NCBI RefSeq assembly: GCF_036373705.1 | Contig: NC_089851.1 | Span: 60,882,350 to 60,946,349 of the forward strand | Origin: Amia ocellicauda | Lineage: Eukaryota; Chordata; Actinopteri; Amiiformes; Amiidae | Direction of reading: 5' to 3' | Length of the DNA: 64,000 nt | Shown: piece after piece, positions 1 through 64,000 of the stretch | Position numbering within the stretch: the stretch's first letter is position 1 | Layout of the letters: every line of letters starts with the position of its first letter | Program-made: the position numbers and the translations under genes | The notes under the pieces: generated by a model | Told to the model about the DNA's origin: nothing | Databases searched by the model: none | What the model saw: the letters and a program-made list of their open reading frames with translations, nothing else

Positions 1-694
1 GGTGCTTGCCTTGCCGTCCATCCATCCATGTATCTATCTATCTATCTATCTATGACTCTCGATATCTAACTCTCTTGCTTGCTATCGCTCCCCCAATGGT
101 CAGTAGCATAGTAGCATAACAGCAGATCACGGACCACTGTCAATCAGGTGCTTGCCTTGCCGTCCATCCATCCATCCATCTATCTATCTATCTATCTATG
201 ACTCTCGATATCTAACTCTCTTGCTTGCTATCGCTCCCCCAATGGTCAGTAGCATAGTAGCATAACAGCAGATCACGGACCACTGTCAATCAGGTGCTTG
301 CCTTGCCGTCCATCCATCCATCCATCTATCTATCTATCTATCTATGACTCTCGATATCTAACTCTCTTGCTTGCTATCGCTCCCCCAATGGTCAGTAGCA
401 TAGTAGCATAACAGCAGATCACGGACCACTGTCAATCAGGTGCTTGCCTTGCCGTCCATCCATCCATCCATCTATCTATCTATCTATCTATGACTCTCGA
501 TATCTAACTCTCTTGCTTGCTATCGCTCCCCCAATGGTCAGTAGCATAGTAGCATAACAGCAGATCACGGACCACTGTCAATCAGGTGCTTGCCTTGCCG
601 TCCATCCATCCATCCATCTTTCTATCTATCTATCTATCTATCTATGACTCTCGATATCTAACTCGCTTGCTTGCTATCGCTCCCCCAATGGTCA
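1..694 (+). repeat. Leader minisatellite of U1 (at least five copies)
   Basis: Copies start at 1, 147, 293, 439 and 585, an exact 146-bp period. Each has a CCAT/CTAT tract, a GATATCTAACTC segment, a CCCCCAATGGTCA segment and a tail with AGCATAGTAGCATAACAG. The last copy is cut at CAATGGTCA, where gene-proximal DNA begins. Copy 1 is the CATGTATC class that elsewhere sits next to tRNA-Asn, copies 2-4 are the CATCTATC class, and copy 5 is the CATCTTTC class with AACTCGCTT in place of AACTCTCTT. No gene is seen in it. Confidence 0.95.
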
Positions 695-760
695 CGTATG
701 TTGCATTCAACGACAAAGAAAATCATGTGCTGGAAATGATTTCTGGCAACTGTGAAGGAA

Positions 761-774
761 CTGCACGACTGCAG
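761..774 (+). other. Hairpin 21 bp upstream of tRNA-Asn (U1 example)
   Basis: CTGCA and TGCAG form a perfect 5-bp stem around a 4-base loop. The stem is present in every unit at the same distance from the gene; the loop changes C to T in U10, U13, U15 and U19. It lies where Pol III would start or just upstream, so it could be 5' flank structure. No function is demonstrated. Confidence 0.5.
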
Positions 775-801
775 CAAACGCAACACCTCCGTCTGTCTCT
801 G

Positions 802-813
802 TGGCGCAATCGG
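802..813 (+). promoter_or_regulatory. A box of tRNA-Asn (internal Pol III promoter), U1
   Basis: TGGCGCAATCGG covers tRNA positions 8-19 and fits the A-box pattern. With the B box it is the site bound by TFIIIC in this gene class. It is altered in U13 and U19 (G12A) and U37 (C11T). Confidence 0.85.
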
Positions 814-846
814 TCAGCGCGTTCGGCTGTTAACCGAAAGGATGGT

Positions 847-857
847 GGTTCGAATCC
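847..857 (+). promoter_or_regulatory. B box of tRNA-Asn (internal Pol III promoter), U1
   Basis: GGTTCGAATCC covers positions 52-62 and matches the B-box consensus exactly. Variants elsewhere: C56T in U13 and U19, C62G in U49, U51, U53, U54, U55 and U57. Confidence 0.9.
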
Positions 858-874
858 ACCCAGGGACGGCCCAC

Positions 875-878
875 TTTT
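875..878 (+). terminator. Pol III terminator of tRNA-Asn, U1
   Basis: A TTTT run starts 7 nt after the discriminator base, the usual place and minimal length for a Pol III stop. It recurs at the same offset (tRNA start +80 to +83) in every unit except U36, where it is CTTT. Confidence 0.85.
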
Positions 879-975
879 CCCCCCGCCCCTTATTATTGTT
901 TCTACTTCTGGCGGTCAGTTTGCCAGACTGCGGCTACAGTAACCTTAAGCTGCTTGCTGCGGACGGCCATCTTGC

Positions 976-980
976 AAAAA
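976..980 (-). terminator. First TTTTT run downstream of tRNA-Thr, U1
   Basis: AAAAA on the + strand is a T5 run on the minus strand, about 52 nt past the tRNA-Thr 3' end. No run of four T lies nearer, so a Thr transcript would carry an unusually long trailer. The run is kept in all units. Confidence 0.6.
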
Positions 981-1032
981 CGTATCGAGGGTTTAGAAAC
1001 TTCCTTTCTATTGCCTAGGCCAACATAAACCA

Positions 1033-1106
1033 AGGCACTGCTGGGAGTCGAACCCAGGGTTTCCTATTTACAAGACAGGCGCTTTGACCGACTAAGCCAC
1101 GGTGTC
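1033..1106 (-). tRNA. tRNA-Thr-TGT: tRNA-Thr(UGU)-like gene, U1, anticodon stem intact
   Basis: It would decode ACA codons. The 74-nt fold has D stem GCTT/AAGC, anticodon stem CCTGT/ATAGG with loop CTTGTAA (anticodon TGT), variable loop AAACC, T stem CTGGG/CCCAG, T loop TTCGACT and discriminator T. The acceptor stem GACACCG/CAGTGCC has two A-C mismatches (2-71 and 6-67), unusual for a working tRNA. U1 alone has C at position 17. It faces tRNA-Asn. An (AAAAC)20 array starts 44 bp upstream of its 5' end. It may be functional or an early pseudogene. Confidence 0.82.
1044..1054 (-). promoter_or_regulatory. B box of tRNA-Thr, U1
   Basis: On the minus strand this reads GGTTCGACTCC, a full B-box match. 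The A box (TGGCTTAGTCGG, 1088-1099) is also recognisable, so the promoter elements survive better than the acceptor stem. Confidence 0.8.
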
Positions 1107-1150
1107 AGGACTCTCCCACTCCCCAGTACCTTCACCCAGGCGTAAGGAAC

Positions 1151-1250
1151 AAAACAAAACAAAACAAAACAAAACAAAACAAAACAAAACAAAACAAAAC
1201 AAAACAAAACAAAACAAAACAAAACAAAACAAAACAAAACAAAACAAAAC
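1151..1250. repeat. (AAAAC)20 pentanucleotide array, U1 example
   Basis: A pure array, read as (GTTTT)n on the minus strand, 44 bp upstream of tRNA-Thr. It recurs in every unit starting 45 nt past the Thr 5' end. Copy number ranges from 14 (U12) to 26 (U29, U34). Length is a whole multiple of five in all units but U9, U13, U14 and U19, which carry an interrupting short unit. U8 ends in AAAAT. It encodes only low-complexity frames and no gene. Confidence 0.97.
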
Positions 1251-1496
1251 AAAATCTGGATGCAGGCTGCAACAAAGGAAGCACACAGAGGTGAAAACGT
1301 AAGGTTGACGGGAGCAACAAGCTCCCTGTTGCGACTGTCCAGGGGCGGCAATGGGAATTGGACGTTGGCCGTTAGGTGCGCGTAGCGCGTGTCCTTTGGG
1401 TTCTGGTTCTTCTTTACAAACCGGCATCTGTCCAGTTGGCTTTCCGGTTCATTACGTCCTCTGATGGCTTTACGATAAGCCTATCTTGCAATCAGA
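1251..1496. other. Spacer block between (AAAAC)n and the next leader (U1 example)
   Basis: About 246 bp of conserved complex sequence, present in all units. It contains two overlapping hairpins (1310-1332) and a short inverted repeat GCGC-GTA-GCGC (1378-1388). I recognise no gene in it. Single-base variants in it mark related units, for example GACGTCGG in U12, U13, U17 and U19 and TTACGTGCTC in U50, U52 and U56. Confidence 0.8.
1310..1332 (+). other. Overlapping, mutually exclusive hairpins (U1 example)
   Basis: GGGAGC (1310-1315) pairs with GCTCCC (1321-1326) around AACAA. GCAACA (1314-1319) pairs with TGTTGC (1327-1332). The two 6-bp stems share bases, so only one can form at a time. Conserved in nearly all units; U6 has GCTCAC. 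Confidence 0.6.
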
Positions 1497-2042
1497 TGCT
1501 TGCCTTGCCGTCCATCCATCCATCTATCTATCTATCTATCTATCTATGACTCTCGATATCTAACTCTCTTGCTTGCTATCGCTCCCCCAATGGTCAGTAG
1601 CATAGTAGCATAACAGCAGATCACGGACCACTGTCAATCAGGTGCTTGCCTTGCCGTCCATCCATCCATCCATCTATCTATCTATCTATCTATGACTCTC
1701 GATATCTAACTCTCTTGCTTGCTATCGCTCCCCCAATGGTCAGTAGCATAGTAGCATAACAGCAGATCACGGACCACTGTCAATCAGGTGCTTGCCTTGC
1801 CGTCCATCCATCCATCCATCTTTCTATCTATCTATCTATCTATCTATGACTCTCGATATCTAACTCGCTTGCTTGCTATCGCTCCCCCAATGGTCAGTAG
1901 CATAGTAGCATAACAGCAGATCACGGACCACTGTCAATCAGGTGCTTGCCTTGCCGTCCATCCATCCATGTATCTATCTATCTATCTATCTATGACTCTC
2001 GATATCTAACTCTCTTGCTTGCTATCGCTCCCCCAATGGTCA
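1497..2042 (+). repeat. Leader minisatellite of U2, four classes in order
   Basis: This is the clearest four-copy leader: first copy after the spacer block (CATCTATC), a CATCCATCTATC copy, a CATCTTTC/AACTCGC copy, then the CATGTATC copy next to the gene. Three-copy leaders (U3, U4, U7) lack the second class. Most two-copy leaders keep only the first and the CATGTATC classes, so copies are lost from the middle. Confidence 0.9.
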
Positions 2043-2142
2043 CGTATGTTGCATTCAACGACAAAGAAAATCGTGTGCTGGAAATGATTTCTGGCAACTG
2101 TGAAGGAACTGCACGACTGCAGCAACCGCAACACCTCCGTCT

Positions 2143-2216
2143 GTCTCTGTGGCGCAATCGGTCAGCGCGTTCGGCTGTTAACCGAAAGGATGGTGGTTCG
2201 AATCCACCCAGGGACG
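2143..2216 (+). tRNA. tRNA-Asn-GTT: tRNA-Asn(GUU), U2
   Basis: Matches the consensus at all 74 positions. Four leader copies upstream. Confidence 0.95.
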
Positions 2217-2380
2217 GCCCACTTTTCCCCCCGCCCCTTGTTATTGTTTCTACTTCTGGCGGTCAGTTTGCCAGACTGCGGCTACAGTAACCTTAAGCTG
2301 CTTGCTGCGGACGGCCATCTTGCAAAAATGTATCCAGGGTTTAGAAACTTCCTTTCCATTGACTAGGCCAACATAAACCA

Positions 2381-2454
2381 AGGCACTGCTGGGAGTCGAA
2401 CCCAGGGTTTCCTATTTACAAGACAGGCGCTTTGACCAACTAAGCCACGGTGTC
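2381..2454 (-). tRNA. tRNA-Thr-TGT: tRNA-Thr(UGU)-like gene, U2
   Basis: C27-G43 pairs, so the anticodon stem is complete; acceptor 2-71 and 6-67 are A-C mismatches. (AAAAC)19 upstream. Confidence 0.82.
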
Positions 2455-2860
2455 AGGACTCTCCCACTCCCCAGTACCTTCACCCAGGCGTAAGGAACAA
2501 AACAAAACAAAACAAAACAAAACAAAACAAAACAAAACAAAACAAAACAAAACAAAACAAAACAAAACAAAACAAAACAAAACAAAACAAAACAAAATCT
2601 GGATGCAGGCTGCAACAAAGGAAGCACACAGAGGTGAAAACGTAAGGTTGACGGGAGCAACAAGCTCCCTGTTGCGACTGTCCAGGGGCAGCAATGGGAA
2701 TTGGACGTTGGCCGTTAGGTGCGCGTAGCGCGTGTCCTTTGGGTTCTGGTTCTTCTTTACAAACCGGCATCTGTCCAGTTGGCTTTCCGGTTCATTACGT
2801 CCTCTGATGGCTTTACGATAAGCCTATCTTGCAATCAGATGCTTGCCTTGCCGTCCATCC

Positions 2861-2894
<34 letters not shown>

Positions 2895-3335
2895 GACTCT
2901 CGATATCTAACTCTCTTGCTTGCTATCGCTCCCCCAATGGTCAGTAGCATAGTAGCATAACAGCAGATCACGGACCACTGTCAATCAGGTGCTTGCCTTG
3001 CCGTCCATCCATCCATCCATCTTTCTATCTATCTATCTATGACTCTCGATATCTAACTCGCTTGCTTGCTATCGCTCCCCCAATGGTCAGTAGCATAGTA
3101 GCATAACAGCAGATCACGGACCACTGTCAATCAGGTGCTTGCCTTGCCGTCCATCCATCCATGTATCTATCTATCTATCTATCTATGACTCTCGATATCT
3201 AACTCTCTTGCTTGCTATCGCTCCCCCAATGGTCACGTATGTTGCATTCAACGACAAAGAAAATCGTGTGCTGGAAATGATTTCTGGCAACTGTGAAGGA
3301 ACTGCACGACTGCAGCAACCGCAACACCTCCGTCT

Positions 3336-3409
3336 GTCTCTGTGGCGCAATCGGTCAGCGCGTTCGGCTGTTAATCGAAAGGATGGTGGTTCGAATCCAC
3401 CCAGGGACG
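3336..3409 (+). tRNA. tRNA-Asn-GTT: tRNA-Asn(GUU), U3, C39T
   Basis: C39T makes the last anticodon-stem pair G31-U39, which is tolerable. Downstream flank reads GGCACAC, with TTTT intact. Three leader copies. Confidence 0.93.
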
Positions 3410-3573
3410 GCACACTTTTCCCCCCGCCCCTTGTTATTGTTTCTACTTCTGGCGGTCAGTTTGCCAGACTGCGGCTACAGTAACCTTAAGCTGCTTGCTG
3501 CGGACGGCCATCTTGCAAAAATGTATCGAGGGTTTAGAAACTTCCTTTCCATTGCCTAGGCCAACATAAACCA

Positions 3574-3647
3574 AGGCACTGCTGGGAGTCGAACCCAGGG
3601 TTTCCTATTTACAAGACAGGCGCTTTGACCAACTAAGCCACGGTGTC
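3574..3647 (-). tRNA. tRNA-Thr-TGT: tRNA-Thr(UGU)-like gene, U3
   Basis: Anticodon stem complete (G43); the two acceptor mismatches remain. (AAAAC)21 upstream. Confidence 0.82.
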
Positions 3648-4534
3648 AGGACTCTCCCACTCCCCAGTACCTTCACCCAGGCGTAAGGAACAAAACAAAA
3701 CAAAACAAAACAAAACAAAACAAAACAAAACAAAACAAAACAAAACAAAACAAAACAAAACAAAACAAAACAAAACAAAACAAAACAAAACAAAACAAAA
3801 TCTGGATGCAGGCTGCAACAAAGGAAGCACACAGAGGTGAAAACGTAAGGTTGACGGGAGCAACAAGCTCCCTGTTGCGACTGTCCAGGGGCGGCAATGG
3901 GAATTGGACGTTGGCCGTTAGGTGCGCGTAGCGCGTGTCCTTTGGGTTCTGGTTCTTCTTTACAAACCGGCATCTGTCCAGTTGGCTTTCCGGTTCATTA
4001 CGTCCTCTGATGGCTTTACGATAAGCCTATCTTGCAATCAGATGCTTGCCTTGCCGTCCATCCATCCATCTATCTATCTATCTATCTATCTATGACTCTC
4101 GATATCTAACTCTCTTGCTTGCTATCGCTCCCCCAATGGTCAGTAGCATAGTAGCATAACAGCAGATCACGGACCACTGTCAATCAGGTGCTTGCCTTGC
4201 CGTCCATCCATCCATCCATCTTTCTATCTATCTATCTATGACTCTCGATATCTAACTCGCTTGCTTGCTATCGCTCCCCCAATGGTCAGTAGCATAGTAG
4301 CATAACAGCAGATCACGGACCACTGTCAATCAGGTGCTTGCCTTGCCGTCCATCCATCCATGTATCTATCTATCTATCTATCTATGACTCTCGATATCTA
4401 ACTCTCTTGCTTGCTATCGCTCCCCCAATGGTCACGTATGTTGCATTCAACGACAAAGAAAATCGTGTGCTGGAAATGATTTCTGGCAACTGTGAAGGAA
4501 CTGCACGACTGCAGCAACCGCAACACCTCCGTCT

Positions 4535-4608
4535 GTCTCTGTGGCGCAATCGGTCAGCGCGTTCGGCTGTTAATCGAAAGGATGGTGGTTCGAATCCACC
4601 CAGGGACG
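4535..4608 (+). tRNA. tRNA-Asn-GTT: tRNA-Asn(GUU), U4, C39T
   Basis: Shares C39T with U3, so the pair descends from one copy. Three leader copies. Confidence 0.93.
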
Positions 4609-4772
4609 GCCCAGTTTTCCCCCCGCCCCTTGTTATTGTTTCTACTTCTGGCGGTCAGTTTGCCAGACTGCGGCTACAGTAACCTTAAGCTGCTTGCTGC
4701 GGACGGCCATCTTGCAAAAATGTATCGAAGGTTTAGAAACTTCCTTTCCATTGCCTAGGCCAACATAAACCA

Positions 4773-4846
4773 AGGCACTGCTGGGAGTCGAACCCAGGGT
4801 TTCCTATTTACAAGACAGGCGCTTTGACCAACTAAGCCACGGTGTC
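4773..4846 (-). tRNA. tRNA-Thr-TGT: tRNA-Thr(UGU)-like gene, U4
   Basis: Last unit with G43 and a complete anticodon stem. (AAAAC)16 upstream. Confidence 0.82.
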
Positions 4847-5862
4847 AGGACTCTCCCACTCTCCAGTACCTTCACCCAGGCGTAAGGAACAAAACAAAAC
4901 AAAACAAAACAAAACAAAACAAAACAAAACAAAACAAAACAAAACAAAACAAAACAAAACAAAACAAAACAAAATCTGGATGCAGGCTGCAACAAAGGAA
5001 GCACACAGAGGTGAAAACGTAAGGTTGACGGGAGCAACAAGCTCCCTGTTGCGACTGTCCAGGGGCGGCAATGGGAATTGGACGTTGGCCGTTAGGTGCG
5101 CGTAGCGCGTGTCCTTTGGGTTCTGGTTCTTCTTTACAAACCGGCATCTGTCCAGTTGGCTTTCCGGTTCATTACGTCCTTTGATGGCTTTACGATAAGC
5201 CTATCTTGCAATCAGATGCTTGCCTTGCCGTCCATCCATCCATCTATCTATCTATCTATCTATCTATGACTCTCGATATCTAACTCTCTTGCTTGCTATC
5301 GCTCCCCCAATGGTCAGTAGCATAGTAGCATAACAGCAGATCACGGACCACTGTCAATCAGGTGCTTGCCTTGCCGTCCATCCATCCATCCATCTATCTA
5401 TCTATCTATCTATGACTCTCGATATCTAACTCTCTTGCTTGCTATCGCTCCCCCAATGGTCAGTAGCATAGTAGCATAACAGCAGATCACGGACCACTGT
5501 CAATCAGGTGCTTGCCTTGCCGTCCATCCATCCATCCATCTTTCTATCTATCTATCTATCTATCTATGACTCTCGATATCTAACTCGCTTGCTTGCTATC
5601 GCTCCCCCAATGGTCAGTAGCATAGTAGCATAACAGCAGATCACGGACCACTGTCAATCAGGTGCTTGCCTTGCCGTCCATCCATCCATGTATCTATCTA
5701 TCTATCTATCTATGACTCTCGATATCTAACTCTCTTGCTTGCTATCGCTCCCCCAATGGTCACGTATGTTGCATTCAACGACAAAGAAAATCGTGTGCTG
5801 GAAATGATTTCTGGCAACTGTGAAGGAACTGCACGACTGCAGCAACCGCAACACCTACGTCT

Positions 5863-5936
5863 GTCTCTGTGGCGCAATCGGTCAGCGCGTTCGGCTGTTA
5901 ACCGAAAGGATGGTGGTTCGAATCCACCCAGGGACG
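5863..5936 (+). tRNA. tRNA-Asn-GTT: tRNA-Asn(GUU), U5
   Basis: Consensus body. The 3' flank reads GACGACCC, a marker shared by U5-U8. The 5' flank has CTACGTCTG. Four leader copies. Confidence 0.95.
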
Positions 5937-6100
5937 ACCCACTTTTCCCCCCGCCCCTTGTTATTGTTTCTACTTCTGGCGGTCAGTTTGCCAGACTGCG
6001 GCTACAGTAACCTTAAGCTGCTTGCTGCGGACGGCCATCTTGCAAAAATGTATCGAGGGTTTAGAAACTTCCTTTCCATTGCCTAGGCCAACATAAACCA

Positions 6101-6174
6101 AGGCACTGCTGGGAGTCGAACCCAAGGTTTTCTATTTACAAGACAGGCACTTTGACCAACTAAGCCACAGTGTC
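6101..6174 (-). tRNA. tRNA-Thr-TGT: tRNA-Thr(UGU)-like gene, U5, C6T type
   Basis: T6 pairs with A67, removing one acceptor mismatch. A43 leaves C27 unpaired; T25 and T49 give G-U wobbles. (AAAAC)16 upstream. Confidence 0.75.
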
Positions 6175-7174
6175 AGGACTCTCCCACTCCCCAGTACCTT
6201 CACCCAGGCGTAAGGAACAAAACAAAACAAAACAAAACAAAACAAAACAAAACAAAACAAAACAAAACAAAACAAAACAAAACAAAACAAAACAAAACAA
6301 AATCTGGATGCAGGCTGCAACAAAGGAAGCACACAGAGGTGAAAACGTAAGGTTGACGGGAGCAACAAGCTCCCTGTTGCGACTGTCCAGGGGCGGCAAT
6401 GGGAATTGGACGTTGGCCGTTAGGTGCGCGTAGCGCGTGTCCTTTGGGTTCTGGTTCTTCTTTACAAACCGGCATCTGTCCAGTTGGCTTTCCGGTTCAT
6501 TACGTCCTCTGATGGCTTTACGATAAGCCTATCTTGCAATCAGATGCTTGCCTTGCCGTCCATCCATCCATCTATCTATCTATCTATGACTCTCGATATC
6601 TAACTCTCTTGCTTGCTATCGCTCCCCCAATGGTCAGTAGCATAGTAGCATAACAGCAGATCACGGACCACTGTCAATCAGGTGCTTGCCTTGCCGTCCA
6701 TCCATCCATCCATCTATCTATCTATCTATCTATGATTCTCGATATCTAACTCTCTTGCTTGCTATCGCTCCCCCAATGGTCAGTAGCATAGTAGCATAAC
6801 AGCAGATCACGGACCACTGTCAATCAGGTGCTTGCCTTGCCGTCCATCCATCCATCCATCTTTCTATCTATCTATCTATGACTCTCGATATCTAACTCGC
6901 TTGCTTGCTATCGCTCCCCCAATGGTCAGTAGCATAGTAGCATAACAGCAGATCACGGACCACTGTCAATCAGGTGCTTGCCTTGCCGTCCATCCATCCA
7001 TGTATCTATCTATCTATCTATCTATGACTCTCGATATCTAACTCTCTTGCTTGCTATCGCTCCCCCAATGGTCACATATGTTGCATTCAACGACAAAGAA
7101 AATCGTGTGCTGGAAATGATTTCTGGCAACTGTGAAGGAACTGCACGACTGCAGCAACCGCAACACCTCCGTCT

Positions 7175-7248
7175 GTCTCTGTGGCGCAATCGGTCAGCGC
7201 GTTCGGCTGTTAACCGAAAGGATGGTGGTTCGAATCCACCCAGGGACG
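7175..7248 (+). tRNA. tRNA-Asn-GTT: tRNA-Asn(GUU), U6
   Basis: Consensus body with the U5-U8 3' flank. The upstream flank has CACATATG in place of CACGTATG. Four leader copies. Confidence 0.95.
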
Positions 7249-7412
7249 ACCCACTTTTCCCCCCGCCCCTTGTTATTGTTTCTACTTCTGGCGGTCAGTT
7301 TGCCAGACTGCGGCTACAGTAACCTTAAGCTGCTTGCTGCGGACGGCCATCTTGCAAAAATGTATCGAGGGTTTAGAAACTTCCTTTCCATTGCCTAGGC
7401 CAACATAAACCA

Positions 7413-7486
7413 AGGCACTGCTGGGAGTCGAACCCAAGGTTTTCTATTTACAAGACAGGCACTTTGACCAACTAAGCCACAGTGTC
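7413..7486 (-). tRNA. tRNA-Thr-TGT: tRNA-Thr(UGU)-like gene, U6, C6T type
   Basis: Same variant set as U5 (T6, T25, A43, T49). (AAAAC)17 upstream. Confidence 0.75.
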
Positions 7487-8361
7487 AGGACTCTCCCACT
7501 CCCCAGTACCTTCACCCAGGCGTAAGGAACAAAACAAAACAAAACAAAACAAAACAAAACAAAACAAAACAAAACAAAACAAAACAAAACAAAACAAAAC
7601 AAAACAAAACAAAACAAAATCTGGATGCAGGCTGCAACAAAGGAAGCACACAGAGGTGAAAACGTAAGGTTGACGGGAGCAACAAGCTCACTGTTGCGAC
7701 TGTCCAGGGGCGGCAATGGGAATTGGACGTTGGCCGTTAGGTGCGCGTAGCGCGTGTCCTTTGGGTTCTGGTTCTTCTTTACAAACCGGCATCTGTCCAG
7801 TTGGCTTTCCGGTTCATTACGTCCTTTGATGGCTTTACGATAAGCCTATCTTGCAATCAGATGCTTGCCTTGCCGTCCATCCATCCATCTATCTATCTAT
7901 CTATCTATCTATGACTCTCGATATCTAACTCTCTTGCTTGCTATCGCTCCCCCAATGGTCAGTAGCATAGTAGCATAACAGCAGATCACGGACCACTGTC
8001 AATCAGGTGCTTGCCTTGCCGTCCATCCATCCATCCATCTTTCTATCTATCTATCTATCTATCTATGACTCTCGATATCTAACTCGCTTGCTTGCTATCG
8101 CTCCCCCAATGGTCAGTAGCATAGTAGCATAACAGCAGATCACGGACCACTGTCAATCAGGTGCTTGCCTTGCCGTCCATCCATCCATGTATCTATCTAT
8201 CTATCTATCTATGACTCTCGATATCTAACTCTCTTGCTTGCTATCGCTCCCCCAATGGTCACGTATGTTGCATTCAACGACAAAGAAAATCGTGTGCTGG
8301 AAATGATTTCTGGCAACTGTGAAGGAACTGCACGACTGCAGCAACCGCAACACCTCCGTCT

Positions 8362-8435
8362 GTCTCTGTGGCGCAATCGGTCAGCGCGTTCGGCTGTTAA
8401 CCGAAAGGATGGTGGTTCGAATCCACCCAGGGACG
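8362..8435 (+). tRNA. tRNA-Asn-GTT: tRNA-Asn(GUU), U7
   Basis: Consensus body, U5-U8 flank. Three leader copies. Confidence 0.95.
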
Positions 8436-8599
8436 ACCCACTTTTCCCCCCGCCCCTTGTTATTGTTTCTACTTCTGGCGGTCAGTTTGCCAGACTGCGG
8501 CTACAGTAACCTTAAGCTGCTTGCTGCGGACGGCCATCTTGCAAAAATGTATCGAGGGTTTAGAAACTTCCTTTCCATTGCCTAGGCCAACATAAACCA

Positions 8600-8673
8600 A
8601 GGCACTGCTGGGAGTCGAACCCAAGGTTTTCTATTTACAAGACAGGCACTTTGACCAACTAAGCCACAGTGTC
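8600..8673 (-). tRNA. tRNA-Thr-TGT: tRNA-Thr(UGU)-like gene, U7, C6T type
   Basis: T6, T25, A43, T49. (AAAAC)19 upstream. Confidence 0.75.
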
Positions 8674-9688
8674 AGGACTCTCCCACTCCCCAGTACCTTC
8701 ACCCAGGCGTAAGGAACAAAACAAAACAAAACAAAACAAAACAAAACAAAACAAAACAAAACAAAACAAAACAAAACAAAACAAAACAAAACAAAACAAA
8801 ACAAAACAAAACAAAATCTGGATGCAGGCTGCAACAAAGGAAGCACACAGAGGTGAAAACGTAAGGTTGACGGGAGCAACAAGCTCCCTGTTGCGACTGT
8901 CCAGGGGCGGCAATGGGAATTGGACGTTGGCCGTTAGGTGCGCGTAGCGCGTGTCCTTTGGGTTCTGGTTCTTCTTTACAAACCGGCATCTGTCCAGTTG
9001 GCTTTCCGGTTCATTACGTCCTCTGATGGCTTTACGATAAGCCTATCTTGCAATCAGATGCTTGCCTTGCCGTCCATCCATCCATCTATCTATCTATCTA
9101 TGACTCTCGATATCTAACTCTCTTGCTTGCTATCGCTCCCCCAATGGTCAGTAGCATAGTAGCATAACAGCAGATCACGGACCACTGTCAATCAGGTGCT
9201 TGCCTTGCCGTCCATCCATCCATCCATCTATCTATCTATCTATCTATGACTCTCGATATCTAACTCTCTTGCTTGCTATCGCTCCCCCAATGGTCAGTAG
9301 CATAGTAGCATAACAGCAGATCACGGACCACTGTCAATCAGGTGCTTGCCTTGCCGTCCATCCATCCATCCATCTTTCTATCTATCTATCTATGACTCTC
9401 GATATCTAACTCGCTTGCTTGCTATCGCTCCCCCAATGGTCAGTAGCATAGTAGCATAACAGCAGATCACGGACCACTGTCAATCAGGTGCTTGCCTTGC
9501 CGTCCATCCATCCATGTATCTATCTATCTATCTATCTATGACTCTCGATATCTAACTCTCTTGCTTGCTATCGCTCCCCCAATGGTCACGTATGTTGCAT
9601 TCAACGACAAAGAAAATCGTGTGCTGGAAATGATTTCTGGCAACTGTGAAGGAACTGCACGACTGCAGCAACCGCAACACCTCCGTCT

Positions 9689-9762
9689 GTCTCTGTGGCG
9701 CAATCGGTCAGCGCGTTCGGCTGTTAACCGAAAGGATGGTGGTTCGAATCCACCCAGGGACG
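9689..9762 (+). tRNA. tRNA-Asn-GTT: tRNA-Asn(GUU), U8
   Basis: Consensus body. The linker carries a private ATGTTTGGAGG change. Four leader copies. Confidence 0.95.
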
Positions 9763-9926
9763 ACCCACTTTTCCCCCCGCCCCTTGTTATTGTTTCTACT
9801 TCTGGCGGTCAGTTTGCCAGACTGCGGCTACAGTAACCTTAAGCTGCTTGCTGCGGACGGCCATCTTGCAAAAATGTTTGGAGGGTTTAGAAACTTCCTT
9901 TCCATTGCCTAGGCCAACATAAACCA

Positions 9927-10000
9927 AGGCACTGCTGGGAGTCGAACCCAAGGTTTTCTATTTACAAGACAGGCACTTTGACCAACTAAGCCACAGTGTC
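9927..10000 (-). tRNA. tRNA-Thr-TGT: tRNA-Thr(UGU)-like gene, U8, C6T type
   Basis: T6, T25, A43, T49. The 21-unit pentanucleotide array ends in AAAAT. Confidence 0.75.
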
Positions 10001-11033
10001 AGGACTCTCCCACTCCCCAGTACCTTCACCCAGGCGTAAGGAACAAAACAAAACAAAACAAAACAAAACAAAACAAAACAAAACAAAACAAAACAAAACA
10101 AAACAAAACAAAACAAAACAAAACAAAACAAAACAAAACAAAACAAAATAAAATCTGGATGCAGGCTGCAACAAAGGAAGCACACAGAGGTGAAAACGTA
10201 AGGTTGACGGGAGCAACAAGCTCCCTGTTGCGACTGTCCAGGGGCGGCAATGGGAATTGTACGTTGGCCGTTAGGTGCGCGTAGCGCGTGTCCTTTGGGT
10301 TCTGGTTCTTCTTTACAAACCGGCATCTGTCCAGTTGGCTTTCCGGTTCATTACGTCCTCTGATGGCTTTACGATAAGCCTATCTTGCAATCAGATGCTT
10401 GCCTTGCCGTCCATCCATCCATCTATCTATCTATCTATGACTCTCGATATCTAACTCTCTTGCTTGCTATCGCTCCCCCAATGGTCAGTAGCATAGTAGC
10501 ATAACAGCAGATCACGGACCACTGTCAATCAGGTGCTTGCCTTGCCGTCCATCCATCCATCCATCTATCTATCTATCTATCTATGACTCTCGATATCTAA
10601 CTCTCTTGCTTGCTATCGCTCCCCCAATGGTCAGTAGCATAGTAGCATAACAGCAGATCACGGACCACTGTCAATCAGGTGCTTGCCTTGCCGTCCATCC
10701 ATCCATCCATCTTTCTATCTATCTATCTATCTATCTATGACTCTCGATATCTAACTCGCTTGCTTGCTATCGCTCCCCCATTGGTCAGTAGCATAGTAGC
10801 ATAACAGCAGATCACGGACCACTGTCAATCAGGTGCTTGCCTTGCCGTCCATCCATCCATGTATCTATCTATCTATCTATCTATGACTCTCGATATCTAA
10901 CTCTCTTGCTTGCTATCGCTCCCCCAATGGTCACGTATGTTGCATTCAACGACAAAGAAAATCGTGTGCTGGAAATGATTTCTGGCAACTGTGAAGGAAC
11001 TGCACGACTGCAGCAACCGCAACACCTCCGTCT

Positions 11034-11107
11034 GTCTCTGTGGCGCAATCGGTCAGCGCGTTCGGCTGTTAACCGAAAGGATGGTGGTTCGAATCCACCC
11101 AGGGACG
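11034..11107 (+). tRNA. tRNA-Asn-GTT: tRNA-Asn(GUU), U9
   Basis: Consensus body; four leader copies, the third with CCCCCATTGG. Confidence 0.95.
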
Positions 11108-11271
11108 GCCCACTTTTCCCCCCGCCCCTTGTTATTGTTTCTACTTCTGGCGGTCAGTTTGCCAGACTGCGGCTACAGTAACCTTAAGCTGCTTGCTGCG
11201 GACGGCCATCTTGCAAAAATGTATCGAGGGTTTAGAAACTTCCATTCCATTGCCTAGGCCAACATAAACCA

Positions 11272-11345
11272 AGGCACTGCTGGGAGTCGAACCCAAGGTT
11301 TTCTATTTACAAGACAGGCACTTTGACCAACTAAGCCACGGTGTC
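11272..11345 (-). tRNA. tRNA-Thr-TGT: tRNA-Thr(UGU)-like gene, U9
   Basis: A43, T25 and T49 as in U5-U8 but C6, a mosaic of neighbouring types. The 103-nt AAAAC array is interrupted by AAC. Confidence 0.72.
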
Positions 11346-12388
11346 AGGACTCTCCCACTCCCCAGTACCTTCACCCAGGCGTAAGGAACAAAACAAAACA
11401 ACAAAACAAAACAAAACAAAACAAAACAAAACAAAACAAAACAAAACAAAACAAAACAAAACAAAACAAAACAAAACAAAACAAAACAAAACAAAATCTG
11501 GATGCAGGCTGCAACAAAGGAAGCACACAGAGGTGAAAACGTAAGGTTGACGGGAGCAACAAGCTCCCTGTTGCGACTGTCCAGGGGCGGCAATGGGAAT
11601 TGGACGTTGGCCGTTAGGTGCGCGTAGCGCGTGTCCTTTGGGTTCTGGTTCTTCTTTACAAACCGGCATCTGTCCAGTTGGCTTTCCGGTTCATTACGTC
11701 CTCTGATGGCTTTACGATAAGCCTATCTTGCAATCAGATGCTTGCCTTGCCGTCCATCCATCCATCTATCTATCTATCTATCTATCTATCTATGACTCTC
11801 GATATCTAACTCTCTTGCTTGCTATCGCTCCCCCAATGGTCAGTAGCATAGTAGCATAACAGCAGATCACGGACCACTGTCAATCAGGTGCTTGCCTTGC
11901 CGTCCATCCATCCATCCATCTATCTATCTATCTATCTATGACTCTCGATATCTAACTCTCTTGCTTGCTATCGCTCCCCCAATGGTCAGTAGCATAGTAG
12001 CATAACAGCAGATCACGGACCACTGTCAATCAGGTGCTTGCCTTGCCGTCCATCCATCCATCCATCTTTCTATCTATCTATCTATCTATCTTTGACTCTC
12101 GATATCTAACTCGCTTGCTTGCTATCGCTCCCCCAATGGTCAGTAGCATTGTAGCATAACAGCAGATCACGGACCACTGTCAATCAGGTGCTTGCCTTGC
12201 CGTCCATCCATCTTTCTATCTATCTATCTATCTATCTATGACTCTCGATATCTAACTCGCTTGCTTGCTATCGCTCCCCCAATGGTCACGTATGTTGCAT
12301 TCAACGACAAAGAAAATCGTGTGCTGGAAATGATTTCTGGCAACTGTGAAGGAACTGCATGACTGCAGCAACCGCAACACCTCCCTCT

Positions 12389-12462
12389 GTCTCTGTGGCG
12401 CAATCGGTCAGCGCGTTCGGCTGTTAACCGAAAGAATGGTGGTTCGAATCCACCCAGGGACG
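12389..12462 (+). tRNA. tRNA-Asn-GTT: tRNA-Asn(GUU), U10, G46A
   Basis: Variable-loop G46A only. The last leader copy is the CATCTTTC class in place of CATGTATC. Four leader copies. Confidence 0.92.
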
Positions 12463-12626
12463 GCCCACTTTTCCCCCCGTCCCTTGTTATTGTTTCTACT
12501 TCTGGCGGTCAGTTTGCCAGACTGCGGCTACAGTAACCTTAAGCTGCTTGCTGCGGACGGCCATCTTGCAAAAATGTATCGAGGGTTTAGAAACTTCCTT
12601 TCCATTGCCTAGGCCAACATAAACCA

Positions 12627-12700
12627 AGGCACTGCTGGGAGTTGAACCCACGGTTTGCTATTTACAAGACAGGCGCTTTGACCAACTAAGCCACGGTGTC
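12627..12700 (-). tRNA. tRNA-Thr-TGT: tRNA-Thr(UGU)-like gene, U10
   Basis: C43 breaks pair 27-43, G49 faces G65, and the T loop has A57. (AAAAC)18 upstream. Confidence 0.68.
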
Positions 12701-13422
12701 AGGACTCTCCCACTCCCCAGTACCTTCACCCAGGCGTAAGGAACAAAACAAAACAAAACAAAACAAAACAAAACAAAACAAAACAAAACAAAACAAAACA
12801 AAACAAAACAAAACAAAACAAAACAAAACAAAACAAAATCTGGATGCAGGCTGCAACAAAGGAAGCACACAGAGGTGAAAACGTAAGGTTGACGGGAGCA
12901 ACAAGCTCCCTGTTGCGACTGTCCAGGGGCGGCAATGGGAATTGGACGTTGGCCGTTAGGTGCGCGTAGCGCGTGTCCTTTGGGTTCTGGTTCTTCTTTA
13001 CAAACCGGCATCTGTCCAGTTGGCTTTCCGGTTCATTACGTCCTCTGATGGCTTTACGATAAGCCTATCTTGCAATCAGATGCTTGCCTTGCCGTCCATC
13101 CATCTATCTATCTATCTATCTATCTATGACTCTCGATATCTAACTCTCTTGCTTGCTATCGCTCCCCCAATGGTCAGTAGCATAGTAGCATAACAGCAGA
13201 TCATGGACCACTGTCAATCAGGTGCTTGCCTTGCCGTCCATCCATCCATGTATCTATCTATCTATCTATCTATGACTCTCGATATCTAACTCTCTTGCTT
13301 GCTATCGCTCCCCCAATGGTCACGTATGTTGCATTCAACGACAAAGAAAATCGTGTGCTGGAAATGATTTCTGGCAACTGTGAAGGAACTGCACGACTGC
13401 AGCAACTGCAACACCTCCGTCT

Positions 13423-13496
13423 GTCTCTGTGGCGCAATCGGTCAGCGCGTTCGGCTGTTAACCGAAAGGATTGTGGTTCGAATCCACCCAGGGACG
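13423..13496 (+). tRNA. tRNA-Asn-GTT: tRNA-Asn(GUU), U11, G49T
   Basis: G49T faces C65, opening the first T-stem pair. First two-copy leader. Confidence 0.88.
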
Positions 13497-13660
13497 GCCC
13501 ACTTTTCCCCCCGCCCCTTGTTATTGTTTCTACTTCTGGCGGTCAGTTTGCCAGACTGCGGCTACAGTAACCTTAAGCTGCTTGCTGCGGACGGCCATCT
13601 TGCAAAAATGTATCGAGGGTTTAGAAACTTCCTTTCCATTGCCTAGGCCAACATAAACCA

Positions 13661-13734
13661 AGGCACTGCTGGGAGTCGAACCCACGGTTTGCTATTTACA
13701 AGACAGGTGCTTTGACCAACTAAGCCACGGTGTC
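13661..13734 (-). tRNA. tRNA-Thr-TGT: tRNA-Thr(UGU)-like gene, U11
   Basis: C43 and G49 mismatches plus G26A. (AAAAC)21 upstream. Confidence 0.68.
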
Positions 13735-14471
13735 AGGACTCTCCCACTCCCCAGTACCTTCACCCAGGCGTAAGGAACAAAACAAAACAAAACAAAACAA
13801 AACAAAACAAAACAAAACAAAACAAAACAAAACAAAACAAAACAAAACAAAACAAAACAAAACAAAACAAAACAAAACAAAACAAAATCTGGATGCAGGC
13901 TGCAACAAAGGAAGCACACAGAGGTGAAAACGTAAGGTTGACGGGAGCAACAAGCTCCCTGTTGCGACTGTCCAGGGGCGGCAATGGGAATTGGACGTTG
14001 GCCGTTAGGTGCGCGTAGCGCGTGTCCTTTGGGTTCTGGTTCTTCTTTACAAACCGGCATCTGTCCAGTTGGCTTTCCGGTTCATTACGTCCTCTGATGG
14101 CTTTACGATAAGCCTATCTTGCAATCAGATGCTTGCCTTGCCGTCCATCCATCCATCTATCTATCTATCTATCTATGACTCTCGATATCTAACTCTCTTG
14201 CTTGCTATCGCTCCCCCAATGGTCAGTAGCATAGTAGCATAACAGCAGATCACGGACCACTGTCAATCAGGTGCTTGCCTTGCCGTCCATCCATCCATGT
14301 ATCTATCTATCTATCTATCTATGACTCTCGATATCTAACTCTCTTGCTTGCTATCGCTCCCCCAATGGTCACGTATGTTGCATTCAACGACAAAGAAAAT
14401 CGTGTGCTGGAAATGATTTCTGGCAACTGTGAAGGAACTGCACGACTGCAGCAACCGCAACACCTCCGTCT

Positions 14472-14545
14472 GTCTCTGTGGCGCAATCGGTCAGCGCGTT
14501 CGGCTGTTAACCGAAAGGATGGTGGTTCGAATCCACCCAGGGACG
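14472..14545 (+). tRNA. tRNA-Asn-GTT: tRNA-Asn(GUU), U12
   Basis: Consensus body; two leader copies. Confidence 0.95.
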
Positions 14546-14709
14546 GCCCACTTTTCCCCCCGCCCCTTGTTATTGTTTCTACTTCTGGCGGTCAGTTTGC
14601 CAGACTGCGGCTACAGTAACCTTAAGCTGCTTGCTGCGGACGGCCATCTTGCAAAAATGTATCGAGGGTTTAGAAACTTCCTTTCCATTGCCTAGGCCAA
14701 CATAAACCA

Positions 14710-14783
14710 AGGCACTGCTGGGAGTCGAACCCACGGTTTGCTATTTACAAGACAGGCGCTTTGACCAACTAAGCCACGGTGTC
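14710..14783 (-). tRNA. tRNA-Thr-TGT: tRNA-Thr(UGU)-like gene, U12
   Basis: C43 and G49 mismatches. Shortest pentanucleotide array of the window, 14 copies. Confidence 0.7.
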
Positions 14784-15469
14784 AGGACTCTCCCACTCCC
14801 CAGTACCTTCACCCAGGCGTAAGGAACAAAACAAAACAAAACAAAACAAAACAAAACAAAACAAAACAAAACAAAACAAAACAAAACAAAACAAAACAAA
14901 ATCTGGATGCAGGCTGCAACAAAGGAAGCACACAGAGGTGAAAACGTAAGGTTGACGGGAGCAACAAGCTCCCTGTTGCGACTGTCCAGGGGCGGCAATG
15001 GGAATTGGACGTCGGCCGTTAGGTGCGCGTAGCGCGTGTCCTTTGGGTTCTGGTTCTTCTTTACAAACCGGCATCTGTCCAGTTGGCTTTCCGGTTCATT
15101 ACGTCCTCTGATGGCTTTACGATAAGCCTATCTTGCAATCAGATGCTTGCCTTGCCGTCCATCCATCCATCCATCTATCTATCTATCTATCTATGACTCT
15201 CGATATCTAACTCTCTTGCTTGCTATCGCTCCCCCAATGGTCAGTAGCATAGTAGCATAACAGCAGATCACGGACCACTGTCAATCAGGTGCTTGCCTTG
15301 CCGTCCATCCATCCATCCATCTATCTATCTATCTATCTATGACTCTCGATATCTAACTCTCTTGCTTGCTATCGCTCCCCCAATGGTCAGTAGCATAGTA
15401 GCATAACAGCAGATCACGGACCACTGTCAATCAGGTGCTTGCCTTGCCGTCCATCCATCCATCCATCTT

Positions 15470-15502
<33 letters not shown>

Positions 15503-15805
15503 GACTCTCGATATCTAACTCGCTTGCTTGCTATCGCTCCCCCAATGGTCAGTAGCATAGTAGCATAACAGCAGATCACGGACCACTGTCAATCAGGTGC
15601 TTGCCTTGCCGTCCATCCATCCATCCATCTTTCTATCTATCTATCTATCTATCTATGACTCTCGATATCTAACTCGCTTGCTTGCTATCGCTCCCCCAAT
15701 GGTCACGTATGTTGCATTCAACGACAAAGAAAATCGTGTGCTGGAAATGATTTCTGGCAACTGTGAAGGAACTGCATGACTGCAGCAACCGCAACACCTC
15801 CCTCT

Positions 15806-15879
15806 GTCTCTGTGGCACAATCGGTCAGCGCGTTCGGCTGTTAACCGAAAGGATGGTGGTTTGAATCCACCCAGGGACG
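15806..15879 (+). tRNA. tRNA-Asn-GTT: tRNA-Asn(GUU), U13, probably inactive
   Basis: G12A breaks the 12-23 pair in the D stem and lies in the A box. C56T changes the most conserved B-box base, which also pairs with G19 in the folded tRNA. Anticodon and terminator are intact. Four leader copies. Confidence 0.75.
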
Positions 15880-16043
15880 GCCCACTTTTCCCCCCGCCCC
15901 TTGTTATTGTTTCTACTTCTGGCGGTCAGTTTGCCAGACTGCGGCTACAGTAACCTTAAGCTGCTTGCTGCGGACGGCCATCTTGCAAAAATGTATCGAG
16001 GGTTTAGAAACTTCCTTTCCATTGCCTAGGCCAACATAAACCA

Positions 16044-16117
16044 AGGCACTGCTGGGAGTCGAACCCACGGTTTGCTATTTACAAGACAGGCGCTTTGACC
16101 AACTAAGCCACGGTGTC
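16044..16117 (-). tRNA. tRNA-Thr-TGT: tRNA-Thr(UGU)-like gene, U13
   Basis: C43 and G49 mismatches. The 107-nt AAAAC array has an extra AC near its right end. Confidence 0.7.
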
Positions 16118-17160
16118 AGGACTCTCCCACTCCCCAGTACCTTCACCCAGGCGTAAGGAACAAAACAAAACAAAACAAAACAAAACAAAACAAAACAAAA
16201 CAAAACAAAACAAAACAAAACAAAACAAAACAAAACAAAACACAAAACAAAACAAAACAAAACAAAACAAAATCTGGATGCAGGCTGCAACAAAGGAAGC
16301 ACACAGAGGTGAAAACGTAAGGTTGACGGGAGCAACAAGCTCCCTGTTGCGACTGTCCAGGGGCGGCAATGGGAATTGGACGTCGGCCGTTAGGTGCGCG
16401 TAGCGCGTGTCCTTTGGGTTCTGGTTCTTCTTTACAAACCGGCATCTGTCCAGTTGGCTTTCCGGTTCATTACGTCCTCTGATGGCTTTACGATAAGCCT
16501 ATCTTGCAATCAGATGCTTGCCTTGCCGTCCATCCATCCATCTATCTATCTATCTATCTATCTATCTATGACTCTCGATATCTAACTCTCTTGCTTGCTA
16601 TCGCTCCCCCAATGGTCAGTAGCATAGTAGCATAACAGCAGATCACGGACCACTGTCAATCAGGTGCTTGCCTTGCCGTCCATCCATCCATCTATCTATC
16701 TATCTATCTATGACTCTCGATATCTAACTCTCTTGCTTGCTATCGCTCCCCCAATGGTCAGTAGCATAGTAGCATAACAGCAGATCACGGACCACTGTCA
16801 ATCAGGTGCTTGCCTTGCCGTCCATCCATCCATCCATCTTTCTATCTATCTATCTATCTATCTATGACTCTCGATATCTAACTCGCTTGCTTGCTATCGC
16901 TCCCCCATTGGTCAGTAGCATAGTAGCATAACAGCAGATCACGGACCACTGTCAATCAGGTGCTTGCCTTGCCGTCCATCCATCCATGTATCTATCTATC
17001 TATCTATCTATGACTCTCGATATCTAACTCTCTTGCTTGCTATCGCTCCCCCAATGGTCACGTATGTTGCATTCAACGACAAAGAAAATCGTGTGCTGGA
17101 AATGATTTCTGGCAACTGTGAAGGAACTGCACGACTGCAGCAACCGCAACACCTCCGTCT

Positions 17161-17234
17161 GTCTCTGTGGCGCAATCGGTCAGCGCGTTCGGCTGTTAAC
17201 CGAAAGGATGGTGGTTCGAATCCACCCAGGGACG
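17161..17234 (+). tRNA. tRNA-Asn-GTT: tRNA-Asn(GUU), U14
   Basis: Consensus body; partner of U9. Four leader copies. Confidence 0.95.
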
Positions 17235-17398
17235 GCCCACTTTTCCCCCCGCCCCTTGTTATTGTTTCTACTTCTGGCGGTCAGTTTGCCAGACTGCGGC
17301 TACAGTAACCTTAAGCTGCTTGCTGCGGACGGCCATCTTGCAAAAATGTATCGAGGGTTTAGAAACTTCCATTCCATTGCCTAGGCCAACATAAACCA

Positions 17399-17472
17399 AG
17401 GCACTGCTGGGAGTCGAACCCAAGGTTTTCTATTTACAAGACAGGCACTTTGACCAACTAAGCCACGGTGTC
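17399..17472 (-). tRNA. tRNA-Thr-TGT: tRNA-Thr(UGU)-like gene, U14
   Basis: T25, A43, T49 with C6, as in U9. The 98-nt AAAAC array has the same AAC interruption. Confidence 0.72.
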
Positions 17473-18518
17473 AGGACTCTCCCACTCCCCAGTACCTTCA
17501 CCCAGGCGTAAGGAACAAAACAAAACAACAAAACAAAACAAAACAAAACAAAACAAAACAAAACAAAACAAAACAAAACAAAACAAAACAAAACAAAACA
17601 AAACAAAACAAAACAAAATCTGGATGCAGGCTGCAACAAAGGAAGCACACAGAGGTGAAAACGTAAGGTTGACGGGAGCAACAAGCTCCCTGTTGCGACT
17701 GTCCAGGGGCGGCAATGGGAATTGGACGTTGGCCGTTAGGTGCGCGTAGCGCGTGTCCTTTGGGTTCTGGTTCTTCTTTACAAACCGGCATCTGTCCAGT
17801 TGGCTTTCCGGTTCATTACGTCCTCTGATGGCTTTACGATAAGCCTATCTTGCAATCAGATGCTTGCCTTGCCGTCCATCCATCCATCTATCTATCTATC
17901 TATCTATCTATCTATGACTCTCGATATCTAACTCTCTTGCTTGCTATCGCTCCCCCAATGGTCAGTAGCATAGTAGCATAACAGCAGATCACGGACCACT
18001 GTCAATCAGGTGCTTGCCTTGCCGTCCATCCATCCATCCATCTATCTATCTATCTATCTATGACTCTCGATATCTAACTCTCTTGCTTGCTATCGCTCCC
18101 CCAATGGTCAGTAGCATAGTAGCATAACAGCAGATCACGGACCACTGTCAATCAGGTGCTTGCCTTGCCGTCCATCCATCCATCCATCTTTCTATCTATC
18201 TATCTATCTATCTATGACTCTCGATATCTAACTCGCTTGCTTGCTATCGCTCCCCCAATGGTCAGTAGCATTGTAGCATAACAGCAGATCACGGACCACT
18301 GTCAATCAGGTGCTTGCCTTGCCGTCCATCCATCCATCCATCTTTCTATCTATCTATCTATCTATCTATGACTCTCGATATCTAACTCGCTTGCTTGCTA
18401 TCGCTCCCCCAATGGTCACGTATGTTGCATTCAACGACAAAGAAAATCGTGTGCTGGAAATGATTTCTGGCAACTGTGAAGGAACTGCATGACTGCAGCA
18501 ACCGCAACACCTCCCTCT

Positions 18519-18592
18519 GTCTCTGTGGCGCAATCGGTCAGCGCGTTCGGCTGTTAACCGAAAGAATGGTGGTTCGAATCCACCCAGGGACG
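18519..18592 (+). tRNA. tRNA-Asn-GTT: tRNA-Asn(GUU), U15, G46A
   Basis: Same variant as U10. Four leader copies. Confidence 0.92.
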
Positions 18593-18756
18593 GCCCACTT
18601 TTCCCCCCGCCCCTTGTTATTGTTTCTACTTCTGGCGGTCAGTTTGCCAGACTGCGGCTACAGTAACCTTAAGCTGCTTGCTGCGGACGGCCATCTTGCA
18701 AAAATGTATCGAGGGTTTAGAAACTTCCTTTCCATTGCCTAGGCCAACATAAACCA

Positions 18757-18830
18757 AGGCACTGCTGGGAGTTGAACCCACGGTTTGCTATTTACAAGAC
18801 AGGCGCTTTGACCAACTAAGCCACGGTGTC
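18757..18830 (-). tRNA. tRNA-Thr-TGT: tRNA-Thr(UGU)-like gene, U15
   Basis: C43, G49 and A57 as in U10; (AAAAC)23 against 18 there. Confidence 0.68.
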
Positions 18831-19577
18831 AGGACTCTCCCACTCCCCAGTACCTTCACCCAGGCGTAAGGAACAAAACAAAACAAAACAAAACAAAACA
18901 AAACAAAACAAAACAAAACAAAACAAAACAAAACAAAACAAAACAAAACAAAACAAAACAAAACAAAACAAAACAAAACAAAACAAAACAAAATCTGGAT
19001 GCAGGCTGCAACAAAGGAAGCACACAGAGGTGAAAACGTAAGGTTGACGGGAGCAACAAGCTCCCTGTTGCGACTGTCCAGGGGCAGCAATGGGAATTGG
19101 ACGTTGGCCGTTAGGTGCGCGTAGCGCGTGTCCTTTGGGTTCTGGTTCTTCTTTACAAACCGGCATCTGTCCAGTTGGCTTTCCGGTTCATTACGTCCTC
19201 TGATGGCTTTACGATAAGCCTATCTTGCAATCAGATGCTTGCCTTGCCGTCCATCCATCTATCTATCTATCTATCTATCTATGACTCTCGATATCTAACT
19301 CTCTTGCTTGCTATTGCTCCCCCAATGGTCAGTAGCATAGTAGCATAACAGCAGATCATGGACCACTGTCAATCAGGTGCTTGCCTTGCCGTCCATCCAT
19401 CCATGTATCTATCTATCTATCTATCTATGACTCTCGATATCTAACTCTCTTGCTTGCTATCGCTCCCCCAATGGTCACGTATGTTGCATTCAACGACAAA
19501 GAAAATCGTGTGCTGGAAATGATTTCTGGCAACTGTGAAGGAACTGCACGACTGCAGCAACTGCAACACCTCCGTCT

Positions 19578-19651
19578 GTCTCTGTGGCGCAATCGGTCAG
19601 CGCGTTCGGCTGTTAACCGAAAGGATTGTGGTTCGAATCCACCCAGGGACG
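19578..19651 (+). tRNA. tRNA-Asn-GTT: tRNA-Asn(GUU), U16, G49T
   Basis: Same T-stem mismatch as U11. Two leader copies. Confidence 0.88.
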
Positions 19652-19815
19652 GCCCACTTTTCCCCCCGCCCCTTGTTATTGTTTCTACTTCTGGCGGTCA
19701 GTTTGCCAGACTGCGGCTACAGTAACCTTAAGCTGCTTGCTGCGGACGGCCATCTTGCAAAAATGTATCGAGGGTTTAGAAACTTCCTTTCCATTGCCTA
19801 GGCCAACATAAACCA

Positions 19816-19889
19816 AGGCACTGCTGGGAGTCGAACCCACGGTTTGCTATTTACAAGACAGGTGCTTTGACCAACTAAGCCACGGTGTC
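19816..19889 (-). tRNA. tRNA-Thr-TGT: tRNA-Thr(UGU)-like gene, U16
   Basis: C43, G49, A26 as in U11; the 5' flank has a private G-to-C change next to the gene. (AAAAC)25 upstream. Confidence 0.68.
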
Positions 19890-20654
19890 AGCACTCTCCC
19901 ACTCCCCAGTACCTTCACCCAGGCGTAAGGAACAAAACAAAACAAAACAAAACAAAACAAAACAAAACAAAACAAAACAAAACAAAACAAAACAAAACAA
20001 AACAAAACAAAACAAAACAAAACAAAACAAAACAAAACAAAACAAAACAAAACAAAACAAAATCTGGATGCAGGCTGCAACAAAGGAAGCACACAGAGGT
20101 GAAAACGTAAGGTTGACGGGAGCAACAAGCTCCCTGTTGCGACTGTCCAGGGGCGGCAATGGGAATTGGACGTTGGCCGTTAGGTGCGCGTAGCGCGTGT
20201 CCTTTGGGTTCTGGTTCTTCTTTACAAACCGGCATCTGTCCAGTTGGCTTTCCGGTTCATTACGTCCTCTGATGGCTTTACGATAAGCCTATCTTGCAAT
20301 CAGATGCTTGCCTTGCCGTCCATCCATCCATCTATCTATCTATCTATCTATCTATCTATGACTCTCGATATCTAACTCTCTTGCTTGCTATCGCTCCCCC
20401 AATGGTCAGTAGCATAGTAGCATAACAGCAGATCACGGACCACTGTCAATCAGGTGCTTGCCTTGCCGTCCATCCATCCATGTATCTATCTATCTATCTA
20501 TCTATGACTCTCGATATCTAACTCTCTTGCTTGCTATCGCTCCCCCAATGGTCACGTATGTTGCATTCAACGACAAAGAAAATCGTGTGCTGGAAATGAT
20601 TTCTGGCAACTGTGAAGGAACTGCACGACTGCAGCAACCGCAACACCTCCGTCT

Positions 20655-20728
20655 GTCTCTGTGGCGCAATCGGTCAGCGCGTTCGGCTGTTAACCGAAAG
20701 GATGGTGGTTCGAATCCACCCAGGGACG
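20655..20728 (+). tRNA. tRNA-Asn-GTT: tRNA-Asn(GUU), U17
   Basis: Consensus body; two leader copies. Confidence 0.95.
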
Positions 20729-20892
20729 GCCCACTTTTCCCCCCGCCCCTTGTTATTGTTTCTACTTCTGGCGGTCAGTTTGCCAGACTGCGGCTACAGT
20801 AACCTTAAGCTGCTTGCTGCGGACGGCCATCTTGCAAAAATGTATCGAGGGTTTAGAAACTTCCTTTCCATTGCCTAGGCCAACATAAACCA

Positions 20893-20966
20893 AGGCACTG
20901 CTGGGAGTCGAACCCACGGTTTGCTATTTACAAGACAGGCGCTTTGACCAACTAAGCCACGGTGTC
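20893..20966 (-). tRNA. tRNA-Thr-TGT: tRNA-Thr(UGU)-like gene, U17
   Basis: C43 and G49 mismatches; (AAAAC)24 against 14 in its partner U12. Confidence 0.7.
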
Positions 20967-21722
20967 AGGACTCTCCCACTCCCCAGTACCTTCACCCAGG
21001 CGTAAGGAACAAAACAAAACAAAACAAAACAAAACAAAACAAAACAAAACAAAACAAAACAAAACAAAACAAAACAAAACAAAACAAAACAAAACAAAAC
21101 AAAACAAAACAAAACAAAACAAAACAAAACAAAATCTGGATGCAGGCTGCAACAAAGGAAGCACACAGAGGTGAAAACGTAAGGTTGACGGGAGCAACAA
21201 GCTCCCTGTTGCGACTGTCCAGGGGCGGCAATGGGAATTGGACGTCGGCCGTTAGGTGCGCGTAGCGCGTGTCCTTTGGATTCTGGTTCTTCTTTACAAA
21301 CCGGCATCTGTCCAGTTGGCTTTCCGGTTCATTACGTCCTCTGATGGCTTTACGATAAGCCTATCTTGCAATCAGATGCTTGCCTTGCCGTCCATCCATC
21401 CATCCATCTATCTATCTATCTATCTATGACTCTCGATATCTAACTCTCTTGCTTGCTATCGCTCCCCCAATGGTCAGTAGCATAGTAGCATAACAGCAGA
21501 TCACGGACCACTGTCAATCAGGTGCTTGCCTTGCCGTCCATCCATCCATCCATCTATCTATCTATCTATCTATGACTCTCGATATCTAACTCTCTTGCTT
21601 GCTATCGCTCCCCCAATGGTCACGTATGTTGCATTCAACGACAAAGAAAATCGTGTGCTGGAAATGATTTCTGGCAACTGTGAAGGAACTGCACGACTGC
21701 AGCAACCGCAACACCTCCGTCT

Positions 21723-21796
21723 GTCTCTGTGGCGCAATCGGTCAGCGCGTTCGGCTGTTAACCGAAAGGATGGTGGTTCGAATCCACCCAGGGACG
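21723..21796 (+). tRNA. tRNA-Asn-GTT: tRNA-Asn(GUU), U18
   Basis: Consensus body. The gene-proximal leader copy is the CATCTATC class, as in U20. Two leader copies. Confidence 0.95.
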
Positions 21797-21960
21797 GCCC
21801 ACTTTTCCCCCCGCCCCTTGTTATTGTTTCTACTTCTGGCGGTCAGTTTGCCAGACTGCGGCTACAGTAACCTTAAGCTGCTTGCTGCGGACGGCCATCT
21901 TGCAAAAATGTATCGAGGGTTTAGAAACTTCCTTTCCATTGCCTAGGCCAACATAAACCA

Positions 21961-22034
21961 AGGCACTGCTGGGAGTCGAACCCAGGGTTTGCTATTTACA
22001 AGACAGGCGCTTTGACCAACTAAGCCACGGTGTC
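21961..22034 (-). tRNA. tRNA-Thr-TGT: tRNA-Thr(UGU)-like gene, U18
   Basis: First unit of the right-hand type: C49-G65 paired, C27-C43 mismatched. (AAAAC)22 upstream. Confidence 0.73.
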
Positions 22035-22760
22035 AGGACTCTCCCACTCCCCAGTACCTTCACCCAGGCGTAAGGAACAAAACAAAACAAAACAAAACAA
22101 AACAAAACAAAACAAAACAAAACAAAACAAAACAAAACAAAACAAAACAAAACAAAACAAAACAAAACAAAACAAAACAAAACAAAACAAAATCTGGATG
22201 CAGGCTGCAACAAAGGAAGCACACAGAGGTGAAAACGTAAGGTTGACGGGAGCAACAAGCTCCCTGTTGCGACTGTCCAGGGGCGGCAATGGGAATTGGA
22301 CGTTGGCCGTTAGGTGCGCGTAGCGCGTGTCCTTTGGGTTCTGGTTCTTCTTTACAAACCGGCATCTGTCCAGTTGGCTTTCCGGTTCATTACGTCCTCT
22401 GATGGCTTTACGATAAGCCTATCTTGCAATCAGATGCTTGCCTTGCCGTCCATCCATCCATCTATCTATCTATCTATCTATCTATGACTCTCGATATCTA
22501 ACTCTCTTGCTTGCTATCGCTCCCCCAATGGTCAGTAGCATAGTAGCATAACAGCAGATCACGGACCACTGTCAATCAGGTGCTTGCCTTGCCGTCCATC
22601 CATCCATGTATCTATCTATCTATCTATCTATGACTCTCGATATCTAACTCTCTTGCTTGCTATCGCTCCCCCAATGGTCAGTAGCATAGTAGCATAACAG
22701 CAGATCACGGACCACTGTCAATCAGGTGCTTGCCTTGCCGTCCATCCATCCATCCATCTT

Positions 22761-22797
<37 letters not shown>

Positions 22798-23100
22798 GAC
22801 TCTCGATATCTAACTCGCTTGCTTGCTATCGCTCCCCCAATGGTCAGTAGCATAGTAGCATAACAGCAGATCACGGACCACTGTCAATCAGGTGCTTGCC
22901 TTGCCGTCCATCCATCCATCCATCTTTCTATCTATCTATCTATCTATCTATGACTCTCGATATCTAACTCGCTTGCTTGCTATCGCTCCCCCAATGGTCA
23001 CGTATGTTGCATTCAACGACAAAGAAAATCGTGTGCTGGAAATGATTTCTGGCAACTGTGAAGGAACTGCATGACTGCAGCAACCGCAACACCTCCCTCT

Positions 23101-23174
23101 GTCTCTGTGGCACAATCGGTCAGCGCGTTCGGCTGTTAACCGAAAGGATGGTGGTTTGAATCCACCCAGGGACG
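23101..23174 (+). tRNA. tRNA-Asn-GTT: tRNA-Asn(GUU), U19, probably inactive
   Basis: G12A and C56T exactly as in U13. Four leader copies, ending in two CATCTTTC copies. Confidence 0.75.
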
Positions 23175-23338
23175 GCCCACTTTTCCCCCCGCCCCTTGTT
23201 ATTGTTTCTACTTCTGGCGGTCAGTTTGCCAGACTGCGGCTACAGTAACCTTAAGCTGCTTGCTGCGGACGGCCATCTTGCAAAAATGTATCGAGGGTTT
23301 AGAAACTTCCTTTCCATTGCCTAGGCCAACATAAACCA

Positions 23339-23412
23339 AGGCACTGCTGGGAGTCGAACCCACGGTTTGCTATTTACAAGACAGGCGCTTTGACCAACTA
23401 AGCCACGGTGTC
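23339..23412 (-). tRNA. tRNA-Thr-TGT: tRNA-Thr(UGU)-like gene, U19
   Basis: C43 and G49 mismatches; the 127-nt AAAAC array carries the ACAC break of U13. Confidence 0.7.
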
Positions 23413-24175
23413 AGGACTCTCCCACTCCCCAGTACCTTCACCCAGGCGTAAGGAACAAAACAAAACAAAACAAAACAAAACAAAACAAAACAAAACAAAA
23501 CAAAACAAAACAAAACAAAACAAAACAAAACAAAACAAAACAAAACAAAACAAAACACAAAACAAAACAAAACAAAACAAAACAAAATCTGGATGCAGGC
23601 TGCAACAAAGGAAGCACACAGAGGTGAAAACGTAAGGTTGACGGGAGCAACAAGCTCCCTGTTGCGACTGTCCAGGGGCGGCAATGGGAATTGGACGTCG
23701 GCCGTTAGGTGCGCGTAGCGCGTGTCCTTTGGGTTCTGGTTCTTCTTTACAAACCGGCATCTGTCCAGTTGGCTTTCCGGTTCATTACGTCCTCTGATGG
23801 CTTTACGATAAGCCTATCTTGCAATCAGATGCTTGCCTTGCCGTCCATCCATCCATCCATCTATCTATCTATCTATCTATGACTCTCGATATCTAACTCT
23901 CTTGCTTGCTATCGCTCCCCCAATGGTCAGTAGCATAGTAGCATAACAGCAGATCACGGACCACTGTCAATCAGGTGCTTGCCTTGCCGTCCATCCATCC
24001 ATCCATCTATCTATCTATCTATCTATGACTCTCGATATCTAACTCTCTTGCTTGCTATCGCTCCCCCAATGGTCACGTATGTTGCATTCAACGACAAAGA
24101 AAATCGTGTGCTGGAAATGATTTCTGGCAACTGTGAAGGAACTGCACGACTGCAGCAACCGCAACACCTCCGTCT

Positions 24176-24249
24176 GTCTCTGTGGCGCAATCGGTCAGCG
24201 CGTTCGGCTGTTAACCGAAAGGATGGTGGTTCGAATCCACCCAGGGACG
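24176..24249 (+). tRNA. tRNA-Asn-GTT: tRNA-Asn(GUU), U20
   Basis: Consensus body; two leader copies of the U18 kind. Confidence 0.95.
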
Positions 24250-24413
24250 GCCCACTTTTCCCCCCGCCCCTTGTTATTGTTTCTACTTCTGGCGGTCAGT
24301 TTGCCAGACTGCGGCTACAGTAACCTTAAGCTGCTTGCTGCGGACGGCCATCTTGCAAAAATGTATCGAGGGTTTAGAAACTTCCTTTCCATTGCCTAGG
24401 CCAACATAAACCA

Positions 24414-24487
24414 AGGCACTGCTGGGAGTCGAACCCAGGGTTTGCTATTTACAAGACAGGCGCTTTGACCAACTAAGCCACGGTGTC
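24414..24487 (-). tRNA. tRNA-Thr-TGT: tRNA-Thr(UGU)-like gene, U20
   Basis: Right-hand type with the C27-C43 mismatch. (AAAAC)21 upstream. Confidence 0.73.
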
Positions 24488-25228
24488 AGGACTCTCCCAC
24501 TCCCCAGTACCTTCACCCAGGCGTAAGGAACAAAACAAAACAAAACAAAACAAAACAAAACAAAACAAAACAAAACAAAACAAAACAAAACAAAACAAAA
24601 CAAAACAAAACAAAACAAAACAAAACAAAACAAAACAAAATCTGGATGCAGGCTGCAACAAAGGAAGCACACAGAGGTGAAAACGTAAGGTTGACGGGAG
24701 CAACAAGCTCCCTGTTGCGACTGTCCAGGGGCGGCAATGGGAATTGGACGTTGGCCGTTAGGTGCGCGTAGCGCGTGTCCTTTGGGTTCTGGTTCTTCTT
24801 TACAAACCGGCATCTGTCCAGTTGGCTTTCCGGTTCATTACGTCCTCTGATGGCTTTACGATAAGCCTATCTTGCAATCAGATGCTTGCCTTGCCGTCCA
24901 TCCATCCATCTATCTATCTATCTATCTATCTATGACTCTCGATATCTAACTCTCTTGCTTGCTATCGCTCCCCCAATGGTCAGTAGCATAGTAGCATAAC
25001 AGCAGATCACGGACCACTGTCAATCAGGTGCTTGCCTTGCCGTCCATCCATCCATGTATCTATCTATCTATCTATCTATGACTCTCGATATCTAACTCTC
25101 TTGCTTGCTATCGCTCCCCCAATGGTCACGTATGTTGCATTCAACGACAAAGAAAATCGTGTGCTGGAAATGATTTCTGGCAACTGTGAAGGAACTGCAC
25201 GACTGCAGCAACCGCAACACCTCCGTCT

Positions 25229-25302
25229 GTCTCTGTGGCGCAATCGGTCAGTGCGTTCGGCTGTTAACCGAAAGGATGGTGGTTCGAATCCACCCAGGCA
25301 CG
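25229..25302 (+). tRNA. tRNA-Asn-GTT: tRNA-Asn(GUU), U21, C23T and G70C
   Basis: C23T gives a G-U pair in the D stem; G70C puts C against C3 and opens the acceptor stem. Likely impaired. Confidence 0.85.
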
Positions 25303-25466
25303 GCCCACTTTTCCCCCCGCCCCTTGTTATTGTTTCTACTTCTGGCGGTCAGTTTGCCAGACTGCGGCTACAGTAACCTTAAGCTGCTTGCTGCGGACGG
25401 CCATCTTGCAAAAATGTATCGAGGGTTTAGAAACTTCCTTTCCATTGCCTAGGCCAACATAAACCA

Positions 25467-25540
25467 AGGCACTGCTGGGAGTCGAACCCAGGGTTTGCTA
25501 TTTACAAGACAGGCGCTTTGACCAACTAAGCCACGGTGTC
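25467..25540 (-). tRNA. tRNA-Thr-TGT: tRNA-Thr(UGU)-like gene, U21
   Basis: Right-hand type. Short (AAAAC)15 array upstream. Confidence 0.73.
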
Positions 25541-26251
25541 AGGACTCTCCCACTCCCCAGTACCTTCACCCAGGCGTAAGGAACAAAACAAAACAAAACA
25601 AAACAAAACAAAACAAAACAAAACAAAACAAAACAAAACAAAACAAAACAAAACAAAACAAAATCTGGATGCAGGCTGCAACAAAGGAAGCACACAGAGG
25701 TGAAAACGTAAGGTTGACGGGAGCAACAAGCTCCCTGTTGCGACTGTCCAGGGGCGGCAATGGGAATTGGACGTTGGCCGTTAGGTGCGCGTAGCGCGTG
25801 TCCTTTGGGTTCTGGTTCTTCTTTACAAACCGGCATCTGTCCAGTTGGCTTTCCGGTTCATTACGTCCTCTGATGGCTTTACGATAAGCCTATCTTGCAA
25901 TCAGATGCTTGCCTTGCCGTCCATCCATCCATCTATCTATCTATCTATCTATCTATGACTCTCAATATCTAACTCTCTTGCTTGCTATCGCTCCCCCAAT
26001 GGTCAGTAGCATAGTAGCATAACAGCAGATCACGGACCACTGTCAATCAGGTGCTTGCCTTGCCGTCCATCCATCCATGTATCTATCTATCTATCTATCT
26101 ATGACTCTCGATATCTAACTCTCTTGCTTGCTATCGCTCCCCCAATGGTCACGTATGTTGCATTCAACGACAAAGAAAATCGTGTGCTGGAAATGATTTC
26201 TGGCAACTGTGAAGGAACTGCACGACTGCAGCAACCGCAACACCTCCGTCT

Positions 26252-26325
26252 GTCTCTGTGGCGCAATCGGTCAGCGCGTTCGGCTGTTAACCGAAAGGAT
26301 GGTGGTTCGAATCCACCCAGGGACG
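26252..26325 (+). tRNA. tRNA-Asn-GTT: tRNA-Asn(GUU), U22
   Basis: Consensus body. The leader has CTCAATATC in place of CTCGATATC. Confidence 0.95.
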
Positions 26326-26489
26326 GCCCACTTTTCCCCCCGCCCCTTGTTATTGTTTCTACTTCTGGCGGTCAGTTTGCCAGACTGCGGCTACAGTAAC
26401 CTTAAGCTGCTTGCTGCGGACGGCCATCTTGCAAAAATGTATCGAGGGTTTAGAAACTTCCTTTCCATTGCCTAGGCCAACATAAACCA

Positions 26490-26563
26490 AGGCACTGCTG
26501 GGAGTCGAACCCAGGGTTTGCTATTTACAAGACAGGCGCTTTGACCAACTAAGCCACGGTGTC
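26490..26563 (-). tRNA. tRNA-Thr-TGT: tRNA-Thr(UGU)-like gene, U22
   Basis: Right-hand type; (AAAAC)24 upstream. Confidence 0.73.
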
Positions 26564-27319
26564 AGGACTCTCCCACTCCCCAGTACCTTCACCCAGGCGT
26601 AAGGAACAAAACAAAACAAAACAAAACAAAACAAAACAAAACAAAACAAAACAAAACAAAACAAAACAAAACAAAACAAAACAAAACAAAACAAAACAAA
26701 ACAAAACAAAACAAAACAAAACAAAACAAAATCTGGATGCAGGCTGCAACAAAGGAAGCACACAGAGGTGAAAACGTAAGGTTGACGGGAGCAACAAGCT
26801 CCCTGTTGCGACTGTCCAGGGGCGGCAATGGGAATTGGACGTTGGCCGTTAGGTGCGCGTAGCGCGTGTCCTTTGGGTTCTGGTTCTTCTTTACAAACCG
26901 GCATCTGTCCAGTTGGCTTTCCGGTTCATTACGTCCTCTGATGGCTTTACGATAAGCCTATCTTGCAATCAGATGCTTGCCTTGCCGTCCATCCATCCAT
27001 CTATCTATCTATCTATCTATCTATGACTCTCGATATCTAACTCTCTTGCTTGCTATCGCTCCCCCAATGGTCAGTAGCATAGTAGCATAACAGCAGATCA
27101 CGGACCACTGTCAATCAGGTGCTTGCCTTGCCGTCCATCCATCCATGTATCTATCTATCTATCTATCTATGACTCTCGATATCTAACTCTCTTGCTTGCT
27201 ATCGCTCCCCCAATGGTCACGTATGTTGCATTCAACGACAAAGAAAATCGTGTGCTGGAAATGATTTCTGGCAACTGTGAAGGAACTGCACGACTGCAGC
27301 AACCGCAACACCTCCGTCT

Positions 27320-27393
27320 GTCTCTGTGGCGCAATCGGTCAGCGCGTTCGGCTGTTAACCGAAAGGATGGTGGTTCGAATCCACCCAGGGACG
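27320..27393 (+). tRNA. tRNA-Asn-GTT: tRNA-Asn(GUU), U23
   Basis: Consensus body; two leader copies. Confidence 0.95.
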
Positions 27394-27557
27394 GCCCACT
27401 TTTCCCCCCGCCCCTTGTTATTGTTTCTACTTCTGGCGGTCAGTTTGCCAGACTGCGGCTACAGTAACCTTAAGCTGCTTGCTGCGGACGGCCATCTTGC
27501 AAAAATGTATCGAGGGTTTAGAAACTTCCTTTCCATTGCCTAGGCCAACATAAACCA

Positions 27558-27631
27558 AGGCACTGCTGGGAGTCGAACCCAGGGTTTGCTATTTACAAGA
27601 CAGGCGCTTTGACCAACTAAGCCACGGTGTC
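27558..27631 (-). tRNA. tRNA-Thr-TGT: tRNA-Thr(UGU)-like gene, U23
   Basis: Right-hand type; (AAAAC)18 upstream. Confidence 0.73.
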
Positions 27632-28357
27632 AGGACTCTCCCACTCCCCAGTACCTTCACCCAGGCGTAAGGAACAAAACAAAACAAAACAAAACAAAAC
27701 AAAACAAAACAAAACAAAACAAAACAAAACAAAACAAAACAAAACAAAACAAAACAAAACAAAACAAAATCTGGATGCAGGCTGCAACAAAGGAAGCACA
27801 CAGAGGTGAAAACGTAAGGTTGACGGGAGCAACAAGCTCCCTGTTGCGACTGTCCAGGGGCGGCAATGGGAATTGGACGTTGGCCGTTAGGTGCGCGTAG
27901 CGCGTGTCCTTTGGGTTCTGGTTCTTCTTTACAAACCGGCATCTGTCCAGTTGGCTTTCCGGTTCATTACGTCCTCTGATGGCTTTACGATAAGCCTATC
28001 TTGCAATCAGATGCTTGCCTTGCCGTCCATCCATCCATCTATCTATCTATCTATCTATCTATGACTCTCGATATCTAACTCTCTTGCTTGCTATCGCTCC
28101 CCCAATGGTCAGTAGCATAGTAGCATAACAGCAGATCACGGACCACTGTCAATCAGGTGCTTGCCTTGCCGTCCATCCATCCATGTATCTATCTATCTAT
28201 CTATCTATGACTCTCGATATCTAACTCTCTTGCTTGCTATCGCTCCCCCAATGGTCACGTATGTTGCATTCAACGACAAAGAAAATCGTGTGCTGGAAAT
28301 GATTTCTGGCAACTGTGAAGGAACTGCACGACTGCAGCAACCGCAACACCTCCGTCT

Positions 28358-28431
28358 GTCTCTGTGGCGCAATCGGTCAGCGCGTTCGGCTGTTAACCGA
28401 AAGGATGATGGTTCGAATCCACCCAGGGACG
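28358..28431 (+). tRNA. tRNA-Asn-GTT: tRNA-Asn(GUU), U24, G50A
   Basis: G50A faces C64 and opens one T-stem pair; found only here. Confidence 0.88.
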
Positions 28432-28595
28432 GCCCACTTTTCCCCCCGCCCCTTGTTATTGTTTCTACTTCTGGCGGTCAGTTTGCCAGACTGCGGCTAC
28501 AGTAACCTTAAGCTGCTTGCTGCGGACGGCCATCTTGCAAAAATGTATCGAGGGTTTAGAAACTTCCTTTCCATTGCCTAGGCCAACATAAACCA

Positions 28596-28669
28596 AGGCA
28601 CTGCTGGGAGTCGAACCCAGGGTTTGCTATTTACAAGACAGGCGCTTTGACCAACTAAGCCACGGTGTC
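28596..28669 (-). tRNA. tRNA-Thr-TGT: tRNA-Thr(UGU)-like gene, U24
   Basis: Right-hand type; (AAAAC)18, equal to U23. Confidence 0.73.
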
Positions 28670-29395
28670 AGGACTCTCCCACTCCCCAGTACCTTCACCC
28701 AGGCGTAAGGAACAAAACAAAACAAAACAAAACAAAACAAAACAAAACAAAACAAAACAAAACAAAACAAAACAAAACAAAACAAAACAAAACAAAACAA
28801 AACAAAATCTGGATGCAGGCTGCAACAAAGGAAGCACACAGAGGTGAAAACGTAAGGTTGACGGGAGCAACAAGCTCCCTGTTGCGACTGTCCAGGGGCG
28901 GCAATGGGAATTGGACGTTGGCCGTTAGGTGCGCGTAGCGCGTGTCCTTTGGGTTCTGGTTCTTCTTTACAAACCGGCATCTGTCCAGTTGGCTTTCCGG
29001 TTCATTACGTCCTCTGATGGCTTTACGATAAGCCTATCTTGCAATCAGATGCTTGCCTTGCCGTCCATCCATCCATCTATCTATCTATCTATCTATCTAT
29101 GACTCTCGATATCTAACTCTCTTGCTTGCTATCGCTCCCCCAATGGTCAGTAGCATAGTAGCATAACAGCAGATCACGGACCACTGTCAATCAGGTGCTT
29201 GCCTTGCCGTCCATCCATCCATGTATCTATCTATCTATCTATCTATGACTCTCGATATCTAACTCTCTTGCTTGCTATCGCTCCCCCAATGGTCACGTAT
29301 GTTGCATTCAACGACAAAGAAAATCGTGTGCTGGAAATGATTTCTGGCAACTGTGAAGGAACTGCACGACTGCAGCAACCGCAACACCTCCGTCT

Positions 29396-29469
29396 GTCTC
29401 TGTGGCGCAATCGGTCAGCGCGTTCGGCTGTTAACCGAAAGGATGGTGGTTCGAATCCACCCAGGGACG
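29396..29469 (+). tRNA. tRNA-Asn-GTT: tRNA-Asn(GUU), U25
   Basis: Consensus body; two leader copies. Confidence 0.95.
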
Positions 29470-29633
29470 GCCCACTTTTCCCCCCGCCCCTTGTTATTGT
29501 TTCTACTTCTGGCGGTCAGTTTGCCAGACTGCGGCTACAGTAACCTTAAGCTGCTTGCTGCGGACGGCCATCTTGCAAAAATGTATCGAGGGTTTAGAAA
29601 CTTCCTTTCCATTGCCTAGGCCAACATAAACCA

Positions 29634-29707
29634 AGGCACTGCTGGGAGTCGAACCCAGGGTTTGCTATTTACAAGACAGGCGCTTTGACCAACTAAGCCA
29701 CGGTGTC
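29634..29707 (-). tRNA. tRNA-Thr-TGT: tRNA-Thr(UGU)-like gene, U25
   Basis: Right-hand type; (AAAAC)22 upstream. Confidence 0.73.
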
Positions 29708-30132
29708 AGGACTCTCCCACTCCCCAGTACCTTCACCCAGGCGTAAGGAACAAAACAAAACAAAACAAAACAAAACAAAACAAAACAAAACAAAACAAAA
29801 CAAAACAAAACAAAACAAAACAAAACAAAACAAAACAAAACAAAACAAAACAAAACAAAACAAAATCTGGATGCAGGCTGCAACAAAGGAAGCACACAGA
29901 GGTGAAAACGTAAGGTTGACGGGAGCAACAAGCTCCCTGTTGCGACTGTCCAGGGGCGGCAATGGGAATTGGACGTTGGCCGTTAGGTGCGCGTAGCGCG
30001 TGTCCTTTGGGTTCTGGTTCTTCTTTACAAACCGGCATCTGTCCAGTTGGCTTTCCGGTTCATTACGTCCTCTGATGGCTTTACGATAAGCCTATCTTGC
30101 AATCAGATGCTTGCCTTGCCGTCCATCCATCC

Positions 30133-30134
<2 letters not shown>

Positions 30135-30190
<56 letters not shown>
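30135..30190 (+). repeat. Expanded (CTAT)14 tract in the U26 leader
   Basis: Fourteen CTAT copies where most first leader copies have five to seven. The frame it opens encodes only repeated SIYL residues. Confidence 0.9.
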
Positions 30191-30485
30191 GACTCTCGAT
30201 ATCTAACTCTCTTGCTTGCTATCGCTCCCCCAATGGTCAGTAGCATAGTAGCATAACAGCAGATCACGGACCACTGTCAATCAGGTGCTTGCCTTGCCGT
30301 CCATCCATCCATGTATCTATCTATCTATCTATCTATGACTCTCGATATCTAACTCTCTTGCTTGCTATCGCTCCCCCAATGGTCACGTATGTTGCATTCA
30401 ACGACAAAGAAAATCGTGTGCTGGAAATGATTTCTGGCAACTGTGAAGGAACTGCACGACTGCAGCAACCGCAACACCTCCGTCT

Positions 30486-30559
30486 GTCTCTGTGGCGCAA
30501 TCGGTCAGCGCGTTCGGCTGTTAACCGAAAGGATGGTGGTTCGAATCCACCCAGGGACG
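30486..30559 (+). tRNA. tRNA-Asn-GTT: tRNA-Asn(GUU), U26
   Basis: Consensus body. The linker has GGACAGCCATC in place of GGACGGCCATC. Confidence 0.95.
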
Positions 30560-30723
30560 GCCCACTTTTCCCCCCGCCCCTTGTTATTGTTTCTACTTCT
30601 GGCGGTCAGTTTGCCAGACTGCGGCTACAGTAACCTTAAGCTGCTTGCTGCGGACAGCCATCTTGCAAAAATGTATCGAGGGTTTAGAAACTTCCTTTCC
30701 ATTGCCTAGGCCAACATAAACCA

Positions 30724-30797
30724 AGGCACTGCTGGGAGTCGAACCCAGGGTTTGCTATTTACAAGACAGGCGCTTTGACCAACTAAGCCACGGTGTC
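30724..30797 (-). tRNA. tRNA-Thr-TGT: tRNA-Thr(UGU)-like gene, U26
   Basis: Right-hand type; (AAAAC)24 upstream. Confidence 0.73.
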
Positions 30798-31553
30798 AGG
30801 ACTCTCCCACTCCCCAGTACCTTCACCCAGGCGTAAGGAACAAAACAAAACAAAACAAAACAAAACAAAACAAAACAAAACAAAACAAAACAAAACAAAA
30901 CAAAACAAAACAAAACAAAACAAAACAAAACAAAACAAAACAAAACAAAACAAAACAAAACAAAATCTGGATGCAGGCTGCAACAAAGGAAGCACACAGA
31001 GGTGAAAACGTAAGGTTGACGGGAGCAACAAGCTCCCTGTTGCGACTGTCCAGGGGCGGCAATGGGAATTGGACGTTGGCCGTTAGGTGCGCGTAGCGCG
31101 TGTCCTTTGGGTTCTGGTTCTTCTTTACAAACCGGCATCTGTCCAGTTGGCTTTCCGGTTCATTACGTCCTCTGATGGCTTTACGATAAGCCTATCTTGC
31201 AATCAGATGCTTGCCTTGCCGTCCATCCATCCATCTATCTATCTATCTATCTATCTATGACTCTCGATATCTAACTCTCTTGCTTGCTATCGCTCCCCCA
31301 ATGGTCAGTAGCATAGTAGCATAACAGCAGATCACGGACCAATGTCAATCAGGTGCTTGCCTTGCCGTCCATCCATCCATGTATCTATCTATCTATCTAT
31401 CTATGACTCTCGATATCTAACTCTCTTGCTTGCTATCGCTCCCCCAATGGTCACGTATGTTGCATTCAACGACAAAGAAAATCGTGTGCTGGAAATGATT
31501 TCTGGCAACTGTGAAGGAACTGCACGACTGCAGCAACCGCAACACCTCCGTCT

Positions 31554-31627
31554 GTCTCTGTGGCGCAATCGGTCAGCGCGTTCGGCTGTTAACCGAAAGG
31601 ATGGTGGTTCGAATCCACCCAGGGACG
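31554..31627 (+). tRNA. tRNA-Asn-GTT: tRNA-Asn(GUU), U27
   Basis: Consensus body; leader with GGACCAATGTC. Confidence 0.95.
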
Positions 31628-31791
31628 GCCCACTTTTCCCCCCGCCCCTTGTTATTGTTTCTACTTCTGGCGGTCAGTTTGCCAGACTGCGGCTACAGTA
31701 ACCTTAAGCTGCTTGCTGCGGACGGCCATCTTGCAAAAATGTATCGAGGGTTTAGAAACTTCCTTTCCATTGCCTAGGCCAACATAAACCA

Positions 31792-31865
31792 AGGCACTGC
31801 TGGGAGTCGAACCCAGGGTTTGCTATTTACAAGACAGGCGCTTTGACCAACTAAGCCACGGTGTC
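31792..31865 (-). tRNA. tRNA-Thr-TGT: tRNA-Thr(UGU)-like gene, U27
   Basis: Right-hand type; (AAAAC)24 upstream. Confidence 0.73.
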
Positions 31866-32300
31866 AGGACTCTCCCACTCCCCAGTACCTTCACCCAGGC
31901 GTAAGGAACAAAACAAAACAAAACAAAACAAAACAAAACAAAACAAAACAAAACAAAACAAAACAAAACAAAACAAAACAAAACAAAACAAAACAAAACA
32001 AAACAAAACAAAACAAAACAAAACAAAACAAAATCTGGATGCAGGCTGCAACAAAGGAAGCACACAGAGGTGAAAACGTAAGGTTGACGGGAGCAACAAG
32101 CTCCCTGTTGCGACTGTCCAGGGGCGGCAATGGGAATTGGACGTTGGCCGTTAGGTGCGCGTAGCGCGTGTCCTTTGGGTTCTGGTTCTTCTTTACAAAC
32201 CGGCATCTGTCCAGTTGGCTTTCCGGTTCATTACGTCCTCTGATGGCTTTACGATAAGCCTATCTTGCAATCAGATGCTTGCCTTGCCGTCCATCCATCC

Positions 32301-32346
<46 letters not shown>

Positions 32347-32641
32347 GACTCTCGATATCTAACTCTCTTGCTTGCTATCGCTCCCCCAATGGTCAGTAGC
32401 ATAGTAGCATAACAGCAGATCACGGACCACTGTCAATCAGGTGCTTGCCTTGCCGTCCATCCATCCATGTATCTATCTATCTATCTATCTATGACTCTCG
32501 ATATCTAACTCTCTTGCTTGCTATCGCTCCCCCAATGGTCACGTATGTTGCATTCAACGACAAAGAAAATCGTGTGCTGGAAATGATTTCTGGCAACTGT
32601 GAAGGAACTGCACGACTGCAGCAACCGCAACACCTCCGTCT

Positions 32642-32715
32642 GTCTCTGTGGCGCAATCGGTCAGCGCGTTCGGCTGTTAACCGAAAGGATGGTGGTTCGA
32701 ATCCACCCAGGGACG
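32642..32715 (+). tRNA. tRNA-Asn-GTT: tRNA-Asn(GUU), U28
   Basis: Consensus body; first leader copy has 11 CTAT. Confidence 0.95.
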
Positions 32716-32879
32716 GCCCACTTTTCCCCCCGCCCCTTGTTATTGTTTCTACTTCTGGCGGTCAGTTTGCCAGACTGCGGCTACAGTAACCTTAAGCTGC
32801 TTGCTGCGGACGGCCATCTTGCAAAAATGTATCGAGGGTTTAGAAACTTCCTTTCCATTGCCTAGGCCAACATAAACCA

Positions 32880-32953
32880 AGGCACTGCTGGGAGTCGAAC
32901 CCAGGGTTTGCTATTTACAAGACAGGCGCTTTGACCAACTAAGCCACGGTGTT
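32880..32953 (-). tRNA. tRNA-Thr-TGT: tRNA-Thr(UGU)-like gene, U28, G1A
   Basis: G1A removes the first acceptor pair as well, leaving three acceptor mismatches plus C27-C43. (AAAAC)20 upstream. Confidence 0.62.
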
Positions 32954-33677
32954 AGGACTCTCCCACTCCCCAGTACCTTCACCCAGGCGTAAGGAACAAA
33001 ACAAAACAAAACAAAACAAAACAAAACAAAACAAAACAAAACAAAACAAAACAAAACAAAACAAAACAAAACAAAACAAAACAAAACAAAACAAAACAAA
33101 ATCTGGATGCAGGCTGCAACAAAGGAAGCACACAGAGGTGAAAACGTAAGGTTGACGGGAGCAACAAGCTCCCTGTTGCGACTGTCCAGGGGCGGCAATG
33201 GGAATTGGACGTTGGCCGTTAGGTGCGCGTAGCGCGTGTCCTTTGGGTTCTGGTTCTTCTTTACAAACCGGCATCTGTCCAGTTGGCTTTCCGGTTCATT
33301 ACGTCCTCTGATGGCTTTACGATAAGCCTATCTTGCAATCAGATGCTTGCCTTGCCGTCCATCCATCCATCTATCTATCTATGACTCTCGATATCTAACT
33401 CTCTTGCTTGCTATCGCTCCCCCAATGGTCAGTAGCATAGTAGCATAACAGCAGATCACGGACCACTGTCAATCAGGTGCTTGCCTTGCCGTCCATCCAT
33501 CCATGTATCTATCTATCTATCTATCTATGACTCTCGATATCTAACTCTCTTGCTTGCTATCGCTCCCCCAATGGTCACGTATGTTGCATTCAACGACAAA
33601 GAAAATCGTGTGCTGGAAATGATTTCTGGCAACTGTGAAGGAACTGCACGACTGCAGCAACCGCAACACCTCCGTCT

Positions 33678-33751
33678 GTCTCTGTGGCGCAATCGGTCAG
33701 CGCGTTCGGCTGTTAACCGAAAGGATGGTGGTTCGAATCCACCCAGGGACG
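33678..33751 (+). tRNA. tRNA-Asn-GTT: tRNA-Asn(GUU), U29
   Basis: Consensus body. The first leader copy has only about three CTAT, the shortest tract here. Confidence 0.95.
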
Positions 33752-33915
33752 GCCCACTTTTCCCCCCGCCCCTTGTTATTGTTTCTACTTCTGGCGGTCA
33801 GTTTGCCAGACTGCGGCTACAGTAACCTTAAGCTGCTTGCTGCGGACGGCCATCTTGCAAAAATGTATCGAGGGTTTAGAAACTTCCTTTCCATTGCCTA
33901 GGCCAACATAAACCA

Positions 33916-33989
33916 AGGCACTGCTGGGAGTCGAACCCAGGGTTTGCTATTTACAAGACAGGCGCTTTGACCAACTAAGCCACGGTGTC
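33916..33989 (-). tRNA. tRNA-Thr-TGT: tRNA-Thr(UGU)-like gene, U29
   Basis: Right-hand type; longest array, (AAAAC)26. Confidence 0.73.
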
Positions 33990-34751
33990 AGGACTCTCCC
34001 ACTCCCCAGTACCTTCACCCAGGCGTAAGGAACAAAACAAAACAAAACAAAACAAAACAAAACAAAACAAAACAAAACAAAACAAAACAAAACAAAACAA
34101 AACAAAACAAAACAAAACAAAACAAAACAAAACAAAACAAAACAAAACAAAACAAAACAAAACAAAATCTGGATGCAGGCTGCAACAAAGGAAGCACACA
34201 GAGGTGAAAACGTAAGGTTGACGGGAGCAACAAGCTCCCTGTTGCGACTGTCCAGGGGCGGCAATGGGAATTGGACGTTGGCCGTTAGGTGCGCGTAGCG
34301 CGTGTCCTTTGGGTTCTGGTTCTTCTTTACAAACCGGCATCTGTCCAGTTGGCTTTCCGGTTCATTACGTCCTCTGATGGCTTTACGATAAGCCTATCTT
34401 GCAATCAGATGCTTGCCTTGCCGTCCATCCATCCATCTATCTATCTATCTATCTATGACTCTCGATATCTAACTCTCTTGCTTGCTATCGCTCCCCCAAT
34501 GGTCAGTAGCATAGTAGCATAACAGCAGATCACGGACCACTGTCAATCAGGTGCTTGCCTTGCCGTCCATCCATCCATGTATCTATCTATCTATCTATCT
34601 ATGACTCTCGATATCTAACTCTCTTGCTTGCTATCGCTCCCCCAATGGTCACGTATGTTGCATTCAACGACAAAGAAAATCGTGTGCTGGAAATGATTTC
34701 TGGCAACTGTGAAGGAACTGCACGACTGCAGCAACCGCAACACCTCCGTCT

Positions 34752-34825
34752 GTCTCTGTGGCGCAATCGGTCAGCGCGTTCGGCTGTTAACCGAAAGGAT
34801 GGTGGTTCGAATCCACCCAGGGACG
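34752..34825 (+). tRNA. tRNA-Asn-GTT: tRNA-Asn(GUU), U30
   Basis: Consensus body; two leader copies. Confidence 0.95.
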
Positions 34826-34989
34826 GCCCACTTTTCCCCCCGCCCCTTGTTATTGTTTCTACTTCTGGCGGTCAGTTTGCCAGACTGCGGCTACAGTAAC
34901 CTTAAGCTGCTTGCTGCGGACGGCCATCTTGCAAAAATGTATCGAGGGTTTAGAAACTTCCTTTCCATTGCCTAGGCCAACATAAACCA

Positions 34990-35063
34990 AGGCACTGCTG
35001 GGAGTCGAACCCAGGGTTTGCTATTTACAAGACAGGCGCTTTGACCAACTAAGCCACGGTGTC
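34990..35063 (-). tRNA. tRNA-Thr-TGT: tRNA-Thr(UGU)-like gene, U30
   Basis: Right-hand type; (AAAAC)21 upstream. Confidence 0.73.
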
Positions 35064-35800
35064 AGGACTCTCCCACTCCCCAGTACCTTCACCCAGGCGT
35101 AAGGAACAAAACAAAACAAAACAAAACAAAACAAAACAAAACAAAACAAAACAAAACAAAACAAAACAAAACAAAACAAAACAAAACAAAACAAAACAAA
35201 ACAAAACAAAACAAAATCTGGATGCAGGCTGCAACAAAGGAAGCACACAGAGGTGAAAACGTAAGGTTGACGGGAGCAACAAGCTCCCTGTTGCGACTGT
35301 CCAGGGGCGGCAATGGGAATTGGACGTTGGCCGTTAGGTGCGCGTAGCGCGTGTCCTTTGGGTTCTGGTTCTTCTTTACAAACCGGCATCTGTCCAGTTG
35401 GCTTTCCGGTTCATTACGTCCTCTGATGGCTTTACGATAAGCCTATCTTGCAATCAGATGCTTGCCTTGCCGTCCATCCATCCATCTATCTATCTATCTA
35501 TCTATGACTCTCGATATCTAACTCTCTTGCTTGCTATCGCTCCCCCAATGGTCAGTAGCATAGTAGCATAACAGCAGATCACGGACCACTGTCAATCAGG
35601 TGCTTGCCTTGCCGTCCATCCATCCATGTATCTATCTATCTATCTATCTATGACTCTCGATATCTAACTCTCTTGCTTGCTATCGCTCCCCCAATGGTCA
35701 CGTATGTTGCATTCAACGACAAAGAAAATCGTGTGCTGGAAATGATTTCTGGCAACTGTGAAGGAACTGCACGACTGCAGCAACCGCAACACCTCCGTCT

Positions 35801-35874
35801 GTCTCTGTGGCGCAATCGGTCAGCGCGTTCGGCTGTTAACCGAAAGGATGGTGGTTCGAATCCACCCAGGGACG
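35801..35874 (+). tRNA. tRNA-Asn-GTT: tRNA-Asn(GUU), U31
   Basis: Consensus body; two leader copies. Confidence 0.95.
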
Positions 35875-36038
35875 GCCCACTTTTCCCCCCGCCCCTTGTT
35901 ATTGTTTCTACTTCTGGCGGTCAGTTTGCCAGACTGCGGCTACAGTAACCTTAAGCTGCTTGCTGCGGACGGCCATCTTGCAAAAATGTATCGAGGGTTT
36001 AGAAACTTCCTTTCCATTGCCTAGGCCAACATAAACCA

Positions 36039-36112
36039 AGGCACTGCTGGGAGTCGAACCCAGGGTTTGCTATTTACAAGACAGGCGCTTTGACCAACTA
36101 AGCCACGGTGTT
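36039..36112 (-). tRNA. tRNA-Thr-TGT: tRNA-Thr(UGU)-like gene, U31, G1A
   Basis: Same first-base change as U28, three units on. (AAAAC)24 upstream. Confidence 0.62.
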
Positions 36113-36860
36113 AGGACTCTCCCACTCCCCAGTACCTTCACCCAGGCGTAAGGAACAAAACAAAACAAAACAAAACAAAACAAAACAAAACAAAACAAAA
36201 CAAAACAAAACAAAACAAAACAAAACAAAACAAAACAAAACAAAACAAAACAAAACAAAACAAAACAAAACAAAACAAAATCTGGATGCAGGCTGCAACA
36301 AAGGAAGCACACAGAGGTGAAAACGTAAGGTTGACGGGAGCAACAAGCTCCCTGTTGCGACTGTCCAGGGGCGGCAATGGGAATTGGACGTTGGCCGTTA
36401 GGTGCGCGTAGCGCGTGTCCTTTGGGTTCTGGTTCTTCTTTACAAACCGGCATCTGTCCAGTTGGCTTTCCGGTTCATTACGTCCTCTGATGGCTTTACG
36501 ATAAGCCTATCTTGCAATCAGATGCTTGCCTTGCCGTCCATCCATCCATCTATCTATCTATCTATGACTCTCGATATCTAACTCTCTTGCTTGCTATCGC
36601 TCCCCCAATGGTCAGTAGCATAGTAGCATAACAGCAGATCACGGACCACTGTCAATCAGGTGCTTGCCTTGCCGTCCATCCATCCATGTATCTATCTATC
36701 TATCTATCTATGACTCTCGATATCTAACTCTCTTGCTTGCTATCGCTCCCCCAATGGTCACGTATGTTGCATTCAACGACAAAGAAAATCGTGTGCTGGA
36801 AATGATTTCTGGCAACTGTGAAGGAACTGCACGACTGCAGCAACCGCAACACCTCCGTCT

Positions 36861-36934
36861 GTCTCTGTGGCGCAATCGGTCAGCGCGTTCGGCTGTTAAC
36901 CGAAAGTATGGTGGTTCGAATCCACCCAGGGACG
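36861..36934 (+). tRNA. tRNA-Asn-GTT: tRNA-Asn(GUU), U32, G46T
   Basis: Private variable-loop change G46T; stems intact. Confidence 0.92.
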
Positions 36935-37098
36935 GCCCACTTTTCCCCCCGCCCCTTGTTATTGTTTCTACTTCTGGCGGTCAGTTTGCCAGACTGCGGC
37001 TACAGTAACCTTAAGCTGCTTGCTGCGGACGGCCATCTTGCAAAAATGTATCGAGGGTTTAGAAACTTCCTTTCCATTGCCTAGGCCAACATAAACCA

Positions 37099-37172
37099 AG
37101 GCACTGCTGGGAGTCGAACCCAGGGTTTGCTATTTACAAGACAGGCGCTTTGACCAACTAAGCCACGGTGTC
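37099..37172 (-). tRNA. tRNA-Thr-TGT: tRNA-Thr(UGU)-like gene, U32
   Basis: Right-hand type; (AAAAC)25 upstream. Confidence 0.73.
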
Positions 37173-37933
37173 AGGACTCTCCCACTCCCCAGTACCTTCA
37201 CCCAGGCGTAAGGAACAAAACAAAACAAAACAAAACAAAACAAAACAAAACAAAACAAAACAAAACAAAACAAAACAAAACAAAACAAAACAAAACAAAA
37301 CAAAACAAAACAAAACAAAACAAAACAAAACAAAACAAAACAAAATCTGGATGCAGGCTGCAACAAAGGAAGCACACAGAGGTGAAAACGTAAGGTTGAC
37401 GGGAGCAACAAGCTCCCTGTTGCGACTGTCCAGGGGCGGCAATGGGAATTGGACGTTGGCCGTTAGGTGCGCGTAGCGCGTGTCCTTTGGGTTCTGGTTC
37501 TTCTTTACAAACCGGCATCTGTCCAGTTGGCTTTCCGGTTCATTACGTCCTCTGATGGCTTTACGATAAGCCTATCTTGCAATCAGATGCTTGCCTTGCC
37601 GTCCATCCATCCATCTATCTATCTATCTATCTATCTATGACTCTCGATATCTAACTCTCTTGCTTGCTATCGCTCCCCCAATGGTCAGTAGCATAGTAGC
37701 ATAACAGCAGATCACGGACCAATGTCAATCAGGTGCTTGCCTTGCCGTCCATCCATCCATGTATCTATCTATCTATCTATCTATGACTCTCGATATCTAA
37801 CTCTCTTGCTTGCTATCGCTCCCCCAATGGTCACGTATGTTGCATTCAACGACAAAGAAAATCGTGTGCTGGAAATGATTTCTGGCAACTGTGAAGGTAC
37901 TGCACGACTGCAGCAACCGCAACACCTCCGTCT

Positions 37934-38007
37934 GTCTCTGTGGCGCAATCGGTCAGCGCGTTCGGCTGTTAACCGAAAGGATGGTGGTTCGAATCCACCC
38001 AGGGACG
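37934..38007 (+). tRNA. tRNA-Asn-GTT: tRNA-Asn(GUU), U33
   Basis: Consensus body; private GAAGGTACTG just upstream. Confidence 0.95.
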
Positions 38008-38171
38008 GCCCACTTTTCCCCCCGCCCCTTGTTATTGTTTCTACTTCTGGCGGTCAGTTTGCCAGACTGCGGCTACAGTAACCTTAAGCTGCTTGCTGCG
38101 GACGGCCATCTTGCAAAAATGTATCGAGGGTTTAGAAACTTCCTTTCCATTGCCTAGGCCAACATAAACCA

Positions 38172-38245
38172 AGGCACTGCTGGGAGTCGAACCCAGGGTT
38201 TGCTATTTACAAGACAGGCGCTTTGACCAACTAAGCCACGGTGTC
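38172..38245 (-). tRNA. tRNA-Thr-TGT: tRNA-Thr(UGU)-like gene, U33
   Basis: Right-hand type; (AAAAC)20 upstream. Confidence 0.73.
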
Positions 38246-38660
38246 AGGACTCTCCCACTCCCCAGTACCTTCACCCAGGCGTAAGGAACAAAACAAAACA
38301 AAACAAAACAAAACAAAACAAAACAAAACAAAACAAAACAAAACAAAACAAAACAAAACAAAACAAAACAAAACAAAACAAAACAAAACAAAATCTGGAT
38401 GCAGGCTGCAACAAAGGAAGCACACAGAGGTGAAAACGTAAGGTTGACGGGAGCAACAAGCTCCCTGTTGCGACTGTCCAGGGGCGGCAATGGGAATTGG
38501 ACGTTGGCCGTTAGGTGCGCGTAGCGCGTGTCCTTTGGGTTCTGGTTCTTCTTTACAAACCGGCATCTGTCCAGTTGGCTTTCCGGTTCATTACGTCCTC
38601 TGATGGCTTTACGATAAGCCTATCTTGCAATCAGATGCTTGCCTTGCCGTCCATCCATCC

Positions 38661-38706
<46 letters not shown>

Positions 38707-39001
38707 GACTCTCGATATCTAACTCTCTTGCTTGCTATCGCTCCCCCAATGGTCAGTAGCATAGTAGCATAACAGCAGATCACGGACCACTGTCAATCAG
38801 GTGCTTGCCTTGCCGTCCATCCATCCATGTATCTATCTATCTATCTATCTATGACTCTCGATATCTAACTCTCTTGCTTGCTATCGCTCCCCCAATGGTC
38901 ACGTATGTTGCATTCAACGACAAAGAAAATCGTGTGCTGGAAATGATTTCTGGCAACTGTGAAGGAACTGCACGACTGCAGCAACCGCAACACCTCCGTC
39001 T

Positions 39002-39075
39002 GTCTCTGTGGCGCAATCGGTCAGCGCGTTCGGCTGTTAACCGAAAGGATGGTGGTTCGAATCCACCCAGGGACG
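39002..39075 (+). tRNA. tRNA-Asn-GTT: tRNA-Asn(GUU), U34
   Basis: Consensus body; 11-copy CTAT leader as in U28. Confidence 0.95.
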
Positions 39076-39239
39076 GCCCACTTTTCCCCCCGCCCCTTGT
39101 TATTGTTTCTACTTCTGGCGGTCAGTTTGCCAGACTGCGGCTACAGTAACCTTAAGCTGCTTGCTGCGGACGGCCATCTTGCAAAAATGTATCGAGGGTT
39201 TAGAAACTTCCTTTCCATTGCCTAGGCCAACATAAACCA

Positions 39240-39313
39240 AGGCACTGCTGGGAGTCGAACCCAGGGTTTGCTATTTACAAGACAGGCGCTTTGACCAACT
39301 AAGCCACGGTGTT
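39240..39313 (-). tRNA. tRNA-Thr-TGT: tRNA-Thr(UGU)-like gene, U34, G1A
   Basis: G1A as in U28 and U31; (AAAAC)26 upstream. Confidence 0.62.
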
Positions 39314-40071
39314 AGGACTCTCCCACTCCCCAGTACCTTCACCCAGGCGTAAGGAACAAAACAAAACAAAACAAAACAAAACAAAACAAAACAAAACAAA
39401 ACAAAACAAAACAAAACAAAACAAAACAAAACAAAACAAAACAAAACAAAACAAAACAAAACAAAACAAAACAAAACAAAACAAAACAAAATCTGGATGC
39501 AGGCTGCAACAAAGGAAGCACACAGAGGTGAAAACGTAAGGTTGACGGGAGCAACAAGCTCCCTGTTGCGACTGTCCAGGGGCGGCAATGGGAATTGGAC
39601 GTTGGCCGTTAGGTGCGCGTAGCGCGTGTCCTTTGGGTTCTGGTTCTTCTTTACAAACCGGCATCTGTCCAGTTGGCTTTCCGGTTCATTACGTCCTCTG
39701 ATGGCTTTACGATAAGCCTATCTTGCAATCAGATGCTTGCCTTGCCGTCCATCCATCCATCTATCTATCTATCTATGACTCTCGATATCTAACTCTCTTG
39801 CTTGCTATCGCTCCCCCAATGGTCAGTAGCATAGTAGCATAACAGCAGATCACGGACCACTGTCAATCAGGTGCTTGCCTTGCCGTCCATCCATCCATGT
39901 ATCTATCTATCTATCTATCTATGACTCTCGATATCTAACTCTCTTGCTTGCTATCGCTCCCCCAATGGTCACGTATGTTGCATTCAACGACAAAGAAAAT
40001 CGTGTGCTGGAAATGATTTCTGGCAACTGTGAAGGAACTGCACGACTGCAGCAACCGCAACACCTCCGTCT

Positions 40072-40145
40072 GTCTCTGTGGCGCAATCGGTCAGCGCTTT
40101 CGGCTGTTAACCGAAAGGATGGTGGTTCGAATCCACCCAGGGACG
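40072..40145 (+). tRNA. tRNA-Asn-GTT: tRNA-Asn(GUU), U35, G26T
   Basis: G26T at the D/anticodon-stem junction, private to this unit, which also has several private spacer-block changes. Confidence 0.9.
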
Positions 40146-40309
40146 GCCCACTTTTCCCCCCGCCCCTTGTTATTGTTTCTACTTCTGGCGGTCAGTTTGC
40201 CAGACTGCGGCTACAGTAACCTTAAGCTGCTTGCTGCGGACGGCCATCTTGCAAAAATGTATCGAGGGTTTAGAAACTTCCTTTCCATTGCCTAGGCCAA
40301 CATAAACCA

Positions 40310-40383
40310 AGGCACTGCTGGGAGTCGAACCCAGGGTTTGCTATTTACAAGACAGGCGCTTTGACCAACTAAGCCACGGTGTC
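40310..40383 (-). tRNA. tRNA-Thr-TGT: tRNA-Thr(UGU)-like gene, U35
   Basis: Right-hand type; (AAAAC)19 upstream. Confidence 0.73.
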
Positions 40384-40793
40384 AGGACTCTCCCACTCCC
40401 CAGTACCTTCACCCAGGCGTAAGGAACAAAACAAAACAAAACAAAACAAAACAAAACAAAACAAAACAAAACAAAACAAAACAAAACAAAACAAAACAAA
40501 ACAAAACAAAACAAAACAAAACAAAATCTGGATGCAGGCTGCAACAAAGGAAGCACACAGAGGTGAAAACGTAATTTTGACGGGAGCAACAAGCTCCCTG
40601 TTGCGACTGTCCACGGGCGGCAATGGGAATTGGACGTTGGCCGTTAGGTGCGCGTAGCGCGTGTCCTTTGGGTTCTGGTTCTTCTTTACAAACCGGCATC
40701 TGTCCAGTTGGCTTTCCGGTTCATTACGTCCTCTGATGGCTTTACGATAAGCCTATCTTGCAATCAGATGCTTGCCTTGCCGTCCATCCATCC

Positions 40794-40831
<38 letters not shown>

Positions 40832-41126
40832 GACTCTCGATATCTAACTCTCTTGCTTGCTATCGCTCCCCCAATGGTCAGTAGCATAGTAGCATAACAG
40901 CAGATCACGGACCACTGTCAATCAGGTGCTTGCCTTGCCGTCCATCCATCCATGTATCTATCTATCTATCTATCTATGACTCTCGATATCTAACTCTCTT
41001 GCTTGCTATCGCTCCCCCAATGGTCACGTATGTTGCATTCAACGACAAAGAAAATCGTGTGCTGGAAATGATTTCTGGCAACTGTGAAGGAACTGCACGA
41101 CTGCAGCAACCGCAACACCTCCGTCT

Positions 41127-41200
41127 GTCTCTGTGGCGCAATCGGTCAGCGCGTTCGGCTGTTAACCGAAAGGATGGTGGTTCGAATCCACCCAGGGACG
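41127..41200 (+). tRNA. tRNA-Asn-GTT: tRNA-Asn(GUU), U36, terminator damaged
   Basis: Consensus body, but the downstream TTTT is CTTT (41207-41210), so termination should be weak. Confidence 0.94.
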
Positions 41201-41206
41201 GCCCAC

Positions 41207-41210
41207 CTTT
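41207..41210 (+). terminator. Broken Pol III terminator (CTTT), U36
   Basis: The only unit where the T4 run after tRNA-Asn is reduced to T3. I see no other T4 run on the + strand in the linker, so read-through towards tRNA-Thr is possible. Confidence 0.6.
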
Positions 41211-41364
41211 CCCCCCGCCCCTTGTTATTGTTTCTACTTCTGGCGGTCAGTTTGCCAGACTGCGGCTACAGTAACCTTAAGCTGCTTGCTGCGGACGGCC
41301 ATCTTGCAAAAATGTATCGAGGGTTTAGAAACTTCCTTTCCATTGCCTAGGCCAACATAAACCA

Positions 41365-41438
41365 AGGCACTGCTGGGAGTCGAACCCAGGGTTTGTTATT
41401 TACAAGACAGGCGCTTTGACCAACTAAGCCACGGTGTC
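41365..41438 (-). tRNA. tRNA-Thr-TGT: tRNA-Thr(UGU)-like gene, U36, G42A
   Basis: G42A adds a second anticodon-stem mismatch (C28-A42) next to C27-C43. The upstream flank has CCAAGCG. (AAAAC)20 upstream. Confidence 0.6.
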
Positions 41439-42174
41439 AGGACTCTCCCACTCCCCAGTACCTTCACCCAAGCGTAAGGAACAAAACAAAACAAAACAAA
41501 ACAAAACAAAACAAAACAAAACAAAACAAAACAAAACAAAACAAAACAAAACAAAACAAAACAAAACAAAACAAAACAAAACAAAATCTGGATGCAGGCT
41601 GCAACAAAGGAAGCACACAGAGGTGAAAACGTAAGGTTGACGGGAGCAACAAGCTCCCTGTTGCGACTGTCCAGGGGCGGCAATGGGAATTGGACGTTGG
41701 CCGTTAGGTGCGCGTAGCGCGTGTCCTTTGGGTTCTGGTTCTTCTTTACAAACCGGCATCTGTCCAGTTGGCTTTCCGGTTCATTACGTCCTCTGATGGC
41801 TTTACGATAAGCCTATCTTGCAATCAGATGCTTGCCTTGCCGTCCATCCATCCATCTATCTATCTATCTATCTATCTATGACTCTCGATATCTAACTCTC
41901 TTGCTTGCTATCGCTCCCCCAATGGTCAGTAGCATAGTAGCATAACAGCAGATCACGGACCACTGTCAATCAGGTGCTTGCCTTGCCGTCCATCCATCCA
42001 TGTATCTATCTATCTATCTATCTATGACTCTCGATATCTAACTCTCTTGCTTGCTATCGCTCCCCCAATGGTCACGTATGTTGCATTCAACGACAAAGAA
42101 AATCGTGTGCTGGAAATGATTTCTGGCAACTGTGAAGGAACTGCACGACTGCAGCAACCGCAACACCTCCGTCT

Positions 42175-42248
42175 GTCTCTGTGGTGCAATCGGTCAGCGC
42201 GTTCGGCTGTTAACCGAAAGGATGGTGGTTCGAATCCACCCAGGGACG
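42175..42248 (+). tRNA. tRNA-Asn-GTT: tRNA-Asn(GUU), U37, C11T
   Basis: C11T gives a U-G pair in the D stem; the change lies in the A box. Confidence 0.92.
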
Positions 42249-42412
42249 GCCCACTTTTCCCCCCGCCCCTTGTTATTGTTTCTACTTCTGGCGGTCAGTT
42301 TGCCAGACTGCGGCTACAGTAACCTTAAGCTGCTTGCTGCGGACGGCCATCTTGCAAAAATGTATCGAGGGTTTAGAAACTTCCTTTCCATTGCCTAGGC
42401 CAACATAAACCA

Positions 42413-42486
42413 AGGCACTGCTGGGAGTCGAACCCAGGGTTTGCTATTTACAAGACAGGCGCTTTGACCAACTAAGCCACGGTGTC
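42413..42486 (-). tRNA. tRNA-Thr-TGT: tRNA-Thr(UGU)-like gene, U37
   Basis: Right-hand type; (AAAAC)19 upstream. Confidence 0.73.
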
Positions 42487-43213
42487 AGGACTCTCCCACT
42501 CCCCAGTACCTTCACCCAGGCGTAAGGAACAAAACAAAACAAAACAAAACAAAACAAAACAAAACAAAACAAAACAAAACAAAACAAAACAAAACAAAAC
42601 AAAACAAAACAAAACAAAACAAAACAAAATCTGGATGCAGGCTGCAACAAAGGAAGCACACAGAGGTGAAAACGTAAGGTTGACGGGAGCAACAAGCTCC
42701 CTGTTGCGACTGTCCAGGGGCGGCAATGGGAATTGGACGTTGGCCGTTAGGTGCGCGTAGCGCGTGTCCTTTGGGTTCTGGTTCTTCTTTACAAACCGGC
42801 ATCTGTCCAGTTGGCTTTCCGGTTCATTACGTCCTCTGATGGCTTTACGATAAGCCTATCTTGCAATCAGATGCTTGCCTTGCCGTCCATCCATCCATCT
42901 ATCTATCTATCTATCTATGACTCTCGATATCTAACTCTCTTGCTTGCTATCGCTCCCCCAATGGTCAGTAGCATAGTAGCATAACAGCAGATCACGGACC
43001 ACTGTCAATCAGGTGCTTGCCTTGCCGTCCATCCATCCATGTATCTATCTATCTATCTATCTATGACTCTCGATATCTAACTCTCTTGCTTGCTATCGCT
43101 CCCCCAATGGTCACGTATGTTGCATTCAACGACAAAGAAAATCGTGTGCTGGAAATGATTTCTGGCAACTGTGAAGGAACTGCACGACTGCAGCAGCCGC
43201 AACACCTCCGTCT

Positions 43214-43287
43214 GTCTCTGTGGCGCAATCGGTCAGCGCGTTCGGCTGTTAACCGAAAGGATGGTGGTTCGAATCCACCCAGGGACG
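43214..43287 (+). tRNA. tRNA-Asn-GTT: tRNA-Asn(GUU), U38
   Basis: Consensus body; upstream CAGCAGCCGC is shared only with U39. Confidence 0.95.
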
Positions 43288-43451
43288 GCCCACTTTTCCC
43301 CCCGCCCCTTGTTATTGTTTCTACTTCTGGCGGTCAGTTTGCCAGACTGCGGCTACAGTAACCTTAAGCTGCTTGCTGCGGACGGCCATCTTGCAAAAAT
43401 GTATCGAGGGTTTAGAAACTTCCTTTCCATTGCCTAGGCCAACATAAACCA

Positions 43452-43525
43452 AGGCACTGCTGGGAGTCGAACCCAGGGTTTGCTATTTACAAGACAGGCG
43501 CTTTGACCAACTAAGCCACGGTGTC
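43452..43525 (-). tRNA. tRNA-Thr-TGT: tRNA-Thr(UGU)-like gene, U38
   Basis: Right-hand type; (AAAAC)23 upstream. Confidence 0.73.
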
Positions 43526-44272
43526 AGGACTCTCCCACTCCCCAGTACCTTCACCCAGGCGTAAGGAACAAAACAAAACAAAACAAAACAAAACAAAACA
43601 AAACAAAACAAAACAAAACAAAACAAAACAAAACAAAACAAAACAAAACAAAACAAAACAAAACAAAACAAAACAAAACAAAACAAAATCTGGATGCAGG
43701 CTGCAACAAAGGAAGCACACAGAGGTGAAAACGTAAGGTTGACGGGAGCAACAAGCTCCCTGTTGCGACTGTCCAGGGGCGGCAATGGGAATTGGACGTT
43801 GGCCGTTAGGTGCGCGTAGCGCGTGTCCTTTGGGTTCTGGTTCTTCTTTACAAACCGGCATCTGTCCAGTTGGCTTTCCGGTTCATTACGTCCTCTGATG
43901 GCTTTACGATAAGCCTATCTTGCAATCAGATGCTTGCCTTGCCGTCCATCCATCCATCTATCTATCTATCTATCTATGACTCTCGATATCTAACTCTCTT
44001 GCTTGCTATCGCTCCCCCAATGGTCAGTAGCATAGTAGCATAACAGCAGATCACGGACCACTGTCAATCAGGTGCTTGCCTTGCCGTCCATCCATCCATG
44101 TATCTATCTATCTATCTATCTATGACTCTCGATATCTAACTCTCTTGCTTGCTATCGCTCCCCCAATGGTCACGTATGTTGCATTCAACGACAAAGAAAA
44201 TCGTGTGCTGGAAATGATTTCTGGCAACTGTGAAGGAACTGCACGACTGCAGCAGCCGCAACACCTCCGTCT

Positions 44273-44346
44273 GTCTCTGTGGCGCAATCGGTCAGCGCGT
44301 TCGGCTGTTAACCGAAAGGATGGTGGTTCGAATCCACCCAGGGACG
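44273..44346 (+). tRNA. tRNA-Asn-GTT: tRNA-Asn(GUU), U39
   Basis: Consensus body; adjacent duplicate of U38 by its upstream marker. Confidence 0.95.
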
Positions 44347-44510
44347 GCCCACTTTTCCCCCCGCCCCTTGTTATTGTTTCTACTTCTGGCGGTCAGTTTG
44401 CCAGACTGCGGCTACAGTAACCTTAAGCTGCTTGCTGCGGACGGCCATCTTGCAAAAATGTATCGAGGGTTTAGAAACTTCCTTTCCATTGCCTAGGCCA
44501 ACATAAACCA

Positions 44511-44584
44511 AGGCACTGCTGGGAGTCGAACCCAGGGTTTGCTATTTACAAGACAGGCGCTTTGACCAACTAAGCCACGGTGTC
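44511..44584 (-). tRNA. tRNA-Thr-TGT: tRNA-Thr(UGU)-like gene, U39
   Basis: Right-hand type; (AAAAC)22 upstream. Confidence 0.73.
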
Positions 44585-45009
44585 AGGACTCTCCCACTCC
44601 CCAGTACCTTCACCCAGGCGTAAGGAACAAAACAAAACAAAACAAAACAAAACAAAACAAAACAAAACAAAACAAAACAAAACAAAACAAAACAAAACAA
44701 AACAAAACAAAACAAAACAAAACAAAACAAAACAAAACAAAATCTGGATGCAGGCTGCAACAAAGGAAGCACACAGAGGTGAAAACGTAAGGTTGACGGG
44801 AGCAACAAGCTCCCTGTTGCGACTGTCCAGGGGCGGCAATGGGAATTGGACGTTGGCCGTTAGGTGCGCGTAGCGCGTGTCCTTTGGGTTCTGGTTCTTC
44901 TTTACAAACCGGCATCTGTCCAGTTGGCTTTCCGGTTCATTACGTCCTCTGATGGCTTTACGATAAGCCTATCTTGCAATCAGATGCTTGCCTTGCCGTC
45001 CATCCATCC

Positions 45010-45051
<42 letters not shown>

Positions 45052-45346
45052 GACTCTCGATATCTAACTCTCTTGCTTGCTATCGCTCCCCCAATGGTCA
45101 GTAGCATAGTAGCATAACAGCAGATCACGGACCACTGTCAATCAGGTGCTTGCCTTGCCGTCCATCCATCCATGTATCTATCTATCTATCTATCTATGAC
45201 TCTCGATATCTAACTCTCTTGCTTGCTATCGCTCCCCCAATGGTCACGTATGTTGCATTCAACGACAAAGAAAATCGTGTGCTGGAAATGATTTCTGGCA
45301 ACTGTGAAGGAACTGCACGACTGCAGCAACCGCAACACCTCCGTCT

Positions 45347-45420
45347 GTCTCTGTGGCGCAATCGGTCAGCACGTTCGGCTGTTAACCGAAAGGATGGTGG
45401 TTCGAATCCACCCAGGGACG
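45347..45420 (+). tRNA. tRNA-Asn-GTT: tRNA-Asn(GUU), U40, G24A
   Basis: G24A faces C11 and opens a D-stem pair; private to this unit. Confidence 0.88.
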
Positions 45421-45584
45421 GCCCACTTTTCCCCCCGCCCCTTGTTATTGTTTCTACTTCTGGCGGTCAGTTTGCCAGACTGCGGCTACAGTAACCTTAA
45501 GCTGCTTGCTGCGGACGGCCATCTTGCAAAAATGTATCGAGGGTTTAGAAACTTCCTTTCCATTGCCTAGGCCAACATAAACCA

Positions 45585-45658
45585 AGGCACTGCTGGGAGT
45601 CGAACCCAGGGTTTGCTATTTACAAGACAGGCGCTTTGACCAACTAAGCCACGGTGTT
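45585..45658 (-). tRNA. tRNA-Thr-TGT: tRNA-Thr(UGU)-like gene, U40, G1A
   Basis: Fourth and last G1A copy; (AAAAC)20 upstream. Confidence 0.62.
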
Positions 45659-46073
45659 AGGACTCTCCCACTCCCCAGTACCTTCACCCAGGCGTAAGGA
45701 ACAAAACAAAACAAAACAAAACAAAACAAAACAAAACAAAACAAAACAAAACAAAACAAAACAAAACAAAACAAAACAAAACAAAACAAAACAAAACAAA
45801 ACAAAATCTGGATGCAGGCTGCAACAAAGGAAGCACACAGAGGTGAAAACGTAAGGTTGACGGGAGCAACAAGCTCCCTGTTGCGACTGTCCAGGGGCGG
45901 CAATGGGAATTGGACGTTGGCCGTTAGGTGCGCGTAGCGCGTGTCCTTTGGGTTCTGGTTCTTCTTTACAAACCGGCATCTGTCCAGTTGGCTTTCCGGT
46001 TCATTACGTCCTCTGATGGCTTTACGATAAGCCTATCTTGCAATCAGATGCTTGCCTTGCCGTCCATCCATCC

Positions 46074-46075
<2 letters not shown>

Positions 46076-46147
<72 letters not shown>
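46076..46147 (+). repeat. Longest CTAT tract of the window (about 17.5 copies)
   Basis: Seventy-two bases of uninterrupted CTAT in the first leader copy of U41, about three times the usual length. Confidence 0.93.
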
Positions 46148-46442
46148 GACTCTCGATATCTAACTCTCTTGCTTGCTATCGCTCCCCCAATGGTCAGTAG
46201 CATAGTAGCATAACAGCAGATCACGGACCACTGTCAATCAGGTGCTTGCCTTGCCGTCCATCCATCCATGTATCTATCTATCTATCTATCTATGACTCTC
46301 GATATCTAACTCTCTTGCTTGCTATCGCTCCCCCAATGGTCACGTATGTTGCATTCAACGACAAAGAAAATCGTGTGCTGGAAATGATTTCTGGCAACTG
46401 TGAAGGAACTGCACGACTGCAGCAACCGCAACACCTCCGTCT

Positions 46443-46516
46443 GTCTCTGTGGCGCAATCGGTCAGCGCGTTCGGCTGTTAACCGAAAGGATGGTGGTTCG
46501 AATCCACCCAGGGACG
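46443..46516 (+). tRNA. tRNA-Asn-GTT: tRNA-Asn(GUU), U41
   Basis: Consensus body; the linker has ACTGCAGCTAC in place of ACTGCGGCTAC. Confidence 0.95.
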
Positions 46517-46680
46517 GCCCACTTTTCCCCCCGCCCCTTGTTATTGTTTCTACTTCTGGCGGTCAGTTTGCCAGACTGCAGCTACAGTAACCTTAAGCTG
46601 CTTGCTGCGGACGGCCATCTTGCAAAAATGTATCGAGGGTTTAGAAACTTCCTTTCCATTGCCTAGGCCAACATAAACCA

Positions 46681-46754
46681 AGGCACTGCTGGGAGTCGAA
46701 CCCAGGGTTTGCTATTTACAAGACAGGCGCTTTGACCAACTAAGCCACGGTGTC
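46681..46754 (-). tRNA. tRNA-Thr-TGT: tRNA-Thr(UGU)-like gene, U41
   Basis: Right-hand type. CAGGTGTAAGG between gene and (AAAAC)19 marks U41, U42, U43 and U45. Confidence 0.73.
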
Positions 46755-47485
46755 AGGACTCTCCCACTCCCCAGTACCTTCACCCAGGTGTAAGGAACAA
46801 AACAAAACAAAACAAAACAAAACAAAACAAAACAAAACAAAACAAAACAAAACAAAACAAAACAAAACAAAACAAAACAAAACAAAACAAAACAAAATCT
46901 GGATGCAGGCTGCAACAAAGGAAGCACACAGAGGTGAAAACGTAAGGTTGACGGGAGCAACAAGCTCCCTGTTGCGACTGTCCAGGGGCGGCAATGGGAA
47001 TTGGACGTTGGCCGTTAGGTGCGCGTAGCGCGTGTCCTTTGGGTTCTGGTTCTTCTTTACAAACCGGCATCTGTCCAGTTGGCTTTCCGGTTCATTACGT
47101 CCTCTGATGGCTTTACGATAAGCCTATCTTGCAATCAGATGCTTGCCTTGCCGTCCATCCATCCATCTATCTATCTATCTATCTATCTATGACTCTCGAT
47201 ATCTAACTCTCTTGCTTGCTATCGCTCCCCCAATGGTCAGTAGCATAGTAGCATAACAGCAGATCACGGACCACTGTCAATCAGGTGCTTGCCTTGCCGT
47301 CCATCCATCCATGTATCTATCTATCTATCTATCTATGACTCTCGATATCTAACTCTCTTGCTTGCTATCGCTCCCCCAATGGTCACGTATGTTGCATTCA
47401 ACGACAAAGAAAATCGTGTGCTGGAAATGATTTCTGGCAACTGTGAAGGAACTGCACGACTGCAGCAACCGCAACACCTCCGTCT

Positions 47486-47559
47486 GTCTCTGTGGCGCAA
47501 TCGGTCAGCGCGTTCGGCTGTTAACCGAAAGGATGGTGGTTCGAATCCACCCAGGGACG
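47486..47559 (+). tRNA. tRNA-Asn-GTT: tRNA-Asn(GUU), U42
   Basis: Consensus body; two leader copies. Confidence 0.95.
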
Positions 47560-47723
47560 GCCCACTTTTCCCCCCGCCCCTTGTTATTGTTTCTACTTCT
47601 GGCGGTCAGTTTGCCAGACTGCGGCTACAGTAACCTTAAGCTGCTTGCTGCGGACGGCCATCTTGCAAAAATGTATCGAGGGTTTAGAAACTTCCTTTCC
47701 ATTGCCTAGGCCAACATAAACCA

Positions 47724-47797
47724 AGGCACTGCTGGGAGTCGAACCCAGGGTTTGCTATTTACAAGACAGGCGCTTTGACCAACTAAGCCACGGTGTC
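47724..47797 (-). tRNA. tRNA-Thr-TGT: tRNA-Thr(UGU)-like gene, U42
   Basis: Right-hand type with CAGGTG flank; (AAAAC)22. Confidence 0.73.
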
Positions 47798-48543
47798 AGG
47801 ACTCTCCCACTCCCCAGTACCTTCACCCAGGTGTAAGGAACAAAACAAAACAAAACAAAACAAAACAAAACAAAACAAAACAAAACAAAACAAAACAAAA
47901 CAAAACAAAACAAAACAAAACAAAACAAAACAAAACAAAACAAAACAAAACAAAATCTGGATGCAGGCTGCAACAAAGGAAGCACACAGAGGTGAAAACG
48001 TAAGGTTGACGGGAGCAACAAGCTCCCTGTTGCGACTGTCCAGGGGCGGCAATGGGAATTGGACGTTGGCCGTTAGGTGCGCGTAGCGCGTGTCCTTTGG
48101 GTTCTGGTTCTTCTTTACAAACCGGCATCTGTCCAGTTGGCTTTCCGGTTCATTACGTCCTCTGATGGCTTTACGATAAGCCTATCTTGCAATCAGATGC
48201 TTGCCTTGCCGTCCATCCATCCATCTATCTATCTATCTATCTATCTATGACTCTCGATATCTAACTCTCTTGCTTGCTATCGCTCCCCCAATGGTCAGTA
48301 GCATAGTAGCATAACAGCAGATCACGGACCACTGTCAATCAGGTGCTTGCCTTGCCGTCCATCCATCCATGTATCTATCTATCTATCTATCTATGACTCT
48401 CGATATCTAACTCTCTTGCTTGCTATCGCTCCCCCAATGGTCACGTATGTTGCATTCAACGACAAAGAAAATCGTGTGCTGGAAATGATTTCTGGCAACT
48501 GTGAAGGAACTGCACGACTGCAGCAACCGCAACACCTCCGTCT

Positions 48544-48617
48544 GTCTCTGTGGCGCAATCGGTCAGCGCGTTCGGCTGTTAACCGAAAGGATGGTGGTTC
48601 GAATCCACCCAGGGACG
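48544..48617 (+). tRNA. tRNA-Asn-GTT: tRNA-Asn(GUU), U43
   Basis: Consensus body; the linker is one base short (TATCGAGGTTT). Confidence 0.95.
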
Positions 48618-48780
48618 GCCCACTTTTCCCCCCGCCCCTTGTTATTGTTTCTACTTCTGGCGGTCAGTTTGCCAGACTGCGGCTACAGTAACCTTAAGCT
48701 GCTTGCTGCGGACGGCCATCTTGCAAAAATGTATCGAGGTTTAGAAACTTCCTTTCCATTGCCTAGGCCAACATAAACCA

Positions 48781-48854
48781 AGGCACTGCTGGGAGTCGAA
48801 CCCAGGGTTTGCTATTTACAAGACAGGCGCTTTGACCAACTAAGCCACGGTGTC
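48781..48854 (-). tRNA. tRNA-Thr-TGT: tRNA-Thr(UGU)-like gene, U43
   Basis: Right-hand type with CAGGTG flank; (AAAAC)21. Confidence 0.73.
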
Positions 48855-49599
48855 AGGACTCTCCCACTCCCCAGTACCTTCACCCAGGTGTAAGGAACAA
48901 AACAAAACAAAACAAAACAAAACAAAACAAAACAAAACAAAACAAAACAAAACAAAACAAAACAAAACAAAACAAAACAAAACAAAACAAAACAAAACAA
49001 AACAAAATCTGGATGCAGGCTGCAACAAAGGAAGCACACAGAGGTGAAAACGTAAGGTTGACGGGAGCAACAAGCTCCCTGTTGCGACTGTCCAGGGGCG
49101 GCAATGGGAATTGGACGTTGGCCGTTAGGTGCGCGTAGCGCGTGTCCTTTGGGTTCTGGTTCTTCTTTACAAACCGGCATCTGTCCAGTTGGCTTTCCGG
49201 TTCATTACGTCCTCTGATGGCTTTACGATAAGCCTATCTTGCAATCAGATGCTTGCCTTGCCGTCCATCCATCCATCTATCTATCTATCTATCTATCTAT
49301 CTATGACTCTCGATATCTAACTCTCTTGCTTGCTATCGCTCCCCCAATGGTCAGTAGCATAGTAGCATAACAGCAGATCACGGACCACTGTCAATCAGGT
49401 GCTTGCCTTGCCGTCCATCCATCCATGTATCTATCTATCTATCTATCTATGACTCTCGATATCTAACTCTCTTGCTTGCTATCGCTCCCCCAATGGTCAC
49501 GTATGTTGCATTCAACGACAAAGAAAATCGTGTGCTGGAAATGATTTCTGGCAACTGTGAAGGAACTGCACGACTGCAGCAACCGCAACACCTCCGTCT

Positions 49600-49673
49600 G
49601 TCTCTGTGGCGCAATCGGTCAGCGCGTTCGGCTGTTAACCGAAAGGATGGTGGTTCGAATCCACCCAGGGACG
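49600..49673 (+). tRNA. tRNA-Asn-GTT: tRNA-Asn(GUU), U44
   Basis: Consensus body; linker full length, unlike both neighbours. Confidence 0.95.
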
Positions 49674-49837
49674 GCCCACTTTTCCCCCCGCCCCTTGTTA
49701 TTGTTTCTACTTCTGGCGGTCAGTTTGCCAGACTGCGGCTACAGTAACCTTAAGCTGCTTGCTGCGGACGGCCATCTTGCAAAAATGTATCGAGGGTTTA
49801 GAAACTTCCTTTCCATTGCCTAGGCCAACATAAACCA

Positions 49838-49911
49838 AGGCACTGCTGGGAGTCGAACCCAGGGTTTGCTATTTACAAGACAGGCGCTTTGACCAACTAA
49901 GCCACGGTGTC
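49838..49911 (-). tRNA. tRNA-Thr-TGT: tRNA-Thr(UGU)-like gene, U44
   Basis: Right-hand type with the ordinary CAGGCG flank; (AAAAC)19. Confidence 0.73.
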
Positions 49912-50642
49912 AGGACTCTCCCACTCCCCAGTACCTTCACCCAGGCGTAAGGAACAAAACAAAACAAAACAAAACAAAACAAAACAAAACAAAACAAAAC
50001 AAAACAAAACAAAACAAAACAAAACAAAACAAAACAAAACAAAACAAAACAAAATCTGGATGCAGGCTGCAACAAAGGAAGCACACAGAGGTGAAAACGT
50101 AAGGTTGACGGGAGCAACAAGCTCCCTGTTGCGACTGTCCAGGGGCGGCAATGGGAATTGGACGTTGGCCGTTAGGTGCGCGTAGCGCGTGTCCTTTGGG
50201 TTCTGGTTCTTCTTTACAAACCGGCATCTGTCCAGTTGGCTTTCCGGTTCATTACGTCCTCTGATGGCTTTACGATAAGCCTATCTTGCAATCAGATGCT
50301 TGCCTTGCCGTCCATCCATCCATCTATCTATCTATCTATCTATCTATGACTCTCGATATCTAACTCTCTTGCTTGCTATCGCTCCCCCAATGGTCAGTAG
50401 CATAGTAGCATAACAGCAGATCACGGACCACTGTCAATCAGGTGCTTGCCTTGCCGTCCATCCATCCATGTATCTATCTATCTATCTATCTATGACTCTC
50501 GATATCTAACTCTCTTGCTTGCTATCGCTCCCCCAATGGTCACGTATGTTGCATTCAACGACAAAGAAAATCGTGTGCTGGAAATGATTTCTGGCAACTG
50601 TGAAGGAACTGCACGACTGCAGCAACCGCAACACCTCCGTCT

Positions 50643-50716
50643 GTCTCTGTGGCGCAATCGGTCAGCGCGTTCGGCTGTTAACCGAAAGGATGGTGGTTCG
50701 AATCCACCCAGGGACG
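50643..50716 (+). tRNA. tRNA-Asn-GTT: tRNA-Asn(GUU), U45
   Basis: Consensus body; shares the one-base linker deletion with U43. Confidence 0.95.
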
Positions 50717-50879
50717 GCCCACTTTTCCCCCCGCCCCTTGTTATTGTTTCTACTTCTGGCGGTCAGTTTGCCAGACTGCGGCTACAGTAACCTTAAGCTG
50801 CTTGCTGCGGACGGCCATCTTGCAAAAATGTATCGAGGTTTAGAAACTTCCTTTCCATTGCCTAGGCCAACATAAACCA

Positions 50880-50953
50880 AGGCACTGCTGGGAGTCGAAC
50901 CCAGGGTTTGCTATTTACAAGACAGGCGCTTTGACCAACTAAGCCACGGTGTC
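50880..50953 (-). tRNA. tRNA-Thr-TGT: tRNA-Thr(UGU)-like gene, U45
   Basis: Right-hand type with CAGGTG flank; (AAAAC)25. Confidence 0.73.
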
Positions 50954-51714
50954 AGGACTCTCCCACTCCCCAGTACCTTCACCCAGGTGTAAGGAACAAA
51001 ACAAAACAAAACAAAACAAAACAAAACAAAACAAAACAAAACAAAACAAAACAAAACAAAACAAAACAAAACAAAACAAAACAAAACAAAACAAAACAAA
51101 ACAAAACAAAACAAAACAAAACAAAATCTGGATGCAGGCTGCAACAAAGGAAGCACACAGAGGTGAAAACGTAAGGTTGACGGGAGCAACAAGCTCCCTG
51201 TTGCGACTGTCCAGGGGCGGCAATGGGAATTGGACGTTGGCCGTTAGGTGCGCGTAGCGCGTGTCCTTTGGGTTCTGGTTCTTCTTTACAAACCGGCATC
51301 TGTCCAGTTGGCTTTCCGGTTCATTACGTCCTCTGATGGCTTTACGATAAGCCTATCTTGCAATCAGATGCTTGCCTTGCCGTCCATCCATCCATCTATC
51401 TATCTATCTATCTATCTATGACTCTCGATATCTAACTCTCTTGCTTGCTATCGCTCCCCCAATGGTCAGTAGCATAGTAGCATAACAGCAGATCACGGAC
51501 CACTGTCAATCAGGTGCTTGCCTTGCCGTCCATCCATCCATGTATCTATCTATCTATCTATCTATGACTCTCGATATCTAACTCTCTTGCTTGCTATCGC
51601 TCCCCCAATGGTCACGTATGTTGCATTCAACGACAAAGAAAATCGTGTGCTGGAAATGATTTCTGGCAACTGTGAAGGAACTGCACGACTGCAGCAACCG
51701 CAACACCTCCGTCT

Positions 51715-51788
51715 GTCTCTGTGGCGCAATCGGTCAGCGCGTTCGGCTGTTAACCGAAAGGATGGTGGTTCGAATCCACCCAGGGACG
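51715..51788 (+). tRNA. tRNA-Asn-GTT: tRNA-Asn(GUU), U46
   Basis: Consensus body; two leader copies. Confidence 0.95.
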
Positions 51789-51952
51789 GCCCACTTTTCC
51801 CCCCGCCCCTTGTTATTGTTTCTACTTCTGGCGGTCAGTTTGCCAGACTGCGGCTACAGTAACCTTAAGCTGCTTGCTGCGGACGGCCATCTTGCAAAAA
51901 TGTATCGAGGGTTTAGAAACTTCCTTTCCATTGCCTAGGCCAACATAAACCA

Positions 51953-52026
51953 AGGCACTGCTGGGAGTCGAACCCAGGGTTTGCTATTTACAAGACAGGC
52001 GCTTTGACCAACTAAGCCACGGTGTC
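51953..52026 (-). tRNA. tRNA-Thr-TGT: tRNA-Thr(UGU)-like gene, U46
   Basis: Right-hand type; private GTCAGGGCTC in the 5' flank; (AAAAC)20. Confidence 0.73.
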
Positions 52027-52758
52027 AGGGCTCTCCCACTCCCCAGTACCTTCACCCAGGCGTAAGGAACAAAACAAAACAAAACAAAACAAAACAAAAC
52101 AAAACAAAACAAAACAAAACAAAACAAAACAAAACAAAACAAAACAAAACAAAACAAAACAAAACAAAACAAAATCTGGATGCAGGCTGCAACAAAGGAA
52201 GCACACAGAGGTGAAAACGTAAGGTTGACGGGAGCAACAAGCTCCCTGTTGCGACTGTCCAGGGGCGGCAATGGGAATTGGACGTTGGCCGTTAGGTGCG
52301 CGTAGCGCGTGTCCTTTGGGTTCTGGTTCTTCTTTACAAACCGGCATCTGTCCAGTTGGCTTTCCGGTTCATTACGTCCTCTGATGGCTTTACGATAAGC
52401 CTATCTTGCAATCAGATGCTTGCCTTGCCGTCCATCCATCCATCTATCTATCTATCTATCTATGACTCTCGATATCTAACTCTCTTGCTTGCTATCGCTC
52501 CCCCAATGGTCAGTAGCATAGTAGCATAACAGCAGATCACGGACCACTGTCAATCAGGTGCTTGCCTTGCCGTCCATCCATCCATCCATCTATCTATCTA
52601 TCTATCTATGACTCTCGATATCTAACTCTCTTGCTTGCTATCGCTCCCCCAATGGTCACGTATGTTGCATTCAACGACAAAGAAAATCGTGTGCTGGAAA
52701 TGATTTCTGGCAACTGTGAAGGAACTGCACGACTGCAGCAACCGCAACACCTCCATCT

Positions 52759-52832
52759 GTCTCTGTGGCGCAATCGGTCAGCGCGTTCGGCTGTTAACCG
52801 AAAGGATGGTGGTTCGAATCCACCCAGGGACG
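52759..52832 (+). tRNA. tRNA-Asn-GTT: tRNA-Asn(GUU), U47
   Basis: Consensus body; CTCCATCTG just upstream. Gene-proximal leader copy is the CATCTATC class, as in U48, U52 and U56. Confidence 0.95.
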
Positions 52833-52996
52833 GCCCACTTTTCCCCCCGCCCCTTGTTATTGTTTCTACTTCTGGCGGTCAGTTTGCCAGACTGCGGCTA
52901 CAGTAACCTTAAGCTGCTTGCTGCGGACGGCCATCTTGCAAAAATGTATCGAGGGTTTAGAAACTTCCTTTCCATTGCCTAGGCCAACATAAACCA

Positions 52997-53070
52997 AGGC
53001 ACTGCTGGGAGTCGAACCCAGGGTTTGCTATTTACAAGACAGGCGCTTTGACCAACTAAGCCACGGTGTC
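52997..53070 (-). tRNA. tRNA-Thr-TGT: tRNA-Thr(UGU)-like gene, U47
   Basis: Right-hand type; (AAAAC)17 upstream. Confidence 0.73.
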
Positions 53071-53787
53071 AGGACTCTCCCACTCCCCAGTACCTTCACC
53101 CAGGCGTAAGGAACAAAACAAAACAAAACAAAACAAAACAAAACAAAACAAAACAAAACAAAACAAAACAAAACAAAACAAAACAAAACAAAACAAAACA
53201 AAATCTGGATGCAGGCTGCAACAAAGGAAGCACACAGAGGTGAAAACGTAAGGTTGACGGGAGCAACAAGCTCCCTGTTGCGACTGTCCAGGGGCGGCAA
53301 TGGGAATTGGACGTTGGCCGTTAGGTGCGCGTAGCGCGTGTCCTTTGGGTTCTGGTTCTTCTTTACAAACCGGCATCTGTCCAGTTGGCTTTCCGGTTCA
53401 TTACGTCCTCTGATGGCTTTACGATAAGCCTATCTTGCAATCAGATGCTTGCCTTGCCGTCCATCCATCCATCTATCTATCTATCTATCTATGACTCTCG
53501 ATATCTAACTCTCTTGCTTGCTATCGCTCCCCCAATGGTCAGTAGCATAGTAGCATAACAGCAGATCACGGACCACTGTCAATCAGGTGCTTGCCTTGCC
53601 GTCCATCCATCCATCCATCTATCTATCTATCTATCTATGACTCTCGATATCTAACTCTCTTGCTTGCTATCGCTCCCCCAATGGTCACGTATGTTGCATT
53701 CAACGACAAAGAAAATCGTGTGCTGGAAATGATTTCTGGCAACTGTGAAGGAACTGCACGACTGCAGCAACCGCAACACCTCCGTCT

Positions 53788-53861
53788 GTCTCTGTGGCGC
53801 AATCGGTCAGCGCGTTCGGCTGTTAACCGAAAGGATGGTGGTTCGAATCCACCCAGGGACG
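53788..53861 (+). tRNA. tRNA-Asn-GTT: tRNA-Asn(GUU), U48
   Basis: Consensus body; leader as in U47. Confidence 0.95.
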
Positions 53862-54025
53862 GCCCACTTTTCCCCCCGCCCCTTGTTATTGTTTCTACTT
53901 CTGGCGGTCAGTTTGCCAGACTGCGGCTACAGTAACCTTAAGCTGCTTGCTGCGGACGGCCATCTTGCAAAAATGTATCGAGGGTTTAGAAACTTCCTTT
54001 CCATTGCCTAGGCCAACATAAACCA

Positions 54026-54099
54026 AGGCACTGCTGGGAGTCGAACCCAGGGTTTGCTATTTACAAGACAGGCGCTTTGACCAACTAAGCCACGGTGTC
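54026..54099 (-). tRNA. tRNA-Thr-TGT: tRNA-Thr(UGU)-like gene, U48
   Basis: Right-hand type; (AAAAC)23 upstream. Confidence 0.73.
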
Positions 54100-54850
54100 A
54101 GGACTCTCCCACTCCCCAGTACCTTCACCCAGGCGTAAGGAACAAAACAAAACAAAACAAAACAAAACAAAACAAAACAAAACAAAACAAAACAAAACAA
54201 AACAAAACAAAACAAAACAAAACAAAACAAAACAAAACAAAACAAAACAAAACAAAACAAAATCTGGATGCAGGCTGCAACAAAGGAAGCACACAGAGGT
54301 GAAAACGTAAGGTTGACGGGAGCAACAAGCTCCCTGTTGCGACTGTCCAGGGGCGGCAATGGGAATTGGACGTTGGCCGTTAGGTGCGCGTAGCGCGTGT
54401 CCTTTGGGTTCTGGTTCTTCTTTACAAACCGGCATCTGTCCAGTTGGCTTTCCGGTTCATTACGTCCTCTGATGGCTTTACGATAAGCCTATCTTGCAAT
54501 CAGATGCTTGCCTTGCCGTCCATCCATCCATCTATCTATCTATCTATCTATCTATGACTCTCGATATCTAACTCTCTTGCTTGCTATCGCTCCCCCAATG
54601 GTCAGTAGCATAGTAGCATAACAGCAGATCACGGACCACTGTCAATCAGGTGCTTGCCTTGCCGTCCATCCATCCATGTATCTATCTATCTATCTATCTA
54701 TGACTCTCGATATCTAACTCTCTTGCTTGCTATCGCTCCCCCAATGGTCACGTATGTTGCATTCAACGACAAAGAAAATCGTGTGCTGGAAATGATTTCT
54801 GGCAACTGTGAAGGAACTGCACGACTGCAGCAACCGCAACACCTCCGTCT

Positions 54851-54924
54851 GTCTCTGTGGCGCAATCGGTCAGCGCGTTCGGCTGTTAACCGAAAGGATG
54901 GTGGTTCGAATCGACCCAGGGACG
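54851..54924 (+). tRNA. tRNA-Asn-GTT: tRNA-Asn(GUU), U49, C62G
   Basis: C62G faces G52, opening the T stem, and alters the last B-box base. First copy of this variant from the left. Confidence 0.87.
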
Positions 54925-55088
54925 GCCCACTTTTCCCCCCGCCCCTTGTTATTGTTTCTACTTCTGGCGGTCAGTTTGCCAGACTGCGGCTACAGTAACC
55001 TTAAGCTGCTTGCTGCGGACGGCCATCTTGCAAAAATGTATCGAGGGTTTAGAAACTTCCTTTCCATTGCCTAGGCCAACATAAACCA

Positions 55089-55162
55089 AGGCACTGCTGG
55101 GAGTCGAACCCAGGGTTTGCTATTTACAAGACAGGCGCTTTGACCAACTAAGCCACGGTGTC
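55089..55162 (-). tRNA. tRNA-Thr-TGT: tRNA-Thr(UGU)-like gene, U49
   Basis: Right-hand type; (AAAAC)20 upstream. Confidence 0.73.
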
Positions 55163-55552
55163 AGGACTCTCCCACTCCCCAGTACCTTCACCCAGGCGTA
55201 AGGAACAAAACAAAACAAAACAAAACAAAACAAAACAAAACAAAACAAAACAAAACAAAACAAAACAAAACAAAACAAAACAAAACAAAACAAAACAAAA
55301 CAAAACAAAATCTGGATGCAGGCTGCAACAAAGGAAGCACACAGAGGTGAAAACGTAAGGTTGACGGGAGCAACAAGCTCCCTGTTGCGACTGTCCAGGG
55401 GCGGCAATGGGAATTGGACGTTGGCCGTTAGGTGCGCGTAGCGCGTGTCCTTTGGGTTCTGGTTCTTCTTTACAAACCGGCATCTGTCCAGTTGGCTTTC
55501 CGGTTCATTACGTCCTCTGATGGCTTTACGATAAGCCTATCTTGCAATCAGA

Positions 55553-55648
55553 TGCTTGCCTTGCCGTCCATCCATCCATCTATCTATCTATCTATCTATG
55601 ACTCTCGATATCTAACTCTCTTGCTTGCTATCGCTCCCCCAATGGTCA
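55553..55648 (+). repeat. Single-copy leader of U50
   Basis: The only unit whose leader holds a single subrepeat copy: the first-class copy runs straight into the gene-proximal sequence at CAATGGTCA, giving the shortest unit spacing (898 bp). A 154-codon open frame (55432-55896) arises from this junction and is not a gene. Confidence 0.9.
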
Positions 55649-55748
55649 CGTATGTTGCATTCAACGACAAAGAAAATCGTGTGCTGGAAATGATTTCTGG
55701 CAACTGTGAAGGAACTGCACGACTGCAGCAACCGCAACACCTCCGTCT

Positions 55749-55822
55749 GTCTCTGTGGCGCAATCGGTCAGCGCGTTCGGCTGTTAACCGAAAGGATGGT
55801 GGTTCGAATCCACCCAGGGACG
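55749..55822 (+). tRNA. tRNA-Asn-GTT: tRNA-Asn(GUU), U50
   Basis: Consensus body with a single leader copy; linker CTTCAGGCGG. Confidence 0.95.
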
Positions 55823-55986
55823 GCCCACTTTTCCCCCCGCCCCTTGTTATTGTTTCTACTTCAGGCGGTCAGTTTGCCAGACTGCGGCTACAGTAACCTT
55901 AAGCTGCTTGCTGCGGACGGCCATCTTGCAAAAATGTATCGAGGGTTTAGAAACTTCCTTTCCATTGCCTAGGCCAACATAAACCA

Positions 55987-56060
55987 AGGCACTGCTGGGA
56001 GTCGAACCCAGGGTTTGCTATTTACAAGACAGGCGCTTTGACCAACTAAGCCACGGTGTC
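55987..56060 (-). tRNA. tRNA-Thr-TGT: tRNA-Thr(UGU)-like gene, U50
   Basis: Right-hand type; (AAAAC)20 upstream. Confidence 0.73.
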
Positions 56061-56796
56061 AGGACTCTCCCACTCCCCAGTACCTTCACCCAGGCGTAAG
56101 GAACAAAACAAAACAAAACAAAACAAAACAAAACAAAACAAAACAAAACAAAACAAAACAAAACAAAACAAAACAAAACAAAACAAAACAAAACAAAACA
56201 AAACAAAATCTGGATGCAGGCTGCAACAAAGGAAGCACACAGAGGTGAAAACGTAAGGTTGACGGGAGCAACAAGCTCCCTGTTGCGACTGTCCAGGGGC
56301 GGCAATGGGAATTGGACGTTGGCCGTTAGGTGCGCGTAGCGCGTGTCCTTTGGGTTCTGGTTCTTCTTTACAAACCGGCATCTGTCCAGTTGGCTTTCCG
56401 GTTCATTACGTGCTCTGATGGCTTTACGATAAGCCTATCTTGCAATCAGATGCTTGCCTTGCCGTCCATCCATCCATCTATCTATCTATCTATCTATCTA
56501 TGACTCTCGATATCTAACTCTCTTGCTTGCTATCGCTCCCCCAATGGTCAGTAGCATAGTAGCATAACAGCAGATCACGGACCACTGTCAATCAGGTGCT
56601 TGCCTTGCCGTCCATCCATCCATGTATCTATCTATCTATCTATCTATGACTCTCGATATCTAACTCTCTTGCTTGCTATCGCTCCCCCAATGGTCACGTA
56701 TGTTGCATTCAACGACAAAGAAAATCGTGTGCTGGAAATGATTTCTGGCAACTGTGAAGGAACTGCACGACTGCAGCAACCGCAACACCTCCGTCT

Positions 56797-56870
56797 GTCT
56801 CTGTGGCGCAATCGGTCAGCGCGTTCGGCTGTTAACCGAAAGGATGGTGGTTCGAATCGACCCAGGGACG
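56797..56870 (+). tRNA. tRNA-Asn-GTT: tRNA-Asn(GUU), U51, C62G
   Basis: T-stem mismatch 52-62 as in U49. Confidence 0.87.
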
Positions 56871-57034
56871 GCCCACTTTTCCCCCCGCCCCTTGTTATTG
56901 TTTCTACTTCTGGCGGTCAGTTTGCCAGACTGCGGCTACAGTAACCTTAAGCTGCTTGCTGCGGACGGCCATCTTGCAAAAATGTATCGAGGGTTTAGAA
57001 ACTTCCTTTCCATTGCCTAGGCCAACATAAACCA

Positions 57035-57108
57035 AGGCACTGCTGGGAGTCGAACCCAGGGTTTGCTATTTACAAGACAGGCGCTTTGACCAACTAAGCC
57101 ACGGTGTC
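57035..57108 (-). tRNA. tRNA-Thr-TGT: tRNA-Thr(UGU)-like gene, U51
   Basis: Right-hand type; (AAAAC)20 upstream. Confidence 0.73.
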
Positions 57109-57840
57109 AGGACTCTCCCACTCCCCAGTACCTTCACCCAGGCGTAAGGAACAAAACAAAACAAAACAAAACAAAACAAAACAAAACAAAACAAAACAAA
57201 ACAAAACAAAACAAAACAAAACAAAACAAAACAAAACAAAACAAAACAAAACAAAATCTGGATGCAGGCTGCAACAAAGGAAGCACACAGAGGTGAAAAC
57301 GTAAGGTTGACGGGAGCAACAAGCTCCCTGTTGCGACTGTCCAGGGGCGGCAATGGGAATTGGACGTTGGCCGTTAGGTGCGCGTAGCGCGTGTCCTTTG
57401 GGTTCTGGTTCTTCTTTACAAACCGGCATCTGTCCAGTTGGCTTTCCGGTTCATTACGTCCTCTGATGGCTTTACGATAAGCCTATCTTGCAATCAGATG
57501 CTTGCCTTGCCGTCCATCCATCCATCTATCTATCTATCTATCTATGACTCTCGATATCTAACTCTCTTGCTTGCTATCGCTCCCCCAATGGTCAGTAGCA
57601 TAGTAGCATAACAGCAGATCACGGACCACTGTCAATCAGGTGCTTGCCTTGCCGTCCATCCATCCATCCATCTATCTATCTATCTATCTATGACTCTCGA
57701 TATCTAACTCTCTTGCTTGCTATCGCTCCCCCAATGGTCACGTATGTTGCATTCAACGACAAAGAAAATCGTGTGCTGGAAATGATTTCTGGCAACTGTG
57801 AAGGAACTGCACGACTGCAGCAACCGCAACACCTCCGTCT

Positions 57841-57914
57841 GTCTCTGTGGCGCAATCGGTCAGCGCGTTCGGCTGTTAACCGAAAGGATGGTGGTTCGAA
57901 TCCACCCAGGGACG
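57841..57914 (+). tRNA. tRNA-Asn-GTT: tRNA-Asn(GUU), U52
   Basis: Consensus body, type 2 flanks. Confidence 0.95.
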
Positions 57915-58078
57915 GCCCACTTTTCCCCCCGCCCCTTGTTATTGTTTCTACTTCAGGCGGTCAGTTTGCCAGACTGCGGCTACAGTAACCTTAAGCTGCT
58001 TGCTGCGGACGGCCATCTTGCAAAAATGTATCGAGGGTTTAGAAACTTCCTTTCCATTGCCTAGGCCAACATAAACCA

Positions 58079-58152
58079 AGGCACTGCTGGGAGTCGAACC
58101 CAGGGTTTGCTATTTACAAGACAGGCGCTTTGACCAACTAAGCCACGGTGTC
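58079..58152 (-). tRNA. tRNA-Thr-TGT: tRNA-Thr(UGU)-like gene, U52
   Basis: Right-hand type; (AAAAC)19 upstream. Confidence 0.73.
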
Positions 58153-58883
58153 AGGACTCTCCCACTCCCCAGTACCTTCACCCAGGCGTAAGGAACAAAA
58201 CAAAACAAAACAAAACAAAACAAAACAAAACAAAACAAAACAAAACAAAACAAAACAAAACAAAACAAAACAAAACAAAACAAAACAAAACAAAATCTGG
58301 ATGCAGGCTGCAACAAAGGAAGCACACAGAGGTGAAAACGTAAGGTTGACGGGAGCAACAAGCTCCCTGTTGCGACTGTCCAGGGGCGGCAATGGGAATT
58401 GGACGTTGGCCGTTAGGTGCGCGTAGCGCGTGTCCTTTGGGTTCTGGTTCTTCTTTACAAACCGGCATCTGTCCAGTTGGCTTTCCGGTTCATTACGTGC
58501 TCTGATGGCTTTACGATAAGCCTATCTTGCAATCAGATGCTTGCCTTGCCGTCCATCCATCCATCTATCTATCTATCTATCTATCTATGACTCTCGATAT
58601 CTAACTCTCTTGCTTGCTATCGCTCCCCCAATGGTCAGTAGCATAGTAGCATAACAGCAGATCACGGACCACTGTCAATCAGGTGCTTGCCTTGCCGTCC
58701 ATCCATCCATGTATCTATCTATCTATCTATCTATGACTCTCGATATCTAACTCTCTTGCTTGCTATCGCTCCCCCAATGGTCACGTATGTTGCATTCAAC
58801 GACAAAGAAAATCGTGTGCTGGAAATGATTTCTGGCAACTGTGAAGGAACTGCACGACTGCAGCAACCGCAACACCTCCGTCT

Positions 58884-58957
58884 GTCTCTGTGGCGCAATC
58901 GGTCAGCGCGTTCGGCTGTTAACCGAAAGGATGGTGGTTCGAATCGACCCAGGGACG
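58884..58957 (+). tRNA. tRNA-Asn-GTT: tRNA-Asn(GUU), U53, C62G
   Basis: T-stem mismatch 52-62; first of three successive type 1 units. Confidence 0.87.
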
Positions 58958-59121
58958 GCCCACTTTTCCCCCCGCCCCTTGTTATTGTTTCTACTTCTGG
59001 CGGTCAGTTTGCCAGACTGCGGCTACAGTAACCTTAAGCTGCTTGCTGCGGACGGCCATCTTGCAAAAATGTATCGAGGGTTTAGAAACTTCCTTTCCAT
59101 TGCCTAGGCCAACATAAACCA

Positions 59122-59195
59122 AGGCACTGCTGGGAGTCGAACCCAGGGTTTGCTATTTACAAGACAGGCGCTTTGACCAACTAAGCCACGGTGTC
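59122..59195 (-). tRNA. tRNA-Thr-TGT: tRNA-Thr(UGU)-like gene, U53
   Basis: Right-hand type; (AAAAC)23 upstream. Confidence 0.73.
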
Positions 59196-59942
59196 AGGAC
59201 TCTCCCACTCCCCAGTACCTTCACCCAGGCGTAAGGAACAAAACAAAACAAAACAAAACAAAACAAAACAAAACAAAACAAAACAAAACAAAACAAAACA
59301 AAACAAAACAAAACAAAACAAAACAAAACAAAACAAAACAAAACAAAACAAAACAAAATCTGGATGCAGGCTGCAACAAAGGAAGCACACAGAGGTGAAA
59401 ACGTAAGGTTGACGGGAGCAACAAGCTCCCTGTTGCGACTGTCCAGGGGCGGCAATGGGAATTGGACGTTGGCCGTTAGGTGCGCGTAGCGCGTGTCCTT
59501 TGGGTTCTGGTTCTTCTTTACAAACCGGCATCTGTCCAGTTGGCTTTCCGGTTCATTACGTCCTCTGATGGCTTTACGATAAGCCTATCTTGCAATCAGA
59601 TGCTTGCCTTGCCGTCCATCCATCCATCTATCTATCTATCTATCTATGACTCTCGATATCTAACTCTCTTGCTTGCTATCGCTCCCCCAATGGTCAGTAG
59701 CATAGTAGCATAACAGCAGATCACGGACCACTGTCAATCAGGTGCTTGCCTTGCCGTCCATCCATCCATGTATCTATCTATCTATCTATCTATGACTCTC
59801 GATATCTAACTCTCTTGCTTGCTATCGCTCCCCCAATGGTCACGTATGTTGCATTCAACGACAAAGAAAATCGTGTGCTGGAAATGATTTCTGGCAACTG
59901 TGAAGGAACTGCACGACTGCAGCAACCGCAACACCTCCGTCT

Positions 59943-60016
59943 GTCTCTGTGGCGCAATCGGTCAGCGCGTTCGGCTGTTAACCGAAAGGATGGTGGTTCG
60001 AATCGACCCAGGGACG
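59943..60016 (+). tRNA. tRNA-Asn-GTT: tRNA-Asn(GUU), U54, C62G
   Basis: T-stem mismatch 52-62, otherwise consensus. Confidence 0.87.
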
Positions 60017-60180
60017 GCCCACTTTTCCCCCCGCCCCTTGTTATTGTTTCTACTTCTGGCGGTCAGTTTGCCAGACTGCGGCTACAGTAACCTTAAGCTG
60101 CTTGCTGCGGACGGCCATCTTGCAAAAATGTATCGAGGGTTTAGAAACTTCCTTTCCATTGCCTAGGCCAACATAAACCA

Positions 60181-60254
60181 AGGCACTGCTGGGAGTCGAA
60201 CCCAGGGTTTGCTATTTACAAGACAGGCGCTTTGACCAACTAAGCCACGGTGTC
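60181..60254 (-). tRNA. tRNA-Thr-TGT: tRNA-Thr(UGU)-like gene, U54
   Basis: Right-hand type; (AAAAC)21 upstream. Confidence 0.73.
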
Positions 60255-60987
60255 AGGACTCTCCCACTCCCCAGTACCTTCACCCAGGCGTAAGGAACAA
60301 AACAAAACAAAACAAAACAAAACAAAACAAAACAAAACAAAACAAAACAAAACAAAACAAAACAAAACAAAACAAAACAAAACAAAACAAAACAAAACAA
60401 AACAAAATCTGGATGCAGGCTGCAACAAAGGAAGCACACAGAGGTGAAAACGTAAGGTTGACGGGAGCAACAAGCTCCCTGTTGCGACTGTCCAGGGGCG
60501 GCAATGGGAATTGGACGTTGGCCGTTAGGTGCGCGTAGCGCGTGTCCTTTGGGTTCTGGTTCTTCTTTACAAACCGGCATCTGTCCAGTTGGCTTTCCGG
60601 TTCATTACGTCCTCTGATGGCTTTACGATAAGCCTATCTTGCAATCAGATGCTTGCCTTGCCGTCCATCCATCTATCTATCTATCTATCTATGACTCTCG
60701 ATATCTAACTCTCTTGCTTGCTATCGCTCCCCCAATGGTCAGTAGCATAGTAGCATAACAGCAGATCACGGACCACTGTCAATCAGGTGCTTGCCTTGCC
60801 GTCCATCCATCCATGTATCTATCTATCTATCTATCTATGACTCTCGATATCTAACTCTCTTGCTTGCTATCGCTCCCCCAATGGTCACGTATGTTGCATT
60901 CAACGACAAAGAAAATCGTGTGCTGGAAATGATTTCTGGCAACTGTGAAGGAACTGCACGACTGCAGCAACCGCAACACCTCCGTCT

Positions 60988-61061
60988 GTCTCTGTGGCGC
61001 AATCGGTCAGCGCGTTCGGCTGTTAACCGAAAGGATGGTGGTTCGAATCGACCCAGGGACG
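60988..61061 (+). tRNA. tRNA-Asn-GTT: tRNA-Asn(GUU), U55, C62G
   Basis: T-stem mismatch 52-62; the first leader copy lacks one CCAT. Confidence 0.87.
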
Positions 61062-61225
61062 GCCCACTTTTCCCCCCGCCCCTTGTTATTGTTTCTACTT
61101 CTGGCGGTCAGTTTGCCAGACTGCGGCTACAGTAACCTTAAGCTGCTTGCTGCGGACGGCCATCTTGCAAAAATGTATCGAGGGTTTAGAAACTTCCTTT
61201 CCATTGCCTAGGCCAACATAAACCA

Positions 61226-61299
61226 AGGCACTGCTGGGAGTCGAACCCAGGGTTTGCTATTTACAAGACAGGCGCTTTGACCAACTAAGCCACGGTGTC
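61226..61299 (-). tRNA. tRNA-Thr-TGT: tRNA-Thr(UGU)-like gene, U55
   Basis: Right-hand type; (AAAAC)19 upstream. Confidence 0.73.
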
Positions 61300-62026
61300 A
61301 GGACTCTCCCACTCCCCAGTACCTTCACCCAGGCGTAAGGAACAAAACAAAACAAAACAAAACAAAACAAAACAAAACAAAACAAAACAAAACAAAACAA
61401 AACAAAACAAAACAAAACAAAACAAAACAAAACAAAACAAAATCTGGATGCAGGCTGCAACAAAGGAAGCACACAGAGGTGAAAACGTAAGGTTGACGGG
61501 AGCAACAAGCTCCCTGTTGCGACTGTCCAGGGGCGGCAATGGGAATTGGACGTTGGCCGTTAGGTGCGCGTAGCGCGTGTCCTTTGGGTTCTGGTTCTTC
61601 TTTACAAACCGGCATCTGTCCAGTTGGCTTTCCGGTTCATTACGTCCTCTGATGGCTTTACGATAAGCCTATCTTGCAATCAGATGCTTGCCTTGCCGTC
61701 CATCCATCCATCTATCTATCTATCTATCTATGACTCTCGATATCTAACTCTCTTGCTTGCTATCGCTCCCCCAATGGTCAGTAGCATAGTAGCATAACAG
61801 CAGATCACGGACCACTGTCAATCAGGTGCTTGCCTTGCCGTCCATCCATCCATCCATCTATCTATCTATCTATCTATGACTCTCGATATCTAACTCTCTT
61901 GCTTGCTATCGCTCCCCCAATGGTCACGTATGTTGCATTCAACGACAAAGAAAATCGTGTGCTGGAAATGATTTCTGGCAACTGTGAAGGAACTGCACGA
62001 CTGCAGCAACCGCAACACCTCCGTCT

Positions 62027-62100
62027 GTCTCTGTGGCGCAATCGGTCAGCGCGTTCGGCTGTTAACCGAAAGGATGGTGGTTCGAATCCACCCAGGGACG
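62027..62100 (+). tRNA. tRNA-Asn-GTT: tRNA-Asn(GUU), U56
   Basis: Consensus body, type 2 flanks. Confidence 0.95.
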
Positions 62101-62264
62101 GCCCACTTTTCCCCCCGCCCCTTGTTATTGTTTCTACTTCAGGCGGTCAGTTTGCCAGACTGCGGCTACAGTAACCTTAAGCTGCTTGCTGCGGACGGCC
62201 ATCTTGCAAAAATGTATCGAGGGTTTAGAAACTTCCTTTCCATTGCCTAGGCCAACATAAACCA

Positions 62265-62338
62265 AGGCACTGCTGGGAGTCGAACCCAGGGTTTGCTATT
62301 TACAAGACAGGCGCTTTGACCAACTAAGCCACGGTGTC
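62265..62338 (-). tRNA. tRNA-Thr-TGT: tRNA-Thr(UGU)-like gene, U56
   Basis: Right-hand type; (AAAAC)19 upstream. Confidence 0.73.
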
Positions 62339-63069
62339 AGGACTCTCCCACTCCCCAGTACCTTCACCCAGGCGTAAGGAACAAAACAAAACAAAACAAA
62401 ACAAAACAAAACAAAACAAAACAAAACAAAACAAAACAAAACAAAACAAAACAAAACAAAACAAAACAAAACAAAACAAAATCTGGATGCAGGCTGCAAC
62501 AAAGGAAGCACACAGAGGTGAAAACGTAAGGTTGACGGGAGCAACAAGCTCCCTGTTGCGACTGTCCAGGGGCGGCAATGGGAATTGGACGTTGGCCGTT
62601 AGGTGCGCGTAGCGCGTGTCCTTTGGGTTCTGGTTCTTCTTTACAAACCGGCATCTGTCCAGTTGGCTTTCCGGTTCATTACGTGCTCTGATGGCTTTAC
62701 GATAAGCCTATCTTGCAATCAGATGCTTGCCTTGCCGTCCATCCATCCATCTATCTATCTATCTATCTATCTATGACTCTCGATATCTAACTCTCTTGCT
62801 TGCTATCGCTCCCCCAATGGTCAGTAGCATAGTAGCATAACAGCAGATCACGGACCACTGTCAATCAGGTGCTTGCCTTGCCGTCCATCCATCCATGTAT
62901 CTATCTATCTATCTATCTATGACTCTCGATATCTAACTCTCTTGCTTGCTATCGCTCCCCCAATGGTCACGTATGTTGCATTCAACGACAAAGAAAATCG
63001 TGTGCTGGAAATGATTTCTGGCAACTGTGAAGGAACTGCACGACTGCAGCAACCGCAACACCTCCGTCT

Positions 63070-63143
63070 GTCTCTGTGGCGCAATCGGTCAGCGCGTTCG
63101 GCTGTTAACCGAAAGGATGGTGGTTCGAATCGACCCAGGGACG
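63070..63143 (+). tRNA. tRNA-Asn-GTT: tRNA-Asn(GUU), U57, C62G
   Basis: T-stem mismatch 52-62; last complete tRNA-Asn of the window. Confidence 0.87.
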
Positions 63144-63307
63144 GCCCACTTTTCCCCCCGCCCCTTGTTATTGTTTCTACTTCTGGCGGTCAGTTTGCCA
63201 GACTGCGGCTACAGTAACCTTAAGCTGCTTGCTGCGGACGGCCATCTTGCAAAAATGTATCGAGGGTTTAGAAACTTCCTTTCCATTGCCTAGGCCAACA
63301 TAAACCA

Positions 63308-63381
63308 AGGCACTGCTGGGAGTCGAACCCAGGGTTTGCTATTTACAAGACAGGCGCTTTGACCAACTAAGCCACGGTGTC
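63308..63381 (-). tRNA. tRNA-Thr-TGT: tRNA-Thr(UGU)-like gene, U57
   Basis: Right-hand type; (AAAAC)22 upstream. Confidence 0.73.
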
Positions 63382-63781
63382 AGGACTCTCCCACTCCCCA
63401 GTACCTTCACCCAGGCGTAAGGAACAAAACAAAACAAAACAAAACAAAACAAAACAAAACAAAACAAAACAAAACAAAACAAAACAAAACAAAACAAAAC
63501 AAAACAAAACAAAACAAAACAAAACAAAACAAAACAAAATCTGGATGCAGGCTGCAACAAAGGAAGCACACAGAGGTGAAAACGTAAGGTTGACGGGAGC
63601 AACAAGCTCCCTGTTGCGACTGTCCAGGGGCGGCAATGGGAATTGGACGTTGGCCGTTAGGTGCGCGTAGCGCGTGTCCTTTGGGTTCTGGTTCTTCTTT
63701 ACAAACCGGCATCTGTCCAGTTGGCTTTCCGGTTCATTACGTCCTCTGATGGCTTTACGATAAGCCTATCTTGCAATCAGA

Positions 63782-64000
63782 TGCTTGCCTTGCCGTCCAT
63801 CCATCCATCTATCTATCTATCTATCTATCTATGACTCTCGATATCTAACTCTCTTGCTTGCTATCGCTCCCCCAATGGTCAGTAGCATAGTAGCATAACA
63901 GCAGATCACGGACCACTGTCAATCAGGTGCTTGCCTTGCCGTCCATCCATCCATGTATCTATCTATCTATCTATCTATGACTCTCGATATCTAACTCTCT
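63782..64000 (+). repeat. Start of unit U58 (leader only, cut by window end)
   Basis: One first-class leader copy and most of a CATGTATC copy. Its tRNA genes would lie beyond the window, so the array does not end here. Confidence 0.95.

Follow-up and report, generated by a model that had tools for sequence, protein, structure and literature searches.

Few short sequences of a genome are usually as constrained as its tRNA genes. The locus described here, where one convergent pair of tRNA genes is repeated head to tail, raises the question of whether such an array supplies tRNA or is a satellite in which tRNA genes are merely carried along. The stretch of DNA analysed (64 kb; hereafter the window) corresponds to positions 60,882,350-60,946,349 of contig C2 in a 988-Mb genome. 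When it was searched with ARAGORN, 114 tRNAs were called, alternating strictly between Asn(GTT) on the + strand and Thr(TGT) on the - strand, and 57 convergent pairs fill the window. The same 114 tRNAs exceeded the gathering score of Rfam family RF00005 (60.5-72 bits for Asn, 44.4-57.9 bits for Thr), and no other Rfam family reached its gathering score in the window. Ten Markov-1 random sequences of 64 kb, used as a control, gave 0 tRNAs each. The count of at least 57 pairs given in an earlier note is thus confirmed by both ARAGORN and RF00005.

The 57 unit anchors define 56 complete periods of 898-1378 bp. As first described, the unit includes a leader minisatellite (146 bp; 1-4 copies per unit, two copies in 43 of the 57 units) and a pentanucleotide (AACAA)n block. 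The mean identity across the 698 unique columns of the unit was 99.35 % in the window. Coordinates of the features are listed in Table 1.

Table 1 Features of the window, in window positions
Feature	Position	Strand	Remark
Part of tandem array, 57 pairs	1..64000	.	Array extends left to ~60.770 Mb and right to ~60.970 Mb of C2
Leader minisatellite ahead of first complete unit, 146-bp period	1..689	+	2,500 N adjoin on the left
First tRNA-Asn(GTT) of 57	795..868	+	Consensus with 21/21 stem pairs, A and B boxes
Inter-gene spacer, 164 bp	869..1032	.	Holds T4 run after Asn
First tRNA-Thr(TGT) of 57	1033..1106	-	Tail to tail with Asn; stems mispaired
(AACAA)n block	1148..1254	+	Length differs between units
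Distal unique segment	1255..1490	.	Less variable than gene block
Leader minisatellite of first unit, 146-bp period, ATCC/ATCT runs	1489..2042	+	
Units 9-19	10929..24070	+	Units 14-17 and 19 are repeats of 9-13
Units 20-57, more homogenised part	24071..64000	+	Mean of 2.1 pairwise differences per 698 columns
Units 49-57	54746..64000	+	Two variant types interspersed, at columns 168 and 220/774

The window covers the right-hand portion of a ~200-kb array (~60.770-60.970 Mb on C2) that has 150 Asn-type genes and 148 Thr genes in total, and this head-to-tail repetition of a tRNA-bearing unit places it among the tandem tRNA gene arrays. The earlier note had described the repeat as open at both ends and containing nothing else. 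Both statements hold for the window; the array itself ends near the two positions given above, and it is broken twice by a retroelement-bearing stretch.

The units evolve in concert, as seen in block duplications and shared variants. The members of the duplicated five-unit block (units 9-13 versus 14-17 and 19) differ at 0-2 of 698 columns, and in the whole array a 9,158-bp exact repeat with the retroelement is found at an offset of 54,964 bp. Since both the five-unit block and the retroelement stretch are duplicated, the array, as judged from its sequence, grows by unequal exchange, and its description as satellite-like and inclusive of tRNA genes stands. The right part of the window (units 20-57) is more homogenised than the left. 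A falsely expanded or collapsed repeat in the assembly is very improbable: the run of N beside the window and the high identity of the units would suit such an artefact, but the units carry shared as well as private variants, include multi-unit duplications and form a gradient over the length of the array, and related arrays on the same contig have differences of their own. Together with the edges of the array, these features weaken this worry and do not remove it, and the copy number should be taken as approximate.

Other readings of the unit were also considered. A SINE or retroposon origin was rejected as no target-site duplication was found; the longest word common to both flanks was 6 nt, which was matched by 37 % of 1000 shuffles. 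Hidden protein genes were rejected likewise (no stop-to-stop frame of the window is longer than the 154 aa of the top one, and those next in length are nearly identical to one another). An Rfam search of the first 5,000 bases gave a match resembling mascRNA on the strand of the Thr gene; it scored 25.8 bits against a gathering score of 42.5 bits, and it overlaps the tRNA. Searches of the viral_contigs and genome_contigs sets gave 0 matches each. Two short matches were obtained in phages and one in plasmids, all over the Asn gene with 79.7-82.1 % identity; two of the three are annotated as tRNA-Asn and one has no annotation.

The two genes of the unit are in different states. Across the whole array, the Asn gene equals the consensus sequence in 94 of 150 copies and is fully paired in 127, of which 118 also have the GTT anticodon and a matching B box; three Asn-type copies have another anticodon (GTA in two, ATT in one). 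A T4 run lies 6 nt 3' of the Asn gene in 56/57 window units. These features suggest that Pol III is able to transcribe many of the Asn copies. For Thr, no fully paired cloverleaf was observed in the window (0/57) or among the matched rows of the whole-array scan (0/151), an A2:C72 mismatch was found in 144 of 146 Thr rows of the whole array, and in the window the first T run (T5) is 51-52 nt past the gene on the - strand. Since every Thr copy examined is mispaired, the idea of a working Asn/Thr pair is not supported, and the Thr copies are probably passengers. The B-box pattern is nevertheless intact in 55/57 Thr copies of the window, and in 49/57 Asn copies. Such a pattern would be expected if the array acted as a chromatin boundary or TFIIIC platform, with dense A and B boxes that insulate and for which the cloverleaf does not matter, and barrier activity was seen for a part of a tRNA repeat from mouse (PMC4041453). 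B-box changes do occur among the window units, however, and we regard this explanation as unlikely.

To what extent the array could contribute to tRNA-Asn supply was judged from motif counts. Of the 255 genome matches to the Asn anticodon-plus-T-arm motif, 115 (nearly half) are in the array, as are 107 of the 110 exact Asn 51-mers of the genome; the T20-type Asn motif has one match, on C7. The proposed role in tRNA-Asn dosage is plausible because of this share of motif matches. As 40 of the 255 matches are unplaced and Asn genes that diverge from the motif are uncounted, working Asn genes may also exist as a set apart from the array.

Among the matches listed, those to the Asn and Thr motifs are all on C2 and crowd at 51-61 Mb, where the convergent Asn/Thr module occurs at many places. 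In these related pairs the Thr anticodon is AGT, TGT or CGT. In the array at 51.4 Mb the Asn gene is broken and the Thr gene, with a CGT anticodon, is better kept, and at 53.5 Mb the Asn gene carries a double change that keeps the pairing in all five of the copies seen. As the convergent module recurs in other loci and arrays of the same contig, the array unit is not unique.

When variable sites were counted over the whole array (148 of 150 Asn-type units; one was not extracted and one divergent edge unit was dropped), 29 of 74 Asn sites, 21 of 74 Thr sites and 76 of 310 flank sites were variable. The ratio of Asn to flanks was 1.6 (95 % CI 1.0-2.48), or 1.49 (0.83-2.57) outside CpG, and 17 of the 29 variable Asn sites are in stems (16.5 expected). 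In the window the ratio of tRNA bodies to adjacent flanks was 1.62 (0.76-3.25). A nominal tRNA excess over all non-tRNA unique sequence in the window (12/74 vs 41/550, p 0.023) stems from units 20-57 (8/74 vs 14/550, p 0.002), and units 1-19 showed none (5/74 vs 28/550, p 0.58). Given these ratios, a higher mutation rate in the tRNA bodies than in the flanks is not claimed. What is firm is only that the tRNA genes show no clear variability deficit relative to the flanks. Because neither gene is detectably less variable than the flanks in the array, no copy-level purifying selection was found for Asn or Thr. Between arrays, no clear reduction was observed in the Asn and Thr bodies either. The missing copy-level constraint is equally compatible with a passive satellite.

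Under that explanation, unequal exchange alone would spread the unit, the tRNA genes would be hitch-hikers in a mostly silent array, and tRNA-Asn would come from other loci. We consider this possible, with a probability somewhat below even. The variability results within and between arrays, the mispaired Thr copies and the retroelement-bearing interruptions all agree with it, as does the Ser/Tyr tandem tDNA cluster of Arabidopsis, which most tissues keep silent and root cap cells reactivate (PMC12308677). It is opposed by the number of Asn copies that are still fully paired, by the share of genomic Asn-motif matches in the array and by the pair-keeping double change at 53.5 Mb.

The explanation that we put forward, at about an even chance, is an amplified tRNA macrosatellite that serves as a bulk tRNA-Asn reservoir. 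One copy of the convergent module from the 51-61 Mb set of C2 would have been amplified, and the leader minisatellite and the pentanucleotide block would have been co-amplified by unequal exchange. With most Asn genes retaining the full cloverleaf, the promoter boxes and the nearby T4 run, the array may act as a reservoir in which single copies are individually dispensable. By analogy with the tandem tRNA genes of Xenopus, this reservoir may serve mainly peak demand (oocyte, early embryo) and be silent otherwise.

The tandem tRNA unit of Xenopus is a multi-gene unit. The oocyte tandem tRNA genes of Xenopus are switched on at zygotic genome activation (PMC11500080); the tandem arrangement is shared with the C2 array, whereas expression is known for Xenopus and the C2 array is known from sequence alone. 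In zebrafish, 10,396 of 22,275 tRNAs are on the tRNA-rich heterochromatic long arm of chromosome 4 (PMC3392230), which resembles the crowding of the listed Asn/Thr matches at 51-61 Mb. However, the two genes of an adjacent tRNA pair in Danio nearly always share one orientation (PMC2888827) and those of the C2 array are convergent, and U1 is enriched on the zebrafish arm (PMC3392230) whereas the 42 U1 matches scored here, out of 13,294 candidates, are on C8 and C11, with 0 on C2. The human 1q23.3 tRNA VNTR (7.3-kb unit with five tRNA genes, 9-43 units per allele) is likewise made of tandem units with tRNAs on both strands and simple repeats, at 98 % identity (PMC4041453), while the C2 array has about 150 units, mostly of 1.0-1.4 kb, each with a single pair of which one partner is broken. 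Almost all tRNA genes of Entamoeba are in 25 array types, with short tandem repeats between the genes of the tandem units and with concerted evolution proposed (PMC2652664); a unit of this protist can have as many as five tRNA genes, as opposed to the single convergent pair of the C2 unit, in a genome of 988 Mb. The Arabidopsis cluster is also a tandem, redundant tRNA unit, in a plant (PMC12308677). No convergent Asn/Thr tandem unit was found in titles and abstracts of a literature set that covers few subscription journals, and the accessible parts of the tuatara, Helenus/Ajax and plant tandem-duplication literature contained no comparable unit.

A broader and more doubtful proposal is that this chromosome arm supplies most tRNA-Asn through rival arrays in which Asn and Thr decay reciprocally, with selection acting on their collective output. 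If so, the main array (Asn kept, Thr lost) and the 51.4-Mb array with its CGT-type Thr would be the two sides of this decay, and the 53.5-Mb array would have retained Asn through a compensatory stem change. The genes would then change as fast as the spacer, and homogenisation would sustain the tRNA-Asn supply.

With nearly half of the tRNA-Asn motif matches of the genome in one array, at a variability whose point estimate is at least that of the flanks, one can ask whether the target of selection may be the array and not the single gene copy, and whether such arrays are expressed. In addition, the occurrence of Thr anticodons AGT, TGT and CGT in one module type lets one ask how isoacceptors turn over.

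When the window was scanned with ARAGORN and Rfam, the two tools concordantly found 114 tRNAs, 57 Asn(GTT) genes on the + strand and 57 Thr(TGT) genes on the - strand, in strict alternation and tail-to-tail orientation. This bears out the earlier note, which had counted at least 57 convergent pairs in 64 kb. No tRNA was found in any of ten Markov-1 random sequences. Each unit is made up of 105 bp of 5' flank, the Asn gene, 164 bp of spacer, the Thr gene, a further 41 bp, the (AACAA)n block, a unique distal segment and the leader, in which a 146-bp minisatellite is present in one to four copies. The 56 complete periods in the window range from 898 to 1378 bp.

Array extent and gene counts were obtained from 250 kb read around the window in the genome (988 Mb, 385 contigs). 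The earlier note had considered both ends open; both edges were located here, with a leader-only stretch on the left and a divergent last Asn gene on the right. The array contains 150 Asn-type genes, all on the + strand (147 GTT, 2 GTA and 1 ATT), and 148 Thr(TGT) genes on the - strand (ARAGORN: 149 in the region, one at 60,765,334 in the left flank); a sequence-based search matched 146.

Location of the array and of related or neighbouring features (C, contigs; L, individual stretches read from the genome)
Feature	Location	Strand	Remark
Window	C2:60,882,350-60,946,349
Pure leader minisatellite	C2:60,766,941-60,770,400		at least 3.4 kb; precedes left edge
Divergent last Asn gene	C2:60,970,442	+	right edge
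Asn-type genes with changed anticodon	C2:60830748, 60831936, 60868445	+	GTA x2, ATT x1; ARAGORN labels first two Tyr
Pao-type retroelement, long open frame	L012 5832-9998		in array, inside 9,158-bp exact repeat; second copy 54,964 bp to right
Tc1-type transposase frame	L026 1500-2540	-	346 aa; right flank of array
Related array of three-gene units (Thr-AGT, Thr-TGT and Asn)	L037, L039 (C2:53.53-53.55 Mb)		pair-keeping double change in all five Asn seen
U1 snRNA tandem array	C8:22.86-23.24 Mb		spacing ~6.4 kb in part of stretch
U1 snRNA tandem array	C11:25.53-25.57 Mb		spacing 1.03 kb

Over the 698 unique columns, the window units share a mean identity of 99.35 %, with a mean of 8.1 differing positions among units 1-19 versus 2.1 among units 20-57. 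Units 14-17 and 19 repeat units 9-13 with 0-2 differences, and two variant types are intermixed in units 49-57. The array is interrupted twice, 55 kb apart, and both interruptions are part of the same exact repeat. One piece of the retroelement's long frame passed the Pfam cut-off for the Pao retrotransposon peptidase and fell below it for reverse transcriptase; another piece had no match. Together with the Tc1-type transposase frame and the forms of the tRNAs, this Pao-type element suggests an animal source, probably a fish. Block duplications of such kind are the expected product of unequal exchange. Because they are present, a simple assembly artefact is disfavoured, despite a run of 2,500 N directly left of the window.

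The two genes of the unit differ in their state. In the window, 37 of 57 Asn genes are identical to the consensus and 44 are fully paired; across the array the figures are 94/150 and 127/150, and in 118/150 full pairing goes together with a GTT anticodon and a B-box match. Fully paired Thr genes number 0/57 in the window and 0/151 among the matched rows of the 250-kb region, a set that also takes in the Thr gene of the flank, an Ala gene nearby and some poorly aligned rows. The A2:C72 mispair was found in 144 of 146 Thr rows matched by sequence. The 28:44 mispair occurs in 76/151 rows of the region versus 53/57 in the window, so that most copies towards the left of the array keep this pair. 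A T4 run lies 6 nt 3' of Asn in 56 of 57 window units, and the first comparable T run for Thr lies 51-52 nt beyond the gene.

Variation across the array was counted in 148 of the 150 units. Asn is variable at 29/74 positions and the adjacent flanks at 76/310 (ratio 1.6, 95 % CI 1.0-2.48; window alone, 12/74 vs 31/310, ratio 1.62, 0.76-3.25), and Asn variation exceeding that of the adjacent flanks is suggested. Thr is variable at 21/74 positions, and its ratio to the flanks of 1.16 (0.68-1.9) leaves room for a possible modest deficit. Stems hold 17 of the 29 variable Asn positions (16.5 expected). Since neither ratio shows a clear deficit and Asn stems are as variable as expected, no copy-level purifying selection was seen in Asn or Thr bodies relative to adjacent flanks. 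In humans, the bodies of functional tRNA genes are reported to be about tenfold less variable than background (PMC8113476). The distal segment varies less (Asn versus distal ratio 2.19, 1.32-3.58), which would fit transcription-tied mutation and also alternatives, including CpG content. That the array is a purely passive satellite is a serious possibility, which we hold somewhat less probable than a bulk store of Asn genes.

Exact matches to the first 51 bases of the Asn gene number 110, with 107 in the array and the other three on C2. An anticodon and T-arm Asn motif gave 255 genome matches, with 115 in the array, at least 100 at C2 51.15-58.64 Mb and 40 unplaced; the matches listed begin on C2, apparently ordered by contig. 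A T20-type Asn motif gave one match, on C7, with a non-matching B box. These counts cover only Asn genes that match the motifs.

A 28-place Thr motif gave 612 genome matches, 131 of them in the 250 kb read around the window, and the first 100 listed all lie at C2 51.06-53.55 Mb. Loci there again carry the convergent module, the anticodon of its Thr gene being CGT, TGT or AGT. Shorter pieces apart, related units share ~80-97 % identity with the consensus in alignments of roughly 480-830 bases. At 51.4 Mb (stretches L030, L036 and L038), all five distinct Asn copies carry a single mispair and lack a matching B box; among eight distinct Thr(CGT) copies, seven combine one mispair with a matching B box and one has two mispairs without it, and two Thr(CGT) genes have no matched Asn partner. 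At 53.5 Mb, 5/5 Asn copies are fully paired, with C:G replaced by T:A in the anticodon stem, and one mispair is present in 5/5 TGT and 5/5 AGT Thr copies. Near 51.06 Mb both Asn copies are broken, and mispair counts in the TGT genes are 0 and 1; full pairing of both Asn and Thr(AGT) is seen at 52.80 and 55.17 Mb. In seven copies aligned to the consensus, divergence was 2.7-10.8 % for Asn and 3.0-8.3 % for the spacer, and clear gene conservation between arrays was not found. The opposite contrast, Thr 1.4 % versus spacer 5.1 %, was observed between the 53.5-Mb and 51.07-Mb copies. In stretch L028, tRNA-Pro(agg) and tRNA-Leu(cag) adjoin a convergent Asn/Thr pair, possibly near the ancestral cluster.

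Tandem tRNA arrays as a kind are already known, and the convergent Asn/Thr pair with one broken partner is a new unit. Published examples are 10,396 of 22,275 zebrafish tRNAs on chr-4q (PMC3392230), a human 1q23.3 repeat with tRNAs on both strands (PMC4041453), Entamoeba tRNA arrays with short tandem repeats (PMC2652664), Xenopus tandem tRNA genes activated at zygotic genome activation (PMC11500080) and an Arabidopsis Ser/Tyr cluster silent in most tissues (PMC12308677). Danio tRNA pairs are nearly all parallel (PMC2888827), whereas those of the array are convergent. U1 genes, which mark zebrafish chr-4q, were not seen on C2 among the 42 scored matches (of 13,294 candidates), all of which lie on C8 and C11. 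The reading we prefer, with confidence evenly balanced, is that the array may hold tRNA-Asn genes in bulk, as a homogenised store in which the Thr genes would be passengers.
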